Part shown: in pieces, positions 1-64,000 of the stretch | Layout of the letters: every line of letters starts with the position of its first letter | Position numbering within the stretch: the stretch's first letter is position 1 | The notes under the pieces: model-generated | What the model saw: only the letters and a program-made list of their open reading frames with translations | Database searches by the model: none | What the model was told of the DNA's origin: nothing | Program-made: the position numbers and the translations under genes | NCBI GenBank assembly: GCA_963969365.1 | Contig: OZ017763.1 | Coordinates: forward strand, 1-64,000 | DNA: 64,000 bases | Origin: Asterochloris sp. CNOR1 | Taxonomy: Eukaryota > Chlorophyta > Trebouxiophyceae > Trebouxiales > Trebouxiaceae | Reading direction: 5' to 3'

Positions 1-431
1 CCCTAAACCCTAAACCCTAAACCCTAAACCCTAAACCCTAAACCCTAAACCCTAAACCCTAAACCCTAAACCCTAAACCCTAAACCCTAAACCCTAAACC
101 CTAAACCCTAAACCCTAAACCCTAAACCCTAAACCCTAAACCCTAAACCCTAAACCCTAAACCCTAAACCCTAAACCCTAAACCCTAAACCCTAAACCCT
201 AAACCCTAAACCCTAAACCCTAAACCCTAAACCCTAAACCCTAAACCCTAACCCTAAACCCTAAACCCTAAACCCTAAACCCTAAACCCTAAACCCTAAA
301 CCCTAAACCCTAAACCCTAAACCCTAAACCCTAAACCCTAAACCCTAAACCCTAAACCCTAAACCCTAAGCCCTAAGCCCTAAGCCCTAAACCCTAAACC
401 CTAAGCCCTAAACCCTAAAACCCTAACCCCC
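1..431. repeat. Telomere, CCCTAAA array
   Basis: About 60 head-to-tail copies of the 7-base unit CCCTAAA form the first 420 bases. This is the plant-type telomere repeat in C-strand orientation, so the window begins at a left chromosome end. One 6-base unit (CCCTAA) interrupts the array near 249. From about 363 several units read CCCTAAG, and the last units before 431 are irregular. Decay of units at the inner edge is normal for telomere-proximal arrays. Confidence 0.98.
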
Positions 432-2650
432 CCGGCTGTATGGAACAGCACTGAAGGTGGGCCACACAAAGCCGTCCGCTTGACAGATAGCCTGACAACC
501 GCCTTTGTTTGGCGCACGTCCAATATCTGTTCTGCCTCACTGCAGCCTGCATTGCAATGCTGCTGCAAAATGACTGACAAGGCTGTCTTCAGCATTACTC
601 CAATGATAGACCTCTACAGTGTCTGAAGGCAATGTTCACAGACATAAAGACCCAGACCTTGCTCCAATTGCGTCTCTTGCAGACAGTCTCTGCAGGTCTT
701 TTGCAATGTGAGTCACATGGTGATCCCATGCTTTAGCATAGCAAACTGCATGAGCTTCCCATTAGCATAATGGCAGAGGTGCCTTGCATCATCCACTCCA
801 CATCCAGGGTCCTGATGCGCGCTGGCCTGCCTGCACAGTTGCCATAATGGCCCTGCCAGATGCAGCACCCTCACTGCTCCCCCTTCTGTGCAGCAAGGCC
901 CTTGCTTGCGCTAAGGAAGGGAGGTAGAAGGTGGTGATGTTGTCCTGCATGGTTGCGATGTGTCCTGGGTCCAGAGCAGCCTCTCTGATAGCCTGCCTGC
1001 GCCAGGCAGCGCAGAAGTGCTAGCACATCCCTGTTGCTGGGCCACACACCAGCAGCGTCCTGCAGGCTGTCAACTCATGCTTGTGTGCAGCAGGTCCTGA
1101 CCAACTGTCATCAAGCTCCCCATCAGAAGAACAACCTGTGTGCAAGTGCAGGTAGGGGCGGGAGGTGACTGCATCAGGCCCCTTGAGTGATGAAGGTGCT
1201 CAGTGTCGTCTGCCGCATGCAGCTGCATGTGGCAGAACACATCGGAAACTTTTGTCAAGGCAGCAGCAGCACACCCTGCTGCTGAGAGGCATAGAGCAGG
1301 CACAGAGGTTGGCTATGATGCTGGTCAGCGGCAAGAGCAGGCTGCTCCTGCTGAGGCACATGAGGCCTCAGAGCCTCCTTATCATGCTGAGCGAGTGGAT
1401 CCTGACGCTGGCCAAGGGGCAGAGTGTTGCTAGCAAGACACTGTGCATTGCCTTGTGCCTCATGAGAGATTTTAAAAGTGCGTTACATCATCCCTTCATC
1501 ACGTATACATTTGCCCAAACTCACAACAACTACTTGAAACGAAAATCACAGCCAGCACTGTGCAAATCTTCAGTGCAGCGCAGGGTGGCAGCAGACTGAC
1601 AGAATGATGTTGAGTGAAAGACACAGGATGGACGGAATGTGCAATGCCTGTACGTGTGACAAAATCTACTTTGAACAAAAATCACAGCCAGAACTGTGCA
1701 AAGAATCAGTTCAGCGGAGGGGTGGCAGCAGACTGACGTGTCAGAAAGATGTTGAGTGAAACACAAGATGAAAGGAAAGTGCAGATGCCTGTACAGTGTC
1801 TGAATGTATTTGTAAGGAGGAACAGCATGGTGCCCAAGTGTAAAGGCGACTTGACCAACACCTTGACTTGGCGGGGGCCGGAACAGCAGCAGTCCTGGCA
1901 GAGCTGGGATCTGAGGCAATTCTGGGCAAAGCCTGAGCAAGCATAACATTGTGAGTTGACTCAAACAGCTGAGGATGTTTGACAGGTTGGACCCTGCAGG
2001 CCCTTCTGGGTTTGGGCATGTGGGCCTGGCGCAACACGACCAACTCAGGTCAGAACAGTACAGACCAATGGCAGGCAAGTGCCAACTGAGGTGCTCCGAG
2101 GACTGAAAGTTGCAGTCTGATGGGGCAGGCATTGTCATGTAGTACAAGGTAGTCCTTGGTGCCGCATGTAAGTTGTAAGCTTTGCAGACATGCAGGTGAC
2201 TGGGTTTGGCCTCAGATACATGGGGGTGCAAGATGGAGCCAGTCACCAGTGCTGCGCACTTGTCTGGGTGCTCGTGGGCTCCCTGGTGCTGGCCCACCTA
2301 CACAGCTCCAAAAGGGCCTGCTGGCATGAAGTTTTGTGTGAGATCTATGACAGGCCGATGGGTGTATCAGTGCTACTGTCGGTCAGCTCAGGCGCTTTTT
2401 AGGAGCTTGCACAGCCCCAGCCCTGGTGCCTGCAGACAGGGAGGGGACTGGAGTAAGCCACAGCCCCTGTTGTGGCGTGCTGGCTCTGCTCTGAGCTCTT
2501 GAATAGAGTTTGCATCAACCTTCACAAGATGGCTCAAGCACAGCTGGCAACAAGCCCACCAGCTGATCTTGCCTGCGCTGTTGGCTCACACACATACATA
2601 CAGAGGTGTTGTAACTGGTCAGTGATGCCGTACCTCATGAGCGTTTCATG
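432..2650. other. Subtelomeric DNA without a recognisable gene
   Basis: No open frame here has the composition, splice sites or family motifs of the genes further in. Open stretches on both strands (for example minus 1530-2297) are Cys/His/Ser-rich and overlap each other, as expected of chance frames in GC-rich DNA. The only clear structure is a tandem duplication at 1536-1800. The stretch begins directly at the telomere and shows no transposon ends that I can see. Confidence 0.6.
1536..1800. repeat. Diverged tandem duplication, period about 135 bp
   Basis: Two direct copies lie side by side, about 1536-1660 and 1673-1800. Both carry the block AAATCACAGCCAG followed by an ACTGTGCAAA tract, then GGTGGCAGCAGACTGAC, GATGTTGAGTGAAA and a closing TGCCTGTAC. 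Small gaps and substitutions separate them. No coding function is apparent. Confidence 0.8.
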
Positions 2651-3933
2651 TCACTGGAGTTGCATTTCTGGGGCTGGCCCGCTGCGCACCACCTCGGAGT
2701 GGCTGCCAACCTTGCGCCCCAGGGCAGCAAGTAGACGCAACCTTGCTTCCGGGTTCTGCCTGAGAGCCTGCAGTAGCACCTCACGGCCACCAACGCCCTC
2801 CAAGGCGCTGTCATGCACCGAGGCTGCCCTGGCCAGGCTGCCTGCTGGCACCTCCCCCAAGCCCTGCCTGGCGCTGCGTGTCGTGGCTGCACCTGCCTGC
2901 TCAGCTGCAGCAGCCCCAGAGCCACCGTGTGCAGCAAAGTAGCCCAGCATGTGGCTCTCATCTGCCTGCCGCTCCTTGGCAGCCGCGACGGCCGCCAGCA
3001 TGGCCGCCGCTTCACTGCCTGCGCCGCTGTTGTGGAGGGCTGCCCCGCTTGGGGCGATCACTGCTGCAGGCGGCCTGGTCTGAGGCCTCGCAGTCGCGGC
3101 AGGAGCGAGGCTGGACGCCCTGCCTGATGTGGGCTTTCCCTCTGGCTGGTGCCCAGCACCAGCAGCCGTTGCTCCATCTGAAGCAAAATAGTCCAGCATG
3201 CGTGCGTCATCTGCCTGTCGCTCCTTGGCAGCTGCGATGGCAGCCAACATGGCAGCAACCCCACCCGCACCGCCACTGCTGGGCCTGCCAGGGACAGCAG
3301 CCACAGCTGGCGCACCTCCTGCCTCCGCACCCCACTGGCGTCCTCCATCTGCTGCCTGGGAAGTCTGGGGCCAAGCATCAGCGCTTGGGGCACTCAAGCC
3401 CGGCCCCGAGTCAACATTGGGCCTGCCCAGGCCCTGCGCGGGCCTCCGACTGTGCAGCAGTGAGCCCCAGGTGGCCCGAGCCGGGGCGTCCTGCTGCCCT
3501 CCAGCACCCTGCCAGTGCTCCCTGGGCTGTGTGCCCAGCCAAGCTGACTCCTGAGTTCGGGCTCTGGCCCACTGCACGGCAGGAGGCTCCTCAATGGGGG
3601 CACTCACACCGCTGCTGCCAGCCCCAGCCACTGGTGGCAGCAGCTGACTGGCGTGTGCCCCAGGTACAACTGGCTCCAGCTGCCCACAGGTCCCCCGCGC
3701 AATGTCTGCCCGCTCAAAGCCTGAGGCCGCCGCATTGCTGCCCCCCACGGGGCTGTTGTCTTCGTCTGGGGCCAGCGGGGCAGGACGCAGGGAGATGGTT
3801 CCTGCTGCCGCCTGTGAGAAGGGCTCGGGCTCAGAGGTTGCACCCTGCTGTGGCCAAGGGGCACTACACAGTGCAGCTGCCAGAGGAACCTCCTTCGTCA
3901 GGGGCGGCAGGGACAGCCATTTTGCCACAGCTG
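2651..3933 (-). CDS. Unassigned low-complexity protein, large 3' exon
   Basis: This is a long open exon of about 427 codons that ends in TGA at 2651. The acceptor is probably at 3934-3936 (CCGCAG before the exon), so the exon is internal or terminal and the true start lies upstream. The protein is rich in Ala, Gly, Pro, Ser and Gln. It carries two copies of a helical-looking motif (AAMLAA, then AAAKERQAD, then MLxYFA), about 82 residues apart. The C-terminus has a Leu/Arg-rich helix (LLQALRQNPEARLRLLAAL). I do not recognise the family. The strand choice rests on the repeated motif and on plausible amino-acid use. An equally long frame on the plus strand (2878-3942) is Cys/His/Trp-rich and looks like a shadow. 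Confidence 0.5.
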
Positions 3934-4294
3934 CTGCGGTGAGCGGCAGGGGCGCTGGGATGGGGCAGGGCTGAGCGCTGGCCGAGACAACAGCTGACGT
4001 GCTGCACCCCAGCTGCAGGTCAGCACAAATACATGTTCAGCTGGCATGTAGGATGCAACTTTCTCTCGGAGTACAGGCGCGTGTGAGGCACTGTAGGATG
4101 ATGCGGGTTTGCCTGACATCAACGGTGCAGGATTTCAGCCTGGTGACTGAGGGAGCGGCTCAAGGTTATGCGTCTGGATGCACAAGGTGTCTGTGAGATT
4201 CCAGCATGCTTCGCGCAGCTGCAGGAGGCGAGTGGGCCAAAGTCCGTTTGGGCCACTGAGACCTCTGAGCAGCATGATGCCTCGGTATGCTCAC

Positions 4295-4416
4295 CAGGGC
4301 TGATAGGCACTGCAAGGTCATCTGGGGAAGGTCGCCCAGGACTTGGCTTGAGGCTGTGGCCGGCAGCGTCAGGGAGCTGTTTGTCAGCAGGCGAGCCAGC
4401 AGGTCTGCTCTGGCAC
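4295..4416 (-). CDS. Possible upstream exon of the unassigned gene
   Basis: The candidate exon has a CTGTAG acceptor and a CTG/GTGAGC donor. Read to leave phase 1, it joins the large exon at 3933 without a frame break and encodes a Ser/Pro-rich stretch ending in DDLAVPISPG. Read in another frame it gives a Leu-rich helix-like stretch (ADLLARLLTNSSLTL) that would not match the phase of the next exon. The first start codon was not found. Confidence is low because no family alignment constrains it. Confidence 0.3.
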
Positions 4417-5157
4417 CTACAGTACGCAAGAGCCAAGTCAAGGAGCAGTGTCAGCCCAGTGAACCGCTTGCCAGCTGCCCAGCCAAGACTTGAAGTTGCG
4501 CCTGTATCAGAACGGCCAGATCTACGATGACCAACTAGCAGGGAAGGTCAGCACTGGCATGCTGAGCGCATGATCCCTGCAAGCTTTTCGCAAAAGTCCA
4601 AACTGAGGACTGAGCATTTCTGACCAAACTGGGGCAGCCTAAATGCTGGTCTGCTCAGCTCATGCAGGCATTCAGAATCAAATCATGCAGGAATTCCAGG
4701 TTCAGACATTGCTGCTTCTGCTAAAGCAAGAACGCAGCCCAGAGAGGGCAGCTGCCATGCACAACAGAAGTTGTTGCTTCAGGCACAAGGCTACCTGCAG
4801 CATTGCCAGACAGGTACAGACTCGGTGGAGATGTCACAGACACTGAACCATCGATGTCCTGCCCACTGCTAGCGCCACAACTTATTCCTGCACAGGCAGA
4901 TTATGACATCTGATGACTGGGCTGCTGGATAACACTACCAGGCCCTAGCAGCGCATAGAGTACATTCCATGCCATTGCACAGCATCTGAAGCAGCTTCAT
5001 GTCTTGCATCACCTAACAGCAGCACTGCTGTGTGTTGATATGCACTGCAGTCCGGAAGACAGCCAGGGAGGCAAGATGAACCAACAATGCAGGAGACTGT
5101 CTCCAGCCTCTTTAGCCCAGATCATGATAGGCAGAGGGCGCAATCCACAGCACCCAC

Positions 5158-8100
5158 CTGAGCCCTCGTTGTAGAAGCCCCTGGCAGAAAAGGGCGGCTG
5201 GGTTGCCGCTTCCCCAGCAGCTTCATAGTGGGCAGCAGGGAAGTTCACAGGTTGGCGTCTCATGGCCATCAGGTGCCTGCACAATTGTGCATAGCAAATA
5301 GTGTGTACGACTGAGCTGGCGTGGCAGGAAGAGATGTAGTGGCTGGCAGCTCCTTACCTGCAACAAAGTGCAGTGCCTGCAACAAAGTGCAAGAAGGTCT
5401 AGCACAGGCTCTCAAACACCACTGCCTGCCTGGCTTGCTCCAGTGCACCTGTGCACTGCCCTGGTAGACCTCACCCGATACTTAGGACCGATACAAAAAG
5501 CACCACAGCTGCACCAGCCTGTTGGCCACCCCTCTGCCCACAGCCCCAGCAGTCTCCTTCTGGGTGTGGCAGGTAACACCATATGGTGAACCTAACATGG
5601 GAACGCACCTGAAGTCGCAGCCCTCCCATGCTACACCTGTCTGCGGCCATTGCCTGTCTGGGTGAAAGAGAAACAGGCGCAGAACAGCTGAGCAGCGGCC
5701 CTAACAGCCTGCCCTACTGCAGCGCACAGGCCACAGCCACCCCATGAGGGCCTGGGAACAGGGCCTACAACTGACCTGACATCTGTCCACAGCACCAGGG
5801 GGTGCGGGACAGCATGCCATTCCTGGGCATCTGTCATAGGCTTCTCTGCAGCTCACAGGGCCTCAGCCTCAGCAGGCCTTTCCACAACCCACAGCTTGGA
5901 GTCAGGTTTCCTGTGCCCATGTATACATCATGGCTGTTACCTGTCCACAGCCTCGGCAGCCTCCTCCTGAGTCGCAAAGAGGCCCTTGTGGACCTGGCGC
6001 CCCTTGTCATCCCGCATCTGGGCTTTCCACTTGCCCCTGAAGCTGGCTGTAGTGGTCACGTACTTGAAGCGCCGGCTGCAAGTAGGCACACCAAGGGGAG
6101 TGATGTACCTGGCATGCTGTGGTGCCTCAGGTGGAGTCAGTGCCTGTTCTGACAAGCAACACTCTTCTGCCTATGGCCACGGCAAAGGCAAGGCATTGAG
6201 TCAAGAAGGAGGGGCATCACAGCATTAGGACATGCCACAGCTCTCAGCATGTGCTTGAGTGCAGTGGCCATCAGCTGCAAAGCACAACACCCAACGAGTG
6301 GATGCTAGGGCCTCCCACATGCATGGCAACGGGGAAGAGTTCATCCCTCACTTGGGATCATATGGGTTTGACAGGTGGTGGTCTGCCTACAGGGGCATGA
6401 CTGTGCATTTTCCATGCAATGCATGGAAGATGAAAGCTGGCTGCACAGACATGCACCAGATGAACCACACAGGACCTTCAGACAGCTCAGCCCACCCCAC
6501 CTTTTGGAGTGCACGTATGCTCTTACTCCTGGCGCCGCATCCTGCCCACCACTGCCCCGCTTCACAGCCTCGCCTGCCTCCCCTGCTGTACACAGCAATC
6601 AAAATTGTTCAGGCCTCCTGTGGGCACCTTTCACACATCTACGAGCTTGGGGGGCCTCCGCCAGCAGTAGTGCTGTGCAGCCACCTCCGCAGGAGTAGAT
6701 GCAGATTCCACAATTCAGCAGCACATGCAAATGCTTGCGCACGCAGCCTGCCCAGCAAGATCCCTGACTCGTCCCCCTCCTTGAAATCAAGGCACAGACA
6801 GGGTGCTTGCTCTTGCCTGCTGCGCTCCACGCCTGCATCCAGCCCTGCAGCCCGCTTGCAGCACTGCTGCACAGACCCTCCCACACACTGCAATGCAACT
6901 CCTTACATGGTGCAGCACATGCAGACTCCAACCCCCTGCCTGCTGTACTTGCACCTGCAGCTGGCCAGACCAGCAGACAGGTACCCAGCAGATGTGATGA
7001 ACAGCCCCGTCTGCATCCTGGAACTGCAGATACTTGCATCGATGCATGCAGCAAATGCGTCTCCAACCTTGCAACGCTTGCAAGGCACCTGCTGCCCTTG
7101 ATCCTGAAGCCGGCTCAGCAGCCCTCTTGCTGCGCTTGCGTCCTTTGACACAACCATTTGCACTCAGCTCCACTGGGCAGTGCATGCCAGCCTTGCGCCG
7201 CCGGGACCCCTGGTCGCTGCCGGCCATTACAGCGCCGCAGCTCGCTGGCTTGCGTCGAGGGGAGCACTGGCCATGCGCAGCCTGCAGGGAAAGGCTCTGA
7301 CTTGGAGGCGTGCTGACAGCCACATGAAGCAGCAAGCACCACATGGAGGCTGGCCTGACGCTGCCTGCAGGGGCCAGCTACAGACTGAGCCTTCTGCACT
7401 AAAGAAAACAACTGCTTAGAAAGTCAACGGCCCGCCCGAAACAGCTTGCCTGATCACGCAGCTGGTGGCCTTCTGCCATGTGGATTGCAGCCTGCAGGGG
7501 TCACGAGTGACCAGGTGTCCAGCTGATAGAGGGGGTGCAGCCCCTTGCTGAACAGCTGGTGGGCTTGCAGTACAGGGAACGCTGGCAGGCAGTGCCTGCA
7601 GGGGCAGGCAACAGTTCCAATACAAATCCGACAAGTGCACAGGGTTGCAGCCTGTGCTGAGTATCTGGTGGTCTAGCGCCAGTTGAAAGGTGCTAACAGT
7701 GCCTGCAGGGGCAGGGGCCAGCCTCTATTTTAAGCTGCCAGCCGTACAAGGCTGCACCCTGGTTGGACAGCTGCATGCTTGCGCCATGGGAAATACTGGG
7801 TGTCACTGCAAGTCTTGCAGAGCCAGACTTGCTGGTATACAAGCCACACTGGCTCGAGCTTACCTGCACAACCAGCGCCGTGTTTGAACCAGGGCTGTGC
7901 ACCTCAGGCTCTGGTGTCTCCTCCATGCCGCCATCTGCCTGTTCCACAAGCTCGGCTGCATCCAGCAGCCGCCGCAGGCCATCACCGCAGACAGTTGAGC
8001 TGGTAAGTCCAGAGCCGCTGGTGCTACCAGCTGCCCCTGGCTGGTCGCAGCTGAGACTTGAACTGCGCATGCGTCCCTCTGAGGGCCTGCGCGGCGCGCA

Positions 8101-8244
8101 CAGCTGAGCGTTGAAGAACAGGGAGCTGCTGGGGTGAGCAGGCTTGGTCCTGGCAACCCCTGGGGCTGCACGGGGGCGTGCCATGTCGGCAGCGGGGACA
8201 GCAGCTGTGGCTTCAGGTGGTGCCTCAGCAGCGTCATGGTCCAT
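5158..8244 (-). CDS. AP2/ERF-domain transcription factor (3' end not found)
   Basis: Exons read on the minus strand: 8244-7864, 7281-7089, 6148-5941, 5276-5158. All junctions are GT-AG and keep phase. The start is the ATG at 8244. The first exon (127 residues) is Ala/Ser/Pro-rich. The second has basic clusters (GSRRRKAG, KGRKRSKR) that could be a nuclear localisation signal. Exons 3 and 4 together build one AP2-like DNA-binding domain at roughly residues 218-275: RGKWKAQMRD for the beta strands, GLFATQEEAAEAVDR for the helix, then VNFPAAHY at the end. The first strand (FKYVTTTASF) is diverged from the YRGVR motif of plant ERFs. After 5158 the frame continues in phase 1 into an exon I could not place, so the C-terminus is missing. 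Molecular role (DNA-binding regulator) is known for the family; targets are not inferable. Confidence 0.75.
5777..5850 (-). repeat. Decayed copy of AP2 exon 3 end
   Basis: In the intron between 5941 and 5276, minus-strand text around 5782-5795 (GCTGTGGACAGATGTCAG, then GTCAG) repeats the end of exon 3 (GAGGCTGTGGACAG, then GTAAC). A second weaker copy (GAAGCCTATGACAGATG) is just upstream. The segment could be read as a small exon, but including it breaks the phase of the alignment to VNFPAAHY, so I treat it as a ghost. Confidence 0.5.
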
Positions 8245-11200
8245 GGCGACTGGGCTGCTGTGGGCGAGCGGCTGCCCCTCAGCCTGCCTGCAGGGCAGCA
8301 GTGCATTAGAGACTGCACTATTGACATTTTGGCGGTCAAATTATATCTGCTTGCAGTGGCCAGCCTGCAGGAGAACAAGGGGCCACAGAAGATGCAGGAC
8401 ACAAGTGTGTAGCAAGAGGGCACCCCCTCAGCAAATCATCAGACGCACAGGAGTGTGAGCAGGGTCACCAGGGGCTTCCATGGAGCGCAGAGGTCTGACT
8501 GAGCTTGAGCTGTGCACATGCGATGACATGCAGGGGCAAGAGCTGATGGAACACATGCAGGATGTCCCATCGTATGGGGGAAGGTGCAGATTCGTTGTCC
8601 CGGCAGGACAGTGGCAGTGTCTACAGCTGGGCTAGCCAGCAGTGCTCACGTCCCACACCTGCTGCTTGACTGCCCTTCAATGGGATATGCTGAAACCATG
8701 TCCATGTCGCCTGCGCACCTCGTGCCCCTGGATTATTGTGCTGCTGTCAGAGAGCGCGCCCCGTCACCACCTTGCACTGCGGCAGCCCTACATCACATTG
8801 CAGATGTTGAGGCCGGTCACTGACGAGATGGTGTACTTCACAACTGGATGCATGGGGCAGATGCTGACAGGCAGGAGGCTGTCCGCACGAATGGAGTTCC
8901 AAATGGTATAATTGAATTCACCTCCAGTCAAGCAGCACGAGCCTGCCCGGCATCCAAAACCATGTTGCGCATTGCAGGGGCACATGCTGGCCGGCATGCT
9001 CCACAGCAAGGCTCACAGTACCAGCTTTGGTTACACTACTATGCCCTCCCTCAATGTCTGATAAAGCAGGTCTTGTTAGTCCCCACAGGCTCTCAAGTGG
9101 TCAGTGAAGCTGTCAGGATGGCAGCAACAACTTCGTTCAGGGCGACAGGGCTTAAAGCCCGCAGGGAGCCATAAAGGCAACTTTCCATCAAAGGCAGCTG
9201 GCGCCTTCACTGGGGGCAGCGCAAGCTCGCTCTGGGCTGGGCTGGGTCACCTTCTGATGCGATGTCCGGATTTCTGACCCGATCTGCACGCGCCATGGTG
9301 CTCATAACCCCTCCAGTCTGATCTATGAGCTGCCCTATCTATGAGCAGATCTATGAGCACAAGTTGGGGCTGAGACCTATCTTTCCCACCTGCTGACTCA
9401 GTCCGATTGTCACAATATACCTTGGTTGAAGTGGCCCAAGCCAAGCCCGACCCAGGCAGGAGCCCCAAACCTCAGCAATCAGTATGAGTGAGGGTCATGA
9501 CATCGTTGTTATCCTGTATGAGCTCTTCTGAGGGATCTTGATGGGCAGGCATAAGGCCCAGTAAGTGGGCAACCTGAAACACTGGACTTCTGCCATGCAG
9601 GCCTCAAGCGCATACAGGTACCAGTTGCACTTCAAAGGAGCGCCCAGCACAGCTCAGCTTATGTGCAGGGTCAGACGCTTAGAGCATCTGCACCCAATTT
9701 TCACACAGCGTGTACCCTGATTCCTTGCTGCAGCACTCTCAGAACCGGGAAGAAGCACAGGCAGCCCAGATGGCTCCAGGCTGACATGCAGCACTTGCCT
9801 GGGAAAGGCTCATCAGCATCAGGGCTACTCTAGCACCAGGCTGCTGGTCAGATGCAAGTGGAGCTTGCCAGCCTAGGCGCCAGTCAGCTCAGCAACCCGT
9901 GCAGCTGCTCGGATGGATGGGAGGCAGCTGCAGACAGAGTGTCAAGGCCCTCGCAGGAATAACAGCACTGCACTGAGCCCACTTTGTTAAATATCTGCAG
10001 GCCCCAGAGTGCTGCAGCACTCTTCTTGGGCAATCAGACAGGCGTGGTCACGACCAGAGGGCCAACGATGTGGATGCCAGCTGTGGCAAATGCGGGTTTC
10101 AGCAGCCAGAAAATGGTTGTCAAGGACAGCAGCCTGAAGTTGTGGTCAGGCCATTTGACCCTGCAGCCAAGGCAGCTGCGCAGGACTTGCATGTGGCTCT
10201 AAGCTAAGCTGAGAACAGCCCATGTGATGACAATACTGACAACACTTGTCTATGTTGGCGCTTGGGCTTGAGTAGCTGGGTCTCTAATGTTGCTGAGTTT
10301 TGTGCCTGATGTGGGCTTGAGCGGTGACGACAGTGCCTCATGCTCAATCAGCTGGCAGCCACTGTCCCCTGTTCAGACTGCATAGCACATGGGTGTCTGC
10401 AGCCGGGTCTCTATGAGCTGGAAGGGGTGAGCATGTAGGCTGCATCTGTGCGCTGGGTCTGCACTTGGCAGTCGCAGGCGCCTGCCATGCAGGTAGGGCA
10501 GCTGTCTTGACAGTCTGCACAGGCCTCCATAGCGAGCATGATGGACAGGGCTGAAGCGCAACTGGCCTGCAGCAGCTGGGTTCCTGTTGTCGCAAGCTCT
10601 GGCTCTGCAGGCAAGGCAGCTGTGGGCAGTGTCAGCATAGAGGCTGAGGGGTCTCTCTCAATGGGCTGGCCGCCTGGTGTGTGACTTGACGTCAGCAGCT
10701 GGGCTCTTGTCGTCGCAAGGTCTGTTCATGCAGGCAAGGGAGCGGTCTGCAGTGTCTGCAAGTTGGCCTCCTGCTGGGCTGCCTGATGCCTGAGTTCAGG
10801 ATACAGGCACATTGGCAGCGGCAGCCAGGCTGTTGGTGCAGCCTTGCAGCCGATTAGAGTCATTGTTTTGCCAGGCAGAATCATCATCATGGCTGGGCTG
10901 GGTGTGCTGGCATGGCCCATGGTGCTTCAAAGCACGTTAAGCGAGATGGGTGCAGACCAATTGAACTGAGCTGATTGTTCAGGCGCGACATTGTAGTAAT
11001 GCTGGAACACTGCAGCAACCAATCTTTCCAGCACGGTGCAACTTGGAGCTGGGCCGGATGCACTGGCATTGCCCCAAGGGGATGCCTCATGCTGCAGCTG
11101 ACGGCATCTGTACAGCCTGCCTGCTGCCCTTTGATTTTTATTGAGGGTGTGATGCTTGTTACAGCGCTGGAGACAAAGCCAGGATTAATGGGGGCAGTCA

Positions 11201-11713
11201 CACACACATGTTGCACCTTCACGGGCACTCTTAATGACACATTCAAATGGCACGAAATTGTACACAGACACTAACTGTTCCAATCAGTGCAGACCTATGC
11301 TGGATTGCAGGCCCTGCTCAGGGGCGAAAACGAGCTGGCCAAAGAGTTTGGTTGTGCTTAGTCTCGGGTCTGCACCAAGGACTGGGAGATATTGGCGGCA
11401 TGCGGGGTGGAGTGAGAGTCACTGGAGAAGTTGAAGGACGAAGGCGCTGCGCCGGTGCCAAGACGCAGAGCGAGGCTAGGCGAGGCCCCAACAAAAAGGG
11501 GGTTTGGAACAGCAACACACACTCTGTAAAGTGGGATTGTCTGGTGTGAGACAGAATGCCTTGCAGGGTCGTGAGTCTGCTGCCATTGCGCAGCTGCAAA
11601 TCACTTGTGGTCAAGGAATGGGCAGCCATTGCAGGAGTTTTTATCTGTTTATCTGTGCTGGCAAGTGTGGCAGCATGTCTCAAAAGGGCATGCTGCAGAA
11701 GGCAGCGGCAGTG
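8245..11713. other. 3.5 kb with no recognisable gene
   Basis: I found no exon chain or family motif on either strand. Open frames are short, overlap across frames and use many Cys, His and Trp codons. Local repeats are present: a block with CAGCAGCTGGG and TGTCGCAAG occurs at about 10572-10640 and again at 10691-10765. The stretch separates the AP2 gene (start codon 8244, transcribed leftward) from the cyclin gene (ends 11714, also leftward). Confidence 0.5.
10572..10765. repeat. Short diverged tandem repeat, period about 120 bp
   Basis: Two imperfect direct copies share CAGCAGCTGGG, a TTGT(T/C)GTCGCAAG tract and TGCAGGCAAGG. The unit resembles in size the other local duplications of the window. 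Confidence 0.6.
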
Positions 11714-12991
11714 CTACCCCTGGAGCTCCTCAGTGGCGCCCACGTTCCACCGCAGGGCGAACATGACTTGCATTTCGGTGTTGATGAGCACCGAGGGTGC
11801 CACAGTCGCAATGGCGCGCGTGAGCAGGGTCCGACTGGGCACTGTGTTGCGGTTACCCTCGGCCTTGGTTGCGATCCAGAAGCAGGCTGCCACCACGGCC
11901 TGGTCAGTGCTGCAGGGGTCCCAGTAAGCTGGCATGGCTCCCTCCGCTGTCAGACGCTCCAGCAGGCGCAGTGTGCGCATAAACACCTGCAGTTGGGCAT
12001 TGGATGGGTAAGAGCAGGCTGAGGGAGAGTACGCCGTGGGGGTTGGCACACCAAAACACTGCAACATGGACACCACATGTTTCGAAACAGTTAGCTGCTG
12101 TGTGGCCAGTCATGGCCGCGTGTACGCAGCTGCAGCGCTGCAGCAACGCAAGCTGTCAGCATGAGCAAGGCTTGAGCAGAGAACAGAAAAAGAGCGCAAC
12201 TTTCCCGCCGGGGTGAATGTAGCATGATGCCATGTGAGGCCCAAAAAATCGTGCTGCCAAGTCTCCAACTGTGAGCACAACCCCTGAAATGCTGCATAGA
12301 GCGCTGTGCACCAAGAGCAACCAGCCATTACCCATGTGCCTCTGCAGGGGCACGATGGTGTGCCGCATGCTTTAAGCTAAGATGCTGATGCTGCCCTACC
12401 CAGGATTGCTTCTTCTGTCCAGGCTCATGAGGCAGGTTGCCAACAGTGCAAATCGATCAACATCAGATTCTATCCCCAACGCCCCTCCCCAGCGCTCTAT
12501 CCAGACAATACTTTAAAACATCAAACCACTCTCAAAGCAACAGTGCTGCACCCAATGCAGCCCTGTGCAGATGCAGGCAGATCCACAGACATGAGAGCGC
12601 TTTTAGAAGGGCCAGCTCACCTCCTCAATGACAATGCACTTGGGCTGCAGGCGCCTCAGGCTGCCTGCCCAGCTATCCAGCAGCTCCCGGACATCTGCTG
12701 TGGAGGGACCAGCCAGGAACCCGCTCTGAAATCGGTCGAATGCCTCCAAGCTGCTGGCATCACTGGCTAGGGAGGCCAGGGACTGCAGGGAGCCGGCATG
12801 GCTGTCCTCGCTGTTCCTCTTGCGCTTGAGGATCGGCTGCGTAGATTCCTGCGCCAGGAGGTTCAAATTCGATCTCCAGGCCTTGAGCTATGCAGAAAGG
12901 CACTGATCTGCAGCTGCAGTACGGCCAGCCAGCGATCGGGCCTCACCTGGCTGGCAGAAGACACGCTGCCACAGAGCTTAGCTTTCGCCAT
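11714..12991 (-). CDS. Small cyclin-box protein
   Basis: Proposed exons on the minus strand: 12991-12947 (starts with ATG), 12887-12621, 11986-11714 (ends in TAG). All joins are phase 0 and give about 194 residues. Exon 2 carries a basic patch (ILKRKRNSED) and a Ser/Leu-rich run. Exon 3 matches the second half of a cyclin N-terminal box: DQAVVAACFWIATKAEG corresponds to the helix usually written VAACLLIASKYEE, and TEMQVMFALRWNV corresponds to the EREILxxLxW/F segment. The usual first helices (the MRxxLVDWL and LAVxYLDRxL region) are weak or absent. An exon may be missing in the 634-bp intron 12620-11987, or the 5' edge of exon 3 may be further upstream. Cyclins bind and activate cyclin-dependent kinases; which kinase is not inferable. 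Confidence 0.7.
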
Positions 12992-15308
12992 GTCCTGGGC
13001 AGGACTGCTGAGGTGGCGGGTGCTAGGCATGATGCTTGGGAGATCGGGTCCCTAAAGAGTGCTGTCTGAACAAGCTGAATGGCTCTCAATAAAGTTTTGG
13101 TTGACCCATTAGGTGGTCAAACCATTTGAGCGGCATTTGAAGGTTGGTGCCCCGCAATCGAGCCCCCCAGCGTTCAAAAGTTATACCGCAGGCTGCATTG
13201 TAAAGATGTACACAGGGGCCGCCTCCAGCAGAACCTAATCTGCGGTTACAAATATGCTGGCTGCGCAATCTGATGATATCAGATTGACCGTGTCGCTTAG
13301 GATAGGGAAAGACTACCTCTATGCTTCCAGAGAAGACATGTACATGAACATGTGGTTGCGTTGAGCTGGGTGCAATCTGCTTCCAGCTGAAGCTTTCAGG
13401 CCATACTCAGGGCCTCTCAGGGCGCAAACCTGCTCAAATAGGAGCTGGCTGTCAATGGTGCTGCCAGGCGCAGAGTTGGCTTGGACAGTCACACCTGAGC
13501 TGGCGCAACTTGCATGGAAAGAATCCAAATTTGAATGAGCCCCGCAAGAACTTGAAGGATCAGCATGTCTCATGATGATGCAACTCTGCACTGTGCACAC
13601 AGGCAGCCTCCAGACGTCCTGCAGATGCTTTGCCTGTTGCATGTTGCATCAGCTGCATATCATGCTCCAATACAGCCCAAGCAGCTGTCACACGTTCAAC
13701 GCTGGCCTTGAGGCTCACGTCTCTGTGATGGTGAGGCTGCTAGTGGCCATCCACTGAGTCCTATCAGCAAGAGCACACCAGCACCTTGTCATCATGGAGG
13801 CAGGCCGAGCAGCAGCTGTGGAGCTGTGCAGCAATTCTAGAGCCTGTCCCTGTGCAGGCTGTGCCCATCATCATCACTGACTGTGTAGACAGTGAGCCTC
13901 GAAATGTCCTGCAGATGCTTCGCCTGCTGCATGTCGCATCAGCTGCATATCATGCTCCCGCCTAGCCCAAGCAGCTGTCACACGTTTGACGCTGGCCTTG
14001 AGGCTCAGGTCTCTGTGATGGTGAGGCTGCTAGTAGCCATATTGGCATCCACTGTGTCTATTCAACAAGAGCACACCTGCACCTTGGCATCATGCAGGCT
14101 AGGCCGAGCAGCAACAACTGTGGAGCTCTGCAGCAATTCTAGAGCCTGTCCCCTGCGCAGGCTGTGCCCATCATGGATTTGTCACAGCTGACCTTGCTGC
14201 CCGCGCTTGCTCGCTCCCAAAGGTGGACTCATGTTCCAAAATGTGCCATAGACTTGTGTTGCTGCATGCTGGCCCAGCAGGCCCTTATGCTGTCCTGCTT
14301 CTGCCAGGATGACCTTCTGAGCTGGCTAGTCTGCTCACGAGGACTGCCCTGGCTGCACTGTTCACACACAGCACTCTTCAAGCTTAAGCATGCTGCAAAA
14401 TGGCTGAAGCAGTGACACATGCTGTCACCCAACCTTTAAAGCATGCCCCCAGAATGGCTACCTGCAAGGCTGGGCACAGTACCAGGAATCTATCACACAC
14501 TGCAGCCTGGGCCAAGCAACCCTTCCACCTCCATTTCAAGTGCCCTGATGAGCATTCTTGCTTGCCTGCAGGTCAGCAATCCCCTGCCTGCACCTATGAT
14601 GCTGTGGTCATCGTCACAGCCAGCCTCCAACACCCATGGCGTCAGCAGCAAGGCCAGGTGTGTTTGGGTTGCATGTCCCTTTGCCAGGACAGCTCTTGCA
14701 GAGCCCAGCTGATGACACACTGATGGTCGCTGAAGGCGCTTCGGCAGTGCCATGCTGACAACTGCAGTCATCGCGAGACAAATATGCACAGCAGCACCAG
14801 CCCATTCCTGGTGCATGTCACAGATTCCTGGCCAACCTGGGTGCCTGCCTGACCCTTGGCTTTGGGCGCCCAAACTGCTTGGGCTGTTGCCACCACCTCT
14901 TAATACCAGACCATTGTCTGTAAGCTGAACAGAGATTAGGCCTATGTTCATCAATGATGAATTGTAACTGCAGCAGGCACTTGAGGCCTGGTTCCGGAGC
15001 TCCTGAACAGCGCGTGAGGGCAGCATTTTGGAATGAGAGACACCTGCAGCAATCGTCTGAGAGCAGCAGATCTGCCCGGCAGCTGTGCTAACTGACTGTA
15101 TTTTTGGCCTTTTCAAGATCCCGGGCAGCAGTTCAGCATCTGGCTGCACAGAGCTTTGCATTAGGTTGTCTCAATGCTGTAGAGGTAGGGCTTGCACAAA
15201 GCCTCCCAGACCAAAATACAATGTGACAACAATCTAGCAAAAGCTGCAACACAGCCAGGCCTCACTTGAGACATTGCCTCAAATGTGCAGGTGCAAACTC
15301 CAGGCAAA
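12992..15308. other. Gene-poor stretch between cyclin and channel genes
   Basis: The stretch lies between the cyclin start codon (transcribed leftward) and the channel start codon (rightward), so both promoters should be here. It contains a strong tandem duplication at 13613-14175. A 222-codon minus frame at 14493-15161 has no recognisable motif, no plausible splice partners and overlaps the 5' side of the channel gene; I do not call it. Confidence 0.5.
13613..14175. repeat. Tandem duplication, period about 291 bp
   Basis: Copy 1 (about 13613-13880) and copy 2 (about 13904-14175) are highly similar along their length. They share GCAGATGCTT, TGCATCAGCTGCATATCATG, AGCAGCTGTCACACGTT, GTCTCTGTGATGGTGAGGCT and AGCAATTCTAGAGCCTGTC. 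The similarity is higher than for the intronic ghosts, so this event looks more recent. Confidence 0.9.
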
Positions 15309-18300
15309 ATGCAGTCAAGGAGCCCTGGGCTCCAACATGTCCCCAGCATGAGCCACATCCCTGAGCACGACAGCGCAGCAGCTGCGGCGCAGCAGCCCAC
15401 CCCGGAGCTTGGTGTCAATGGTGTTGTGGTGCAGCGTCTGGCAGAGACCGATCCTGCAGCTGAGTCTCAGGCCAAGCCCAAGGTCAGCGGCGGGGGCTGG
15501 GGCATGGTGCGGCCGGCCCTCAAACGGACAAAATCAGATGCCAGCAAGCAGCCAGACCCTGAGCTGGGCATGAAACCTGAGGGCAGCAATGGGTCAGCAG
15601 AGACCACCCCGCTGAAGAGGTCCTTGAGCAACAATGGGGGCTGGGGGGCGCTGAGGCGGCATTCAAGCTCCATGGAGGCCAATGAGGACTCAGGTGGGCA
15701 GCTTATTGCATCGGTGCACTTGCTGGGACATACAGGCAATCAATCCTTTTTTTGTGGGTGCTGGGAGGGCCGGCAAGGGTTCAAGCAGGCAGTCTTCTCC
15801 ATACAAGGGGCTTCCTGGGCGTGCAAGTCACAAGAGCAAGGCGTGGGGGCAGATGTTGGGATTGCCAAGCACGCGACAAGGGGCCTTATACATCCTGCAG
15901 TCTTCCCCGCAATTGCGTGAAGCCACAGGGAGGCTGCTCCACTCAAGGCAGTGACACGGCTTGTCAGGCAGAGATGGCCCAAAGCCCCGCCGCACATTGT
16001 GCTCACTTTTGTGGTTATGTGGTGCATGTTGGTGCCACAGGTGCAGTCACATGGTCTGAGGAACTGCACAGCAGCATATTGAGTCTTGAGGGCTGCCCTG
16101 CACTTCTTCAGGCCTTTGGCCACCCAGGTGGTGCAGGCAGTGACTTTGGGATATGTAGTGGCCTGTGCAGGCTGCTTCATTGTCAGCCAGTCCTGGTGCG
16201 AATAGTACTCAGCTGAGTGCCAAGGTCTGGAGCAGCTTCTTGCCCACTCTGCAGCGAGTCACCCAATCACCCTCTCTCAAAGTTGAGTGGCCATTACCAC
16301 CCTTGACGCTGACCCCTGCACCCATGCCTTGCCCTGCAGCAAACGGCCTGACCCGCAACAGCCTCTTTTCCATGGTCAAGGAAGTCACTGCCACCCGTGA
16401 CAAGGAGGAGTCTGTCAGGAGGGGCTTGGAGTACCAGAAGAGCCTGAAGCAGGCAAAGGAGTCCTCCAATGAGGCTCGCCAGAAGGCAGCCACGGCTCTG
16501 AGTGCCATGCCCTCCACCCAGGTGGGCTGCTCTCTGCACTGCAGCTCAGGAAGGTCCACCAGATGCAGTTGCACTGAAGGGAACAAACCCTGAACCAGAA
16601 GCAGTCCTCCTCCGGAGGGGCTTGCCAGAAGGCTGCATGGCTCTAAGCGCCTTCACACAACCAGGACACATCGAGCAGGGTTGCTCTGCATCAAGTCTAG
16701 CTAAGTGGTGTTCCGCAGATGTAGTTGGCTTCAGGGTGTTGTCCCCTGAAGCAGGAGTTGGACTGCCTTTATGTGCAGCTTGCCCAAGGCTGTCAGTGAG
16801 CGAGTGCCATGCCCTCGTACCAGGCAAGCATGGGTCCCTGTACATATTGGCAGCACCAATGGGCTGTGGAGCATGCTACCTGCACTGCGAGCCACCACTG
16901 CTCCAAACGTTGCGCATCTACGAGGGGCAGCTCTACCTAGGATAGGTGTCAAGATTCTCCAGTATAGCACGCTAGGGGAGGGGGGGCGGGGGGGCCGCAA
17001 TTAGTGCTTGTTTGCAGCTGCATATGGATATGTCAGCTCCAACACAGAGAGTGAGCCTGAGATGTGTTCTGAGGAGGGCACTCATGCAGGCAGCAGGGTC
17101 ATCCCTCAGCTATGCCTTTTAAGATGCAGATCATGTCAACTAAGAAACGATCAAGGGTGGAGGGCTCAGTGATGCCACGCTACATCATCCATCCCTACAG
17201 CCTTAATTACCACATGTGGCTGTGGCTGACCTGCGCAGCTGCCATTTGGACAGGTAAGACACTGGGATCTGATCTCATTGGTTGGCACCCTTGCTGTTGC
17301 TGCTGCCTTGACTGCTATCAATGATGGCTTCTTTCCACAGCAGGACTGTTGACATCGCGATGTGCTCTAGTCTCTCAGAACAGGGCTGTGGGAGTTGCTG
17401 TCAGGCTTCCCTTGCCCTTTGCTGCTTTTGGCTCCTAGTGCTGTACAATGAACATCGTCAGCTGATTCATAGCCCTCGCCTGCTGTCTGCTGCTCCATAT
17501 GCAGCAAAGTATGCAGCCACATGTGTGGGACTGTGGCATGCTTCCTGGAAGTAGCTGTGCTGGTGCCCATCACCGTCTGTCTGGCTGCAAATTGTATCTG
17601 CCATCTGCAGGGATTTACATCCCCTTTGCCATTGCCTTCCAGCGCGTCCCCGGCCTCTAGTGAGTTGGAGTTATCCAGTGCTGGAGGATGGATTGTGCTT
17701 GCCTGATGCAGCAAGCCAGGCAGAGGCTAGTCAAGTCCTGCGCAGCTTTGCCCTGATCTGCTTTTCTGCCACTGAAAGCTCCTATTTGGGCTCCTGTCAT
17801 GCCTTGTTGATCCTGGAATTGCTTCAATGTCTCTGCACTGCAGCCCCTATGATGATGGCAATGCCATCTATGGCTACATCTTCATGGTCATCTTTGGCAT
17901 CGATATGTGCATCAGCTTCCGTGTGGCCTACATTGAGAATGACATTCTTGTGACAGATGCTAAGGAGATTGCAAAGCGATACCTCAAGTGAGCGCCCTTT
18001 TCAGCTTTCTTTTGACTGGGTTCAATGTGACTGCACTGCGTTGCGTTGCCAAGCTATCTACTCAGTGGGTGGTCTGAATGCCGCCTGGCTGCACCATCCT
18101 ACCAGAAACATCAATTGGCAATGGGTGGTTACCATTGTCTGCCATGGTCTGCAGGCTCAGATTCATCGTGGACATGTTCGCCTGGTTTCCATTTGACTGG
18201 ATTGTCTTGGGAGGTGTGCTGCACACCTGCAATCACTGCAAGCCCTGTTGCGAGCCAAATTCCGTCTTGAGTTCTGCTGCACTGTCAGAAGCCAATGTTG

Positions 18301-21300
18301 CCTGGTTTCTGATGCCTGCAGCATTTGATGCCTCTGTCAGTGACAACTTCCATCGCTGGATTGGGCTGATTCAGTTGCTGCGCCTGGTGAGACTGCAATG
18401 TGGCCTGCCTCCACTCTAGTGCTGCTGCTTGGGGCAAGCTGGGGGACACAATGCAGAGAAAGGGTTTGGGGTGGTCCTGCCCCAAGACTGAGAGCCTTCT
18501 GCTTTGTCTTGAGATTTGCACTGCATGATAGAAACCTGACAGCGGTCTTGAGCATCCCTGCATTGCTGGCACTGCTCGCTGTGTGCTGCTGCCACCTCGG
18601 CAGAGCTGGTTTCTGAGGCTGTCAGATGCCTTTGCGTCTGCTGCAGCCTTTCCTGTGCACCTCCCAGCTGCAGTTGCTGCACGGAGCTGCCCACTGCTGC
18701 TTCAGCTGACAACAGTATGACCCCATGTGCCTACTTTGCCTGCAGCTCCGGCTGTATATCATCACGGCTAATGCTCACTGGAATGTTACAGCCTGCTGAC
18801 CTTGTGAAACTCTGCCGCCTGCAGCTGCAGTGCTGCACACACCAGATTGCTGACAGCCTGCTGAGCATGTGTATCTTGCCTGCCTGCAGCTGCGGCTGTA
18901 TCGTATCATGGTCCTGTTCAAGGGGCTGGAGCTCAAGGTCAGCATCAGCCTGATGTGGGTCACGCTGACGAGGAACTTTACGGTGAGCTCCTGAGCTGGA
19001 ATTTGTGTGTGCCTGCCACAGGCTGAGCTCGACACCCCGCAGGAGCCTGCAGTAGGGAGGCGCCCCCTCCAGAACCCACAGGCAGCTGCTGTACAGCATG
19101 CATTTGCAGAAGCCGCCATGCAGACAGGCACCCAAAGACAGCCAAGAGCCAGGGGTGACAGCTCATGCTGCAGGTGGCCCTGTTCAAGCCCTCTTCCCAC
19201 TATCACATCTGTTTAGTCTGGACACTGCTGTACACACCTCGCAATGGGCCGTGATGATGCTGAAGAAGGCCGTTTGAGAAGATTGCATGTCCCCATGCTG
19301 CAGGTGGCCTTCTTCATCTGTCACTTTGCCGCCTGCATATTCTACTTCATTGCGCGGCAGTATGGCTTCAGTGACACCACCTGGATTGGTGCTAACGCTG
19401 CTGAAGTGCTGGATGGCAAGAGCACTTTTCTCAGATGTGAGTGCCCTGCCCACCTGGTTACCGGTCTATCCTCCCTTGTGTTTAGGGCTGCCACAGCTAG
19501 GTCTGGCATGCAATATCTTCTGCCTGAAGCATCTGGTCATTGGCAGCAAAGGGGCTGACAATCATCAAGTCCACCGGGACGCTGCATTGCATCACAGCTA
19601 GTGTCATCTGCTTCCTTGTGGGGCTGACAGCGCTGTACCAACAAGTCTGCCAGTACATCTGCCCACTACAGCGACAGACTTGCAGCTGTCTCTCGCCTAT
19701 ACTGTGGTGTGCTTGACCGGGGCATGCGTGGCCTGGGGAAGTGCTGGTAGTCTTCAGGCGCTCCTGCACAGCACGTCGCCCCCCACATTCTCAGCCGCCT
19801 GCTGAACAAGCCGCCTGCTGAAAACTCCGCCGGAGTTTGCAGTTGTGTGGCCTTCCAACTCATGTCCTAATTGAAGGCATGGGGCCTGCAGACCTCTTAG
19901 GGCACCAGTGATGCCCCCTTCAAGGTTGTTGGCTGCAGCCCAGGAGCTTCGACATTTGCATGGCTTGCAGACATCTGGCACTATCTGTATCTGGCAATCA
20001 GTTGCCTTGCTTCATGCTGGACATTGTCAAGTATGGCCTGCAGACATTTGGGCCTTCTGATGGGCCACCAACAACTAAAAATACATGTGCAATTTGAGCA
20101 GTGAGCTAGGTGTGCTTGAGGACAACTGGGCCACCTGTCAACCTTTCAGCCTCTGCCACTGTGTAGTACCCTTGGATTATCATTTACCTTGCATTCATCG
20201 CTGTGTGCTTGCAGATATCTGGGCATACTACTGGGCCATCATCACCTTTGCCACAGTGGGCTACGGTGACCTGCATGCTTACAATGAGGTTGAGGCAGCC
20301 TTCATCATCATCTTTGTCTTCCTCAACATTGTGATCAATGCCTGGATTGTGGGTGAGTTCCTTGTTCCCTTAGATCCTCTTGTTATGGCTTGTGCATTGT
20401 CCGCACTGTCAAAAGATTTTGAGATTGCAATATGCCAAAAAATGCCCATCATGCTGGGTTACAGCAGGCAGCTGACTGCATGCTGTGCTGGTTGTGCAAG
20501 TCTTTGTCATCCGCAAATCGATGACTATGCCTGTGTGGTGGGTGGTTGCCTTCAAATCCTGCCTGCTTCTGTGTTTTTCAACTGGGCAGCCTGCCATCTG
20601 ATAGACCTATTGGCTCATTGGTCGGTTGAGGCCATTGCTATCCACAAATGTAGGAGATCAACATAGTGCCGTCGGCATACTGCTTTCAGTTCCGTGTGCT
20701 GAGTGCTGCTGGCAGGCTCTGCCTCATCCAACCCAGCAGACCTTCAACTGACTGTGAGCAGTCTGTTATTATAGCTGTACATCTGTGCTATTTGTCAGGC
20801 CACGAGGGATCCAACTGGCGCTGCATTTGTCTCAGGGCTGCAGAATTTGGCAAAGTGTGCAGCCTTGAGCGGCTGAGCTCCACTGTACTTTGACACGCCT
20901 TACAGGCCTGACATAAGGAAATGTGAATGTGACGCAGCAGGGCAGTGGCTGCTGGCTGGGTGTTGCACCCTGCATGCCTGCAGGAGTTGCAGACCTGGGC
21001 TCAGCCAAGAAGGCCTTCAAGGCATCTGTGGCTGCCCACAGCAGGCATGCAGAGGCTGATAACAACCCAAGAGACAGAGGCAACATTGAACCAGGCTCAT
21101 CTGCCTGCAGGTACCATCACATTGTTGATCATCCGGCACGATGAGCGGACGGGCAGGTACCGGTCACAGAGCGGGATTCTGCAGCACTACACCAGGATGA
21201 ACCAGCTGCCTGAGGTGAGCTGATCTCAAAGGGTAAATGGGTCCTCTAGGGTGGCCAGATCTACCCAGAAACGGTTTTGTATCTGAGTGCCTGAAAGTCC

Positions 21301-24300
21301 CTTTCTGGAAGCAGGGGAGTGTTGTCTGCCTTGGGCAAGGCAGTCTTGCCTCTGCTGTATTGCAGTGCTCTCACCGGCGCCTCCAGGAGGGCTGTGCTGC
21401 TGGCTGCCAGACGCACCTGTGTCTTTGGCTGTGCATCTCGACACAAGTGCTTTGCTGCACTGGACTGCTGTGCAATCTGAATGACAGTCATCCAGGGTGG
21501 CTGCATGGTGGTGCAGTGGACAAGCCCCTGCTGTCTGCAATGCAGGAGCTGCACACCGCCATGGAGTCCCACCTACGCCTGCATTTCAACAATGAGGCCT
21601 CCAGCGATGACAGCGTGTTGGCGATCTACCCCACACCCCTGCGCCGGCGCATCCTGACCTTCCTGTAAGGCTTGTGCTTTCTTGGAGCCTGCTGCACTGG
21701 ATGGCTCCTGTGGCTGCGGGGTCACGTGCACCGCTCTGCTGCTGAACCCAGGTAGCCAAGGCAAAGTTGGCGGCTTCATGGCTGACAAGCATGCGAGCCC
21801 AGGCTGGCTGGGCACAACAACCTACACAGACTGCACGCGTCCAAGAATGTGCAGCAAGGAGAGCACAGACTGCCTTCTCGAATCACATTGCCTCCTGCCG
21901 ATGCTTCTCTGCATCTTGACTACACTGCAGCAAGGGCTGTGTGGCATGCAGATGTGCATAGCTTGGGCAGCGTCATACTGCTTGGCAAGCGATGCCCTGC
22001 AACGCACTGCAAGTGCTCCTGACGCACAGTGGGCTTGTTCATCTGGTTCCTGAGGCAGCTCAGGCTCATAATTTTGCATTGCACCTGTGCACTGCCTGGC
22101 AAGACCCGGCTGCCCTGCACCTTCTCTTGATGCTCTGCAGGTATGTACAGAAGCTGAAACAGTGCTACCTCTTCCATGACTGCACCCAGAAGCTGCTGGA
22201 TGCCTTCCTGGGCGCTGCCCAAGTACACCTGTACATGCCCAAGGTGAAGCCCGACAGAGGTTGGCTGGCTTGATGTGGGTGCTGAGCAGTGAGGCTGCTG
22301 TATGGCTCCGAGAGCTCCTGTGCCTACCCACGATGCTGCTTGGGGCCTGCCGAGGGTTTTGGGAGCTGTTGTGAGCTTGAGCTGAGGCTGCCTTCATGTG
22401 CATTTATGCCTGCCCACAATGAGGCTTCGCCTGAATCATGCAGACCTTCTTTGGGTGACAGGCGCCAGGCATTGCTGGAAGGCTGACTTATTGAGCCCTA
22501 AGTCACATTTGCACCGCCAAGGCAGAGCCGGCAATTACAAACTTTGACCCCAACCGAGTTGCGGTGCTAGTCTCCTGCTGCTAATGGCCGGCCACACCTT
22601 CCTGTCCAATGACGCGGACGTAGGCTCCATGCTGGACCATGCCAACAAAGTCTCAACACAAACGTGTCTGGATGGTGGTAGGCGGCAGTGCTTGGGCACG
22701 CCAGGCTCTTTGCCACTCAAGCCTGATCAGCACTGGCTCTCCATCAGCCTGCTGCTAGGTCCTGCTTGGACACCTTGGTAAAGAGCAGACTTGTGCTGTC
22801 ACCTGTTTGTTAGACACTCGATGCTGCTGCACCTCCCTGCTGCTGCAGGTACCCTGTGACTTGAGCTGTGGCTCAATGCCAGCAATGCGCTGGAGGTCTG
22901 CGCTGCCAGGATGGTTTGTTCCACCACAGCCTGTTGAAAACCCCCCCTTTTGTGCCTGCTGCAGGTAGAGGTGGTCTCCATGCTGGACCATGTGAATGAG
23001 CTCTACATAGTGGTGGGTGGCGTGCTGGAGGCCTGGAGCAGTGCTGAGAACCATGACGATGTGTCCATCGCAATAGATGATCACAGTGGCACCCCAAAGA
23101 GGACATTCCCGTACAGGGATCTGGCAAACCGATCCATGCATGGCGGGGCGCCCAGCACCACATCCAGGTGAGCAGGAGTGACTGCCGCGAGATACACGGG
23201 TGTGCCTCACGCTGCTGCAGCAGCTGGGTCCTCAGCAGGGCTCCTAGGCCAGGCTGGGCTGCTGCTCTGTGTACCTGGTGGTGGCACAGTGGAATGACAG
23301 AAGGAGAGCTTGAAGCTCTGGAGGGATCTGGCAACCGCTCCATGCATGGGGCACACCCAGCAGCACTTCCTGGTGTGCAGGGTCTACCGTTGTGTAAGAG
23401 CGTAACCTGGTGTGCACCTCCACCCTTGAACCGATTGCTGCAGCAGGACGCATCCTGTTGGGCATTTCTTACAGGCCACAGGCGCTGATGGTCAAAAAAT
23501 AGCGTGGCCACCAGGGGAGAATTGAATGGCTTCTTCCAGGGTTTTGGACTTGCAGATCAATCAGTGCTGTTGTCCAGCTGCAAACCTCTATCAGCCGCAA
23601 GAGCTTGTGAGCCATTCGGCCTGGTGCTTGCTGCCTGAATGGCATAGAAAGTGCTTATGATGAGGCAGCTCTGTGCCTTGCCTGCAGGAAGGTAGAGCCC
23701 GGAGACTGCTTTGGCGAGATTGCATTCTTCACAGAAGCCCCTCAGCTAGAGACTGTGCGCACAGTCAGGTATGCCGTAGTTGGTTGCTGATGAGCACCGC
23801 TGCATGTCGAGATGCAGGCCTGACTGTGTCACCCAGAAAAGCTTTTGACAAAGTCCTGCCTCCATTTTTCTTGTTTTTGGAAGGCATGTTGCATCCAACA
23901 GTGCTGTAGGGCTGTCCCTCCAGCAGATCATTATGCCTGCCTGTACGTGTCCCAAATCTGTCCAGCACATGCGACTGTACTGCTGCTGCGTGTGCCATAT
24001 GGTAGCTGTCTGACCTGATAACTGTATCACTACGCACTGCTGCGCAGTGAGTGTCGCAGTACAGCTATGCAGCTCTCTGCCAATATGCAGCTGCAGAGGC
24101 CTCAGTGGGTGTCGCTACACAACTATGCTCCTGTTACCCAGACAGTGCTGGGTCAAGCTGGCTTGCCCTCTGCCCACATGCCACAGCCATGCCTGTGCAC
24201 TGCTGCAGTGTGTGCCGCATCATGGCCGTGCCCCGTGCGGCCTACAACAACATGAAGGCGGCTTTTCCCATTGGGACAAGGAAGATGCTCAGCAACTTGG

Positions 24301-27300
24301 CAGAGGAGGCTGTGCGGGTGGGCCTGCTGTTGCCTGCAGAACAGCTAATCAGATTCCTGACTCTCGTGCCAGACAAGGTCACGAATGGGTGGTTCCTGCC
24401 ATCTCTGTCGCTTGCATGCCAGCATGTGACAGCAGACATGCAAATGCCAGCTGCGGGAACCTTGAGTGTATGCAGGCATCCGTGGGCTGTTGCTTTGGCT
24501 CCCAAGCATCACAAAACCTGCTGAGAAGGGCTTGATAGAATCGAGTGCCCCAGCAGTCGTCCTGGCTGTGTGCAAGGCAGTGCTGTTACACACCTGGTAC
24601 GCCAAAGCAGGCAGCAGCAGCACTGCTACCCTGCTGCTTTGCTGTGCACAGTGGCACAGAGAAGGCTCAGGATGCCATGAAATGTCACAGGGCCAGGCAC
24701 ATGTGTAGAGCTGCAGCCTGACCTTGGTGTTACACTCTCTTCCATGCCTTTCATCATTAGACTGCTGCGCAGCAAACAGACACACATCTCTTGTGAGCGC
24801 CAGTGCTTCACACCTGCTGTGTGCATGCCTGCAGGCCTGTGAGAATGAGGGTCTGGATCAAGACCAGCTCATTGTGACTGGAAAAGGTGGGGACTTGGTC
24901 TATGGCAGCGCAGAAGCTGTGGAAACCGGTGAGTCGTGGCCACCATGCTGGCAATGAGAGAGGAAGCTAAGTGGCCTGCAAGAAGAGGTGCCGGCTTGGC
25001 AACCCTGCCATCTGCAGAAGTTGAAAAGTGCACACTGAGTCATCTGTGCCAACAGGTTGTGTCTTGCTCAATGTATCTCTGGCGCAGCAAATGCTAGCTA
25101 GTATGGCCTCAAATAGCGCCTGCTGCTGCACCCCTGCTCAGGCTTCTCTGCTGCACTTGGGCTTATGCTGCTGTAAGTTTGCAAATGATGGGCATTCACT
25201 GAATGCCCTCTCCCAGCTGAGCCTTGCGCTTACCTTCTCGCCTGCTGCTGCTGCAGCACGCAGGGCGGTCAAGGCACCGCCAGTCTCGCCGTTCGCTAAT
25301 GGAGCCACCAATGGGGACGACACAGCCATGGGTGGGACCCGGGCGCTGAAAAGAATGAGCATCACCCAGCAGCAGGTGAGCACAACAAAAAAGTTGTGCA
25401 TGCCTTCAGCGGCAGATGCACTGTGAAAGGACATTCAGCCCTGATCTGGGCAGCATGACTGAGTTGCTGAATCCCACACAGCAGCAGGTAAGCACAAGGC
25501 ATATCGCTGTCACTCAGATTCAGTTTAGGCTTGATGTCAAGCCTTACGCTTTCCAAGAGTGCCCTGTGCAGCCACCTCCGCACACCCTTCTGGCACCACC
25601 TATGGCAGTAAATTCATCTTGCCTTCTGCTGCTTGGCATCTTGGATGGAGCCTGGCTGCCACAACAGGCTGCGGCACCAGCATGCAACCTCAGTTTCTGC
25701 CATGCCGAGTGTCCTGACAAGCTGAGGCATTGGCTTGCAGTCCATGCTTTGCTGACCTAGCCCTGGGATCGCAGGGCCATGCTGCTGATGCAGATTGGTC
25801 AGCAGGACACATGAAGGCAAGCTGCTGACCCTGCGGCTGCAAGCAAGAGCCACTTTGCACCGGCACATGGTGGCGAGCAACTGTCTGTTGCCAGTCGGCT
25901 GGCCATCACTACAGATCCTACTCGAGGTCTAGCCTTGACTTGCTCCTGCTGGTGGAGGACTGTCCCAGCCTGCGCTGACTGCATGCACCTCTTCACGCTC
26001 TTCTGTAGCCAGGCACAGGAATCCTGCCACGCTGGTGCTGCAGGCGCGTCGTCACCTGGCATTCGTGTCAGCCAGCACACTGCTTGTGCCGGCCAGGCAA
26101 GAATCGTTGGCCTGGCTGACAGGCTCCTGCTGGTGCAGGCACGTGCCAACTTGGAGCGTGTGCGCAACCTGGTGACTCAGCACACAGCCAAGCACGATGA
26201 GGATCGGACCACCACCTTCCTGTATGCGGCCACGCGAGGGGATGTGGCGCTCATTCGACAGGTTTGTTCCTCTGGGAGGTTGTAGTTCTGTGAGCTGACT
26301 GGCAGGGTTCTAGCCCTGCTGCTTTTCCTGACAGCAGGAGTTGGCCCCTGCTGGCTGCCGTGCTGATTCCAGTGATTGGTGCATATGCGCAGCCACCCAC
26401 GCAGCACCAGGCAAAAACCATCCCATGCTGGCTGCCGTGCCCTCAGCCTGCATGCTCATCTTGACGTCTCCCGCTGGCCCCTCACTCTAAGCTCCCAGCC
26501 AAATGATGCCTTGCTCCGACAGACTGCCTGCCACTGCCTGCAGATGCTGCAGCAGGGCTTCCAGCCCAACCAGGCAGACTATGACGGCAGGTGAGAAGCT
26601 TGTAGCCTGGTCTGCAGAGGGCTGCCTGCAGGCACAGCTGCCATGCTATCAGCTCCACACGGCTCAGCCCCTCTGGGAGGCATGTTGTGGAATGCAGCCA
26701 CTGTCGCCCTGCCTGCTCTGCCTGCTGCTAGGCTCACTGTCTGAAGCATCCTCAGACTTAGCCACACGTCACTGTGCTGCGTCAGGACAGCCCTGCACCT
26801 GGCCGCATTGCCTCAACACTGCCTCATGTAATGTTGCAGGACGGCCCTGCACCTGGCGGCAGTCAAGGGGAACCTGGAAGTCATCCAGGTGCTGGCCAAC
26901 GCAGTGCAGCAGACCCCTGGGGCCACTCTATCCCCTCCTGACGCTGCCAAGAACACTCCCCTGTCTGAGGCCTGCACCTGGGCTCAGGACAAGGCTCTGG
27001 ACCTGCTCAAGCTGCTGGGCGCCGAGTGAGTGCTGTCTTGATGTTTTATGTGAATCTCAGAGCCCAGGATGCCCCACTCCACAGGCAGACTGCACAGTGC
27101 AAGCTGAGTCTGAAGCACCAGGCTACATCCTGCGGCGGCTGTGGGGCTGCTAGAAAGCTCCTGCTACGCTTGGGGTCATACCAAGGCACTGGGTTCCCTG
27201 CAGCAGCTGAGTGCCATGTTGGCATCCACTGCTCTCGGCCTACAGCTTAGCAGGGCGTAACGGTGTCTAGCATGTATCCTGCAGTTGTGGCAGCAATCTG

Positions 27301-28819
27301 CTGACATATGCATGCTTTCTGCATGCCTCTGAGCAGCTATGCACCTCAATTCTTAACAGGTCGAGCTGGTGCCCTGCAGGCTGGGCAGGACAGGCACTGC
27401 AGCGGCTGCAGCGCTGTGCGACTGCATCTTCGAGGTGGGCTTAGTCTCGCGGATCTCTGTTTCTTGGGTGCAAGGCACTGCCTAGTTCAAAGCGCCTCTT
27501 CAAGCTACCAGGGGGGCTGTGAGGCTGCTGAAGCTCTGCTAATCAGGGCATCACTGCTGCGCCCTACATGAAGGCACCGCGGGCCCTCAAGCCCGCAAAC
27601 AACTTTCAGGAATCTTTGGGCTGTGATATCTAACTGCCTCGGCTGCCGGAACAGCATTGGTCTCCCCCCCATGCAATCGAGCATGCCAGAGCTGCAGTCC
27701 CGTCTTGACTCTCGCCTGCCCTTACTTGCTCATTACCATTACCTTAACTTACCCATGGTCATCACTATGCCTGCCTGATCACCTCAGGTGGCCTGCAGGC
27801 AGCAACTGACTGGCCCCCACGCTGCGCATTGCAGTTGGCACTCCAGTGCAAATGCGCTTCACCACTGCAGTGCAAAAGCTCTACATCACTGCAACACTGT
27901 GTTTCATCCTGGCTCACTTGCAGGGAGACCTGAAGCTGATGGCCCGCCTCCTCAAGGCTGGGGCAGACGTCAATGCTGGGGACTATGACAAGAGGACGCC
28001 GTTGCACATCGCAGCTGCAGAGGTCAACCTCACAGCAGTGAGTTCTAAAGCGTTGCCCGTGATTTGTGGCAGGAGTCTGGTGTGGACCACACTGGACCCT
28101 CTATGGTGCTCGACTAGTGGCATGGACCTTGCTGCACAATGCGGCTGCAGAGGCACATTGGTGGCTGCTGGGTTTGCGCGGCAACCAGACCATCTATATT
28201 GTAGCTGAAGAAGTCAAGCTCTTATCGTATCGTGTGCTTCCCTGAAACTTTAAGTTGCAGATGGGTTCACACCACCATTTTCATATAAAGACGTCCTTTG
28301 CGCTGTGCTGCATTGGATCTGAAGCAGTCCATGTATCAGAAGAGTACTGGACGCCAACTTCAGCCTGCAGCAGGCATGTTTCAAGTGATTACCAAGGTTC
28401 CTCACTGTGCAGGTCAAGATGCTGATTGAAAAGGGCAAGGCAGACATCAACGTCAAGGATAGGTGAGTCTGCAGTGCTGCAGCCACTGCGACGAGACTGG
28501 TGCTGAATACATGGACAGCGCTGTGCCCCACTGCTCTGCTACTCCCTGCCTGATCCTGCCCTTGCTGCGCACACCCTGACAGCATTAACTGCGCCAGCAC
28601 CGTGTCAGGGTGCCTGAATAGATGTGGCATCTTGATTGCTGCTGACTAGTGTCTGCAAACCATATCAGCAGCGCTCACCCAAGGCTGTTTAAATTGAGCA
28701 TCCCATGTCATTGGATCTACAGGTGGGGCCAGACACCACTTGACGAGGCCATCCGGAATCGTGCAACAAAGGTTGCTGAGTACCTTCAGAGTCGGGGCGC
28801 CAAACAGACACAGCAATGA
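15309..28819 (+). CDS. Voltage-gated K+ channel with cNMP-binding and ankyrin domains
   Basis: Plasma-membrane-type K+ channel of the plant AKT/SKOR class by architecture. Exons: 15309-15693, 16340-16521, 17130-17253, 17611-17659, 17844-17987, 18155-18386, 18890-18982, 19304-19436, 20215-20352, 21111-21214, 21546-21664, 22141-22243, 22965-23167, 23688-23768, 24209-24317, 24835-24928, 25257-25375, 26139-26261, 26544-26590, 26840-27025, 27380-27434, 27924-28037, 28413-28462, 28723-28819. They sum to 1028 codons (1027 residues). A Ser-rich, charged N-terminus of about 200 residues precedes S1 (IIHPYS...W). S2-S3 follows, with TDAKEIAKRYLK then FIVDMFAWFPFDW. S4 is LLRLLRLYRIMVLFKGLE. The selectivity filter is TVGYGDL at 461-467. 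The C-linker has RNQLP-like MNQLPE. The cNMP-binding domain (about 570-735) includes GDCFGEIAFF and PQLETVRT. Ankyrin repeats run about 805-1020 (TALHLAAVKGNLEVIQ, KAGADVNAGD, WGQTPLDEAI). A Cys cluster (TCNHCKPCC) lies in the S3-S4 region. The start at 15309 is the first ATG in the open first exon. The donor of exon 15 could also be at 24376 instead of 24318. Confidence 0.93.
16605..16665 (+). repeat. Ghost of channel exon 2 end
   Basis: GCTTGCCAGAAGGCTGCATG then GCTCTAAGCGCC repeats exon 2 (GCTCGCCAGAAGGCAGCCACG then GCTCTGAGTGCC at 16472-16508). It lies about 140 bp downstream, inside the following intron, and contains a stop in frame. Confidence 0.8.
18740..18765 (+). repeat. Ghost of channel exon 7 start (S4)
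   Basis: CTGCAGCTCCGGCTGTAT at 18740 copies the acceptor and first codons of exon 7 (CTGCAGCTGCGGCTGTAT at 18884). It is 144 bp upstream in the preceding intron. A third, shorter CTGCAGCTGCAG block is at 18819. Confidence 0.75.
22605..22695 (+). repeat. Ghost of channel exon 13 start (cNMP domain)
   Basis: The text shares CTCCATGCTGGACCATG exactly with exon 13 (from 22973). It continues with a diverged match to the next 40 bases, including GTGGTAGGCGGC against GTGGTGGGTGGC. It lies about 350 bp upstream within the intron. Confidence 0.8.
23275..23365 (+). repeat. Ghost of channel exon 13 end
   Basis: AGGGATCTGGCAACCGCTCC then ATGCATGGGGCACACCCAGC repeats the end of exon 13 (AGGGATCTGGCAAACCGATCC then ATGCATGGCGGGGCGCCCAGC). 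It also repeats the donor region, with GTGTGC in place of GTGAGC. The offset is about 200 bp downstream. Exon 13 is thus flanked by decayed copies of both its ends. Confidence 0.85.
25470..25495 (+). repeat. Ghost of channel exon 17 donor
   Basis: CACACAGCAGCAGGTAAGCACAA at 25477 repeats the end of exon 17 and its donor (CACCCAGCAGCAGGTGAGCACAA at 25363). The offset is 114 bp. The copy still has a good splice donor. Confidence 0.7.
26785..26815 (+). repeat. Ghost of channel exon 20 start (ankyrin)
   Basis: AGGACAGCCCTGCACCTGGC then CGCATTG repeats the acceptor edge of exon 20 (AGGACGGCCCTGCACCTGGC then GGCAGTC at 26838). It lies about 50 bp upstream. Confidence 0.75.
28137..28225 (+). repeat. 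Two ghosts of channel exon 22 end
   Basis: AATGCGGCTGCAGAGGCACA (28138) and TATTGTAGCTGAAGAAGTCA (28197) both resemble exon 22 near its donor (ACATCGCAGCTGCAGAGGTC, about 28005). They follow it in the downstream intron. Confidence 0.5.
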
Positions 28820-29134
28820 GACACACCATAGCTCCATAGGCAGGATGAGCAATACCTTGATGCAGGCCGCCAAGTGCGGTCCCAGTCGTTTTCACATGTG
28901 TTGTGAGTTGACAACAGTTTGGAAATGTTGTCACCTCACACCCCTTCTGCATTTGCATAGATGCATCACAATAAACCTCAAAGCTGATGGCTTGCTGTAC
29001 CTCCGTCGTGAGGCTCCCCATACTCATGACACACTGCTTTATCCTTGTAGATCGTCCTTCAGCAGAGGATGTGTGCCTCGCATATATTGCTGCTTTTCCG
29101 CTAGGTCTTGCTTTTTGTTTTTGCTAGGTTCTGT
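28820..29134. other. Tail-to-tail intergenic spacer
   Basis: About 315 bp separates the stop codons of the channel gene (plus) and the acyltransferase gene (minus), so it must hold both 3' UTRs. I see no further gene in it. Confidence 0.6.
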
Positions 29135-32100
29135 TCAGGCATTCATGGTATTGCATTTCAGGGCCATCTTGCAATTTCTCAGCAGATCTAGTGTGCTATC
29201 TTGCACAGTCTCTTTTTGCTGGGAAATGTCTCCAGACAACACTAATGGCAAAATGACTCCATCATTGTGCTTTCCATTCAAGATCACGCTGAAAGGGCAC
29301 ATCATTGGCTGAAGGCAGCCCAGCATGAGGCAGGGCGGCCCCTGGCCAAAGTTCAACCTGCTTAGGTCAAAGCTCCTCCAGCTAGGAACACGATAGCCTA
29401 TGTCCACCAGGGTGCCAGCTGCTGCTGCAGCTTTCTGGGAGTGGACATAATTCTGCTTGCTGCTGACATGGGCACGCTTCTGCATCTCATGCAGGGCGTT
29501 GGCAGCATTTGAGCGAAACCTGGCCAGCTGCTGCCTGATGGCGGTTGCAGCATTGCTGAGAATCACTGCACCTGTGCTGTCAGCGCCCTTGTCCAGCGGG
29601 GGGGCTGTCACGGAGATGCCGCCCACAGCGTTGCCAAAGTAGCCAGCTGGGGTTATGGAGGCAGGCAGGCCATTGAAGCTCCTGCATGGAGAGGCGCGAT
29701 ATGTCGGATGAGCACCGCAGCTTGACAACCAGAGGTAGCCCACATTGCGGGACAGCTGTCAGCACCTGACCGCTGATACGTATGATCTCATGATGAGTAG
29801 TGCAGCCCCATTGATGAGCTGCAAGCATTTCTACGCAGCTCACTGACAGGTCAATGGTCTCAGGCCGAGTTTTGGGAGGGGCCTGCTATCCATCCAACAT
29901 TGCAGCAACTTAGTTGCAGCACGCTGAAAGCTTGCACTGGCATTGGGGTTCAGGGCCAAGGCCTCTGAACACACACCATCTAGCTAGGCAGCAGCACAAA
30001 AGCACGCCGCAAGGCCCACCGACAGTTGTTTAGTTGTCTCGCCTCATGGTGCCTTCAAGCTGACCTTAGGGAGGGAGTTGGCCTGCCACCCCAGCAGCAC
30101 AGTCAGCAACACAGTACACAGTGTCTGGACAGTCAGGTGGAGGTGGAGCGTCTCCGGACCAGTCCCTGCCCTGCCGTCCAGGCAGCGCAGTAGCAGCCCG
30201 AGCCTGCTGCACTCAGCTTCAGTTTCAAAGAGCTCACAGGTCAACAGTTATGTAGAGGCGCGGCGAATCTGGACTGGTCCCTGGCAAGGGTTTGCCGTCC
30301 AGCTGGCATCGCAGCAGCCAGTAAAGGGCCCCGGCAATGTCCGTCTTGGACATGCGCTGCTTGGTGGGTGTCAGGGTGTTGGCGGCCCCCTGGAGCTGAC
30401 CCAGATGAGACTCAGGGATGTGCAGGAGGTGGATGGCAAAGCCCTTAGGGTCGGTGGTCTGGGTGGGGGGCCTCCAGACCTGCAGGCAGGTGGGAGGAGC
30501 ATGTGGCTGGTGGCGCAGAATGGAAAACTTTGAACAGGGAGATGCCATGCTCTCATGTGCTGGCAGGATGGCTGACAGCGCAATGATGCTACGCATGCTG
30601 GGGGGTGACTGAATCGTGCCATGGATGGCGGCAGGGCATATATTCAAGCCTTGTCTGCTAAGCGCTGCCTGAGACTAGCAATGCTGGTCGCGATACAGGC
30701 TCCCCCATAGTTGAGGGTGCGCAGGCACACTGCCTCTTGGGAAGGGGCGCAACAATGCGTGAGGGTGTAGAGGCTCATGGCAGGGAGCTCCCTGCTGCAA
30801 GGGCAGTCTGGACAGCAGCATCGCACCTCTCGTGCTGTGATCTTCACTGCTGGTGCCGCCTCTCGTGGCTCCGCCATCATTGGCTGCTCGTAGCTGGCTG
30901 GCTGTGCCGGGCTGCTTCCACCCGCCTGCTGCCTCAGTGCCGCGTACACAGCAGGGTACACCGCAGCACGATCATGAAACTTTGGAGGCACCTGCAGCTG
31001 TCCTGGCACTGTCTCAGCAAAAGCTCTTGCTGGTGGTCACAAACAACAGCACAGGAGAACAGTTCAGAACGCTTTGAGCTGCTGCAGGGGCGCCAGAGGA
31101 CCTGCGGGGCAGCAATGGCTCCAGTTTTCATTCAGCAGTGTGCAGATTGGCGTGCCAGTGAGCCTTATTCCATGCTGCGCGTTGCAGATGGGTCCTGCTT
31201 CTCAACAGTTGAATCAGTTCAGACCACCATGGTGACACACTGTCAGCCAGAAGCACCTCACTTGCTCTCCACGATACGCTGTGGCAAGATCTGCCAGCAG
31301 CGTGGCGTGGCGGGACCCGTCTGCAATGCCATGGGGCAAAGAGCTGGCCAGAATGGAAGAGCCGTCCCCCAGGTGCGTCAGCTTGAGGCGGAACAAGGGC
31401 TCCTGCCCCTGCCACATGGCGTCCAGGTCCATGGCCTCCAGGTAGGGAGGCACCTGCATGTCAACAGCATTGCTCAGCAATGTTGGTGGATCTGAAAGGG
31501 CCTGGCAGGTGGGGTAGGGGGCACTTAGATACAAGTGGGCTTGAGAACTAATGTGCCCAGCCCCCAGAAAGGGGTTTGCGTTCCTCTCAACGCCACAGCC
31601 TCCCGGCACAGGGCCAGCTGCATGTCTGTGAGGGCGGCTGGCATGTGTGCCAAAGGGTGAGGCAGGCATCCTTGAGCTGCAGGTCCTTCAGCGAGCATGT
31701 TTGCTGATGCGTTTGGAGAGCGCGCGGCCCAAGAGTAAAGGTGCTGGCAATCACCGACCACTTGGGTGACCTTGAGGAACCTCAAGCATCCCGGCCTTGG
31801 TCAAGCCCAGGAGCCGCATCTGGTGTTGTGGATACCGAAGACACTGATTGCAGGTTTGGCTGTGCAGAGTCCTGCAGGGCCCAAGTTGATGCTGGCTGTC
31901 TAGGAAGCTGACCTGCTACCTTCCGCAGTAGGATTGCTGCCTCACTGACCATGCGATGGGCCTTTGGGCAGCGTGCTGGACTCCAAACCCCTGGGAAGCA
32001 ACTGTGTGGCAGGTGCGCTTGAAAATGATTCCGGCTTGGCACGACCATCTGGAAGGCACCTGGCAATGCTGCTGAACTGCCATCTAGCTGAAAGCAACGG

Positions 32101-32727
32101 CGTGGCAAGCAGAAACGGGAGCCCACCTCTGCAAAGCCTGGCAGGGCCAGGTCAGTGCTAGCCATCTGGAAGGCACCTGGGAAATCTGCTGCGCAGCCGC
32201 TCTCCCAGGAAGCTATGCGCACCTCCAGGCCCTCATTGCTCAGGCTCACGTGACCGCTGGCATCGCCAACATGAGCCCTGCAGACAGAATCGTGACATGA
32301 TGTGAGCCACAATGGGACGCAGTCAAATGCTGCAGCCAGGCGCTCTGGCAGCCTGATCAGGCGGTGACCAAGCAGGGCCATCTCGTTATGTGGGTGTGTG
32401 ACTTGCAGTGACTGTCACATGTGCTGCGAGCCATGGCGGGGCACATGGCTTCCCAGGGCCTGCAGGTCAGCCGGCCCGCCATTGAGCTATTACAAGAAGG
32501 TCCAAGAGCACTCACCGCCCTGCTAGCATGGGGTACGCATCCAGCACCTGCCGAACTGCATACACCAGCTGCTGTTCATCCAGCTTGTAGGGGATCAGCT
32601 GCATCCAGCACATGTAGCAGCTGCGATTGACAGGGTAGAGATCAGCAGGTGAGAGGGGAACACTCTGCTCTTTCTCTAGAACGCTGTGATGGCAAGTGTG
32701 AGTCCGGATCAACTGGAACAGGGCCAT
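29135..32727 (-). CDS. BAHD-family acyl-CoA acyltransferase
   Basis: Exons on the minus strand: 32727-32516, 32277-32177, 31491-31262, 30991-30827, 30479-30238, 29681-29135. All are GT-AG, phases match, and they total 498 residues (family about 430-460). The enzyme class transfers acyl groups from CoA to hydroxyl or amine acceptors in the cytosol. The N-terminal motif VPLSPADL is followed by YPMLAGR at about 65-71. The catalytic HxxxDG is present as HGIADG at 158-163. The mid-domain has SKTDIAGALYW and YITVDL. The conserved YFGNAV motif is intact. The structural DFGWG motif is replaced by NFGQG (in SRLNFGQGPP), and the end reads LNGKHNDGVILPLVLSGD. The start chosen is the ATG at 32727 (MALFQL), the only nearby in-frame ATG that leaves a normal N-terminus. 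Acceptor and acyl donor cannot be told from sequence. A spermidine/shikimate HCT-like role is only one possibility. Confidence 0.9.
32044..32080 (-). repeat. Ghost of acyltransferase exon 2 donor
   Basis: On the plus strand CATCTGGAAGGCACCTGG occurs at 32046 and at 32163. The latter is the real exon 2 / intron boundary. The copy lies 117 bp further into the intron and extends some 20 bp into exon-like sequence. Confidence 0.75.
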
Positions 32728-33133
32728 CCCAATGCCCACAGCTTGGGGCAGGGAGCAATATGTACGTGACTCGCTCAGGAGGACAAGTAGTGTCAGGCAA
32801 TTGACCTACCATCGACGATGTGTCCACAAATTGCCATTCGAAAAATTTTCATGTCACTTCACAGTGCACTTTGAGACTGCAAACATTTGCACTTAGCGCT
32901 TCGGCTTGCAAGCTTTGCTGGGGTCGTATGCTGCAGTGGCAGCCGGGGGATCCATATGGTGGGTGAGCTGTAAATCAGAGGTTTATTCACTGTTACCCAT
33001 ATATACCGGGTGTCATCCTGCGGCCTGTATATACAACGCATGTGGGGGGTGCTGAACATGGCTCCACTGCAGCATACTGACCCAGTGAGGCATGCTCCAA
33101 TCAGTGGCCTCCACTGCAGGAGGCTCAACCCGT
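32728..33133. other. Intergenic spacer, acyltransferase promoter side
   Basis: About 400 bp lies between the protease stop codon (33134) and the acyltransferase start codon (32727), both genes on the minus strand. It should hold the protease 3' UTR and the acyltransferase promoter. No TATA-like element stands out strongly. Confidence 0.5.
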
Positions 33134-36100
33134 TCAGGCTTGCTGCACTGCCGGGTGCTGGCCAGGGCCCACCAGCACCTCAACTGGGCTGTCCAGCTCA
33201 AGCTGCACCCCCTTCTTCAGAGGGTAGGCTGGGGCACCTGCCAGGGCTCCCCAGCCCTTGCCCCCAAGCCCCTTCGGCACCTTCATGTACCCCTGCAAAG
33301 GCAGCGAGTGACTTCAGAGGTGCAGTCAAGACATCCAGGTGCAAGCAGATTTTGCAGTGCAAGCTGCTTGAATCGGTTTGCCCAGAGACAGAAAGTGCTT
33401 TGACCAGGGACAGAGGCTTGACTGGGTCCAGGCCACAATTGACGCAGCGGATGCCTGAGTGCCAGCTGCCACTCATTGTGCAGGCTGTGGTTAGTACCAG
33501 GCCATGCTGGTGGCTCCCATGTAACATGCAGGTCATATCCAGGAGACTAATGAGTGCTGGCTGCCATCCTGGGCATAGTGTGCTTAGGGGCAGCATATGC
33601 GGGCAGGCTGTGCCCACCTCTAGCATATCTAAGCAGACTGTGCCTGATGATGTGGAGCAATGGCGTTGTGCATGCATGCCCAATGTGTGGGCAGGGCCTG
33701 AGCGCAAGCTTTGCAAAGCGCCCAAACTGCTCATTGCCATGTGCTGTGAGGATGCTTCTGCACTTGTGAAGCCAGGTCTGCACGGCTAGACATGCTGACC
33801 AAACTGATGCAGTGAGTTCCAATTGCAGGCTGCTCTGCAGCTCACCTTCTCTCCAAAGGTCTCTCCCCAGCTGTTTTTCAGGAGCCTGCAGCAAGCAGAA
33901 ATAACGTTGGGAGTAGCAGCAGCAACCCCGCTTGGTCTCGTTGCATACCTTGCGTGTGCTGAACAGGAAAACAAGCAACAAGTGGTTGGCAGCAGCATAA
34001 CTTGCCAGGTGTTGCGCCAAGAACATGACGGACAGGCCACTGCCAGCGGGGGCGCCAGGCTGCTCACCAGTAGTCAGTGCTGTTCTCGCTGCCATAGCCC
34101 ACCACAACCATTCCATGGTCGATTGGCTTGTGGCACCCTGCAGGCAGGCTGCTGTGATCACCAACCATGTGAGCAGTGCCAACGCAACCTGATGCGCAAG
34201 AAAGCATGGCACTGCATGCACACAAGCCCACCTACCAGCATTCCTATCATGCAGGGCAAGCCTACAGTGGCGGCCAGCTGCTGGTGGCCAAGTACCTGGT
34301 CCCAGGGCCCCCAGCAAAATGCAGAAGGGCTCACCATCGATGTCAAAGATGCCACCAGTGTAAGCCCGCCACTGGATGATGTTGGGGCCCACACAGATGC
34401 CCACACCCACAGGGTGGTGGGTCACAGCCTGCGTAACAGCATGGGGTTTTGGCGCATGGCCTGCAGCTACGACGGCCACTCCTCTGGTAAACAAACGCCC
34501 TTGCAAGACGCCAACCCTGCCAAAAAGTCTGGTGCAGACTTGCTTCCCTCTGAGCGTTGAGAGCAAGCACTAGGACTCTACAGCAGTGCAGATTGCATAC
34601 CGCCCCTGAGGCAGGGTGTCTGGGTTGAGACAGACCCAAAGCATTCCAAGGGTGGGCCAGAGAAGTCATGGCGCCCTGCCTGCAACCTGGCCATGCATGA
34701 CACCCATGACAAACTGCAGATGCAGACCTTTTCGAGCCAGCTCAGACCCCTGGTGCACCTTAGCTAGGAGAGGGCAACACACAGACAGCTTCTGGGCATC
34801 TGAAACAGCAAAAGCTGCATGGTGGCCCTGAGAGTGACCTACCCGCGGCGGGATGATCAAATACATTTGGATATGCCTACGACTGCGACAATTGCATCCA
34901 GTCGTCCACTTGTATGCGCAAAATCCCAGACAGATTACCTGAGCCAGGGCGGTCTCATTGTGCTTAGGCACCTTCTCCACGCCATCGAGCGTGCCTGACA
35001 CATGCTCCTCCTTCTCTTTCTGGCATTTGTCGTCCTTGGCCTGCAGGGCAAGCATTTGGTTTGCAGCAGAGGCGCTGTCATGCTTGCAGTCCACATGACC
35101 AGGGCTGTCCCACAGTAATAGGCACCCCTTGAGACCCACAGCATTCATCACGCGCCCGCAGGGCAAATTGATAGATTTGTGCAGAGTATCCCACTGGCAG
35201 CCAAGGTGGTTTAGCAGTGGCGCAGGAGACCCTTGAGACCTGCGTCGCCGCAGTGACTACGATGCACCAGGACATGGCATACCAAGAGGCAATCTTGTCT
35301 TTGTCATCACTGGGAAAAGAGCTGTCAACCCACCTCATAAGGGTAGTCTGTGTCATTGTCAATGCCACCATTGTTGATGATGTACCACAGGCCACCAATG
35401 AAGTCCCCACCCTGCGCAACAATACGAAAGCAAGGTGAGCACTGAGAAGAGAGGCTGTGGCAGCGCAGAGGCATCCCCACCTGCACGAGCAAGCTGGTCA
35501 TCGTGAGCAGCAGCACACGCTGTACCCACTGATGGCAGACCTACACAGCTTTGATTCTGCACACATGCAGGCCACCCCATCCCCTGCCAGCCTACATGGG
35601 CCAGCCTGGCTTCATAGCAGCTTCATAGCAACCGCAGGTGAGGGGGTTGTGAGCATACTCCACTGCCGAGCAGCCCTGCAGTGCAGCCCACCCTGCGCTG
35701 TTGTTCATGAGGGCGCCTGCTCTATCCCGGAGGGGCTCCATTCAGCAGCTCCAACGACCACCCACCTCTTGATCCAACAGCAATTGAGGTGCAGCTCACC
35801 TTGCAGCCGCCATCCACATATGGTGGCTTGTGGTCGCAGTCAATGAGCTGCTGCTCAGAGAGGCTGGTGATGTTCTTGTTGGCCATGTTGTTCAGGCACT
35901 CTGCCACCGCAACGGATGCAAAGCTCCAGCAGCAGCCGCACTGCAGGAGGGCAGACATCCATCTGCCCAGAAAGGGCGGCAGCAAGCACAATGCTGATGC
36001 AAGTAGCTCCTTCTTGCTGGCGCAACAGCCAAAAGCTTGAGCAGTGGCTGCTGTGCGGCAACAGGGACTGCTTTGCAGCTAGATGGGGGGCCAGCAGCAA

Positions 36101-39100
36101 GCCCAATGCTTGTGCTGGCAGACATGTGCGTAACGACTGCAGCAGTTGCTAAGAGGGCGCAGTTGACAGCACACAGAAGCATCAATGTGCAAAGCCCTGC
36201 CACACGAGCCTCAGGTCCACTAGGCTTCCTGGGAGTTTTGTGTCCCACTGCTCGTTTGAGCCACACCATCAACATCACGTTGCACGATTTTGCATGCAGT
36301 AGAGCACAGAAGTCAATAGCCTGATGTGTTTTGTGCCCTGGCTGTGGATGCAGCTGACAATGCCCTGAGCTCAGCACATGCCGCGGTACTTTGCACATAT
36401 CTGTGTCTTGTTGAGAGGCAACTCTATGCATGGCGACTCTTGCCCACAGTTTTCGACCCTGTGCCCCGCTCACAACATTTCACCTAATGCCTACCATGAG
36501 CTGGACACTTGCTGCATGTTTGACATGCCTTGCTGTGATGGCTTCAGGAGCACTTCACTCGTCCAGAGCCTCGCCTGCTGTGCATGCTGCACGAGCTGAC
36601 TTTGAACCCAGCAAACCCTCAGCACAGCAGCCAACTAATTTTGAACTGAAGTGAATGGCTCCCTTACCCTGGATATGTCTCACCTTGGAGCCATTCACAT
36701 GCTGGTTCTTGATGGGGCTGACAATGCCCTGCGCTGGCCAGTTCACGCTGTCAGGGATGCTGCTGTTCTCGTAGCGGTAAGGCTTCTTGTCATGCTGGTG
36801 GTGCTTGTGCTCCTTGTGGTGCCCCTTGTGGTCCTCGTGCATCTTGTGATGCTTGTCGTGCTGCAGGCGACGGCCAAGTCTGCGCAAAAATGGGCACATG
36901 ACAGGGGTCAGCTATTTCCAGACTCAAAAATCAGCAGCCCGAAGTCTCCCTGCAATACTGGAGCCTGCAATGACGCCCACAGACGTCAGCACACTGCCCT
37001 CAGCTGGCAGGCAGGCAGCAGTGGGCGCGCATGCCATGTCCAACGTGGCAGCCATGCCTGCATAATTCATCAGTATGTGTTGAGGGTCTCTGACAGGCTT
37101 CGATCAGTTTGCTTTAGCAAAACACAGATCGCTCTGATTGTTCTTGCTCATATTCGGACTTGTGTTAGCAAACACAGATGTTCTTTGCTTTGAGCAAGGA
37201 CAAGCCTGTTGCTTTGCTACCTATGGTCAGCGTAGCATAGTACGGCTGGCAGGCGTGCTTTATTGCACAGGCAGGAGGGCCTGCAACTGCAGGACCGCCA
37301 TCACTGTGTATGTCATGCTTTTGCGGGCCAACAGGGCCCATAACATTGGTGAAACACCTAAATGCAGTTACAAAGGTGTGCGCCCCAGCTGACCCCTGCA
37401 GCCTCCTCAAGTTCACCCTCTGCAGTCAGTTGCATGTAAATTTGATGTTTTGGCACAGCCAAGTGCCTCCTGTGGTCCCTCAGGCTCCCCAACATGTGTT
37501 CAGGCGCTCCTTGTCGTGCCTGTGGTCACTTTCCTTTCTACACCTTATGATGGAGGTCTAGCCGTGGCAAGCCAAGGCCCCAGCAGAGTTCACCTGAGCT
37601 CTCAGGTCACCCCTCCCTTACAAGCTTGCAATATCCTCAATCCCCAGCGTTTTCAGCCAAGCCTCACCCCTCAGCCTCATCATCGTCATCCTCCTCATGC
37701 CCAGCGTCAGGGTGCTTCTTCTGGTGCTCATGCCCATGCTCATCACCAGCGATCTCATCGTCGTCCTCATGCGCCTCAAGAATGTCACGCTGCATGAATT
37801 TGAAGCCTCACTAGGTCTGCAAAGACTGTCGCAGGCTCAATAACGACAGAGGGCCTGCCCCAAGATGACTGCTCCAGCACCAAGAGCGGTGGTGCTAGCA
37901 GGTGCCATCAGCTGCCATTGGACAACTGAGGTGGCTTGGCGCCCCTACAGGGTGCCGTCAGCTAATGGGTGCTAGGCCCATGACGCACTGTGTCGCAGGT
38001 ACCGGCCCATGGCATGTCAACCTGAGATGTCACCTGAGATGTCACAGGAAATACTGTGTCTCTCTGTTTGATCCGAGCGGCCCGCAACCCACTGAGGACA
38101 TCAAGTCAATCAAGCCAAACCGCTCTTCTACTTTCCACAATTTTGTCAGTCCCCAATGCACTGGTGTTCGCTGTGCTCTATGCAGGCAGCCCAGCGGCAG
38201 CAATCATTCCTGGTTGGACAACGAACCCACATGGCGGGAGCAACATGGGCTGGTCCAGCTGTGACTGAAAACGAAAGAGTGTATGCAAGCTTGCACTCGA
38301 GAGGCGTTGGCATTGTAGCACTGCAAAGGCTCCTTGCAATTGCTGTTGTCCAGGTTCAGGGGATGGGTCACCTGCCCCAGAAGAGCAGCACGGAACTCGT
38401 CATCTGTCCAGTCAGCCCACTCGGTCAGCCCTGCGCTCCAGGAGTGCAGCTCATTGGCTGTGCGGTGCTGCCGCACATATTGCAGGGTGGCCTTCCAGGC
38501 AGGGAAGCGATGGGCCTGCAGGCAGTGAGCAGCAGTGCTATGCAGCTCAGTGAGGTTTAGGATTTCAGGGTTGAGGCAGTGCTGCAAATGGCTGGTGATG
38601 ATGCCACCAGCCCCCTGCAAATGGTGGTCTGCAGGGGGCATCACCGCAAATAAATTGGGGGTGCTGCAAAAGGGCTGTCAAGTTCTCAAGGCACAGGCCT
38701 GCCACAGCCGCCAGTGAGGTTTGGTAGATGTGATGCACCGAGGCTGCATTGCGCACAATACGGTGCAAGTGTGAGTGCACGTACTACAGACTTTCTGCCT
38801 GAGCACTGAGCTCCCCGGCAAGACGGCCAGGCCCTTGGCTGTGCAGGGATGACAGCCTGCCATGCACTGCAAACTGGCCTGCCAGGCAGGTCAGCTGCAT
38901 ACAGCTTCTCTGCAATACGCTTTTCTCGTGTGTTCTTCAGCACAGGTGCTGCCAGTAGTCATGACATGCTTATGCAGAAAAGGTCAGATCCTGCAGGTAG
39001 CAGCAAGCCTGCCCAGCCTGCAACCATCTTTGCAGCTGCACCGTGCAGGTTGAACAACATCAGTGTGCACCTCTCTGGGCACTGGAGCCGCCTTAAGCAT

Positions 39101-39621
39101 TTTGCTTAAACAACCCCCATAACGGCGCCGCTTTGGCGATTATGCAACAATCAGGGCCAGCCGCCAGGCATGCAGCACATCAGGCTGGGTGCTACTGGTG
39201 TGGCACAGGCACTGTGCTGCAGGCCTGCAGCATGTCAGCGCGATCCTAAGGAGAGCCGTCAGCATGCCTGACCCAAACCACCCCCTGGTAGCGCAGAAGT
39301 GGTGTCAAGCAATGCAGCAAACGTGCCTGCTCCTCCTCTGAGTAGGACCTGCCATATTGCTGCATCCACTGCTGGAAGCCAGTCTGGGGGTCCGCCTGCA
39401 GGCAAGGCATGACACAATGGGCGGTCAGGGCAGAGCACATGAAGCCGCCAACCACAGCTTGTGGCCTGCTGATGCTGCCAGAGTGGATTGCTGTGGGCAG
39501 CTGCATATGGTTCCAAGCCCTTGATGCTTACCAGGAATGTGGACAGCTGCTCCTCATCAGGGAAGGCCAGGCACATGGTGCAAGCACCAAGTAGCCATAG
39601 CAGGGCTGCAGGAGGTCTCAT
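33134..39621 (-). CDS. Papain-family (C1A) cysteine protease with His/acid-rich spacer
   Basis: Exons on the minus strand: 39621-39532, 39395-39327, 38515-38372, 37789-37668, 36879-36684, 35940-35800, 35411-35334, 35040-34939, 34428-34335, 34137-34068, 33885-33846, 33292-33134; 434 residues. A signal peptide (LLWLLGACTMCLA) sends it to the secretory/lysosomal route. An I29-type inhibitory prodomain follows (FQQWMQQYGRSYSEEEQ ... LTEWADWTDDEFRAALLG). Next comes an unusual spacer of about 65 residues: acidic (HEDDDE, HEEDDDDEAEG) then His-rich (HDKHHKMHEDHKGHHKEHKH). The mature domain starts near SIPDSVNWP. Gln201 (oxyanion hole), Cys211 (CGCCW), His353 (DHG) and Asn373 (KNSWG) are all present. 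CGCCW replaces CGSCW, and HVNGSK is inserted after KNQ. Intron 2 starts with GC (CAG then GCACGT), which is the only join that restores the prodomain alignment and phase. The last exon encodes GYMKVPKG and a 40-residue tail. Confidence 0.93.
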
Positions 39622-39836
39622 CTTACCACTCGCCGGGCCAGGAGATGAGTGATAGCTTTGGACAAGTGGTGACCTGCCAGAGCCTGTTCTCGGTGGGATC
39701 AGAGTGCAACAAAGGCTTGACGCCGAGTTCAAGCAGGTGGCAGTTGAACGTTTTCTTTCGAGGAAAGTCAAGGTCTGACCCGCCTGCAGCGCCACCGCAG
39801 ATCAGCTCCTTTTCTTCCATCAACCCAGTAGCCATC
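39622..39836. promoter_or_regulatory. Divergent promoter region, protease / DUF4057-like gene
   Basis: Only 215 bp separate the start codons of two oppositely transcribed genes, so their promoters and 5' UTRs must overlap or abut here, unless an upstream non-coding exon exists. No specific binding site can be named. Confidence 0.5.
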
Positions 39837-42800
39837 ATGTATAACGCAGACGGATCCCTCAGGCATGTCAGAAAGGGGGGATATGGCAGATCTGGCGGGG
39901 GGGCCTCCACGCTGTCAAATTTTGGCTCAGAGTGAGTCTTCAACACTCAGACAAGCTGGTCAAAAGAAAAGCCTGCTGTTGAGTTGGGAGGCAACCCTCT
40001 CTGTCTGCAGGGACCTTCAAGCCAAGGAAAACAGGCACGCAAACAGAGCCCATGCACCGGCAGACCAGACCGCGGCCAGGCCGGCAGGCATGCCCTGCAA
40101 GGTGAACGGCGGGAAGAACGCTCACCTGCCTGCCGCGCTACCTGACCGAGCCTGGCCCTGACTCAGCCTGCCAGGCAGCTTTGCACATGTTGCCCTTACG
40201 CACAGGGACCTGTGTGTTCTTGAACCTGGCTGGCCGACATGCTTGTGACCGACTTTGTTGAACTGTTGTTGCGTTTTGAATGCAGGGCCCCTCTGAGTCT
40301 GGCCTGGACGAGCTGGCTGGAGCGCGCAGGTGAGCCGACAGCCCAGTGCCGGGTACCTGGCGCTTTCACCTTGATGGAAGGCGTGCTGCAGCCAGGGCAC
40401 AATGTGCGCTCTGCTGGCACGTGGACCCAGGCAGCTCTAGGGCTCACCCTGCTGCAGTGCAGGACAGCCTGCAGCAAATTCCCGTCGAAGCAGCAGCACA
40501 GGCAGCCTGCACCCTTCCAGCTGCATGTCAGACAGCGATGCTCGCACGGAGCTGCAACAAACACTGCTGGCCTCTGCCCAGAGCTGGAGCTCAACAGCAT
40601 GCACTGCAGGGGCATCAACAAGGAAGCCCGCAACAAGATGCAGGGCGGGCACAACATTTTCAGCAACGATGTGGAGAGCAGGCCTGCAGGCAAGGCTGGA
40701 GTCAAGGTGAGGGGCCACAGGGTGCCCGAAATGCACCTGAGCATTATTTTGATGTCAGCTGCTCACGACCTGCCTGCGCCTACTTGCTTTGGCATTCAGC
40801 GGCTCGTGTCCTGCCTGCACCTGCATGCATTTCAGAGGTTCAGCCGTTCATGTCCTGCGTGCACCTGTGGCATCAAGCAGCAGGGCACGTGACATGTTTG
40901 TGGGCAAGCCTGCCAATTAGCTTAGATGCATGCTGTCTCTGCCTGCCTGCTGGGAGGACTGTGTGCAGCACAAGCAGGCCACAACCTGAAGCACTCTTTG
41001 AGTGTGTGTCTCCGAGCAGGGACATGGCAACCAGGCCTGCACATAAGGCTGGAGAAGACTTCTGTGACCCCTCAGAGCACACGTGCACTTCGGTGCAAGG
41101 GGCTGCGCAGCTCGGTCCCACCAACCCAACCCTGCTGGCAGGAGACCTGCTGCCTGCTTCTTGCAGGAACGCGCTGCAAGATTCACTTAAGAGAATGTCT
41201 GTACCTCTTTCGCAGTGCCGCAGATCTTGGGCTCCTTTTGGTTCAGCCGAGCCCAGTCCCAGGGCAAGGGCTGCACGCTTAGCGGGCAACAGTGTGCCGG
41301 GGTTACCCTCTGCCTCTGCGCTGTGTAGGCAGCATTGGCAAGCTCTGTTTGAGCGGCTGTGCCAGAGCCTGCCGACGCAGAGGCTGCACAATCTGTGCCT
41401 GGCTGATCCTTTCCCTCCATGCTGTGCAGGGGCAGCAGATGGCGAGCTCCATCTTTGCGGCCGAGCCAGAGCCTGCCAGTGCCCCTAGTGTTATGAGCGA
41501 GGCCAAGCGCAAGGCGCTCTATTCCACCAGTGTGTTTGCAGAGGCGCCCGAGACCTCGGCAGCTCCCAAGGTGAGCGACGGAAAGGTTTAGAGGCAGACC
41601 AAGCAACACCTAATGGCACTTATTGCACCTGGAGACCTGGGCAGTCTCTAAAGCGGAGTCCTTAGCCTGGCAGCTGGAGCGACTGTCTCATGCGAGACCC
41701 ATTGATCGAGGCTTTCATGCGCAAAAGGGTGCGAGTACTTGTGTTTGCTGAGGCGCTCAAGCACTCAGCACTTGTTAAGGTCAGCTGGAGTCCTGACACA
41801 TTTCATGGGCACAAGCAGCATGCATGTGCACAGCATCAGGTTGCCGGCTCAGCCATCAATGCTGAGATGCGCAACACCTTGGCTGTGCTCAGGGCAAGCG
41901 TGGCAATTGGCTGACTGGAGGGGAGCAAAGGCTTGAGAGATGGTGTGTCAGCAGGCCAGCAGCCATCATCCCCAGGAAGTCCGAACCTGCGTGCCTTACC
42001 TGGCTGCTGCCGTGATGCAGGCCTCTGATGCCAAGAAGAGTGAGCAGGCTGGCAATGACATCTTTGGAGAGGCCATCTCGCCGGAGGATGCTCGTCCCAG
42101 GAGCGTCATGGGTGGCGTCAGGAAGCCCCCAGGTGGGTTGGCCACAATGTTAGGCACACAGTGCAACACAGATATTGAATGCCATGCTGTGCCTCTTGCC
42201 AAGAAGCATGCGCAGTCATGTCAGGTAGAGAGCTGGAACATCCGCAGGGTCAGGGATGCCATGAGGTAAGCTGTCCGTCTGCGTGGTGGCAAGTGCCTCA
42301 AAACAAAAAGCATTGCAGGCAGCATCAAAAAGCCGGCCTGGTGGGTTCAACATCACATGGAACTGTCAGGTGGAGAACAGAGAAGCAGCAGCGTGAGAGC
42401 AGGGCAAGATGTGTGGGGACCGTGACCGGGATGAAGCTGCGTGACATGCAATGCCACCACATGTGCCGGTCGTGTGATGTAGAGACGTGGGTGCCAGGCC
42501 TGCCCAGCATGGCCCTTCTCTGGGGCACCTGTGCACAGGGATGACCTCAAGCTGTAGAGCCGCCTTTGCTGCACAAGCACAGCTGTGGTTTCTGCCCTTG
42601 TCCTAGCTACATTTCCTGCGTCAGGCCGCTGCAATGCAATGTGAGCTGGCAGCCGATTGCCAGGGGTAACTATAGACATGTCTTGCCAGACCCTTCTTCG
42701 ACGTCGCATTCTGATATGTCCCTCTGCATGCAGGTGGCGGCAGCAGCCTGATCTTTGGCGATGAGCTTGGAGCTCCCCCAGCTCCTGGACAGCCGTCAGC

Positions 42801-42849
42801 AGAGCCCAAGAAGCACCCAGGAGCCTCCAGTTTTAGCTTTGGCTGGTGA
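39837..42849 (+). CDS. Short-motif repeat protein, DUF4057 / HN1(Jupiter)-like
   Basis: Exons: 39837-39931, 40011-40101, 40286-40329, 40610-40706, 41430-41570, 42021-42132, 42734-42849; 231 residues, all phases consistent. The predicted protein is disordered and hydrophilic. It carries a repeated short motif of the form x-I/V-F-acidic, preceded by a basic helix: EARNKMQGGHNIFS (about 82-95), SSIFAAEP (115-122), EAKRKALYSTSVFAEA (133-147), SEQAGNDIFGEA (163-174). It ends with RKPPGGGSSLIFGDE (about 191-204) and SFSFGW. The alternation of IFG-like and PPGGGSS motifs resembles plant DUF4057 proteins and animal HN1/Jupiter microtubule-associated proteins. That resemblance is by eye and the function is not established. 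Three of its exons have a decayed copy about 205-355 bp into the next intron. Confidence 0.75.
41033..41060 (+). repeat. Ghost of DUF4057-like exon 4 end
   Basis: AGGCCTGCACATAAGGCTGG at 41033 repeats AGGCCTGCAGGCAAGGCTGG at 40680, at the end of the exon that finishes at 40706. No functional donor follows the copy. Confidence 0.7.
41719..41785 (+). repeat. Ghost of DUF4057-like exon 5 end
   Basis: The 67-bp segment aligns with 41509-41575. GTGTTTGCTGAGGCGCTCAA matches GTGTTTGCAGAGGCGCCCGA, and the copy ends in AAGGTCAGC where the real donor is AAGGTGAGC. Offset about 209 bp. Confidence 0.85.
42324..42349 (+). repeat. Ghost of DUF4057-like exon 6 donor
   Basis: TCAAAAAGCCGGCCTGGTGG then GTTC repeats the exon end and donor at 42119 (TCAGGAAGCCCCCAGGTGGG then TTGG). 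Offset about 205 bp. Confidence 0.7.
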
Positions 42850-43276
42850 ACAGCTGCAGCAGTGGCTGATTGACAGCCTGCCAGCGGCCCTGTGAGACCC
42901 TGCCAGGCAACTAGTTATACCCATTGTTCTGTTTTGATAGTCCTGACTTTGCACGAACACTTCTCAGGCTTATGTACAGTGAGGAGCATATGACCAGCCC
43001 TTATTTCATTGATTCTTTCTAGTAATGTTATGTATTTAAGTGGTGGCTTGAGATCTACAGGTGCAGTAGGCCTCATTCTGCTGCTGTCAATGGGTCAGCT
43101 GATCGGGTATACATCACTAGGTGATCCATCTATGCAGATGTGACATAGGTGTCATACTGCCCATGATGGCATTCTGCAGCTTTATCAAGAGCAGGCAGTT
43201 GGTCGTCCGGCCACAGATCAGAAAACCCTTCCATAGGGTCGGCCAGGACCACATCACTGCTCGCGCTGGTATTGTC
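42850..43276. other. Intergenic spacer, AT-richer than its surroundings
   Basis: About 430 bp lies between two plus-strand genes. It holds the 3' UTR of the DUF4057-like gene and the promoter of the macrodomain gene. No gene or repeat seen. Confidence 0.5.
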
Positions 43277-46200
43277 ATGGAGGAGGTCCGAAGGTAACAG
43301 CTGCACAGCTGGCCAAGTGGCTTCTGAGGCTAGCAGTCAGGATTCAGCATTGCATGGGCACAAAGCTGTCATCTTGGCAGAATCTCAATCCTGCTGACTT
43401 CTACCTTCCTGCTCTCTCCTTGTCACAGGTATAAGCTCAAGGAGGGTACGCAGCTGGTGCTTCAGATGGGGGACATCACGGAGTGGGAAGGGGATGCCAT
43501 AGTCAACGCTGCCAATGAGGCCATGCTGGGAGGCGGGGGTGTAGATGGAGGTGCGACCAGCCAGGAGCCTGTGCTCTGATCTTGCTGAGCAGTTGCACCT
43601 GTCACAGAGCGATTAGGGCGCGCTGGAGTCTCGGTGGCACAGAGAGTATGCAGCCAGAGAGTATGCAGCCATTGGTCCGGGTGTGTTCCATGAAATGAAG
43701 GCTTGTTGGCCTTACAAGGTTGTGGGAACTGTATTGTGCCTGCACCTTAGGTGTTATTTATGCAATGCTGTGGCTGCAAAACAGCTCATATCTTCAAGAC
43801 TGCTGAGTTATGATCGGCAACTGGGATGGCTGAAAATGAAGTCACAGCACTGTTTCCAGAAGGACTCTTGTGCTATAGCCATCCGGCCAGCTGCGGGGTC
43901 AGGGCTGCACCTGATTGGCCAGGATATTGTGGAGTCGACTGCACCAGACATGGCATGCCACATCGCTAATGATGCTCTCTTGCTGCAGCAATTCACCAAG
44001 CTGCAGGGTCTCAGCTGCGCATGGCCTGCCAACTCTTCCCACCCCACGAGGGCAAGCGATGCCTGACTGGAAATGCAAGGGTCACACTGTAAGCTTTCAT
44101 TATCCCAACGCTTGTGCAAATCCGACTGGGTGCACATGACTTGCCATCCAGTGGCTGTCACTTCGCCACAGTCGTGCAGTGATGGGTGCCCTGGGCGCAT
44201 GCCATGATGTAGTTTATGTCGCTCAGCAACTGAGCGTACCTTGAAATACAGCTTTTGCCTGCACAGCTTGCCTGCCTTCAAGCAGTCTGGGGCCCCCCTG
44301 AGAAGCAGCAACCTGTCCCAGTCCACTCAAACAATAGGGCTGCTGGGTGTGCAGGCTGCATTGGTCTAGCAACAATTCTGCAGGTGGAGATTCAGGAAGA
44401 GGCAGCCAGCAGAGCTTCAGGATTGCATGTATAAGCAGCTGTCTGGGAGGCCACATTGGTTTTAAAGATGCCTATGCCACGAAGCAGGGGCTGCCACCTG
44501 CTGGCTGATGTTGTTCTGGCAATGCACAGCATCCTTGGCTGCACCCAGCAGCATGGCAAGCTCTCACGTTTGTGCATGCACCTGCTTGCGCACGCACAGT
44601 GAGGCTCATTGTAGTGACAATGCGTTTCAATTGCAAAGGCCACCAGATCGCCCCACCCCGTAGTTGTTGAGCAAAAGTGCCTGTATGCGCAGCACAGATG
44701 TTAGGTCTGTCACTTCCCTGTCTGCAGGGGCTATGAGCTGCCTGCCCGCTTTGTGGTTCACACTGTGGGCCCAAGGTACCATCAAAGTAAAGCCAAAGCC
44801 TGCCAGGAGAAGCTGACACAGGCATACAGGTAAACCACCCTGCGTCTGTTGTATGCAGTACGTTATGCTGCGTCCTGTTGCCTGCATGATGGCCAGCTGT
44901 CTATAAGTCCAATCTGCTTGCTGTCTTGATGTTGCCTGTGCATCTGGCTGGCACCATGCAGCTGCTGTGCCGCCCTAGGCGGTGCCCTCAAGCACTCCCA
45001 CTCTGCTTGTTGTGTGAAGGGTTGGGGCTTGCTGTCACAACAGTGTTGTGTGGAGGTGGGGCTGAAAATGCATTGAACCAGGCTGTCTCATGGGATGATT
45101 TGCAATTCTGATCACAGGCACCTCCGCCCAGGTGGGACTTGTTTGCTGCAGGTCTTCCCTGGCGTGTGCCAATGGAGTGGGGTGCCAGACTGTTGCCTTC
45201 CCCGCTATCAGCTGTGGCATCTATGGGTAAGGGTTAACATCTTGAACGGTTTTGCCTATCAAAGGTTCCTGTTCAATGTGACCCTTGGTGAGTTGCAACA
45301 CAAACGATTTGTGTTGCATCAACCGATTGCGCCTACGAGTTGTCTTTGGTTACTCTTGCTTTGCGTTCATCCTGCATTGTTATAAGTTGTCTTATACTGT
45401 GTATAGGTACCCTGAAGAGGAAGGAGCAAAGGTGAGGTCAAACTGTCTACTCACTTTGTTTGACATGTCAAGTAGGGGAGAAAGGGGGTGTGACAGGAGC
45501 GGGGGGAGGCTTCCATGCGGCCCAACACACATGAAGCTGCCAGAACATGTGCCAATCATCTGCTGCTTCAGCACAGCAAGAGGCTCTGCCATAGGGGTGC
45601 CTTGCCAGGGCGACGTGTGCTCTGGGCTCTTGTGGTGGCAGCAGGGGCAATCATCACGCAGGTCAAGTCAAGTCATTCCTGAGCAACAATGCCACTTGGA
45701 GTGCGATCAGAAGTTGTTGCTGGGAAGCAGTGCTGCATTGAGTGCACCCAGGGAGTACACTGTCGTATACCAGGCCACAGTCTGCTGCTTGCGTCAGTCA
45801 ACAGGCTCTGGCTTGGTTGTGCAGCACAGTGGGCAGGCATGCAGGACATTGCCGCGCATTGTGCAGTGCGCCCTTTAATGTAGCTTCCTTGTCAGCTAAT
45901 CTCACCTCTGCGGAGCAGTGTGGCCTTGGCAATGTTGCCCTCCTGCTGAGTGACTGTGTGGCCGAACCTGCATGACATGAGGGCGCCACCTCAAATTGGG
46001 TCACATGGAACCCGTCTGCCTGCAGGTGGCCCTGACGTCGTGCCAGCAGTTTGCCTGGAAGCTCGAGGAAGTGCACTTTGTCCTCTTTGGCAGGTACAGT
46101 CCTGTTTTGGCCGTGCCCGCATAGGCCTCACTGGGGGTCTTACCATGCAGCCTTGAGCCACAAAAGCACCACTTTGAATGCGTGCCTGCAAAGTTATTGG

Positions 46201-46740
46201 TGCAGCGGAAGGACCCCTTATAAGGGCACTGCGATTCAAGCAGCAGAACTCTGCGATCGGAAGATGAGGGGCAGGCAGGGCAGCGCATCAGGGCAAGGGC
46301 ACATGGTCTCACTGCATCTGATGCTTGTGTCCCTACACCTGGCAAACCCACTCTCTGCAGATGCTAAAGCAGAGGAACCCTGCTCATGCTCTGAGACAGG
46401 TACATGTTGCTGCCTGCACCGTATGCCAGCCTTTTGACAGCCTCTTGGCAGCTGTCTTTCTCACGCTGTGTCTGTCACCCTGCACCTAGCACGAGCGTGC
46501 CACCACCTGCTGCTACTGCAATTTCTGCGACCCTCGTCAAGGCTCTGTGTACTGTCCTCCTGCAGAAACATGTACCAAACGTTCACGAGGGCTGCTGAAG
46601 AAGAACTGGAGTTGGTAAAATTAAATGCTGAGGCTACACCACCACCAGAGAAGGACGCTACACCCCCACCAGCAAAGGATGCTACACCCCCACCAGCAAA
46701 GGAAATGTCCCCAGCGGATGCAGATGGTTCTGCACAGTGA
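43277..46740 (+). CDS. Macrodomain (ADP-ribose-binding/hydrolysing) protein
   Basis: Exons: 43277-43293, 43429-43550, 43989-44088, 44728-44829, 45152-45226, 45407-45431, 46026-46093, 46566-46740; 227 residues. It is a near-complete single macrodomain (about 10-185). GDITEWEGDAIVNAANEAML carries the NAAN nucleotide-binding motif at 32-35. GGGGVDGAIHQAAG follows at 40-53. Next come CLTGNARVTLGYELPARFVV, HTVGP, and TVAFPAISCGIYGYP (diphosphate loop). This is the MacroD/Poa1p/YmdB-type arrangement, whose members bind ADP-ribose or remove it from proteins; activity here is inferred. The C-terminus is a charged helix followed by three tandem ATPPPxKD-type repeats. The short first exon (17 bases, ATG at 43277) is the weakest part of the model. 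A candidate exon at 43879 was rejected as a ghost. Confidence 0.92.
43873..43912 (+). repeat. Ghost copy of macrodomain exon 3 start
   Basis: After an apparent CTATAG acceptor the text reads AIRPAAGSGL in place of the AIHQAAGSQL encoded by the real exon at 43989, an offset of 110 bp. It keeps the frame at its acceptor but has no donor that joins the next exon in phase and keeps the family alignment. Confidence 0.75.
46633..46704 (+). repeat. Three 24-bp coding tandem repeats
   Basis: Units at 46633, 46657 and 46681 each begin GCTACACC and encode ATPPPEKD, ATPPPAKD and ATPPPAKE. Copies 2 and 3 differ at a single base. They form the Pro-rich tail of the macrodomain protein. Confidence 0.95.
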
Positions 46741-48308
46741 CCTCAGCCTGCAGCACGCTCTGAGGTGTTCAAGGAGGGAGAATGGTGAGCGTGCAGAGGG
46801 AGCGTGGCCAGGTGCATGATAGTCTGATGATATGAGCTTGCAGCTGAGGCAAATGAGGCAGGCTGGTGGGCCTGCCTTCCAGGTAGGCTGCTGCTTATGC
46901 ACTGCTTGCTGAACAGCAGCTCCAGGAGCAAAGCAATGTCTGCCAATCAGATGCAGATGTGCCTGCAGAAGGGCCTGTACACTGTGAGAGGACAAAGCAT
47001 GGGGACGCCTGAGGGTGCCAGCCAGGTGCAGCTGGCTGGCACAGGCGTCGCATACTGACAAGCCTCTTGCCAAGCACGGGCGCTGCATTAGTGCATGTGC
47101 TGGCAACATGATTGAAGGACGCCAAGTGCATTCAGAGAGCCTGCAATTGACCAGCAGCGGAGCTATGACATGCATCATACACTTTGGGAGCAGGATCTCC
47201 CAGGGGGGGCACTGCCAACTGGTGTGCCTGCTGGCAGTGACACCTTGCAGGTGCCTGCTGTAAGCAGCGGGCTGGCAGGTTTGCTGCTCATTGCAGACCA
47301 CACCGCCTGCTGCTTGGGCTTCGGGCAACAGCCAGCAGCTGCCTTCACACTTTTCTGGAATGCCTGTCTTGCCCTTTTAATTGTCAACAGGCAGCCCAGC
47401 CCCAGGACAAGCCACCTCTGGCACTGTCAACAGGCTGCAATGGCAATTTCACAAAACCTGTCATGAGACTTGACTGGAAGATATGTGTCGTGGTGCAGGT
47501 GAGCCACAGGCAGCCCAGCCTCTGGGATGGGTCATGTGCCACGGGGATGACAGGGTCACAGCAACCAGACACAGCCTGTGCTGAGGCCGCAATGCCAGCT
47601 CTATGGAGACAACAGAGCGCCAGAAGGCAGATTTTGGTCCAGCTGAAAGGCAAAAAGCACTCTCCAATGCAGCCAGCAGCTGCAGCAGAGGAGCCCCCAG
47701 AAACCCAGACAGCTTCCACTTAGTCACTCAGACCTGTTTAATACCTGGCACTTTACCTTTATAGTGCTCCAGGCGAACCTCAGTTTGACATCAGCAGCGC
47801 TAGCAAGCTTGGTGAGCAGCCTCACACTTTCTGATCTGCAGCCTGCTTCTGCAACATCATCCCATCTTCTTTCCAATCATCTGAAGCATACTCATCGAGG
47901 ACTGAAGCACAATGATGCTCAACACCGGCAAGGGTGGCAGCTTGCTGGCCAGCCATGGTGTGGCAGAGCCGTCACCCTGTGTATTGTGAATGCTCAGCTT
48001 AAGCCTAGCTCTGAAACATGCCACTGCCTCTATCGAAAAGAGCATCCCTGTCCACAACTGCATGAAGATGACAGCTCGTCTGCAGCCTCTAGAGGACAGG
48101 AGATTCTTTACGCAAAGCACTTGACCCAAGATTTTGTATTCCCCTGTGCAAGAGGTGCATGTGTGCTTACAGGAGTTTGTTGCATAATCTAAGGTGTCTG
48201 GGGCACCAGGCAGTGTGAAACTTGAAGCTTCAGTTGGCACATTGACTTGCCTTGCGGCATGGTGTGCTTTTCACGCGGCCGGCAGCAATCAGGCAACAGA
48301 CCTGGGAA
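46741..48308. other. 1.6 kb tail-to-tail spacer with no recognisable gene
   Basis: Lies between the stop codons of the macrodomain gene (plus) and the complex I gene (minus). Short open frames exist on both strands (for example plus 47463-47723) but none has splice partners or motifs. It may hold long 3' UTRs. Confidence 0.5.
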
Positions 48309-49581
48309 TCAGTCCTGGTCTCTGCCCAGCTCCTTGGCAAGGTTATTATATGGGTACTCTCGGGGTGCCTGCAACATGTGCATGGCAGATCAGCAACCAC
48401 AGTTTCGGTTTGCAGAGCAGAGGTCGTGCCGGCACCAGGTGGCAGCCTTCGTGAGCTCGCAGTGAAGTGCAACAAACAGACAGCCTGAATGAGTGCACTA
48501 CCACCTAGTGTGCAGCGAAAATTCGTCTGACACACATGGAAACAAGGCAACTCACAAAGGGGACGCTTGCAGCCTTGTTGTTCAGCCTTGCCAGCATGCC
48601 AATGCCTGCAAAAACGCCAAATCCGCCTGCCAGCCAGCCCAGGGCCTCCCACTGCAGCGCAGAGGGTGCAAGACATGAGTCTTGGACAAAATTGACAGAG
48701 CACAGATATTGTCAGCTGGGTCGGCAGCCCCCATCGCAGAATTTTCAAGCTGACAGTCAGTCTGGCCGAGTCACAGTATGAAGCACGCAGGCACTGTGCA
48801 GGCTGCTTGCCTTGCCTGATGCAGACATTTCAAGCACACAACAAGCTCAAAGCACCTTTGAGGGCCCCTCCTTGCTCACAGGCTCAAAGCCACCCTCAAC
48901 ACTACTGTATAGGCGGTGTGCAGGCTGCTCTAATGCGCAGCAGGCTAGCCTTACCAGCTCAAACCCCAGACAGTACTCTGTGCACCCCTTCAACCTTGCT
49001 GGCTAGAGGGCAAGAACCAAAGCAGCTGTCCTTAACGCTTGCTGCAGGCCCTGATCTTGGGCACCTCACCTTGCTGACCAGCTCAAAGCGGTCCAGGCAG
49101 TACTCGGGGTATGCGGACCCATCGTCCCACAGCAGCTCATCCTCCTCCGGGAGCTGCAGGACAGCAATGGGCAACGTCATTGATCAAATTAGCAGCCATC
49201 ATATGGCCTAAAACTGGCAGATGGCACTGCCTGGCACCAAGCCAGCAAGCTGTGAATGTTAGCGATCCTCGCTGCCCGTGCTGCCTGCGAATGCTTGGTG
49301 GGATGATTGACAGCTGCGGTCCAGGGCAAATGCATTCCATGGCCATTGGCAGGTGCCAGCGCAGAAATCTTCTGGACCACAACATTGCGCTCTTTGTCAA
49401 GACAAGCCTGCACAAGTATTGCACAAGGACAAACATTCAGATGGAAAAGCAATCTCACCGGCCTGTTTGGTGGCCTGCCGAGTGCCACTGGGCCTCCACC
49501 TCCACTCCTAGCTGGCAGCATACCGTGAGGCGCCATCACTCTCCTGGCCAGGCCCTGCATGGCTTTGCTGCGCAGAGCCAT
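48309..49581 (-). CDS. NDUFB8: Mitochondrial complex I subunit NDUFB8/ASHI
   Basis: Exons on the minus strand: 49581-49459, 49153-49070, 48651-48556, 48368-48309. All joins are phase 0, giving 120 residues, close to the plant homologue (about 125). An N-terminal presequence rich in Arg, Ala and Gly (MALRSKAMQGLARRV...) is followed by the family signature DELLWDDGSAYPEYCLDR. The single membrane helix is WEALGWLAGGFGVFAGIGML at about 70-89. The C-terminal motif is PREYPYNNLAKELG. The protein is an accessory subunit of the membrane arm of NADH:ubiquinone oxidoreductase in the inner mitochondrial membrane. The start ATG at 49581 is preferred over the in-frame ATG at 49560 because it gives the longer presequence. 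The gene is divergent to EF-Ts with 143 bp between start codons. Confidence 0.9.
48837..48988 (-). repeat. Ghosts of NDUFB8 exon 2 end
   Basis: Plus-strand ACCAGCTCAAACCCCAGACA then GTACTC at 48952 repeats ACCAGCTCAAAGCGGTCCAG then GCAGTACTC at 49077, the end of exon 2. A weaker third copy (AAGCTCAAAGCAC) is near 48842. Offsets are about 124 and 110 bp. Confidence 0.65.
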
Positions 49582-49724
49582 GGCCCTTCTCGCGCCCTAT
49601 GCCCAGCTCTTGCCCAGAGCGTTTCTTTGTGCACTGTATCACAAACAAACCCTGTTTCTGTCTCCAGCAGAGCTTTCCTGTGGATCAGGTAGGACGACCA
49701 CCCTATCTGAGGCCTGTATGCAGA
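49582..49724. promoter_or_regulatory. Divergent promoter region, NDUFB8 / EF-Ts
   Basis: The proposed start codons of NDUFB8 (minus) and EF-Ts (plus) are 143 bp apart. If the EF-Ts transcript begins further left it would overlap the NDUFB8 first exon. Both products are predicted to act in mitochondria, so shared control is plausible but not shown. Confidence 0.5.
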
Positions 49725-52700
49725 ATGCCTGCCATGCCTGCCAGAGCACTGGTTCCAACCCTGATCCCCCAGCTCCAGATCATCAGAGGCCTGGCTGCTG
49801 CCTCCAGCAAGGCAGATCAGCTTGCAGCCGTCAAGGCTCTTCGGGAACGCAGTGGAGCCCCCATCTCGGATGTGAAAGGGGCCCTACAGGAATGCAGCTG
49901 GGATCCAGGTGCATCTGATGCATCTTGACGCCAAAACAGCCTGCATAGACTTCACGTGAACAAATGGTAAACAGTGATTGTGGCCGCTCTGCAGAGCAGG
50001 CCTTTACAGCCCTCAGGAAGAGAGGACTAGCAGCTGCCACCAAGAAGGTGCGAGCACGCTGCGTTTTGGACGTTTTCCACATGGTGTCTGCTGTGAACTG
50101 CAAGTGGACCTCATCCACATCCCCCACTCACAGCAGCATGTTGGTTGTGTGCAGGCATCCAGGCATGCAGCAGAGGGGCTCGTAGGGGTGGCAGCCAGAG
50201 ATTGTGATGCAGTACTAGTGGAGGCAAGCAGCCTGTTTCCTGTTCACAAGGCTGTCAGATCATTTTCGTGTCAGGGAGCGACAGGCCCACCAGCAAAGCA
50301 TAGCAGAGTGGCTTACAGGGCCAAACATAGCAAGGCCTGAACCTGCTCGCATTCCTGCTGTGGCATACCCCTCGGTGGGGGGCTGAGGTTTGTGGGATGG
50401 CAGCTGCAGAGCAGGATCCACAACTCTCTGACCGGGTGGGGTCTCCGTCACGGTTGCTGAGATGCCTGCCTGGCAGGACTCTGCAAGCTGCACCTCTGTC
50501 AGCCCTGAGCTTGCTGTATGGGTGACCGGTGAGGGTGACCGGTGAGGCTGATGCTGCTGCAGGTGAACAGTGAGACTGACTTTGCAGCCCGCGATCACCA
50601 GTTCATGCATGTTGTGCGGCGAGTGGCAGAGGCGGCCATGCGCAGCAGCGTGGGGCAGGGACCAGGTGAGGATTTGACCCTGCCTAGGGCTATTGTCCAG
50701 AGGCATGAAGATTCCACTAAAGTGCAGAGGCCATCGGCCTGTGGTAAGCCTTGTGCGTGTGGAACGTCATAACACAAATGAAGAGCGCCTGTGTCTGGCG
50801 AACACTTCCTTTGCAGGGATGTAGAGAGCCAAGAAAGTATGAGTGCGTGTTCATGAGCAGGGTGAAAAGAATTCAGCCTGGGAACCTACACCACCGTTGC
50901 TGCTCAACCTCCCGTCACACCCAACGATGCATCGCTGCCTATCTGCTTGCAGACTGGCCTGACACAGCAGCCTGCGCAGCGCTGCGCTGCCGCTGGAGTT
51001 AGTAAACGCAGGCTCTGCCCCCGCACAGTGTCAGCAGAATTGCTGTAACGTCTGTGAGCCATCCTCCCGTCATCGCGTGCACTTCTGTGTGCAGGCACAA
51101 GCTCAATGCTGGTGGACGTGATCTCTGCAGAGCAGCTCAGCGAGGGAGGCAGGTCAGGGAACACCTCTGTACAGTGCAGTTGGCGCATGAAGGCTTCTGG
51201 CTGTACCTGCCTGCTGCAGTTGGCGCGTGCTTCACTGCTGAACACCCCTGCACGCATGGTGGCCGTTTTCTGGACTGTTGAACACCCCTGCACCTGAGAA
51301 AGGCCTGCATACGTGGTTGCTGCCAGCCTGGCGCCCTTGCTACCTTGTCCATGTGACCAGATGCTGCTTGTGCCCCCTGCAGGGTTGCGGAGGCCATCAG
51401 CGATATTGGGGGAGTAATCCGCGAGAACATCAGGCTGAGGCGAGCTGTGAGGTGGGAATGTGATATCGGCAGGCACATGTCTGTGAGGCAGAATTGACCA
51501 GCTGTGTGCTGCTGACTGGTAGCCTCTGCTTCGTATGTGTTGGGGGCAGAAGGTACGCACAAATGCCCGTCCTGGGAGAGGTATGCTACTCAAGGCTTCA
51601 GCCGAAGCAGTAAGCACGGCCCTGGCTCAGGCAGGGAACTGCAGATTGATGTGTCTGGGATGTTCAAAGCTGACGTGCCAGGGCCGCCCCCTGCGGGGCA
51701 TGCGCTGATGCCGAGTCTGCTCAAACTGGCTGCTTGTCTACAACACATCTACATTGCCCATGGGCATGATGCACTCATCAGCCTGCCGGCCGCCTTCTGG
51801 CACATGCCAGGAGTCTTGAGTGCAGCTTTCTGAGGCACACCCCTCATATTGATGTCTACTGGCTGCTGACTGTCCCTAGCGCATGTTAGCAGTCCTGAGC
51901 TCAGCTTGCTGAGGGAGATCTCCCCACCCTGCCTGGATGCCTGCAGGGTGCAGGCTGGCAGCGGCATCATTGTGCTGGCTACCCGAAGTGCAAACCGCAA
52001 AGCTTTCACGTTCTCAGAGTGTCTGTGGTGCGCTGACTCTGCAGGTTGGGCTGCTGCCTGAGCTGCAGAGCCCTCTGCTGGCTGCTTTGCCTCTCGATTG
52101 AAAGGCGGCCGTTTTTGCCAAGGTGCTCATCAGCGTTCACCTGCAGGGTGCAGGCAGACCGAGGAGTGGTGGGCTGCTATCTTCATTCATCGCCTAGCCC
52201 CGCCCTGGGCAAGGCAGCTGCAGCTGTGGCCCTGGAACCTGTCGACAGCACAGATGCTGTGGAGGGCAGCCATATCCAGAAGGCTCAGGTGTGGCACAAG
52301 CACTGCAGTTGTCTGCACTTGTGTTTTGCCATGGCTGCCATCAGCCTCCTCAATTGCTGCTCCAGTCTGGACCAATGATAGCTCCCTCCTGTCATGGCCT
52401 GCAGGATCTTGCGCACAAGGTGGCCATGCACGCTGTAGCCATGAAGCCAGACTTCATGGACGCTGCCGCCGTGTCCCCCCAAGCTCTTGAAGGTGCGAGG
52501 TGAACTGGCCTGCTGATGAGTAAGCGTGGGGCAATGGCTGGCTTCCTGCCGGCAGCCAACTGCCTACAGCCCCCATTCAGGGCACCACAGGCGATAGACC
52601 CCTTGAAGGTGCACTTGAAACAGGCACAGCCACCATGCATGCACTGGGAGATCTTGGTCCATGTACTACCAGCCGGTAAACGATGGCCTCAGGCTATCTG

Positions 52701-53568
52701 TCTGTCATCAGACACAGTGTTGCCCGTCCAGAGCCTCTGAAAGGAGGTTTCAGATCTTGTGGATATGGCCCTTGTCTCTCTGGTAGCCTTTCACATGGTG
52801 GGAACCAGGCATGACAGGATGACATGACTCCACTCACCGGTCCTTATGCCTGCTTACAGCTGAGAAGCAGGTGCTGCGGGACCAGGCAGCCAAGAGCGGA
52901 AAGCCGGCCAACATCATTGAGAAAATGGTTCAGGGGCGCATGAAAAAGGCAAGCAATTTGTGATGCATTTGTGCCATGCCATCCTGAGCAGCATCAAGGG
53001 CCTGATGCATCAACAGTGCTGTAAAGCATGTCATGTGGGCCAGAGCAGCTGAGGTGGTCTCTTGCCCCTGCAGTTCTATGAGGAGACCTGCTTGCTTGAG
53101 CAGAAGTATGTGCAGGATGACAGCCAAACTGTCAAGGTGAGCTGCTGCCACTCTGGTGCTGCAGCTGGCTGGGCAATGTGCCTGGGCCGAGGGCTGTCAT
53201 GTGTCAGCATACAGCCTGGCCGCCTGCTCATGCATGGCACAAGTCCTTGCTTAATGCACCTGATGTCAGTATCGCCGAGCGGTCTGAGGCACAACTCTGC
53301 CTGCTGCTAGCCTGTCGCCAAAAATTCACCCCTGTTGTGTGCTATTATGGCTGCTGGGCTTAACTCTTCATGCTTCATGAAGTGTCCTTCCTGTGGATGG
53401 TCATGATCCCTGCTCTTTCTGCAGGCTTTTGTGGACAAAATGTCCCAGCAGTTAGGCCTGCATATGCGCGTGGCAGCCTTTGCGCGCCTGCAGTGTGGAG
53501 AGGGGTTGGAGAAGGAAGAAAAGGACTTTGCGCAAGAGGTGTCTGACACTTTGAAGGCTGTGCAGTGA
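49725..53568 (+). CDS. TSFM: Organellar translation elongation factor Ts
   Basis: Exons: 49725-49908, 49995-50047, 50155-50223, 50563-50665, 51095-51152, 51383-51451, 52147-52288, 52405-52492, 52860-52948, 53074-53136, 53425-53568; 353 residues. EF-Ts exchanges GDP on EF-Tu during organelle protein synthesis. The N-terminus (MPAMPARALVPTL...) looks like a mitochondrial presequence. Next comes the UBA-like domain (VKALRERSGAPISDVKGAL), then the EF-Tu-contacting TDF motif in VNSETDFAARDHQF (about 103-116). The dimerisation-like core includes ENIRLRR and VVGCYLH. The second half has AHKVAMHAVAMKPDFM, GRMKKFYEETCLLEQ and a C-terminal helix. Introns 3 (from 50224) and 9 (from 52949) begin with GC (GAG then GCAAGC, AAG then GCAAGC). 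Both are fixed by phase and alignment. An upstream ATG at 49599 or 49559 cannot be excluded. Confidence 0.93.
51941..51985 (+). repeat. Ghost of EF-Ts exon 7 start
   Basis: CTGCAGGGTGCAGGC at 51941 repeats the acceptor and first codons of exon 7 at 52141, exactly 200 bp downstream. The copy continues in the same register with a diverged reading (VQAGSGIIVL against VQADRGVVGC). Confidence 0.7.
53263..53292 (+). other. tRNA-like 5' half in an EF-Ts intron
   Basis: TATCGCCGAGCGGTCTGAGGC resembles the D-arm region of class II tRNAs (Leu/Ser): T8, then GCC pairing with GGC around AGCGGTCTGA. No anticodon stem, T-arm or 3' acceptor half follows, so it is at most a fragment and may be chance. Confidence 0.25.
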
Positions 53569-54341
53569 CGCTGGGCCATGCTGGGGCTTGTGCACAGGCC
53601 AGCGGCAGTCTTGAGGCTGCATGGCCGTGCATGCCCTGCACTGAGGCAGCATTTTATCTGACCGTCACATGCGGACATGCGGTCTGGCCAGAGCCCTTGA
53701 TTCCAGCTTTGCCGCTCACGTCTTGAGTTCTGAAGGATCCAGAATTTGCAATGGGTTCTAAAGTGAACAGGATGGAATTCATTCATTGGAATGAGTACGT
53801 ACTCATTGTGGGTATACCGCCCACAATGATTGGCGCAACAAGTTGACTAAGGCACTCAAACAATATAGCATGATCAACAAGGAGAACACGTCTGGGGCTG
53901 TGTCACTGGATGGTTGCTGGACAGACAGCCTGCCCTGGCTAGATGTGTTACTTGTAAATGGTCAAGTCATGCATTGGGACTGAAAGTGGCAAGAATGATG
54001 CCTGGAGGGTTTGGGCCAGCATGCCTGCCCGTTTCGGCATGTGTTTGAGTTCGCTGCAGCGACCTCAGGCAGCCAGACCCTGCATATGCATGGGCAGATG
54101 ATCCCTCAGCACGCGCTGCATTGCTATGCACAGCCATGCCTTTGCACTGTTTTGTTCAGAGCAGGTCAGGTCAATCAAAGAAGCACTGGTTGCAGCAAGA
54201 AAACAGCACGACCTCCTTTGCCGATAGACTCACCTGTCAGAGAGGCCAACCAGCCCCCCATGCACCCCTTGCCAAAGGAGTGCAAGCAATTTTGACAAGG
54301 GGGCATCTGGGAGCCAGCGGCTGGCAGCAGTCGAGTCAACG
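53569..54341. other. Tail-to-tail spacer between EF-Ts and PPIP5K genes
   Basis: About 770 bp with no recognisable gene. A TGTAA, the usual green-algal polyadenylation signal, is at 53953-53957 on the EF-Ts strand, about 385 bp after its stop. Whether it is used is unknown. Confidence 0.5.
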
Positions 54342-57300
54342 TCACTGGATGACATCTGACAGGGAGAAGGTGTAGGTTGAGGCTTTGGTGGGCGTGCTGC
54401 GCGGCCCACAGGCTGACTCCAGCTCAGCAAGGGTGAGCTCATGCTCTGCAGGGTGTAGATGTCTTGTCAGTACAAGCCACAATGTAACACGCCATGTGCA
54501 GGCATGATGCGGAGCCCACATGGCGACTCCAGCTCAGCCAGAGGGAGCCCATGCCCTGCAGGGCAATGGTGGTGGTGAGCTGAAGCCTGTGTAAAGATTT
54601 CATCAGAATCCTTGACCTCAGCCAGAGTAGGACATGCTTGGCAGGCCAGGTGGCACGTGTGCAGGGTCTTGCCTACATACTGCCATGTGCTGTCAGCCAG
54701 CCACATGCGTGGTATGGTGCCTGGTACACCCTGTTAGACACCAGGTCAAGTTTGCATTGGAAGAGTCTTACTGACTCGGCGGACTCAGCACCACAACCGC
54801 CATGTTGTGACCAAACATAGGCAGATGCACTAGGTCATGGGGAGATCCTTGAAGCATCCGCTCAATGCAGCAAGCACACCTCTGCAGCAAGCAGATGTGC
54901 TGGGTCGCAGGCAGGCCCCTGCTGCAGTGCCTGGTGGCAACACATGCCGCCATGCAGCAGTCTGTGGGCCAGTACAGGGGACCCACCCTGGTGCAGGCAG
55001 ACGCGCTGGGTCACAGGTAGGGTGTGGTCCTGGTGCAAGGGCACCACTGCATAGGGGCTGTAGGCAGCTCCAGGGCTGAACAGGACCTCCATGCGGAAGC
55101 GCTCAGGGCTGTCCACAGGCACCCTGCAGACAAGAGCAGACGGCCACGGTGAGGCCATGATGAGCAGATGTTCTGAAGCTGTGAGACCCTGCAGGATGGT
55201 TCCGCAGCCACCCTGCAGACAAAAGCAGAAGAATGATGAAGCCAAGATGAGCGGAAGTTTCGAAGCTGTGAGACCCTGCAAGGGCTTCTTTCAAATGTGA
55301 GGTGTATGGCAACTTTGAGACACAATTGCATTGAGCATAACCTGCATTGGCCGGTCCAAGAGCAGACATGCTTGGAGCTGTCAACTGGCGCTCTGCATGG
55401 CAGCACTGAAGCTGTTTGTGCTGTGCAGGATGGATAGCAACAGGTGACTGGTCCAAAACGGCTGCCGGAACTGTCCGCACCGGCTTGGCAGGGGACACAT
55501 TGAGGATGAGAGTCGTGCAGTGCACCCTCAGCAGTACAGCGCCATGCTGATAGAAAAAAGGGCACCCTGCGAGGTAGGCCACCAATAGATGAATTACTCA
55601 GTTCAGAGCATGTGGCACCTCCAGGGGCTCTTGTCAAGTACAATGCAGCAGCAAGGCATACTCGCAGGGCCTGACGGTTTCCCCGCGTGATCCCAGCTGG
55701 TGCCATGTGCAACTGCACAGAGCAGAGGCGGTCTCTGTATCAGGTTAGCCAGAGCAGTAGTGGCCAAGCGCTGGGGCTGGCTGGAGCGCAGCTGCTCTGC
55801 TCATGCGGCCGTCGTGCAGGTGCTGCACGCTCACCTCTTGTTTTCAAACATCCTGAAAACCAGGTGGGTCATGTAGTCCAGCTCTGTTGCATGTTTCAGA
55901 AGATCCTCAGCCTCAGGGCTGACCAGAGGCTCCCGCACAGCAGTCCCATCCTCGCCTGCAGCAACAGATGGAATCTGGTGTGGCATGGACCAAAGCGGGC
56001 AACACTGCAAGGTGTGCACTCCTGCTGTGCCATGCCTGGCTGCATCAAGGCACTCTGTGATGGCAGTGCGTCAGCTGCAATCAGGGGCTCCTTGCACAGC
56101 ACTCTGGTCCCCGCCTGAGCAGCAATTGGGGTCTGATTGGGGATCAGCAGAGTTGTGCACTTCGGCTTTGCCATGCTGCGCTGCAGCAGGGCACAAACAG
56201 CATCTTGGCAAGTTGGGGCTTTTAAAGTGCTGCCAGAACACCTTTAGCACCAATCTAAAGCCTAGGTAGAAGTGAGGAAGGCAGGCAGCGATGGTGCACT
56301 CCTGCTGTGCCATGCTTGGCAGTGATCAGAGGCACAAGCACAACACCCCTTCTCCTTCTCTGCAGAATTGAAGGGATGTCTGTCATGACAGCAAGCCAAA
56401 TGAACAGAGGTGCAGGATAAGCGCTTCCCCTCTTGGTCTCTGCAGCAGATCTGGAGCTTAGGCATCATGCAAGTCAAGCTGAGCCTCAGCGCTGACCAGA
56501 GCCTCCGTCACAGCAGAAGGAGACTCATGCACACCACTCTTGCAGGCAACAGTGCACGCTGCTGCCACCTTTGGAGAGGCAGAAGCGCAGCACCTTCATC
56601 AGAGAGTCCACGCAAAAGTCTTGAGGCGAAGTTTGTGCATGATCTGGGCAGAACGCACAGATATAGTAACAGATAACAGGGTAAGCTTGCCCAGGTGGCA
56701 GAAGCACAGCATGTTGACCAGCGACTCATGCACGTCAACTGTAGTGAAGTGGAGGTACGTGCACCACCTGGGCCAACACGAACATCTGTGCCACCAAAGA
56801 TCAGGCTCAAGAAGCGCAGCACATTGTCCAGCAAGGTCACATGCGCCTCCAAAGCGGGCTGGATGCACATGCATGATCTGGCCTAGAATGCGCAACCAAG
56901 TTACCATGGTCAGACAATTACCAAGACACTCACCCAGGTGGCAGAAGCGCAGCACATTGATCAGGGAGTGCACATGTGACTCCGAGGTGAAGTAGATGCG
57001 CGTGCGCACATGGCGCAGGGGGGAGTTTATGTCCTTGGCATAGGTGGGACACAAGCGGTGCAGCGTCTCGCGGTCGTGCTCATCTGTCTCCTCCTCTGCA
57101 CCAGGAGCCTCCTCACTGCCCAACACCTCGCCTGCAGTGTGGGGGCAAGGATTCCTGGACCTCTGGCCTCCTCTTGTTCAACAGAGCCCCTCGCTGCTGC
57201 CCAAGGCCTTGCCTGCAGTGCCAAGCAATGGCCTGTTCCACGAGTAGAGCAGTAGGCGTTGCACCTTGTCTGCTGCTTCCTACAAGGGCTTCTTTGCTGC

Positions 57301-60300
57301 CCGATACTTGACCTGCAGTAGAGTATCCAGGATACAAGTTGAGTGTGAGGACCCTTGACCTGAACTTTTTGGCGTCACCCACAAGGCAGAAGTGGCCAGC
57401 CTGTAGCTGCTGTTATGTCAGCATCCTGAACTCCCTGCCTGCACTCTCAGCAGCTTCCTAAAGCAGACTCAGCCTTGAAGCCACCTGACTGCCCTAAGAT
57501 TGTCTTGCTGTCATCAGGGCCATCACTGCACCAACAAGGCTGCCAGGTCCGTCTGTGCATACCACAGATGCACACAGAACATTGTTCCCTTACCGCGCGC
57601 GCACAAGGTGGGGCTGCTCCCAGCTAGGGGCGCCTGCTTCACAGGGGGCTCTGCCAGGCCAGGGCCCTCAGAGTCCACCTGACCAGCTGACAAAGCTGTG
57701 TCAAGGGCAGCCCTTTGCACACAGCAGACCATGCCCAAAGACAGTCAGACCCACCTGACTTGCGAGACAGTGGGCTGCTCCCATCCAAGGAGGCCTGCCT
57801 CCCGCCGGGGGAGCCCACGCCATCAAAGGAGGCCAGGACCTTGGTGGCCTGCTCCTCCACAGTCATGCCAGCAAACCTGTCGATCTCATCAAAGTCATTC
57901 TCCATCTCCAGGCCCAGGCTGCCCTGCAGGGGACAGATGTGCAGATTGACTAAGTGGCCTCCACTGCCTTGATGCCCACGTATTGCAAGCCAGCCACATC
58001 TGGCACATCACCATCCATAAAGCCCTGACTGACCCCACAATCTGACTTGATTCAGCTCACAACTATCATCCCGTGTGTTGACCAGAATGGCTGAAGGCAG
58101 TCCCTACCCCTGACCACTCATCTCTGGTGGTCACTCTCATCTCTTTTCACCTCAGACAAGAAGAGAGCCCAGCGTTGCTACCAGCTGACGACAGCGACCC
58201 ATTGGCTGCTCATCATGCCAAAGAGTAATGGATTGACCGCACACCCGACACAGATATTCTCACCGCCGTCTGGATGCTCTCGTCCCGCATGTTGGCTAGG
58301 TCAGCCAGCAGCTTCCCCATCAGCGCACTGCAGATCTTGCTGCCGATGCGCAGCTTCTGCTGGTCGTCTATGCCGTACTCGTTTGGGATCACCGCGTCTG
58401 CCAGCACCTTGGCCGTCTGCCGGCAAAAGGGAGCAGAGCTGAGTGAGCTCCCAGAGAGGTGCCATTTTAGGAGGGCAACTGGGCAGCCAGCATATTCCAA
58501 GGCAAGCCCATGGCCAATGATGTGGGACAACACAAATAGGACAGTGGGTCGGCAGTGTGCCTGGTGCTCCTGACAGCCATCAGAGATGATGTCGCACTAA
58601 CCAACCACTGCCTGTGGAGGTGCCAATGCAACCACCCCAGACCACCTCCAGTGGTTTGTCTGATCTGATAAACTCTTGCTGAACTAGACAGTGTGTGCCT
58701 CACCATGTACAACTCCTGGATGTCCAGCCCCAGCTCTGAGTTGTGGATGGCATCGTACTTGGCACTGTCATAGATATCAGGCACCTGGAGAAGATGGCAT
58801 TTCTGGCTGAATCAGTAACAGGGACAACATGGCGCTGGGTGCTCACAATCAGCTGAGAGGCCACCAGCCCTGTGACAGATGGCTCTGTTGCAGCATGTCA
58901 CATATAGAATGGACTTGTGGGTAGAAAGTGTCCCCGGAATTGCCAATATACTACAAACAAACATGCATCTGGGCAGTGCGCAGTGCCAGTTGTTGGCAAG
59001 GCATCACATTTTAGTGATCTACACCCTTCTGCTGCAGCAAACAATTGTGTGATCAGTCGCCAAATGCAATACCATGGCTTCCACAAGGGCTGTGTCTGTC
59101 ACAAAACAACAACAACATACTGTCAAGTGACAGATGAGCGCCGAACCCTACCTTGCTGATGTCAAACTGGCGCTTCTTCTCGTTGTGGAAGGCCTTGAGC
59201 AGCTTACGCCAGCGGTCAAACATCAGCAGCAGGCGCTCCCCCCCGCAGGGCTTCCCCTCCTGCAGTGACGGGCAGATCATGAGCCAATCAAAAACCCTTC
59301 CTTACGTTAGGGCTGCGCAGCTGCCAGCCTTCCAGCTGCCAAGCCAGCCCTTGCAGTGACTTCATGAAAGTGACAGTCGTGAAAGCATGGCTAGCTACTA
59401 TCTGAATGCAACTGGTGGGATTGAGCAGATGAGCACCAAGAAGCCACTTGTAGCACAGCATGGTTCTTCAATGCACTGCAGCTAGGCAGGCTTCAGGTTA
59501 ACTCAAATATGCCGACCCATATACAGGACTGCATGTGCATGCTACTCAGCTCTCCTGCTCAGGAAACATCTGGTCGTTCAGCCGTTGGTGACACTCACTG
59601 CTGCAGCTCATCTCGGCTGCCCTTGTTTGCGACATGGACCTCAGGGTGCTGCAGGTTGGGTCCCAGACACAAAAAGCACCTGTTGACTCCCTAGGAGCCC
59701 GCACATACCCCAGTCAAAGTCACTTGATTACTTGATTCTGCGCCACTGTGCTGTAGACCTCGTCTCCATAGTGATTGCCTACCTGGCCCAGTTGTGACCC
59801 ACCTGCTTGCCACACAGGTGTGGCATCTTTTCCACACAGCTGCGCAGTACAAGTGATTCACCTCGACTGCCCACTCCTGTGGCGCCTGCGTAAGTGCACT
59901 GTAGGCTTTGGAGATTTCGCCGTTCTTGTCTACCTTCTCCTCCAGGCACTTCTGTCGAAGCTGCTCTACTAGCACCTGCACAGATGAGGACTGTGTTTAT
60001 TGAGAACCCTGGACATTGCCAAGCCCATTGGCCCGCACCTGCTGCAGCTCCTGCAGAGCCACAGGCTCATGTCTTGGGAGCAGCAGGCAGCAGCTGCACC
60101 GCCAGAGTTACCAAACCTGCAAACTTCAGTGTTATCGCCAGCAGCTGGGCTGGAGGGCAGCGCAAGCAATCATGCTGCAGCTGTCAAGCAGCACCTGCAC
60201 AGGCAGGCACCATGGCTTCCAGCAGCACCCGTCTGGCTGTGGGTGCATAGCAAATAGCCCATCTGACACCTCCAGGCCCTTCTGCCACTTGGACAGGCAT

Positions 60301-63300
60301 CTCAGTCCACAAGAGCGAAGTCAGCTAAACAGCTGTGCCGAGCCTGTAAAGGTGCTGAGAACCCAGCACAAGGTCCCTGCAGGAGCGGCTGCTTCCTGCA
60401 GCATCATATATGGGATGAGGATGGCTCATGCGCAGTGCTCAGCACAAGTTACCAGGATTCCACCTGCTGTGCAGCGCGCCTGCGGACGCAAGGACTAGGG
60501 CTGCAGGCCCCCCTGGAACAAGCAGGCGTGTCCCTGCCTAAATTAGATTGCAGGCTCCTGCCTCTGCAAGCAGCCCGCTTGTTTTTGCTGTGCTGGGTAA
60601 GAGTACCCTCGCCCACTGACGCAACTAGAAAGCTAGATCAGGTGATGGGACCTCTTGGGCTGCGTGTGACTCATGTGCCCACGCGCTGCCAGAAGCACAC
60701 GCTCACAACGCGCATTCACACCTTGATGTGCTGGGTCAGCTTGCGGAGCAGAGACAGGGGGTTGCTTGGCATGGGCCAGATCTTGGGGCGCTCCCGTGTG
60801 TCTCCATCGCTGGTGGCGCGGCGACTCGAAGGGTGACTCATCTCAGCCCCGCTGCGGTACCCACTGCTCGCAATCTGCTCAAACATGCTGGTGCGGCTGC
60901 CCAGGCGGCTGGGTGCCTCGTTCAGCGCCGCTGCAGGCAATGCAGCAGGCCAGGCTCAGCTTAGCCCAATGCGCTTAGCAGCCTGGCCTGTATAGCTGCC
61001 CAGGCGGGACGGGACGGTGAGGGCCGTGTAAGGCGCCACTGCAGGCAGCACTGGGGGGCCAGGCAAGGCTCAACAGGGCATCGAAATTAATTCAGGGCTG
61101 CGACAGTGTGCAGAGAGCCTCGTCCAGGCCCTGCTGCAAGCAGCACAGGGGCAAGACACTGCTCAGCAAAGGCTGCGTGCACAGCTGCAGCATGCTGCGC
61201 GATGGCCCTGGGTGATTGCAGGCTGGCGCATAGGCGACAAACATGGAACCTTCAGACATGTTCAACGCTGAGTGGGCGTCTGTGCCAGTGCAGCCTCAGT
61301 CTCTGCGGCATAAGTCTCTTCAAGGGAAGGGGCAGGCATGGCTGGGCTCACCTTCGACAGTGCTGACGCCCGCAGATCTTTGGGGGGAGGACAGTGCATG
61401 CCCTGCAAATGCAGGCAGACAGCAGGCTTTAAAGCTGCCGCCCTATAGTAAGCATGGCAGCTGTGCATGTCCTGAGACCTGCGTGAGATGTTTTGCATTC
61501 CTGGGTCGCCTTGTCAGTGCAACCGAACTCCAGGCCAGCGTACATAGGCTGCCCCTGCTGAAAGTGCATTTGGTGCTACGCACCAAGAAACCCCTATTCT
61601 CAAGTGGGGCTGCAGTGTGGAATCTGACACCATGCCCAGAGGGCAGGCATTGCCACGATATAGCCCTGACCCTGATGTTTTCTGCAAGCAGGCATGCAGT
61701 CAGGCCACAGCATGCTTTGAATGCAACAGAACAGATGTTGCTAGGGCTGGTCCCACCAGCCTTACTGCAGCTCAGTAACAGTGGCTAGCCTGCCTTCAGC
61801 GCCCACCTCAGGTCCTGATGGCCTGTGTGCACGTCCTTCAGGCAGGTCAGTCCTGCCCCAAGTCGTGCGCTTACAGCAGGCAACATGCAAAGGGGCAGGG
61901 CACAGTGCTGGGACCTCACCCTTGAGGGCAGCGCTTTTCTGCAGATGCAAGGTCACTGGGAACGCAGGAAGCAGCTCTGTCCAAGTAGTTGCACGATTGT
62001 AACCCGACTGCACTGGGAATGAGCACCTGGCCGGCCCAGTCTGCTTCTTGCTGTCAGCCCACAGGTGATACTGACTCAGTAAACATGAGAACACATTGTG
62101 CTGTGCACGAGGCAGCCTCCAGGTCTGCCGGCAAGAGGGTGGGACGGCGGGCCAAGAGTTGCCTGCACCCCCTTGCCTGCACCCCTCAGGATGGGGAGAC
62201 TGCATTGGGGGTGCTCTGTTGGCGGACAGTGCAGCCTCAGCCCTCAGCCCATGCTCAGGGTTCTGGCAGAAGCCAGGCTGCACCGCCTGTCCGGCTCATG
62301 TCCATCCCCAAAGCAGAGCTCTGCGGCCCACCTTCAGGCTTGGGGGCCTGCGTGGGAGAGGGCGGCGGGGATGGCAGCGGAGTGACCATGGGCGGCTCCT
62401 GGAAGGCCGATGCCTTCCTCTCCTTGTCCCATGTCATCTGGGAGTACAGCTCGCTCTTGGCCAGCTGGATGTCCTCACTGGCGCCCTTGCCAAAGGCGTC
62501 TAGCATGCCAGCATCCTTCTTGACAAGACTGCATATTGGGGATGGACAGATCAGGGCTCCAGGTGATGCAAGCAGGCATTGCGGCCAAGGGCCACATAGT
62601 GCCCCCTACAGTCCAGCTTGCCTGCAATGCCGTTCAGCTGACCAAGAGCAGCTGCAGGCCCCCTCCATACAGACTTCAAGAAACATTTCTGAACCAAGCA
62701 GGCCTATACTATGAGCACCCAGACAGCCCCAAGGGACAAGGGGCTGGCAGTTGAAGGCTGGGCGCACCCCATCATGTGCAGCATGGCCAGCTGCACCTGA
62801 CAAGCATGCCGTCAGAATGTCCCTCAAGGGCGATTGGGCCAAGCTGCTGCCGAATTTGCAGCTGCCCATGGGTGCACCTTCACCTAAAACACTCTTTAAA
62901 GCAACACCTGAGCATACCTGACAAGGATGGGCGTCAGGGACGTCCCCTCAAGGTCCAGCAGGCCCTGCGTGAAGGCTGCAGCCGAGGTCTGCACTCGCCC
63001 CTCATCGCTGGAATAGATCTTGAGGTCGTGACGGTACGTGCTGTGCAGGCGCAGCAGGCCGTTGCCGTGGGGCCCATACTCGGGGTACATCACTGCACGA
63101 AAGAGCTTGCCCAAGTCCTCGGCCTGCAGGGCAATGCATGGAAATTGGGAGTGCTCAAGTCGCTACCCAACGGGCTAGACAGACCTTAGGGTCGGTGCAG
63201 GGAGGGTGTCTCTGAGGCCTGAATAGGGACGATATTCTTTGCCAGTGTTGGCGAGCACACTGGCAAGCATGAACGCCCCAGGGAGAGGCATCGAAGGGCA

Positions 63301-64000
63301 GTGAGCATTGGAACGCCTGTTGCTGGTCAAGGGGCTTGGCTGCCCTGAGGCTGAAGATCACATGTGGTGCCAACCAAGGTGCTACAGCACTGCTTGAGAT
63401 GCGATGCACTCGCCTCCTGCCAGCACACATCAGCCACCGTTACTCAAACGGGCAGGTGTTGAGCATTCCAGATGCCAATGTGCAGCCAGGGACATGTGCT
63501 GGCCCAACCTCAAGCTGGCACACCTGCTGCCTTGTTAGCACAAGTCAGCATGACGCCATACATCACAGATAGCAGCGCCGTCACTAGCGCGCATGAAGCA
63601 ACAGACTGGTGCCACAGAGGCGCTAGATATGCTGCTTGCAAACAGCCCTGGGTGAGCACGGCAACCTTTCAAATGGCACCTCTCTGGGCTAGGCCAAAGT
63701 CCAAGCACCTGCTGCCTGCCAGCATTGACCAGCACGCCGCCAAGCCTCATGATGAGCATCGCATTTGCCACCCTCAAGAGGGCTGCACCTGTTGCATGCT
63801 GGCACCAGTCTGCGAGGGACGGGGATCAGCAACCTTCCACCTGGCATCAATATGCCATACCAAAAGCTATGCACCTGCTGCCGACCGGCATGGGTCAGCA
63901 CGCCGCCATGCTTCAGTATGAGCAGCGCCTCCACTACTCTGGGCTGCTCATCTGATCCCTCCGCTGGCTGGGTCCACTTGAGCGGCTTCAGCTGCACTTT
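54342..64000 (-). CDS. VIP1: PPIP5K/VIP1 inositol pyrophosphate kinase/phosphatase, C-terminal part
   Basis: The gene runs leftward from beyond the window edge. Visible exons: 64000-63875 (cut), 63123-62918, 62528-62284, 61402-61352, 60930-60722, 59975-59862, 59259-59152, 58784-58704, 58416-58264, 57923-57755, 57131-56934, 55955-55835, 55123-54987, 54445-54342. They sum to exactly 674 codons, stop included. This is the histidine-acid-phosphatase-like domain of VIP1/VIH/PPIP5K enzymes, which make and remove diphosphoinositol phosphates in the cytosol. Diagnostic motifs: [41 protein letters not shown] then [119 protein letters not shown]. The N-terminal ATP-grasp kinase domain must lie to the right of 64000. 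Several introns carry decayed exon copies. Confidence 0.95.
54500..54572 (-). repeat. Ghost of PPIP5K last-exon acceptor
   Basis: Plus-strand CGACTCCAGCTCAGCCAGAG then GGAGCCCATGCCCTGCAGGG repeats the last-exon start and acceptor at 54412 (TGACTCCAGCTCAGCAAGGG then TGAGCTCATGCTCTGCAGGG). Offset 112 bp into the preceding intron. The CTGCAG acceptor is retained. Confidence 0.85.
55120..55285 (-). repeat. 89-bp tandem duplication at a PPIP5K splice acceptor
   Basis: CACCCTGCAGACAAGAGCAG at 55120 recurs as CACCCTGCAGACAAAAGCAG at 55209. Both copies end in AAGCTGTGAGACCCTGCA. The first copy begins at the real acceptor of the exon that starts at 55123. Confidence 0.85.
56079..56547 (-). repeat. 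Ghosts of the PPIP5K exon ending 55955-55835
   Basis: Plus-strand copies of the exon's 5' part (real: GACCAGAGGCTCCCGCACAG then CAG at 55921) occur at about 56080 (AATCAGGGGCTCCTTGCACA then GCA) and 56494 (GACCAGAGCCTCCGTCACAG then CAG). A separate block, GTGCACTCCTGCTGTGCCAT, recurs near 56014 and 56289, with a diverged form near 56156. Confidence 0.65.
56572..57010 (-). repeat. Four-copy array of one PPIP5K exon end (one intact, three decayed)
   Basis: The plus-strand core AGAAGCGCAGCA occurs at 56581, 56700 (one change), 56810 and 56943, so the spacing is 119, 110 and 133 bp. Each copy extends 75-85 bp. The 56943 copy is the functional exon end ([18 protein letters not shown]). The others read as [36 protein letters not shown] and, with a shift, [12 protein letters not shown]. 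All three decayed copies lie downstream in transcription, in the next intron. Confidence 0.9.
57107..57318 (-). repeat. Three-copy array of a PPIP5K exon acceptor
   Basis: Plus-strand CACTGCCCAACACCTCGCCT then GCAG (57113, real acceptor) recurs as GCTGCCCAAGGCCTTGCCTG then CAG (57195) and GCTGCCCGATACTTGACCTG then CAG (57297). Minus-strand readings are EVLGSEE, KALGSSE and QVSGSKE. Spacing is about 80 and 103 bp. Confidence 0.8.
57595..57665 (-). repeat. Ghost of the PPIP5K exon ending at 57755
   Basis: Plus-strand GGGGCTGCTCCCAGCTAGGG then GCGCCTGCTTC repeats GTGGGCTGCTCCCATCCAAG then GAGGCCTGCCTC (57768). This is the exon end with its donor side, offset about 155 bp downstream in the transcript. 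Confidence 0.7.
60985..61065 (-). repeat. Ghost of the PPIP5K exon starting at 60930
   Basis: Plus-strand AGCTGCCCAGGCGGGACGGG at 60995, then GCGCCACTGCAGGCA, repeats GGCTGCCCAGGCGGCTGGGT at 60895, then GCGCCGCTGCAGGCA. Exon start and acceptor are both included; offset about 100 bp, upstream in the transcript. Confidence 0.7.
63480..63900 (-). repeat. Three-copy array of a PPIP5K exon end (one intact, two decayed)
   Basis: CACCTGCTG, the real donor region at 63872, recurs at 63706 and 63521 (spacing 166 and 185 bp). Minus-strand readings are [17 protein letters not shown] (real), [17 protein letters not shown] (copy 1), and a degenerate copy 2 whose DNA still matches (GCGCTGCTATCTGTGATGTA). 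Confidence 0.9.

Follow-up and report, generated by a model that had tools for sequence, protein, structure and literature searches.

Exon-edge ghosts in the introns of Asterochloris sp. CNOR1 and local head-to-tail duplication

The introns of Asterochloris sp. CNOR1 contain diverged direct copies of their own exon edges, and these ghosts seem to be one manifestation of a broader, previously described class of DNA-repair mutation. Duplication is not peculiar to exon edges: it also affects intergenic DNA and the interior of introns. We consider it likely that head-to-tail duplication has acted regardless of annotation, probably through the repair of staggered breaks, and that exon edges are conspicuous through one-sided decay. 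The sample consists of a 64-kb window (the whole stretch of 64,000 nucleotides from contig OZ017763.1) and 20 other 10-kb stretches, 264 kb in total. The gene models are predictions from DNA alone, trained on the same 264 kb, and include 517 predicted introns.

Local direct copies in all classes of DNA

Direct copies at short range are present in excess throughout the sample. A Smith-Waterman search of the window and the 20 stretches (score at least 20, offsets 25-700) found 172 direct local pairs in 248,870 positions. Moving the band by 3000 gave 3 pairs in 185,870 positions, moving it by 5000 gave none in 143,870, and dinucleotide shuffling gave 1 in 248,870. The same kind of search found 0 pairs in 50 kb of E. 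coli. Together with the random-intron comparison below, these controls rule out chance or shared composition as the source of the copies. Local inverted pairs numbered 32 in 244,300 positions, part of them counted twice because the blocks of this control overlap. The pairs thus have the direct orientation, short range and above-chance number of local tandem duplication. They form 112 separate clusters across 264 kb, or one per 2.4 kb, covering 7.4% of intergenic, 7.7% of exon and 9.3% of intron bases. The intergenic duplication at the head of Table 1 belongs to the same process and lies away from any predicted exon. TRF by itself reveals little of this copying: on the window it returned 16 rows, one of them the telomere.

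Most duplicated units are shorter than 150 bp, beyond which their number falls clearly, and this range is new here. Excess 9-mer pairs amount to 8.7 per offset at 90-150 bp versus 2.2 at 150-210 bp, and offsets of 60-150 bp outnumber those of 150-240 bp in 23 of 26 stretches, with the reverse in 3. A further excess, of 11.8 per offset, is seen at 15-30 bp, and the size range therefore has no clean lower limit. Noncoding pairs scoring at least 28 lie head to tail, with a median ratio of aligned length to offset of 1.11 (n=22). The median is 0.51 for exon-noncoding pairs (n=77) and 1.01 for simulated strict tandems. Many pairs are aligned over far less than their offset, which is rare in simulated tandems; some of them may therefore be spaced copies. 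Among the 42 pairs with both copies exonic, 23 have an offset divisible by 3 (p 0.005), and there is no such excess among noncoding pairs (15/53) or exon-noncoding ones (30/77), suggesting that duplication occurs everywhere and is filtered by selection in exons.

Young copies are scarce. Only 6 of the 172 pairs are at least 90% identical, compared with about 18% in a simple constant-birth simulation; the identity figures include two self-overlapping arrays (L005 5267-5935 and L011 4079-4421) at their original identities. A single array in the 264-kb sample is clearly young; it has three 68-bp copies and starts at position 545 of stretch L013. The preliminary description had read the range of divergence as a continuing process, which now appears doubtful, and the nearly identical copies that it mentioned were not found: at the nine window edges scoring at least 18, identity ranges from 75 to 91% over aligned lengths of 22-54 bp. 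Repeat-induced hypermutation was rejected as the cause of divergence, with Ts/Tv at 1.2 and no dominant class in 17 pairs at least 85% identical.

Ghosts at exon edges

Roughly one confident exon edge in ten is copied within its own flanking intron, on the side that duplication across a splice site predicts. Exon-only queries of up to 60 bp were compared with introns of at least 120 bp at a score of at least 16. Matches on the predicted side occur at 30 of 318 edges and on the wrong side at 1 of 318 (Fisher p 1.5e-8). The 5' edges match their own upstream intron in 13/160 cases and their own downstream intron in 1/158, while the 3' edges match downstream in 17/158 and upstream in 0/160. Random introns gave 0/318 (targets up to 300 bp, versus up to 400 bp for own introns), and reverse-complement queries also gave 0/318. 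With looser exon filters the own intron is matched at 38 of 497 edges and random introns at 1; at a score of at least 13 in all stretches the counts are 63 and 7 of 497. From this random-intron rate, a few of the 20 window edges scoring at least 13 (one of which, 4295-4416, falls outside 15309..64000) may be due to chance.

Such sidedness is what tandem duplication across a splice site would produce. The preliminary description held that introns carry such copies, with those of 3' ends downstream and those of 5' starts upstream, and both statements are borne out. Its claims that the copies usually include the donor or acceptor and are usually displaced by 90-210 bp also agree with the data, as 55 of 77 exon-noncoding alignments cross the exon edge and 14 of the 20 window edges have such a displacement. 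Mismatches between exon and ghost fall at codon positions 1, 2 and 3 in 19, 16 and 26%, suggesting that the ghost decays as unconstrained DNA against a constrained exon. Sidedness and free decay of the ghost are explained by tandem duplication across an existing splice site, as had been proposed. In some ghosts the edge still reads TGCAG or GT; TGCAG is the acceptor form noted for this genome.

Two other sources were rejected. Whole-exon duplication as the main source predicts wrong-side copies, found at 1/318 edges, and pairs joining two different introns, of which there are 0 among 172 versus 9.3 expected by random placement; the lack of such pairs implies that whole-exon copies are rare. 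Mobile introner-like copies would match random introns, which gave 0/318 across the 264-kb sample.

The evidence differs among the eight genes originally named. Ghosts are clear in the K+ channel gene (Pfam Ion_trans), where both ghost pairs of exon 20215-20352 also score at least 20 across the splice site, and in the DUF4057-like (Pfam DUF4057), putative NDUFB8 (no Pfam match at E<=0.01) and PPIP5K-like (Pfam His_Phos_2 only) genes. The other four are less convincing. The macrodomain gene has one pair, and its exon-only query gave no match at a score of at least 11. Predicted models of the acyltransferase-like gene (Pfam Transferase) place both copies of both pairs in exons. The EF-Ts gene (Pfam EF_TS) has a weak match common to two exon starts, and the AP2 gene, outside 15309..64000, has one marginal match (score 13.0). 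Among further exons, a longer self alignment (16443-16635 / 16589-16792) spans the donor of exon 16340-16521, exon 36684-36860 lies in a papain-like protease by residue count (Pfam Peptidase_C1), and the copies at exon 26840-27025 may stem from an ankyrin protein repeat in coding sequence (Pfam Ank).

Table 1. Local copies and exon-edge ghosts in the window
Feature	Span	Strand	Copy or pair	Offset (bp)	Identical/aligned	Score
Intergenic head-to-tail duplication	13581..14174	.		291	258/304 (85%)	199.5
Exon 16340-16521	16340..16651	+	3' ghost 16608-16651, downstream intron	145	35/45	22.5
K+ channel exon 18890-18982	18654..18982	+	acceptor and exon-start ghost upstream, 18654-18767 / 18803-18911	149	77/116	
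K+ channel exon 20215-20352	20046..20541	+	5' ghost 20046-20076	171	23/31	
K+ channel exon 20215-20352	20046..20541	+	3' ghost 20501-20541	189	30/42	
Exon 26840-27025 (ankyrin part)	26786..27215	+	start copy 26786-26807	54	20/22	
Exon 26840-27025 (ankyrin part)	26786..27215	+	end copy 27164-27215	192	34/52	
Acyltransferase-like gene	30129..32213	-	30129-30194 / 30244-30318	115	51/75	
Acyltransferase-like gene	30129..32213	-	32045-32095 / 32162-32213	117	40/52	
Exon 36684-36860	36338..36860	-	3'-end copy 36338-36371	364	28/34	22
DUF4057-like gene exon 40610-40706	40610..41054	+	3' ghost 41015-41054	353	30/40	
DUF4057-like gene exon 41430-41570	41328..41770	+	5' ghost 41328-41373	103	37/47	
DUF4057-like gene exon 41430-41570	41328..41770	+	3' ghost 41740-41770	209	25/31	
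Macrodomain gene exon 44007-44088	43865..44023	+	across acceptor, 43865-43913 / 43975-44023	110	34/49	19
Putative NDUFB8 gene exon 49070-49180	48950..49180	-	3' ghost 48950-48978	124	26/32	17.5
EF-Ts gene	51940..52164	+	weak pair, starts of exons 51947-52027 and 52147-52288	200	21/25	17
PPIP5K-like gene exons 54987-55123, 55835-55955, 56841-57131, 57755-57923	54882..57923	-	ghosts 54882-54915, 56082-56114, 56636-56659, 57153-57212, 57611-57640			14.5-20
PPIP5K-like gene tandem	55112-55280		87-bp tandem (TRF)			
PPIP5K-like gene model, exon 62918-63123	62797..64000	-	3' ghost 62797-62840	121	35/47	15.5
PPIP5K-like gene model, exon 63875-64000 (at window end)		-	3' ghost 63709-63762	166	43/54	32

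Origin of the copies and visibility of exon edges

Most of the higher visibility of exon edges arises because only one copy of the pair decays. Copies are found at 25 of 251 edges versus 22 of 701 noncoding chunks (3.2x). The exon side has them in 22/207 cases and the intron flanks of the same edges in 10/207 (2.2x); for the most confident exons the counts are 9/83 and 3/83. Simulated one-sided decay, with a constrained exon copy and a decaying ghost, gives 1.71-1.94x, and the ratio of exon-noncoding to noncoding pairs over random placement is 1.57x for all pairs and 2.34x for one per cluster. The upper enrichment values exceed the prediction of one-sided decay, on small counts, and there may be a modest extra duplication rate at exon edges. 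The refuting comparison named in the preliminary description thus has a mixed outcome: matches are indeed more frequent at edges than in noncoding DNA, but largely as a result of one-sided decay.

The sequence of events would be as follows. Short stretches, mostly below 150 bp, would be duplicated head to tail in many parts of the genome, whatever their annotation. The probable cause is error-prone repair of staggered breaks, in which nicks on opposite strands are filled in and joined. Where the duplication spans a splice site, one of the two resulting sites would stay in use. The exon piece at the unused site would become intron, lengthening it and leaving an exon-edge ghost on the intron side. 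The ghost would decay freely while selection holds the exon copy, and the pair would be recognisable about 1.7-2 times longer than a pair with two decaying copies. This longer recognisability would make exon edges look special.

Replication errors, by Okazaki-flap mis-ligation or slippage, are a possible but less probable source than break repair. The size above which units become scarcer, 150 bp, is close to that of Okazaki fragments or of one nucleosome, and the excess at 15-30 bp is also compatible with such errors. Yeast FEN1 mutants have duplications of similar size. However, the data here do not separate replication errors from break repair, and the junctions are mostly too decayed for the repair pathway to be read.

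It is unlikely that exon-intron boundaries are duplication hot spots, through nicks, R-loops or nucleosome borders, beyond what preservation explains. The surplus at edges over noncoding chunks and the one-per-cluster enrichment point in that direction. So does the concentration of edge ghosts at offsets of 90-145 (21/32), compared with 13/53 noncoding pairs (p 0.0002) or 10/29 when one is taken per cluster (p 0.02). On the other hand, the intron flanks of edges (10/207) are not clearly above mid-intron (2/81) or intergenic DNA (10/317), and one-sided decay accounts for most of the difference. A bolder version is somewhat more doubtful still: a process with a limit of about 150 bp, near the DNA of one nucleosome, would have built much of the intron and intergenic DNA, would have been strongest in the past and would have favoured exon edges over neighbouring DNA. 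If so, intron length would largely be its record.

Retention of the ghosts as alternative exons or splice regulators is very improbable. The kept TGCAG or GT of some ghosts would fit such a role, but the codon-position mismatches are too even for a coding copy and intergenic DNA is similarly covered by copies. The idea that introns arose when exon pieces with AGGT were duplicated in tandem (the Rogers model) deserves the least credence and is already largely refuted for recognisable ages. In its favour, a predicted 78-bp intron in stretch L015 has a ghost edge exactly at its far end, a further two of the 32 ghost edges come within 40 bp of the far intron end, and 1/194 introns versus 0/582 controls score at least 14. 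Against it, the ghost edge is at least 68 bp from the far end in 29 of 32 ghosts, and the intron gain raised in the preliminary description was not seen: of the 517 predicted introns, 194 were tested, and none had a shift equal to intron length at a score of at least 16.

Significance and relation to known systems

The copies form a fossil record in which small tandem duplications can be counted. Exon edges decay slowly and serve as reference copies, so that ghosts can be used to date duplications and to gauge how introns have grown, with no need of a sister genome. The molecular step is hinted at by the drop above 150 bp. There are also two warnings: gene finders can mistake ghosts for exons, and a repeat at a splice border is not necessarily a sign of intron insertion. 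Among the matches listed, which come mostly from outside the subscription literature, no earlier report of a genome-wide exon-edge ghost pattern was found.

Repair-made tandem duplications are established (PMC8355091, PMC7407515). The small break-repair duplications of Schimmel et al. 2021 (PMC8355091) resemble those here in being short, local and head to tail, at tens to a few hundred bp. The rice tandem duplications of Vaughn and Bennetzen 2014, as cited in PMC7407515 and PMC8355091, are of the same kind. In contrast to those systems, the copies here are decayed fossils in one genome, they drop above 150 bp, and break repair is their probable pathway. The vertebrate repair-mediated duplications of Pace et al. 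2009 (PMC2671141) are likewise closely linked, and some include splice sites and partial exons; their intensity is reported there as decreasing over time. The pipeline of that study excluded copies within 50 bp of each other, whereas the strong noncoding pairs here are adjacent. Of its 824 donors, 4 are partial exon/intron ones; here, some one in ten of the tested exon edges is hit.

Intron gain by tandem duplication shares with this process a duplication that involves splice signals, but here existing introns are lengthened, with no evident creation of new ones. Rogers and Bendich 2025 (PMC11782384) describe direct repeats that, as here, are found at intron-exon borders. Those repeats are 4-30 bp, come from comparing intron borders and are read there as insertion scars, whereas the copies in Asterochloris sp. 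CNOR1 sit within the intron, measure tens of bp and are mostly 60-200 bp away.

Local direct copies and the gene models

The signal from local direct copies is real. The sample consisted of the window and 20 further 10-kb stretches of the same genome, taken at round coordinates on 18 contigs; these 264 kb are the basis of all figures unless noted. Banded Smith-Waterman self-comparison, with a pair defined by a score of at least 20 and an offset (the distance between the two copies) of 25-700, found 172 direct local pairs in 248,870 positions. Shifting the band by 3000 bp gave 3 pairs in 185,870 positions and shifting it by 5000 bp gave 0 in 143,870, while dinucleotide-shuffled sequence contained 1 direct pair and 50 kb of E. 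coli none. The pairs form 112 separate clusters, with a median offset of 134 bp and a median identity of 73%. An independent blastn comparison of the window found 19 direct pairs (score at least 24, offsets 20-1000), no direct pairs at 1000 to 32,000, and no inverted pairs. There were 32 local inverted pairs with a score of at least 20, a figure that includes some double counting; set beside the 1 direct pair of the shuffled sequence, local inverted repeats also look to be in excess.

The genome comprises 56.4 Mb in 21 contigs, and the window takes up the first 64 kb of contig 18. The window begins with a telomere of the CCCTAAA type, known in plants and algae, and is the end of a chromosome. 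Exons came from a purpose-written self-training gene finder whose models are predictions, and the same 264 kb were used for training and for the tests. The output was 59 predicted genes and 517 introns (median 207 bp). Among the predicted introns of the window and the 20 stretches the acceptor is almost uniform (TGCAG in 446 of 517), and the donors are more variable (469 GT, 47 GC). Some adjacent genes were fused, one model joining a protease to a Transferase-family gene, and the gene finder is suspected of having taken some ghosts (decayed direct copies of an exon edge inside the flanking intron) for exons.

Features located in the window and in four of the 10-kb stretches (L005, L011, L013, and L015); offsets in the multi-copy arrays are about 68-148 bp
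Stretch	Position	Feature	Details
Window	1-430	Telomere	61 copies of CCCTAAA
Window	13581-14174	Intergenic head-to-tail duplication, strongest pair of the window	291-bp; 85% identical
L005	5267-5935	Multi-copy local array	
L011	4079-4421	Multi-copy local array	
L013	from 545	Multi-copy local array, clearly young	three 68-bp copies, about 96% identical; spans a predicted splice donor
L015	6545-6732 (- strand)	Predicted intron whose end matches the end of the upstream exon	78 bp; shift equal to intron length

Exon edges and their ghosts

The preliminary description proposed that introns are littered with tandem copies of their own exon edges, placed on the side of the splice site that tandem duplication predicts. 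The edges of 231 confident exons, out of 576, supplied queries no longer than 60 bp that contained exon bases only, so that intron sequence was unable to contribute. A copy was found in the exon's own flanking intron on the predicted side in 30/318 cases, compared with 1/318 on the wrong side (Fisher p 1.5e-8), 0/318 on the reverse strand, and 0/318 in random introns, the comparison that had been suggested as a check. Looser exon filters gave 38/497 in the own intron and 1/497 in random introns. The alignment continues through the splice site in 55 of 77 exon-noncoding pairs, and this crossing together with the sidedness shows that the claimed geometry is right.

Of the eight genes originally named, the K+ channel, DUF4057-like, so-called NDUFB8, and PPIP5K-like genes have clear copies. 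The macrodomain gene has one pair across an acceptor, and the EF-Ts pair is weak. Both copies are exonic in the predicted models for the two local pairs of the acyltransferase gene, and the one marginal AP2 match lies outside the interval described for these copies. The channel gene also gave matches in its ankyrin part, which the protein repeat may account for. One exon of a papain-like protease also has an exon-edge copy. A Pfam search with ten sequences from eight window models matched Ion_trans (ion channel), ankyrin repeats, papain-like protease, the Transferase-family gene, DUF4057, Macro, EF_TS, and His_Phos_2, with Cyclin_N borderline; neither the protein labelled NDUFB8 nor the submitted AP2-like piece (370 of 911 residues) had a match at E<=0.01.

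The association with exon edges holds as an excess, but the duplications also occur elsewhere: 7.4% of intergenic, 7.7% of exon, and 9.3% of intron bases lie within copies. Compared with random placement of the same pairs, there were 53 noncoding pairs (67.3 expected), 42 exon-exon pairs (42.3), and 77 exon-noncoding pairs (62.4). With equal 200-bp targets, copies were found at 25/251 exon edges, in 12/384 intron chunks, and in 10/317 intergenic chunks. A comparison of the two sides of each edge gave 22/207 for the exon side and 10/207 for the intron flank (mid-intron chunks 2/81); the most confident exons gave 9/83 and 3/83. The excess amounts to 2.2x in the paired comparison with the edge's own flank, 3.2x relative to noncoding chunks as a whole, and 2.34x when each cluster contributes a single pair.

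Exon and ghost differ at 19%, 16%, and 26% of codon positions 1, 2, and 3, respectively. On these figures the ghost appears to decay freely and the exon to change mainly at silent sites, and the exon side is more visible because its copy is held by selection. In a simulation with an overall exon rate of 0.19 of neutral, set from these mismatch figures, the exon side stayed visible 1.71-fold longer, or 1.94-fold with a frozen exon. The paired excess is close to these values, and the other two estimates are above them. Preservation of the exon copy probably accounts for most of the edge excess, and a modest extra duplication rate at exon edges is possible.

A signature of selection is present where expected. 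Among pairs with two exonic copies, the offset is a multiple of three in 23/42 (p 0.005), with no enrichment in exon-noncoding (30/77) or noncoding (15/53) pairs, and pairs between two different introns number 0 where random placement predicts 9.3. Duplications inside an exon persist mostly when in frame and those of a whole exon hardly at all; those that cross an edge or lie in noncoding DNA persist at any length.

Lengthening and gain of introns

The suggestion that existing introns are lengthened in this way is supported. Creation of introns from duplicated exon pieces predicts an end-to-end match at a shift equal to intron length, and this was not supported: of 194 introns flanked on either side by usable exons, none scored at least 16 at that shift and one scored at least 14 (controls 0/582), and the ghost edge lay 68 bp or more from the intron's far end in 29/32 cases. 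The L015 intron, in an unsupported gene model, may be a single case of gain by duplication; it was not among the best of the 194 tested introns and may have been removed by the exon filter. As for lengthening, copies on 9.3% of intron bases mean that visible duplications account for perhaps half that as added length, by inference a lower bound.

Size, mechanism, and age

Among the noncoding pairs, the stronger ones lie head to tail, with a median ratio of aligned length to offset of 1.11 (22 pairs). Many others, chiefly exon-containing, align over part of the offset (median 0.51, 77 pairs). The ratio stays near 1 in simulated tandem pairs, which makes it likely that the set includes some spaced copies or pairs rearranged later. 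Excess identical 9-mers, counted by distance without alignment thresholds, were 5.9 per offset at 25-60 bp, 11.7 at 60-90, 8.7 at 90-150, 2.2 at 150-210, 3.5 at 210-300, and 2.6 at 300-420, and were high again at 15-30 bp (11.8), indicating a drop above 150 bp with no clean lower limit. By stretch, 60-150 exceeded 150-240 in 23/26, with the reverse in 3/26. The offsets of edge ghosts are narrower still, 21/32 lying between 90 and 145 bp.

Staggered breaks that are filled in and joined are described as a source of small tandem duplications (PMC8355091), and Vaughn and Bennetzen, as cited in PMC7407515 and PMC8355091, attributed rice insertions of 10-1000 bp to closely spaced nicks and end joining. 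Such fill-in and joining would fit the duplications seen here. A limit near 150 bp would, speculatively, fit nicks within the DNA of one nucleosome or Okazaki-size pieces. Most of the duplications are too old for their junctions to be read.

The process was thought to be continuing, and the L013 array is clearly young. However, only 6/172 pairs are at least 90% identical, compared with about 18% in a simple constant-rate simulation of single events without arrays. This is a sign, not proof, that duplication is now slower than before. In primates, repair-mediated duplications of decreasing intensity have been reported (Pace et al., PMC2671141).
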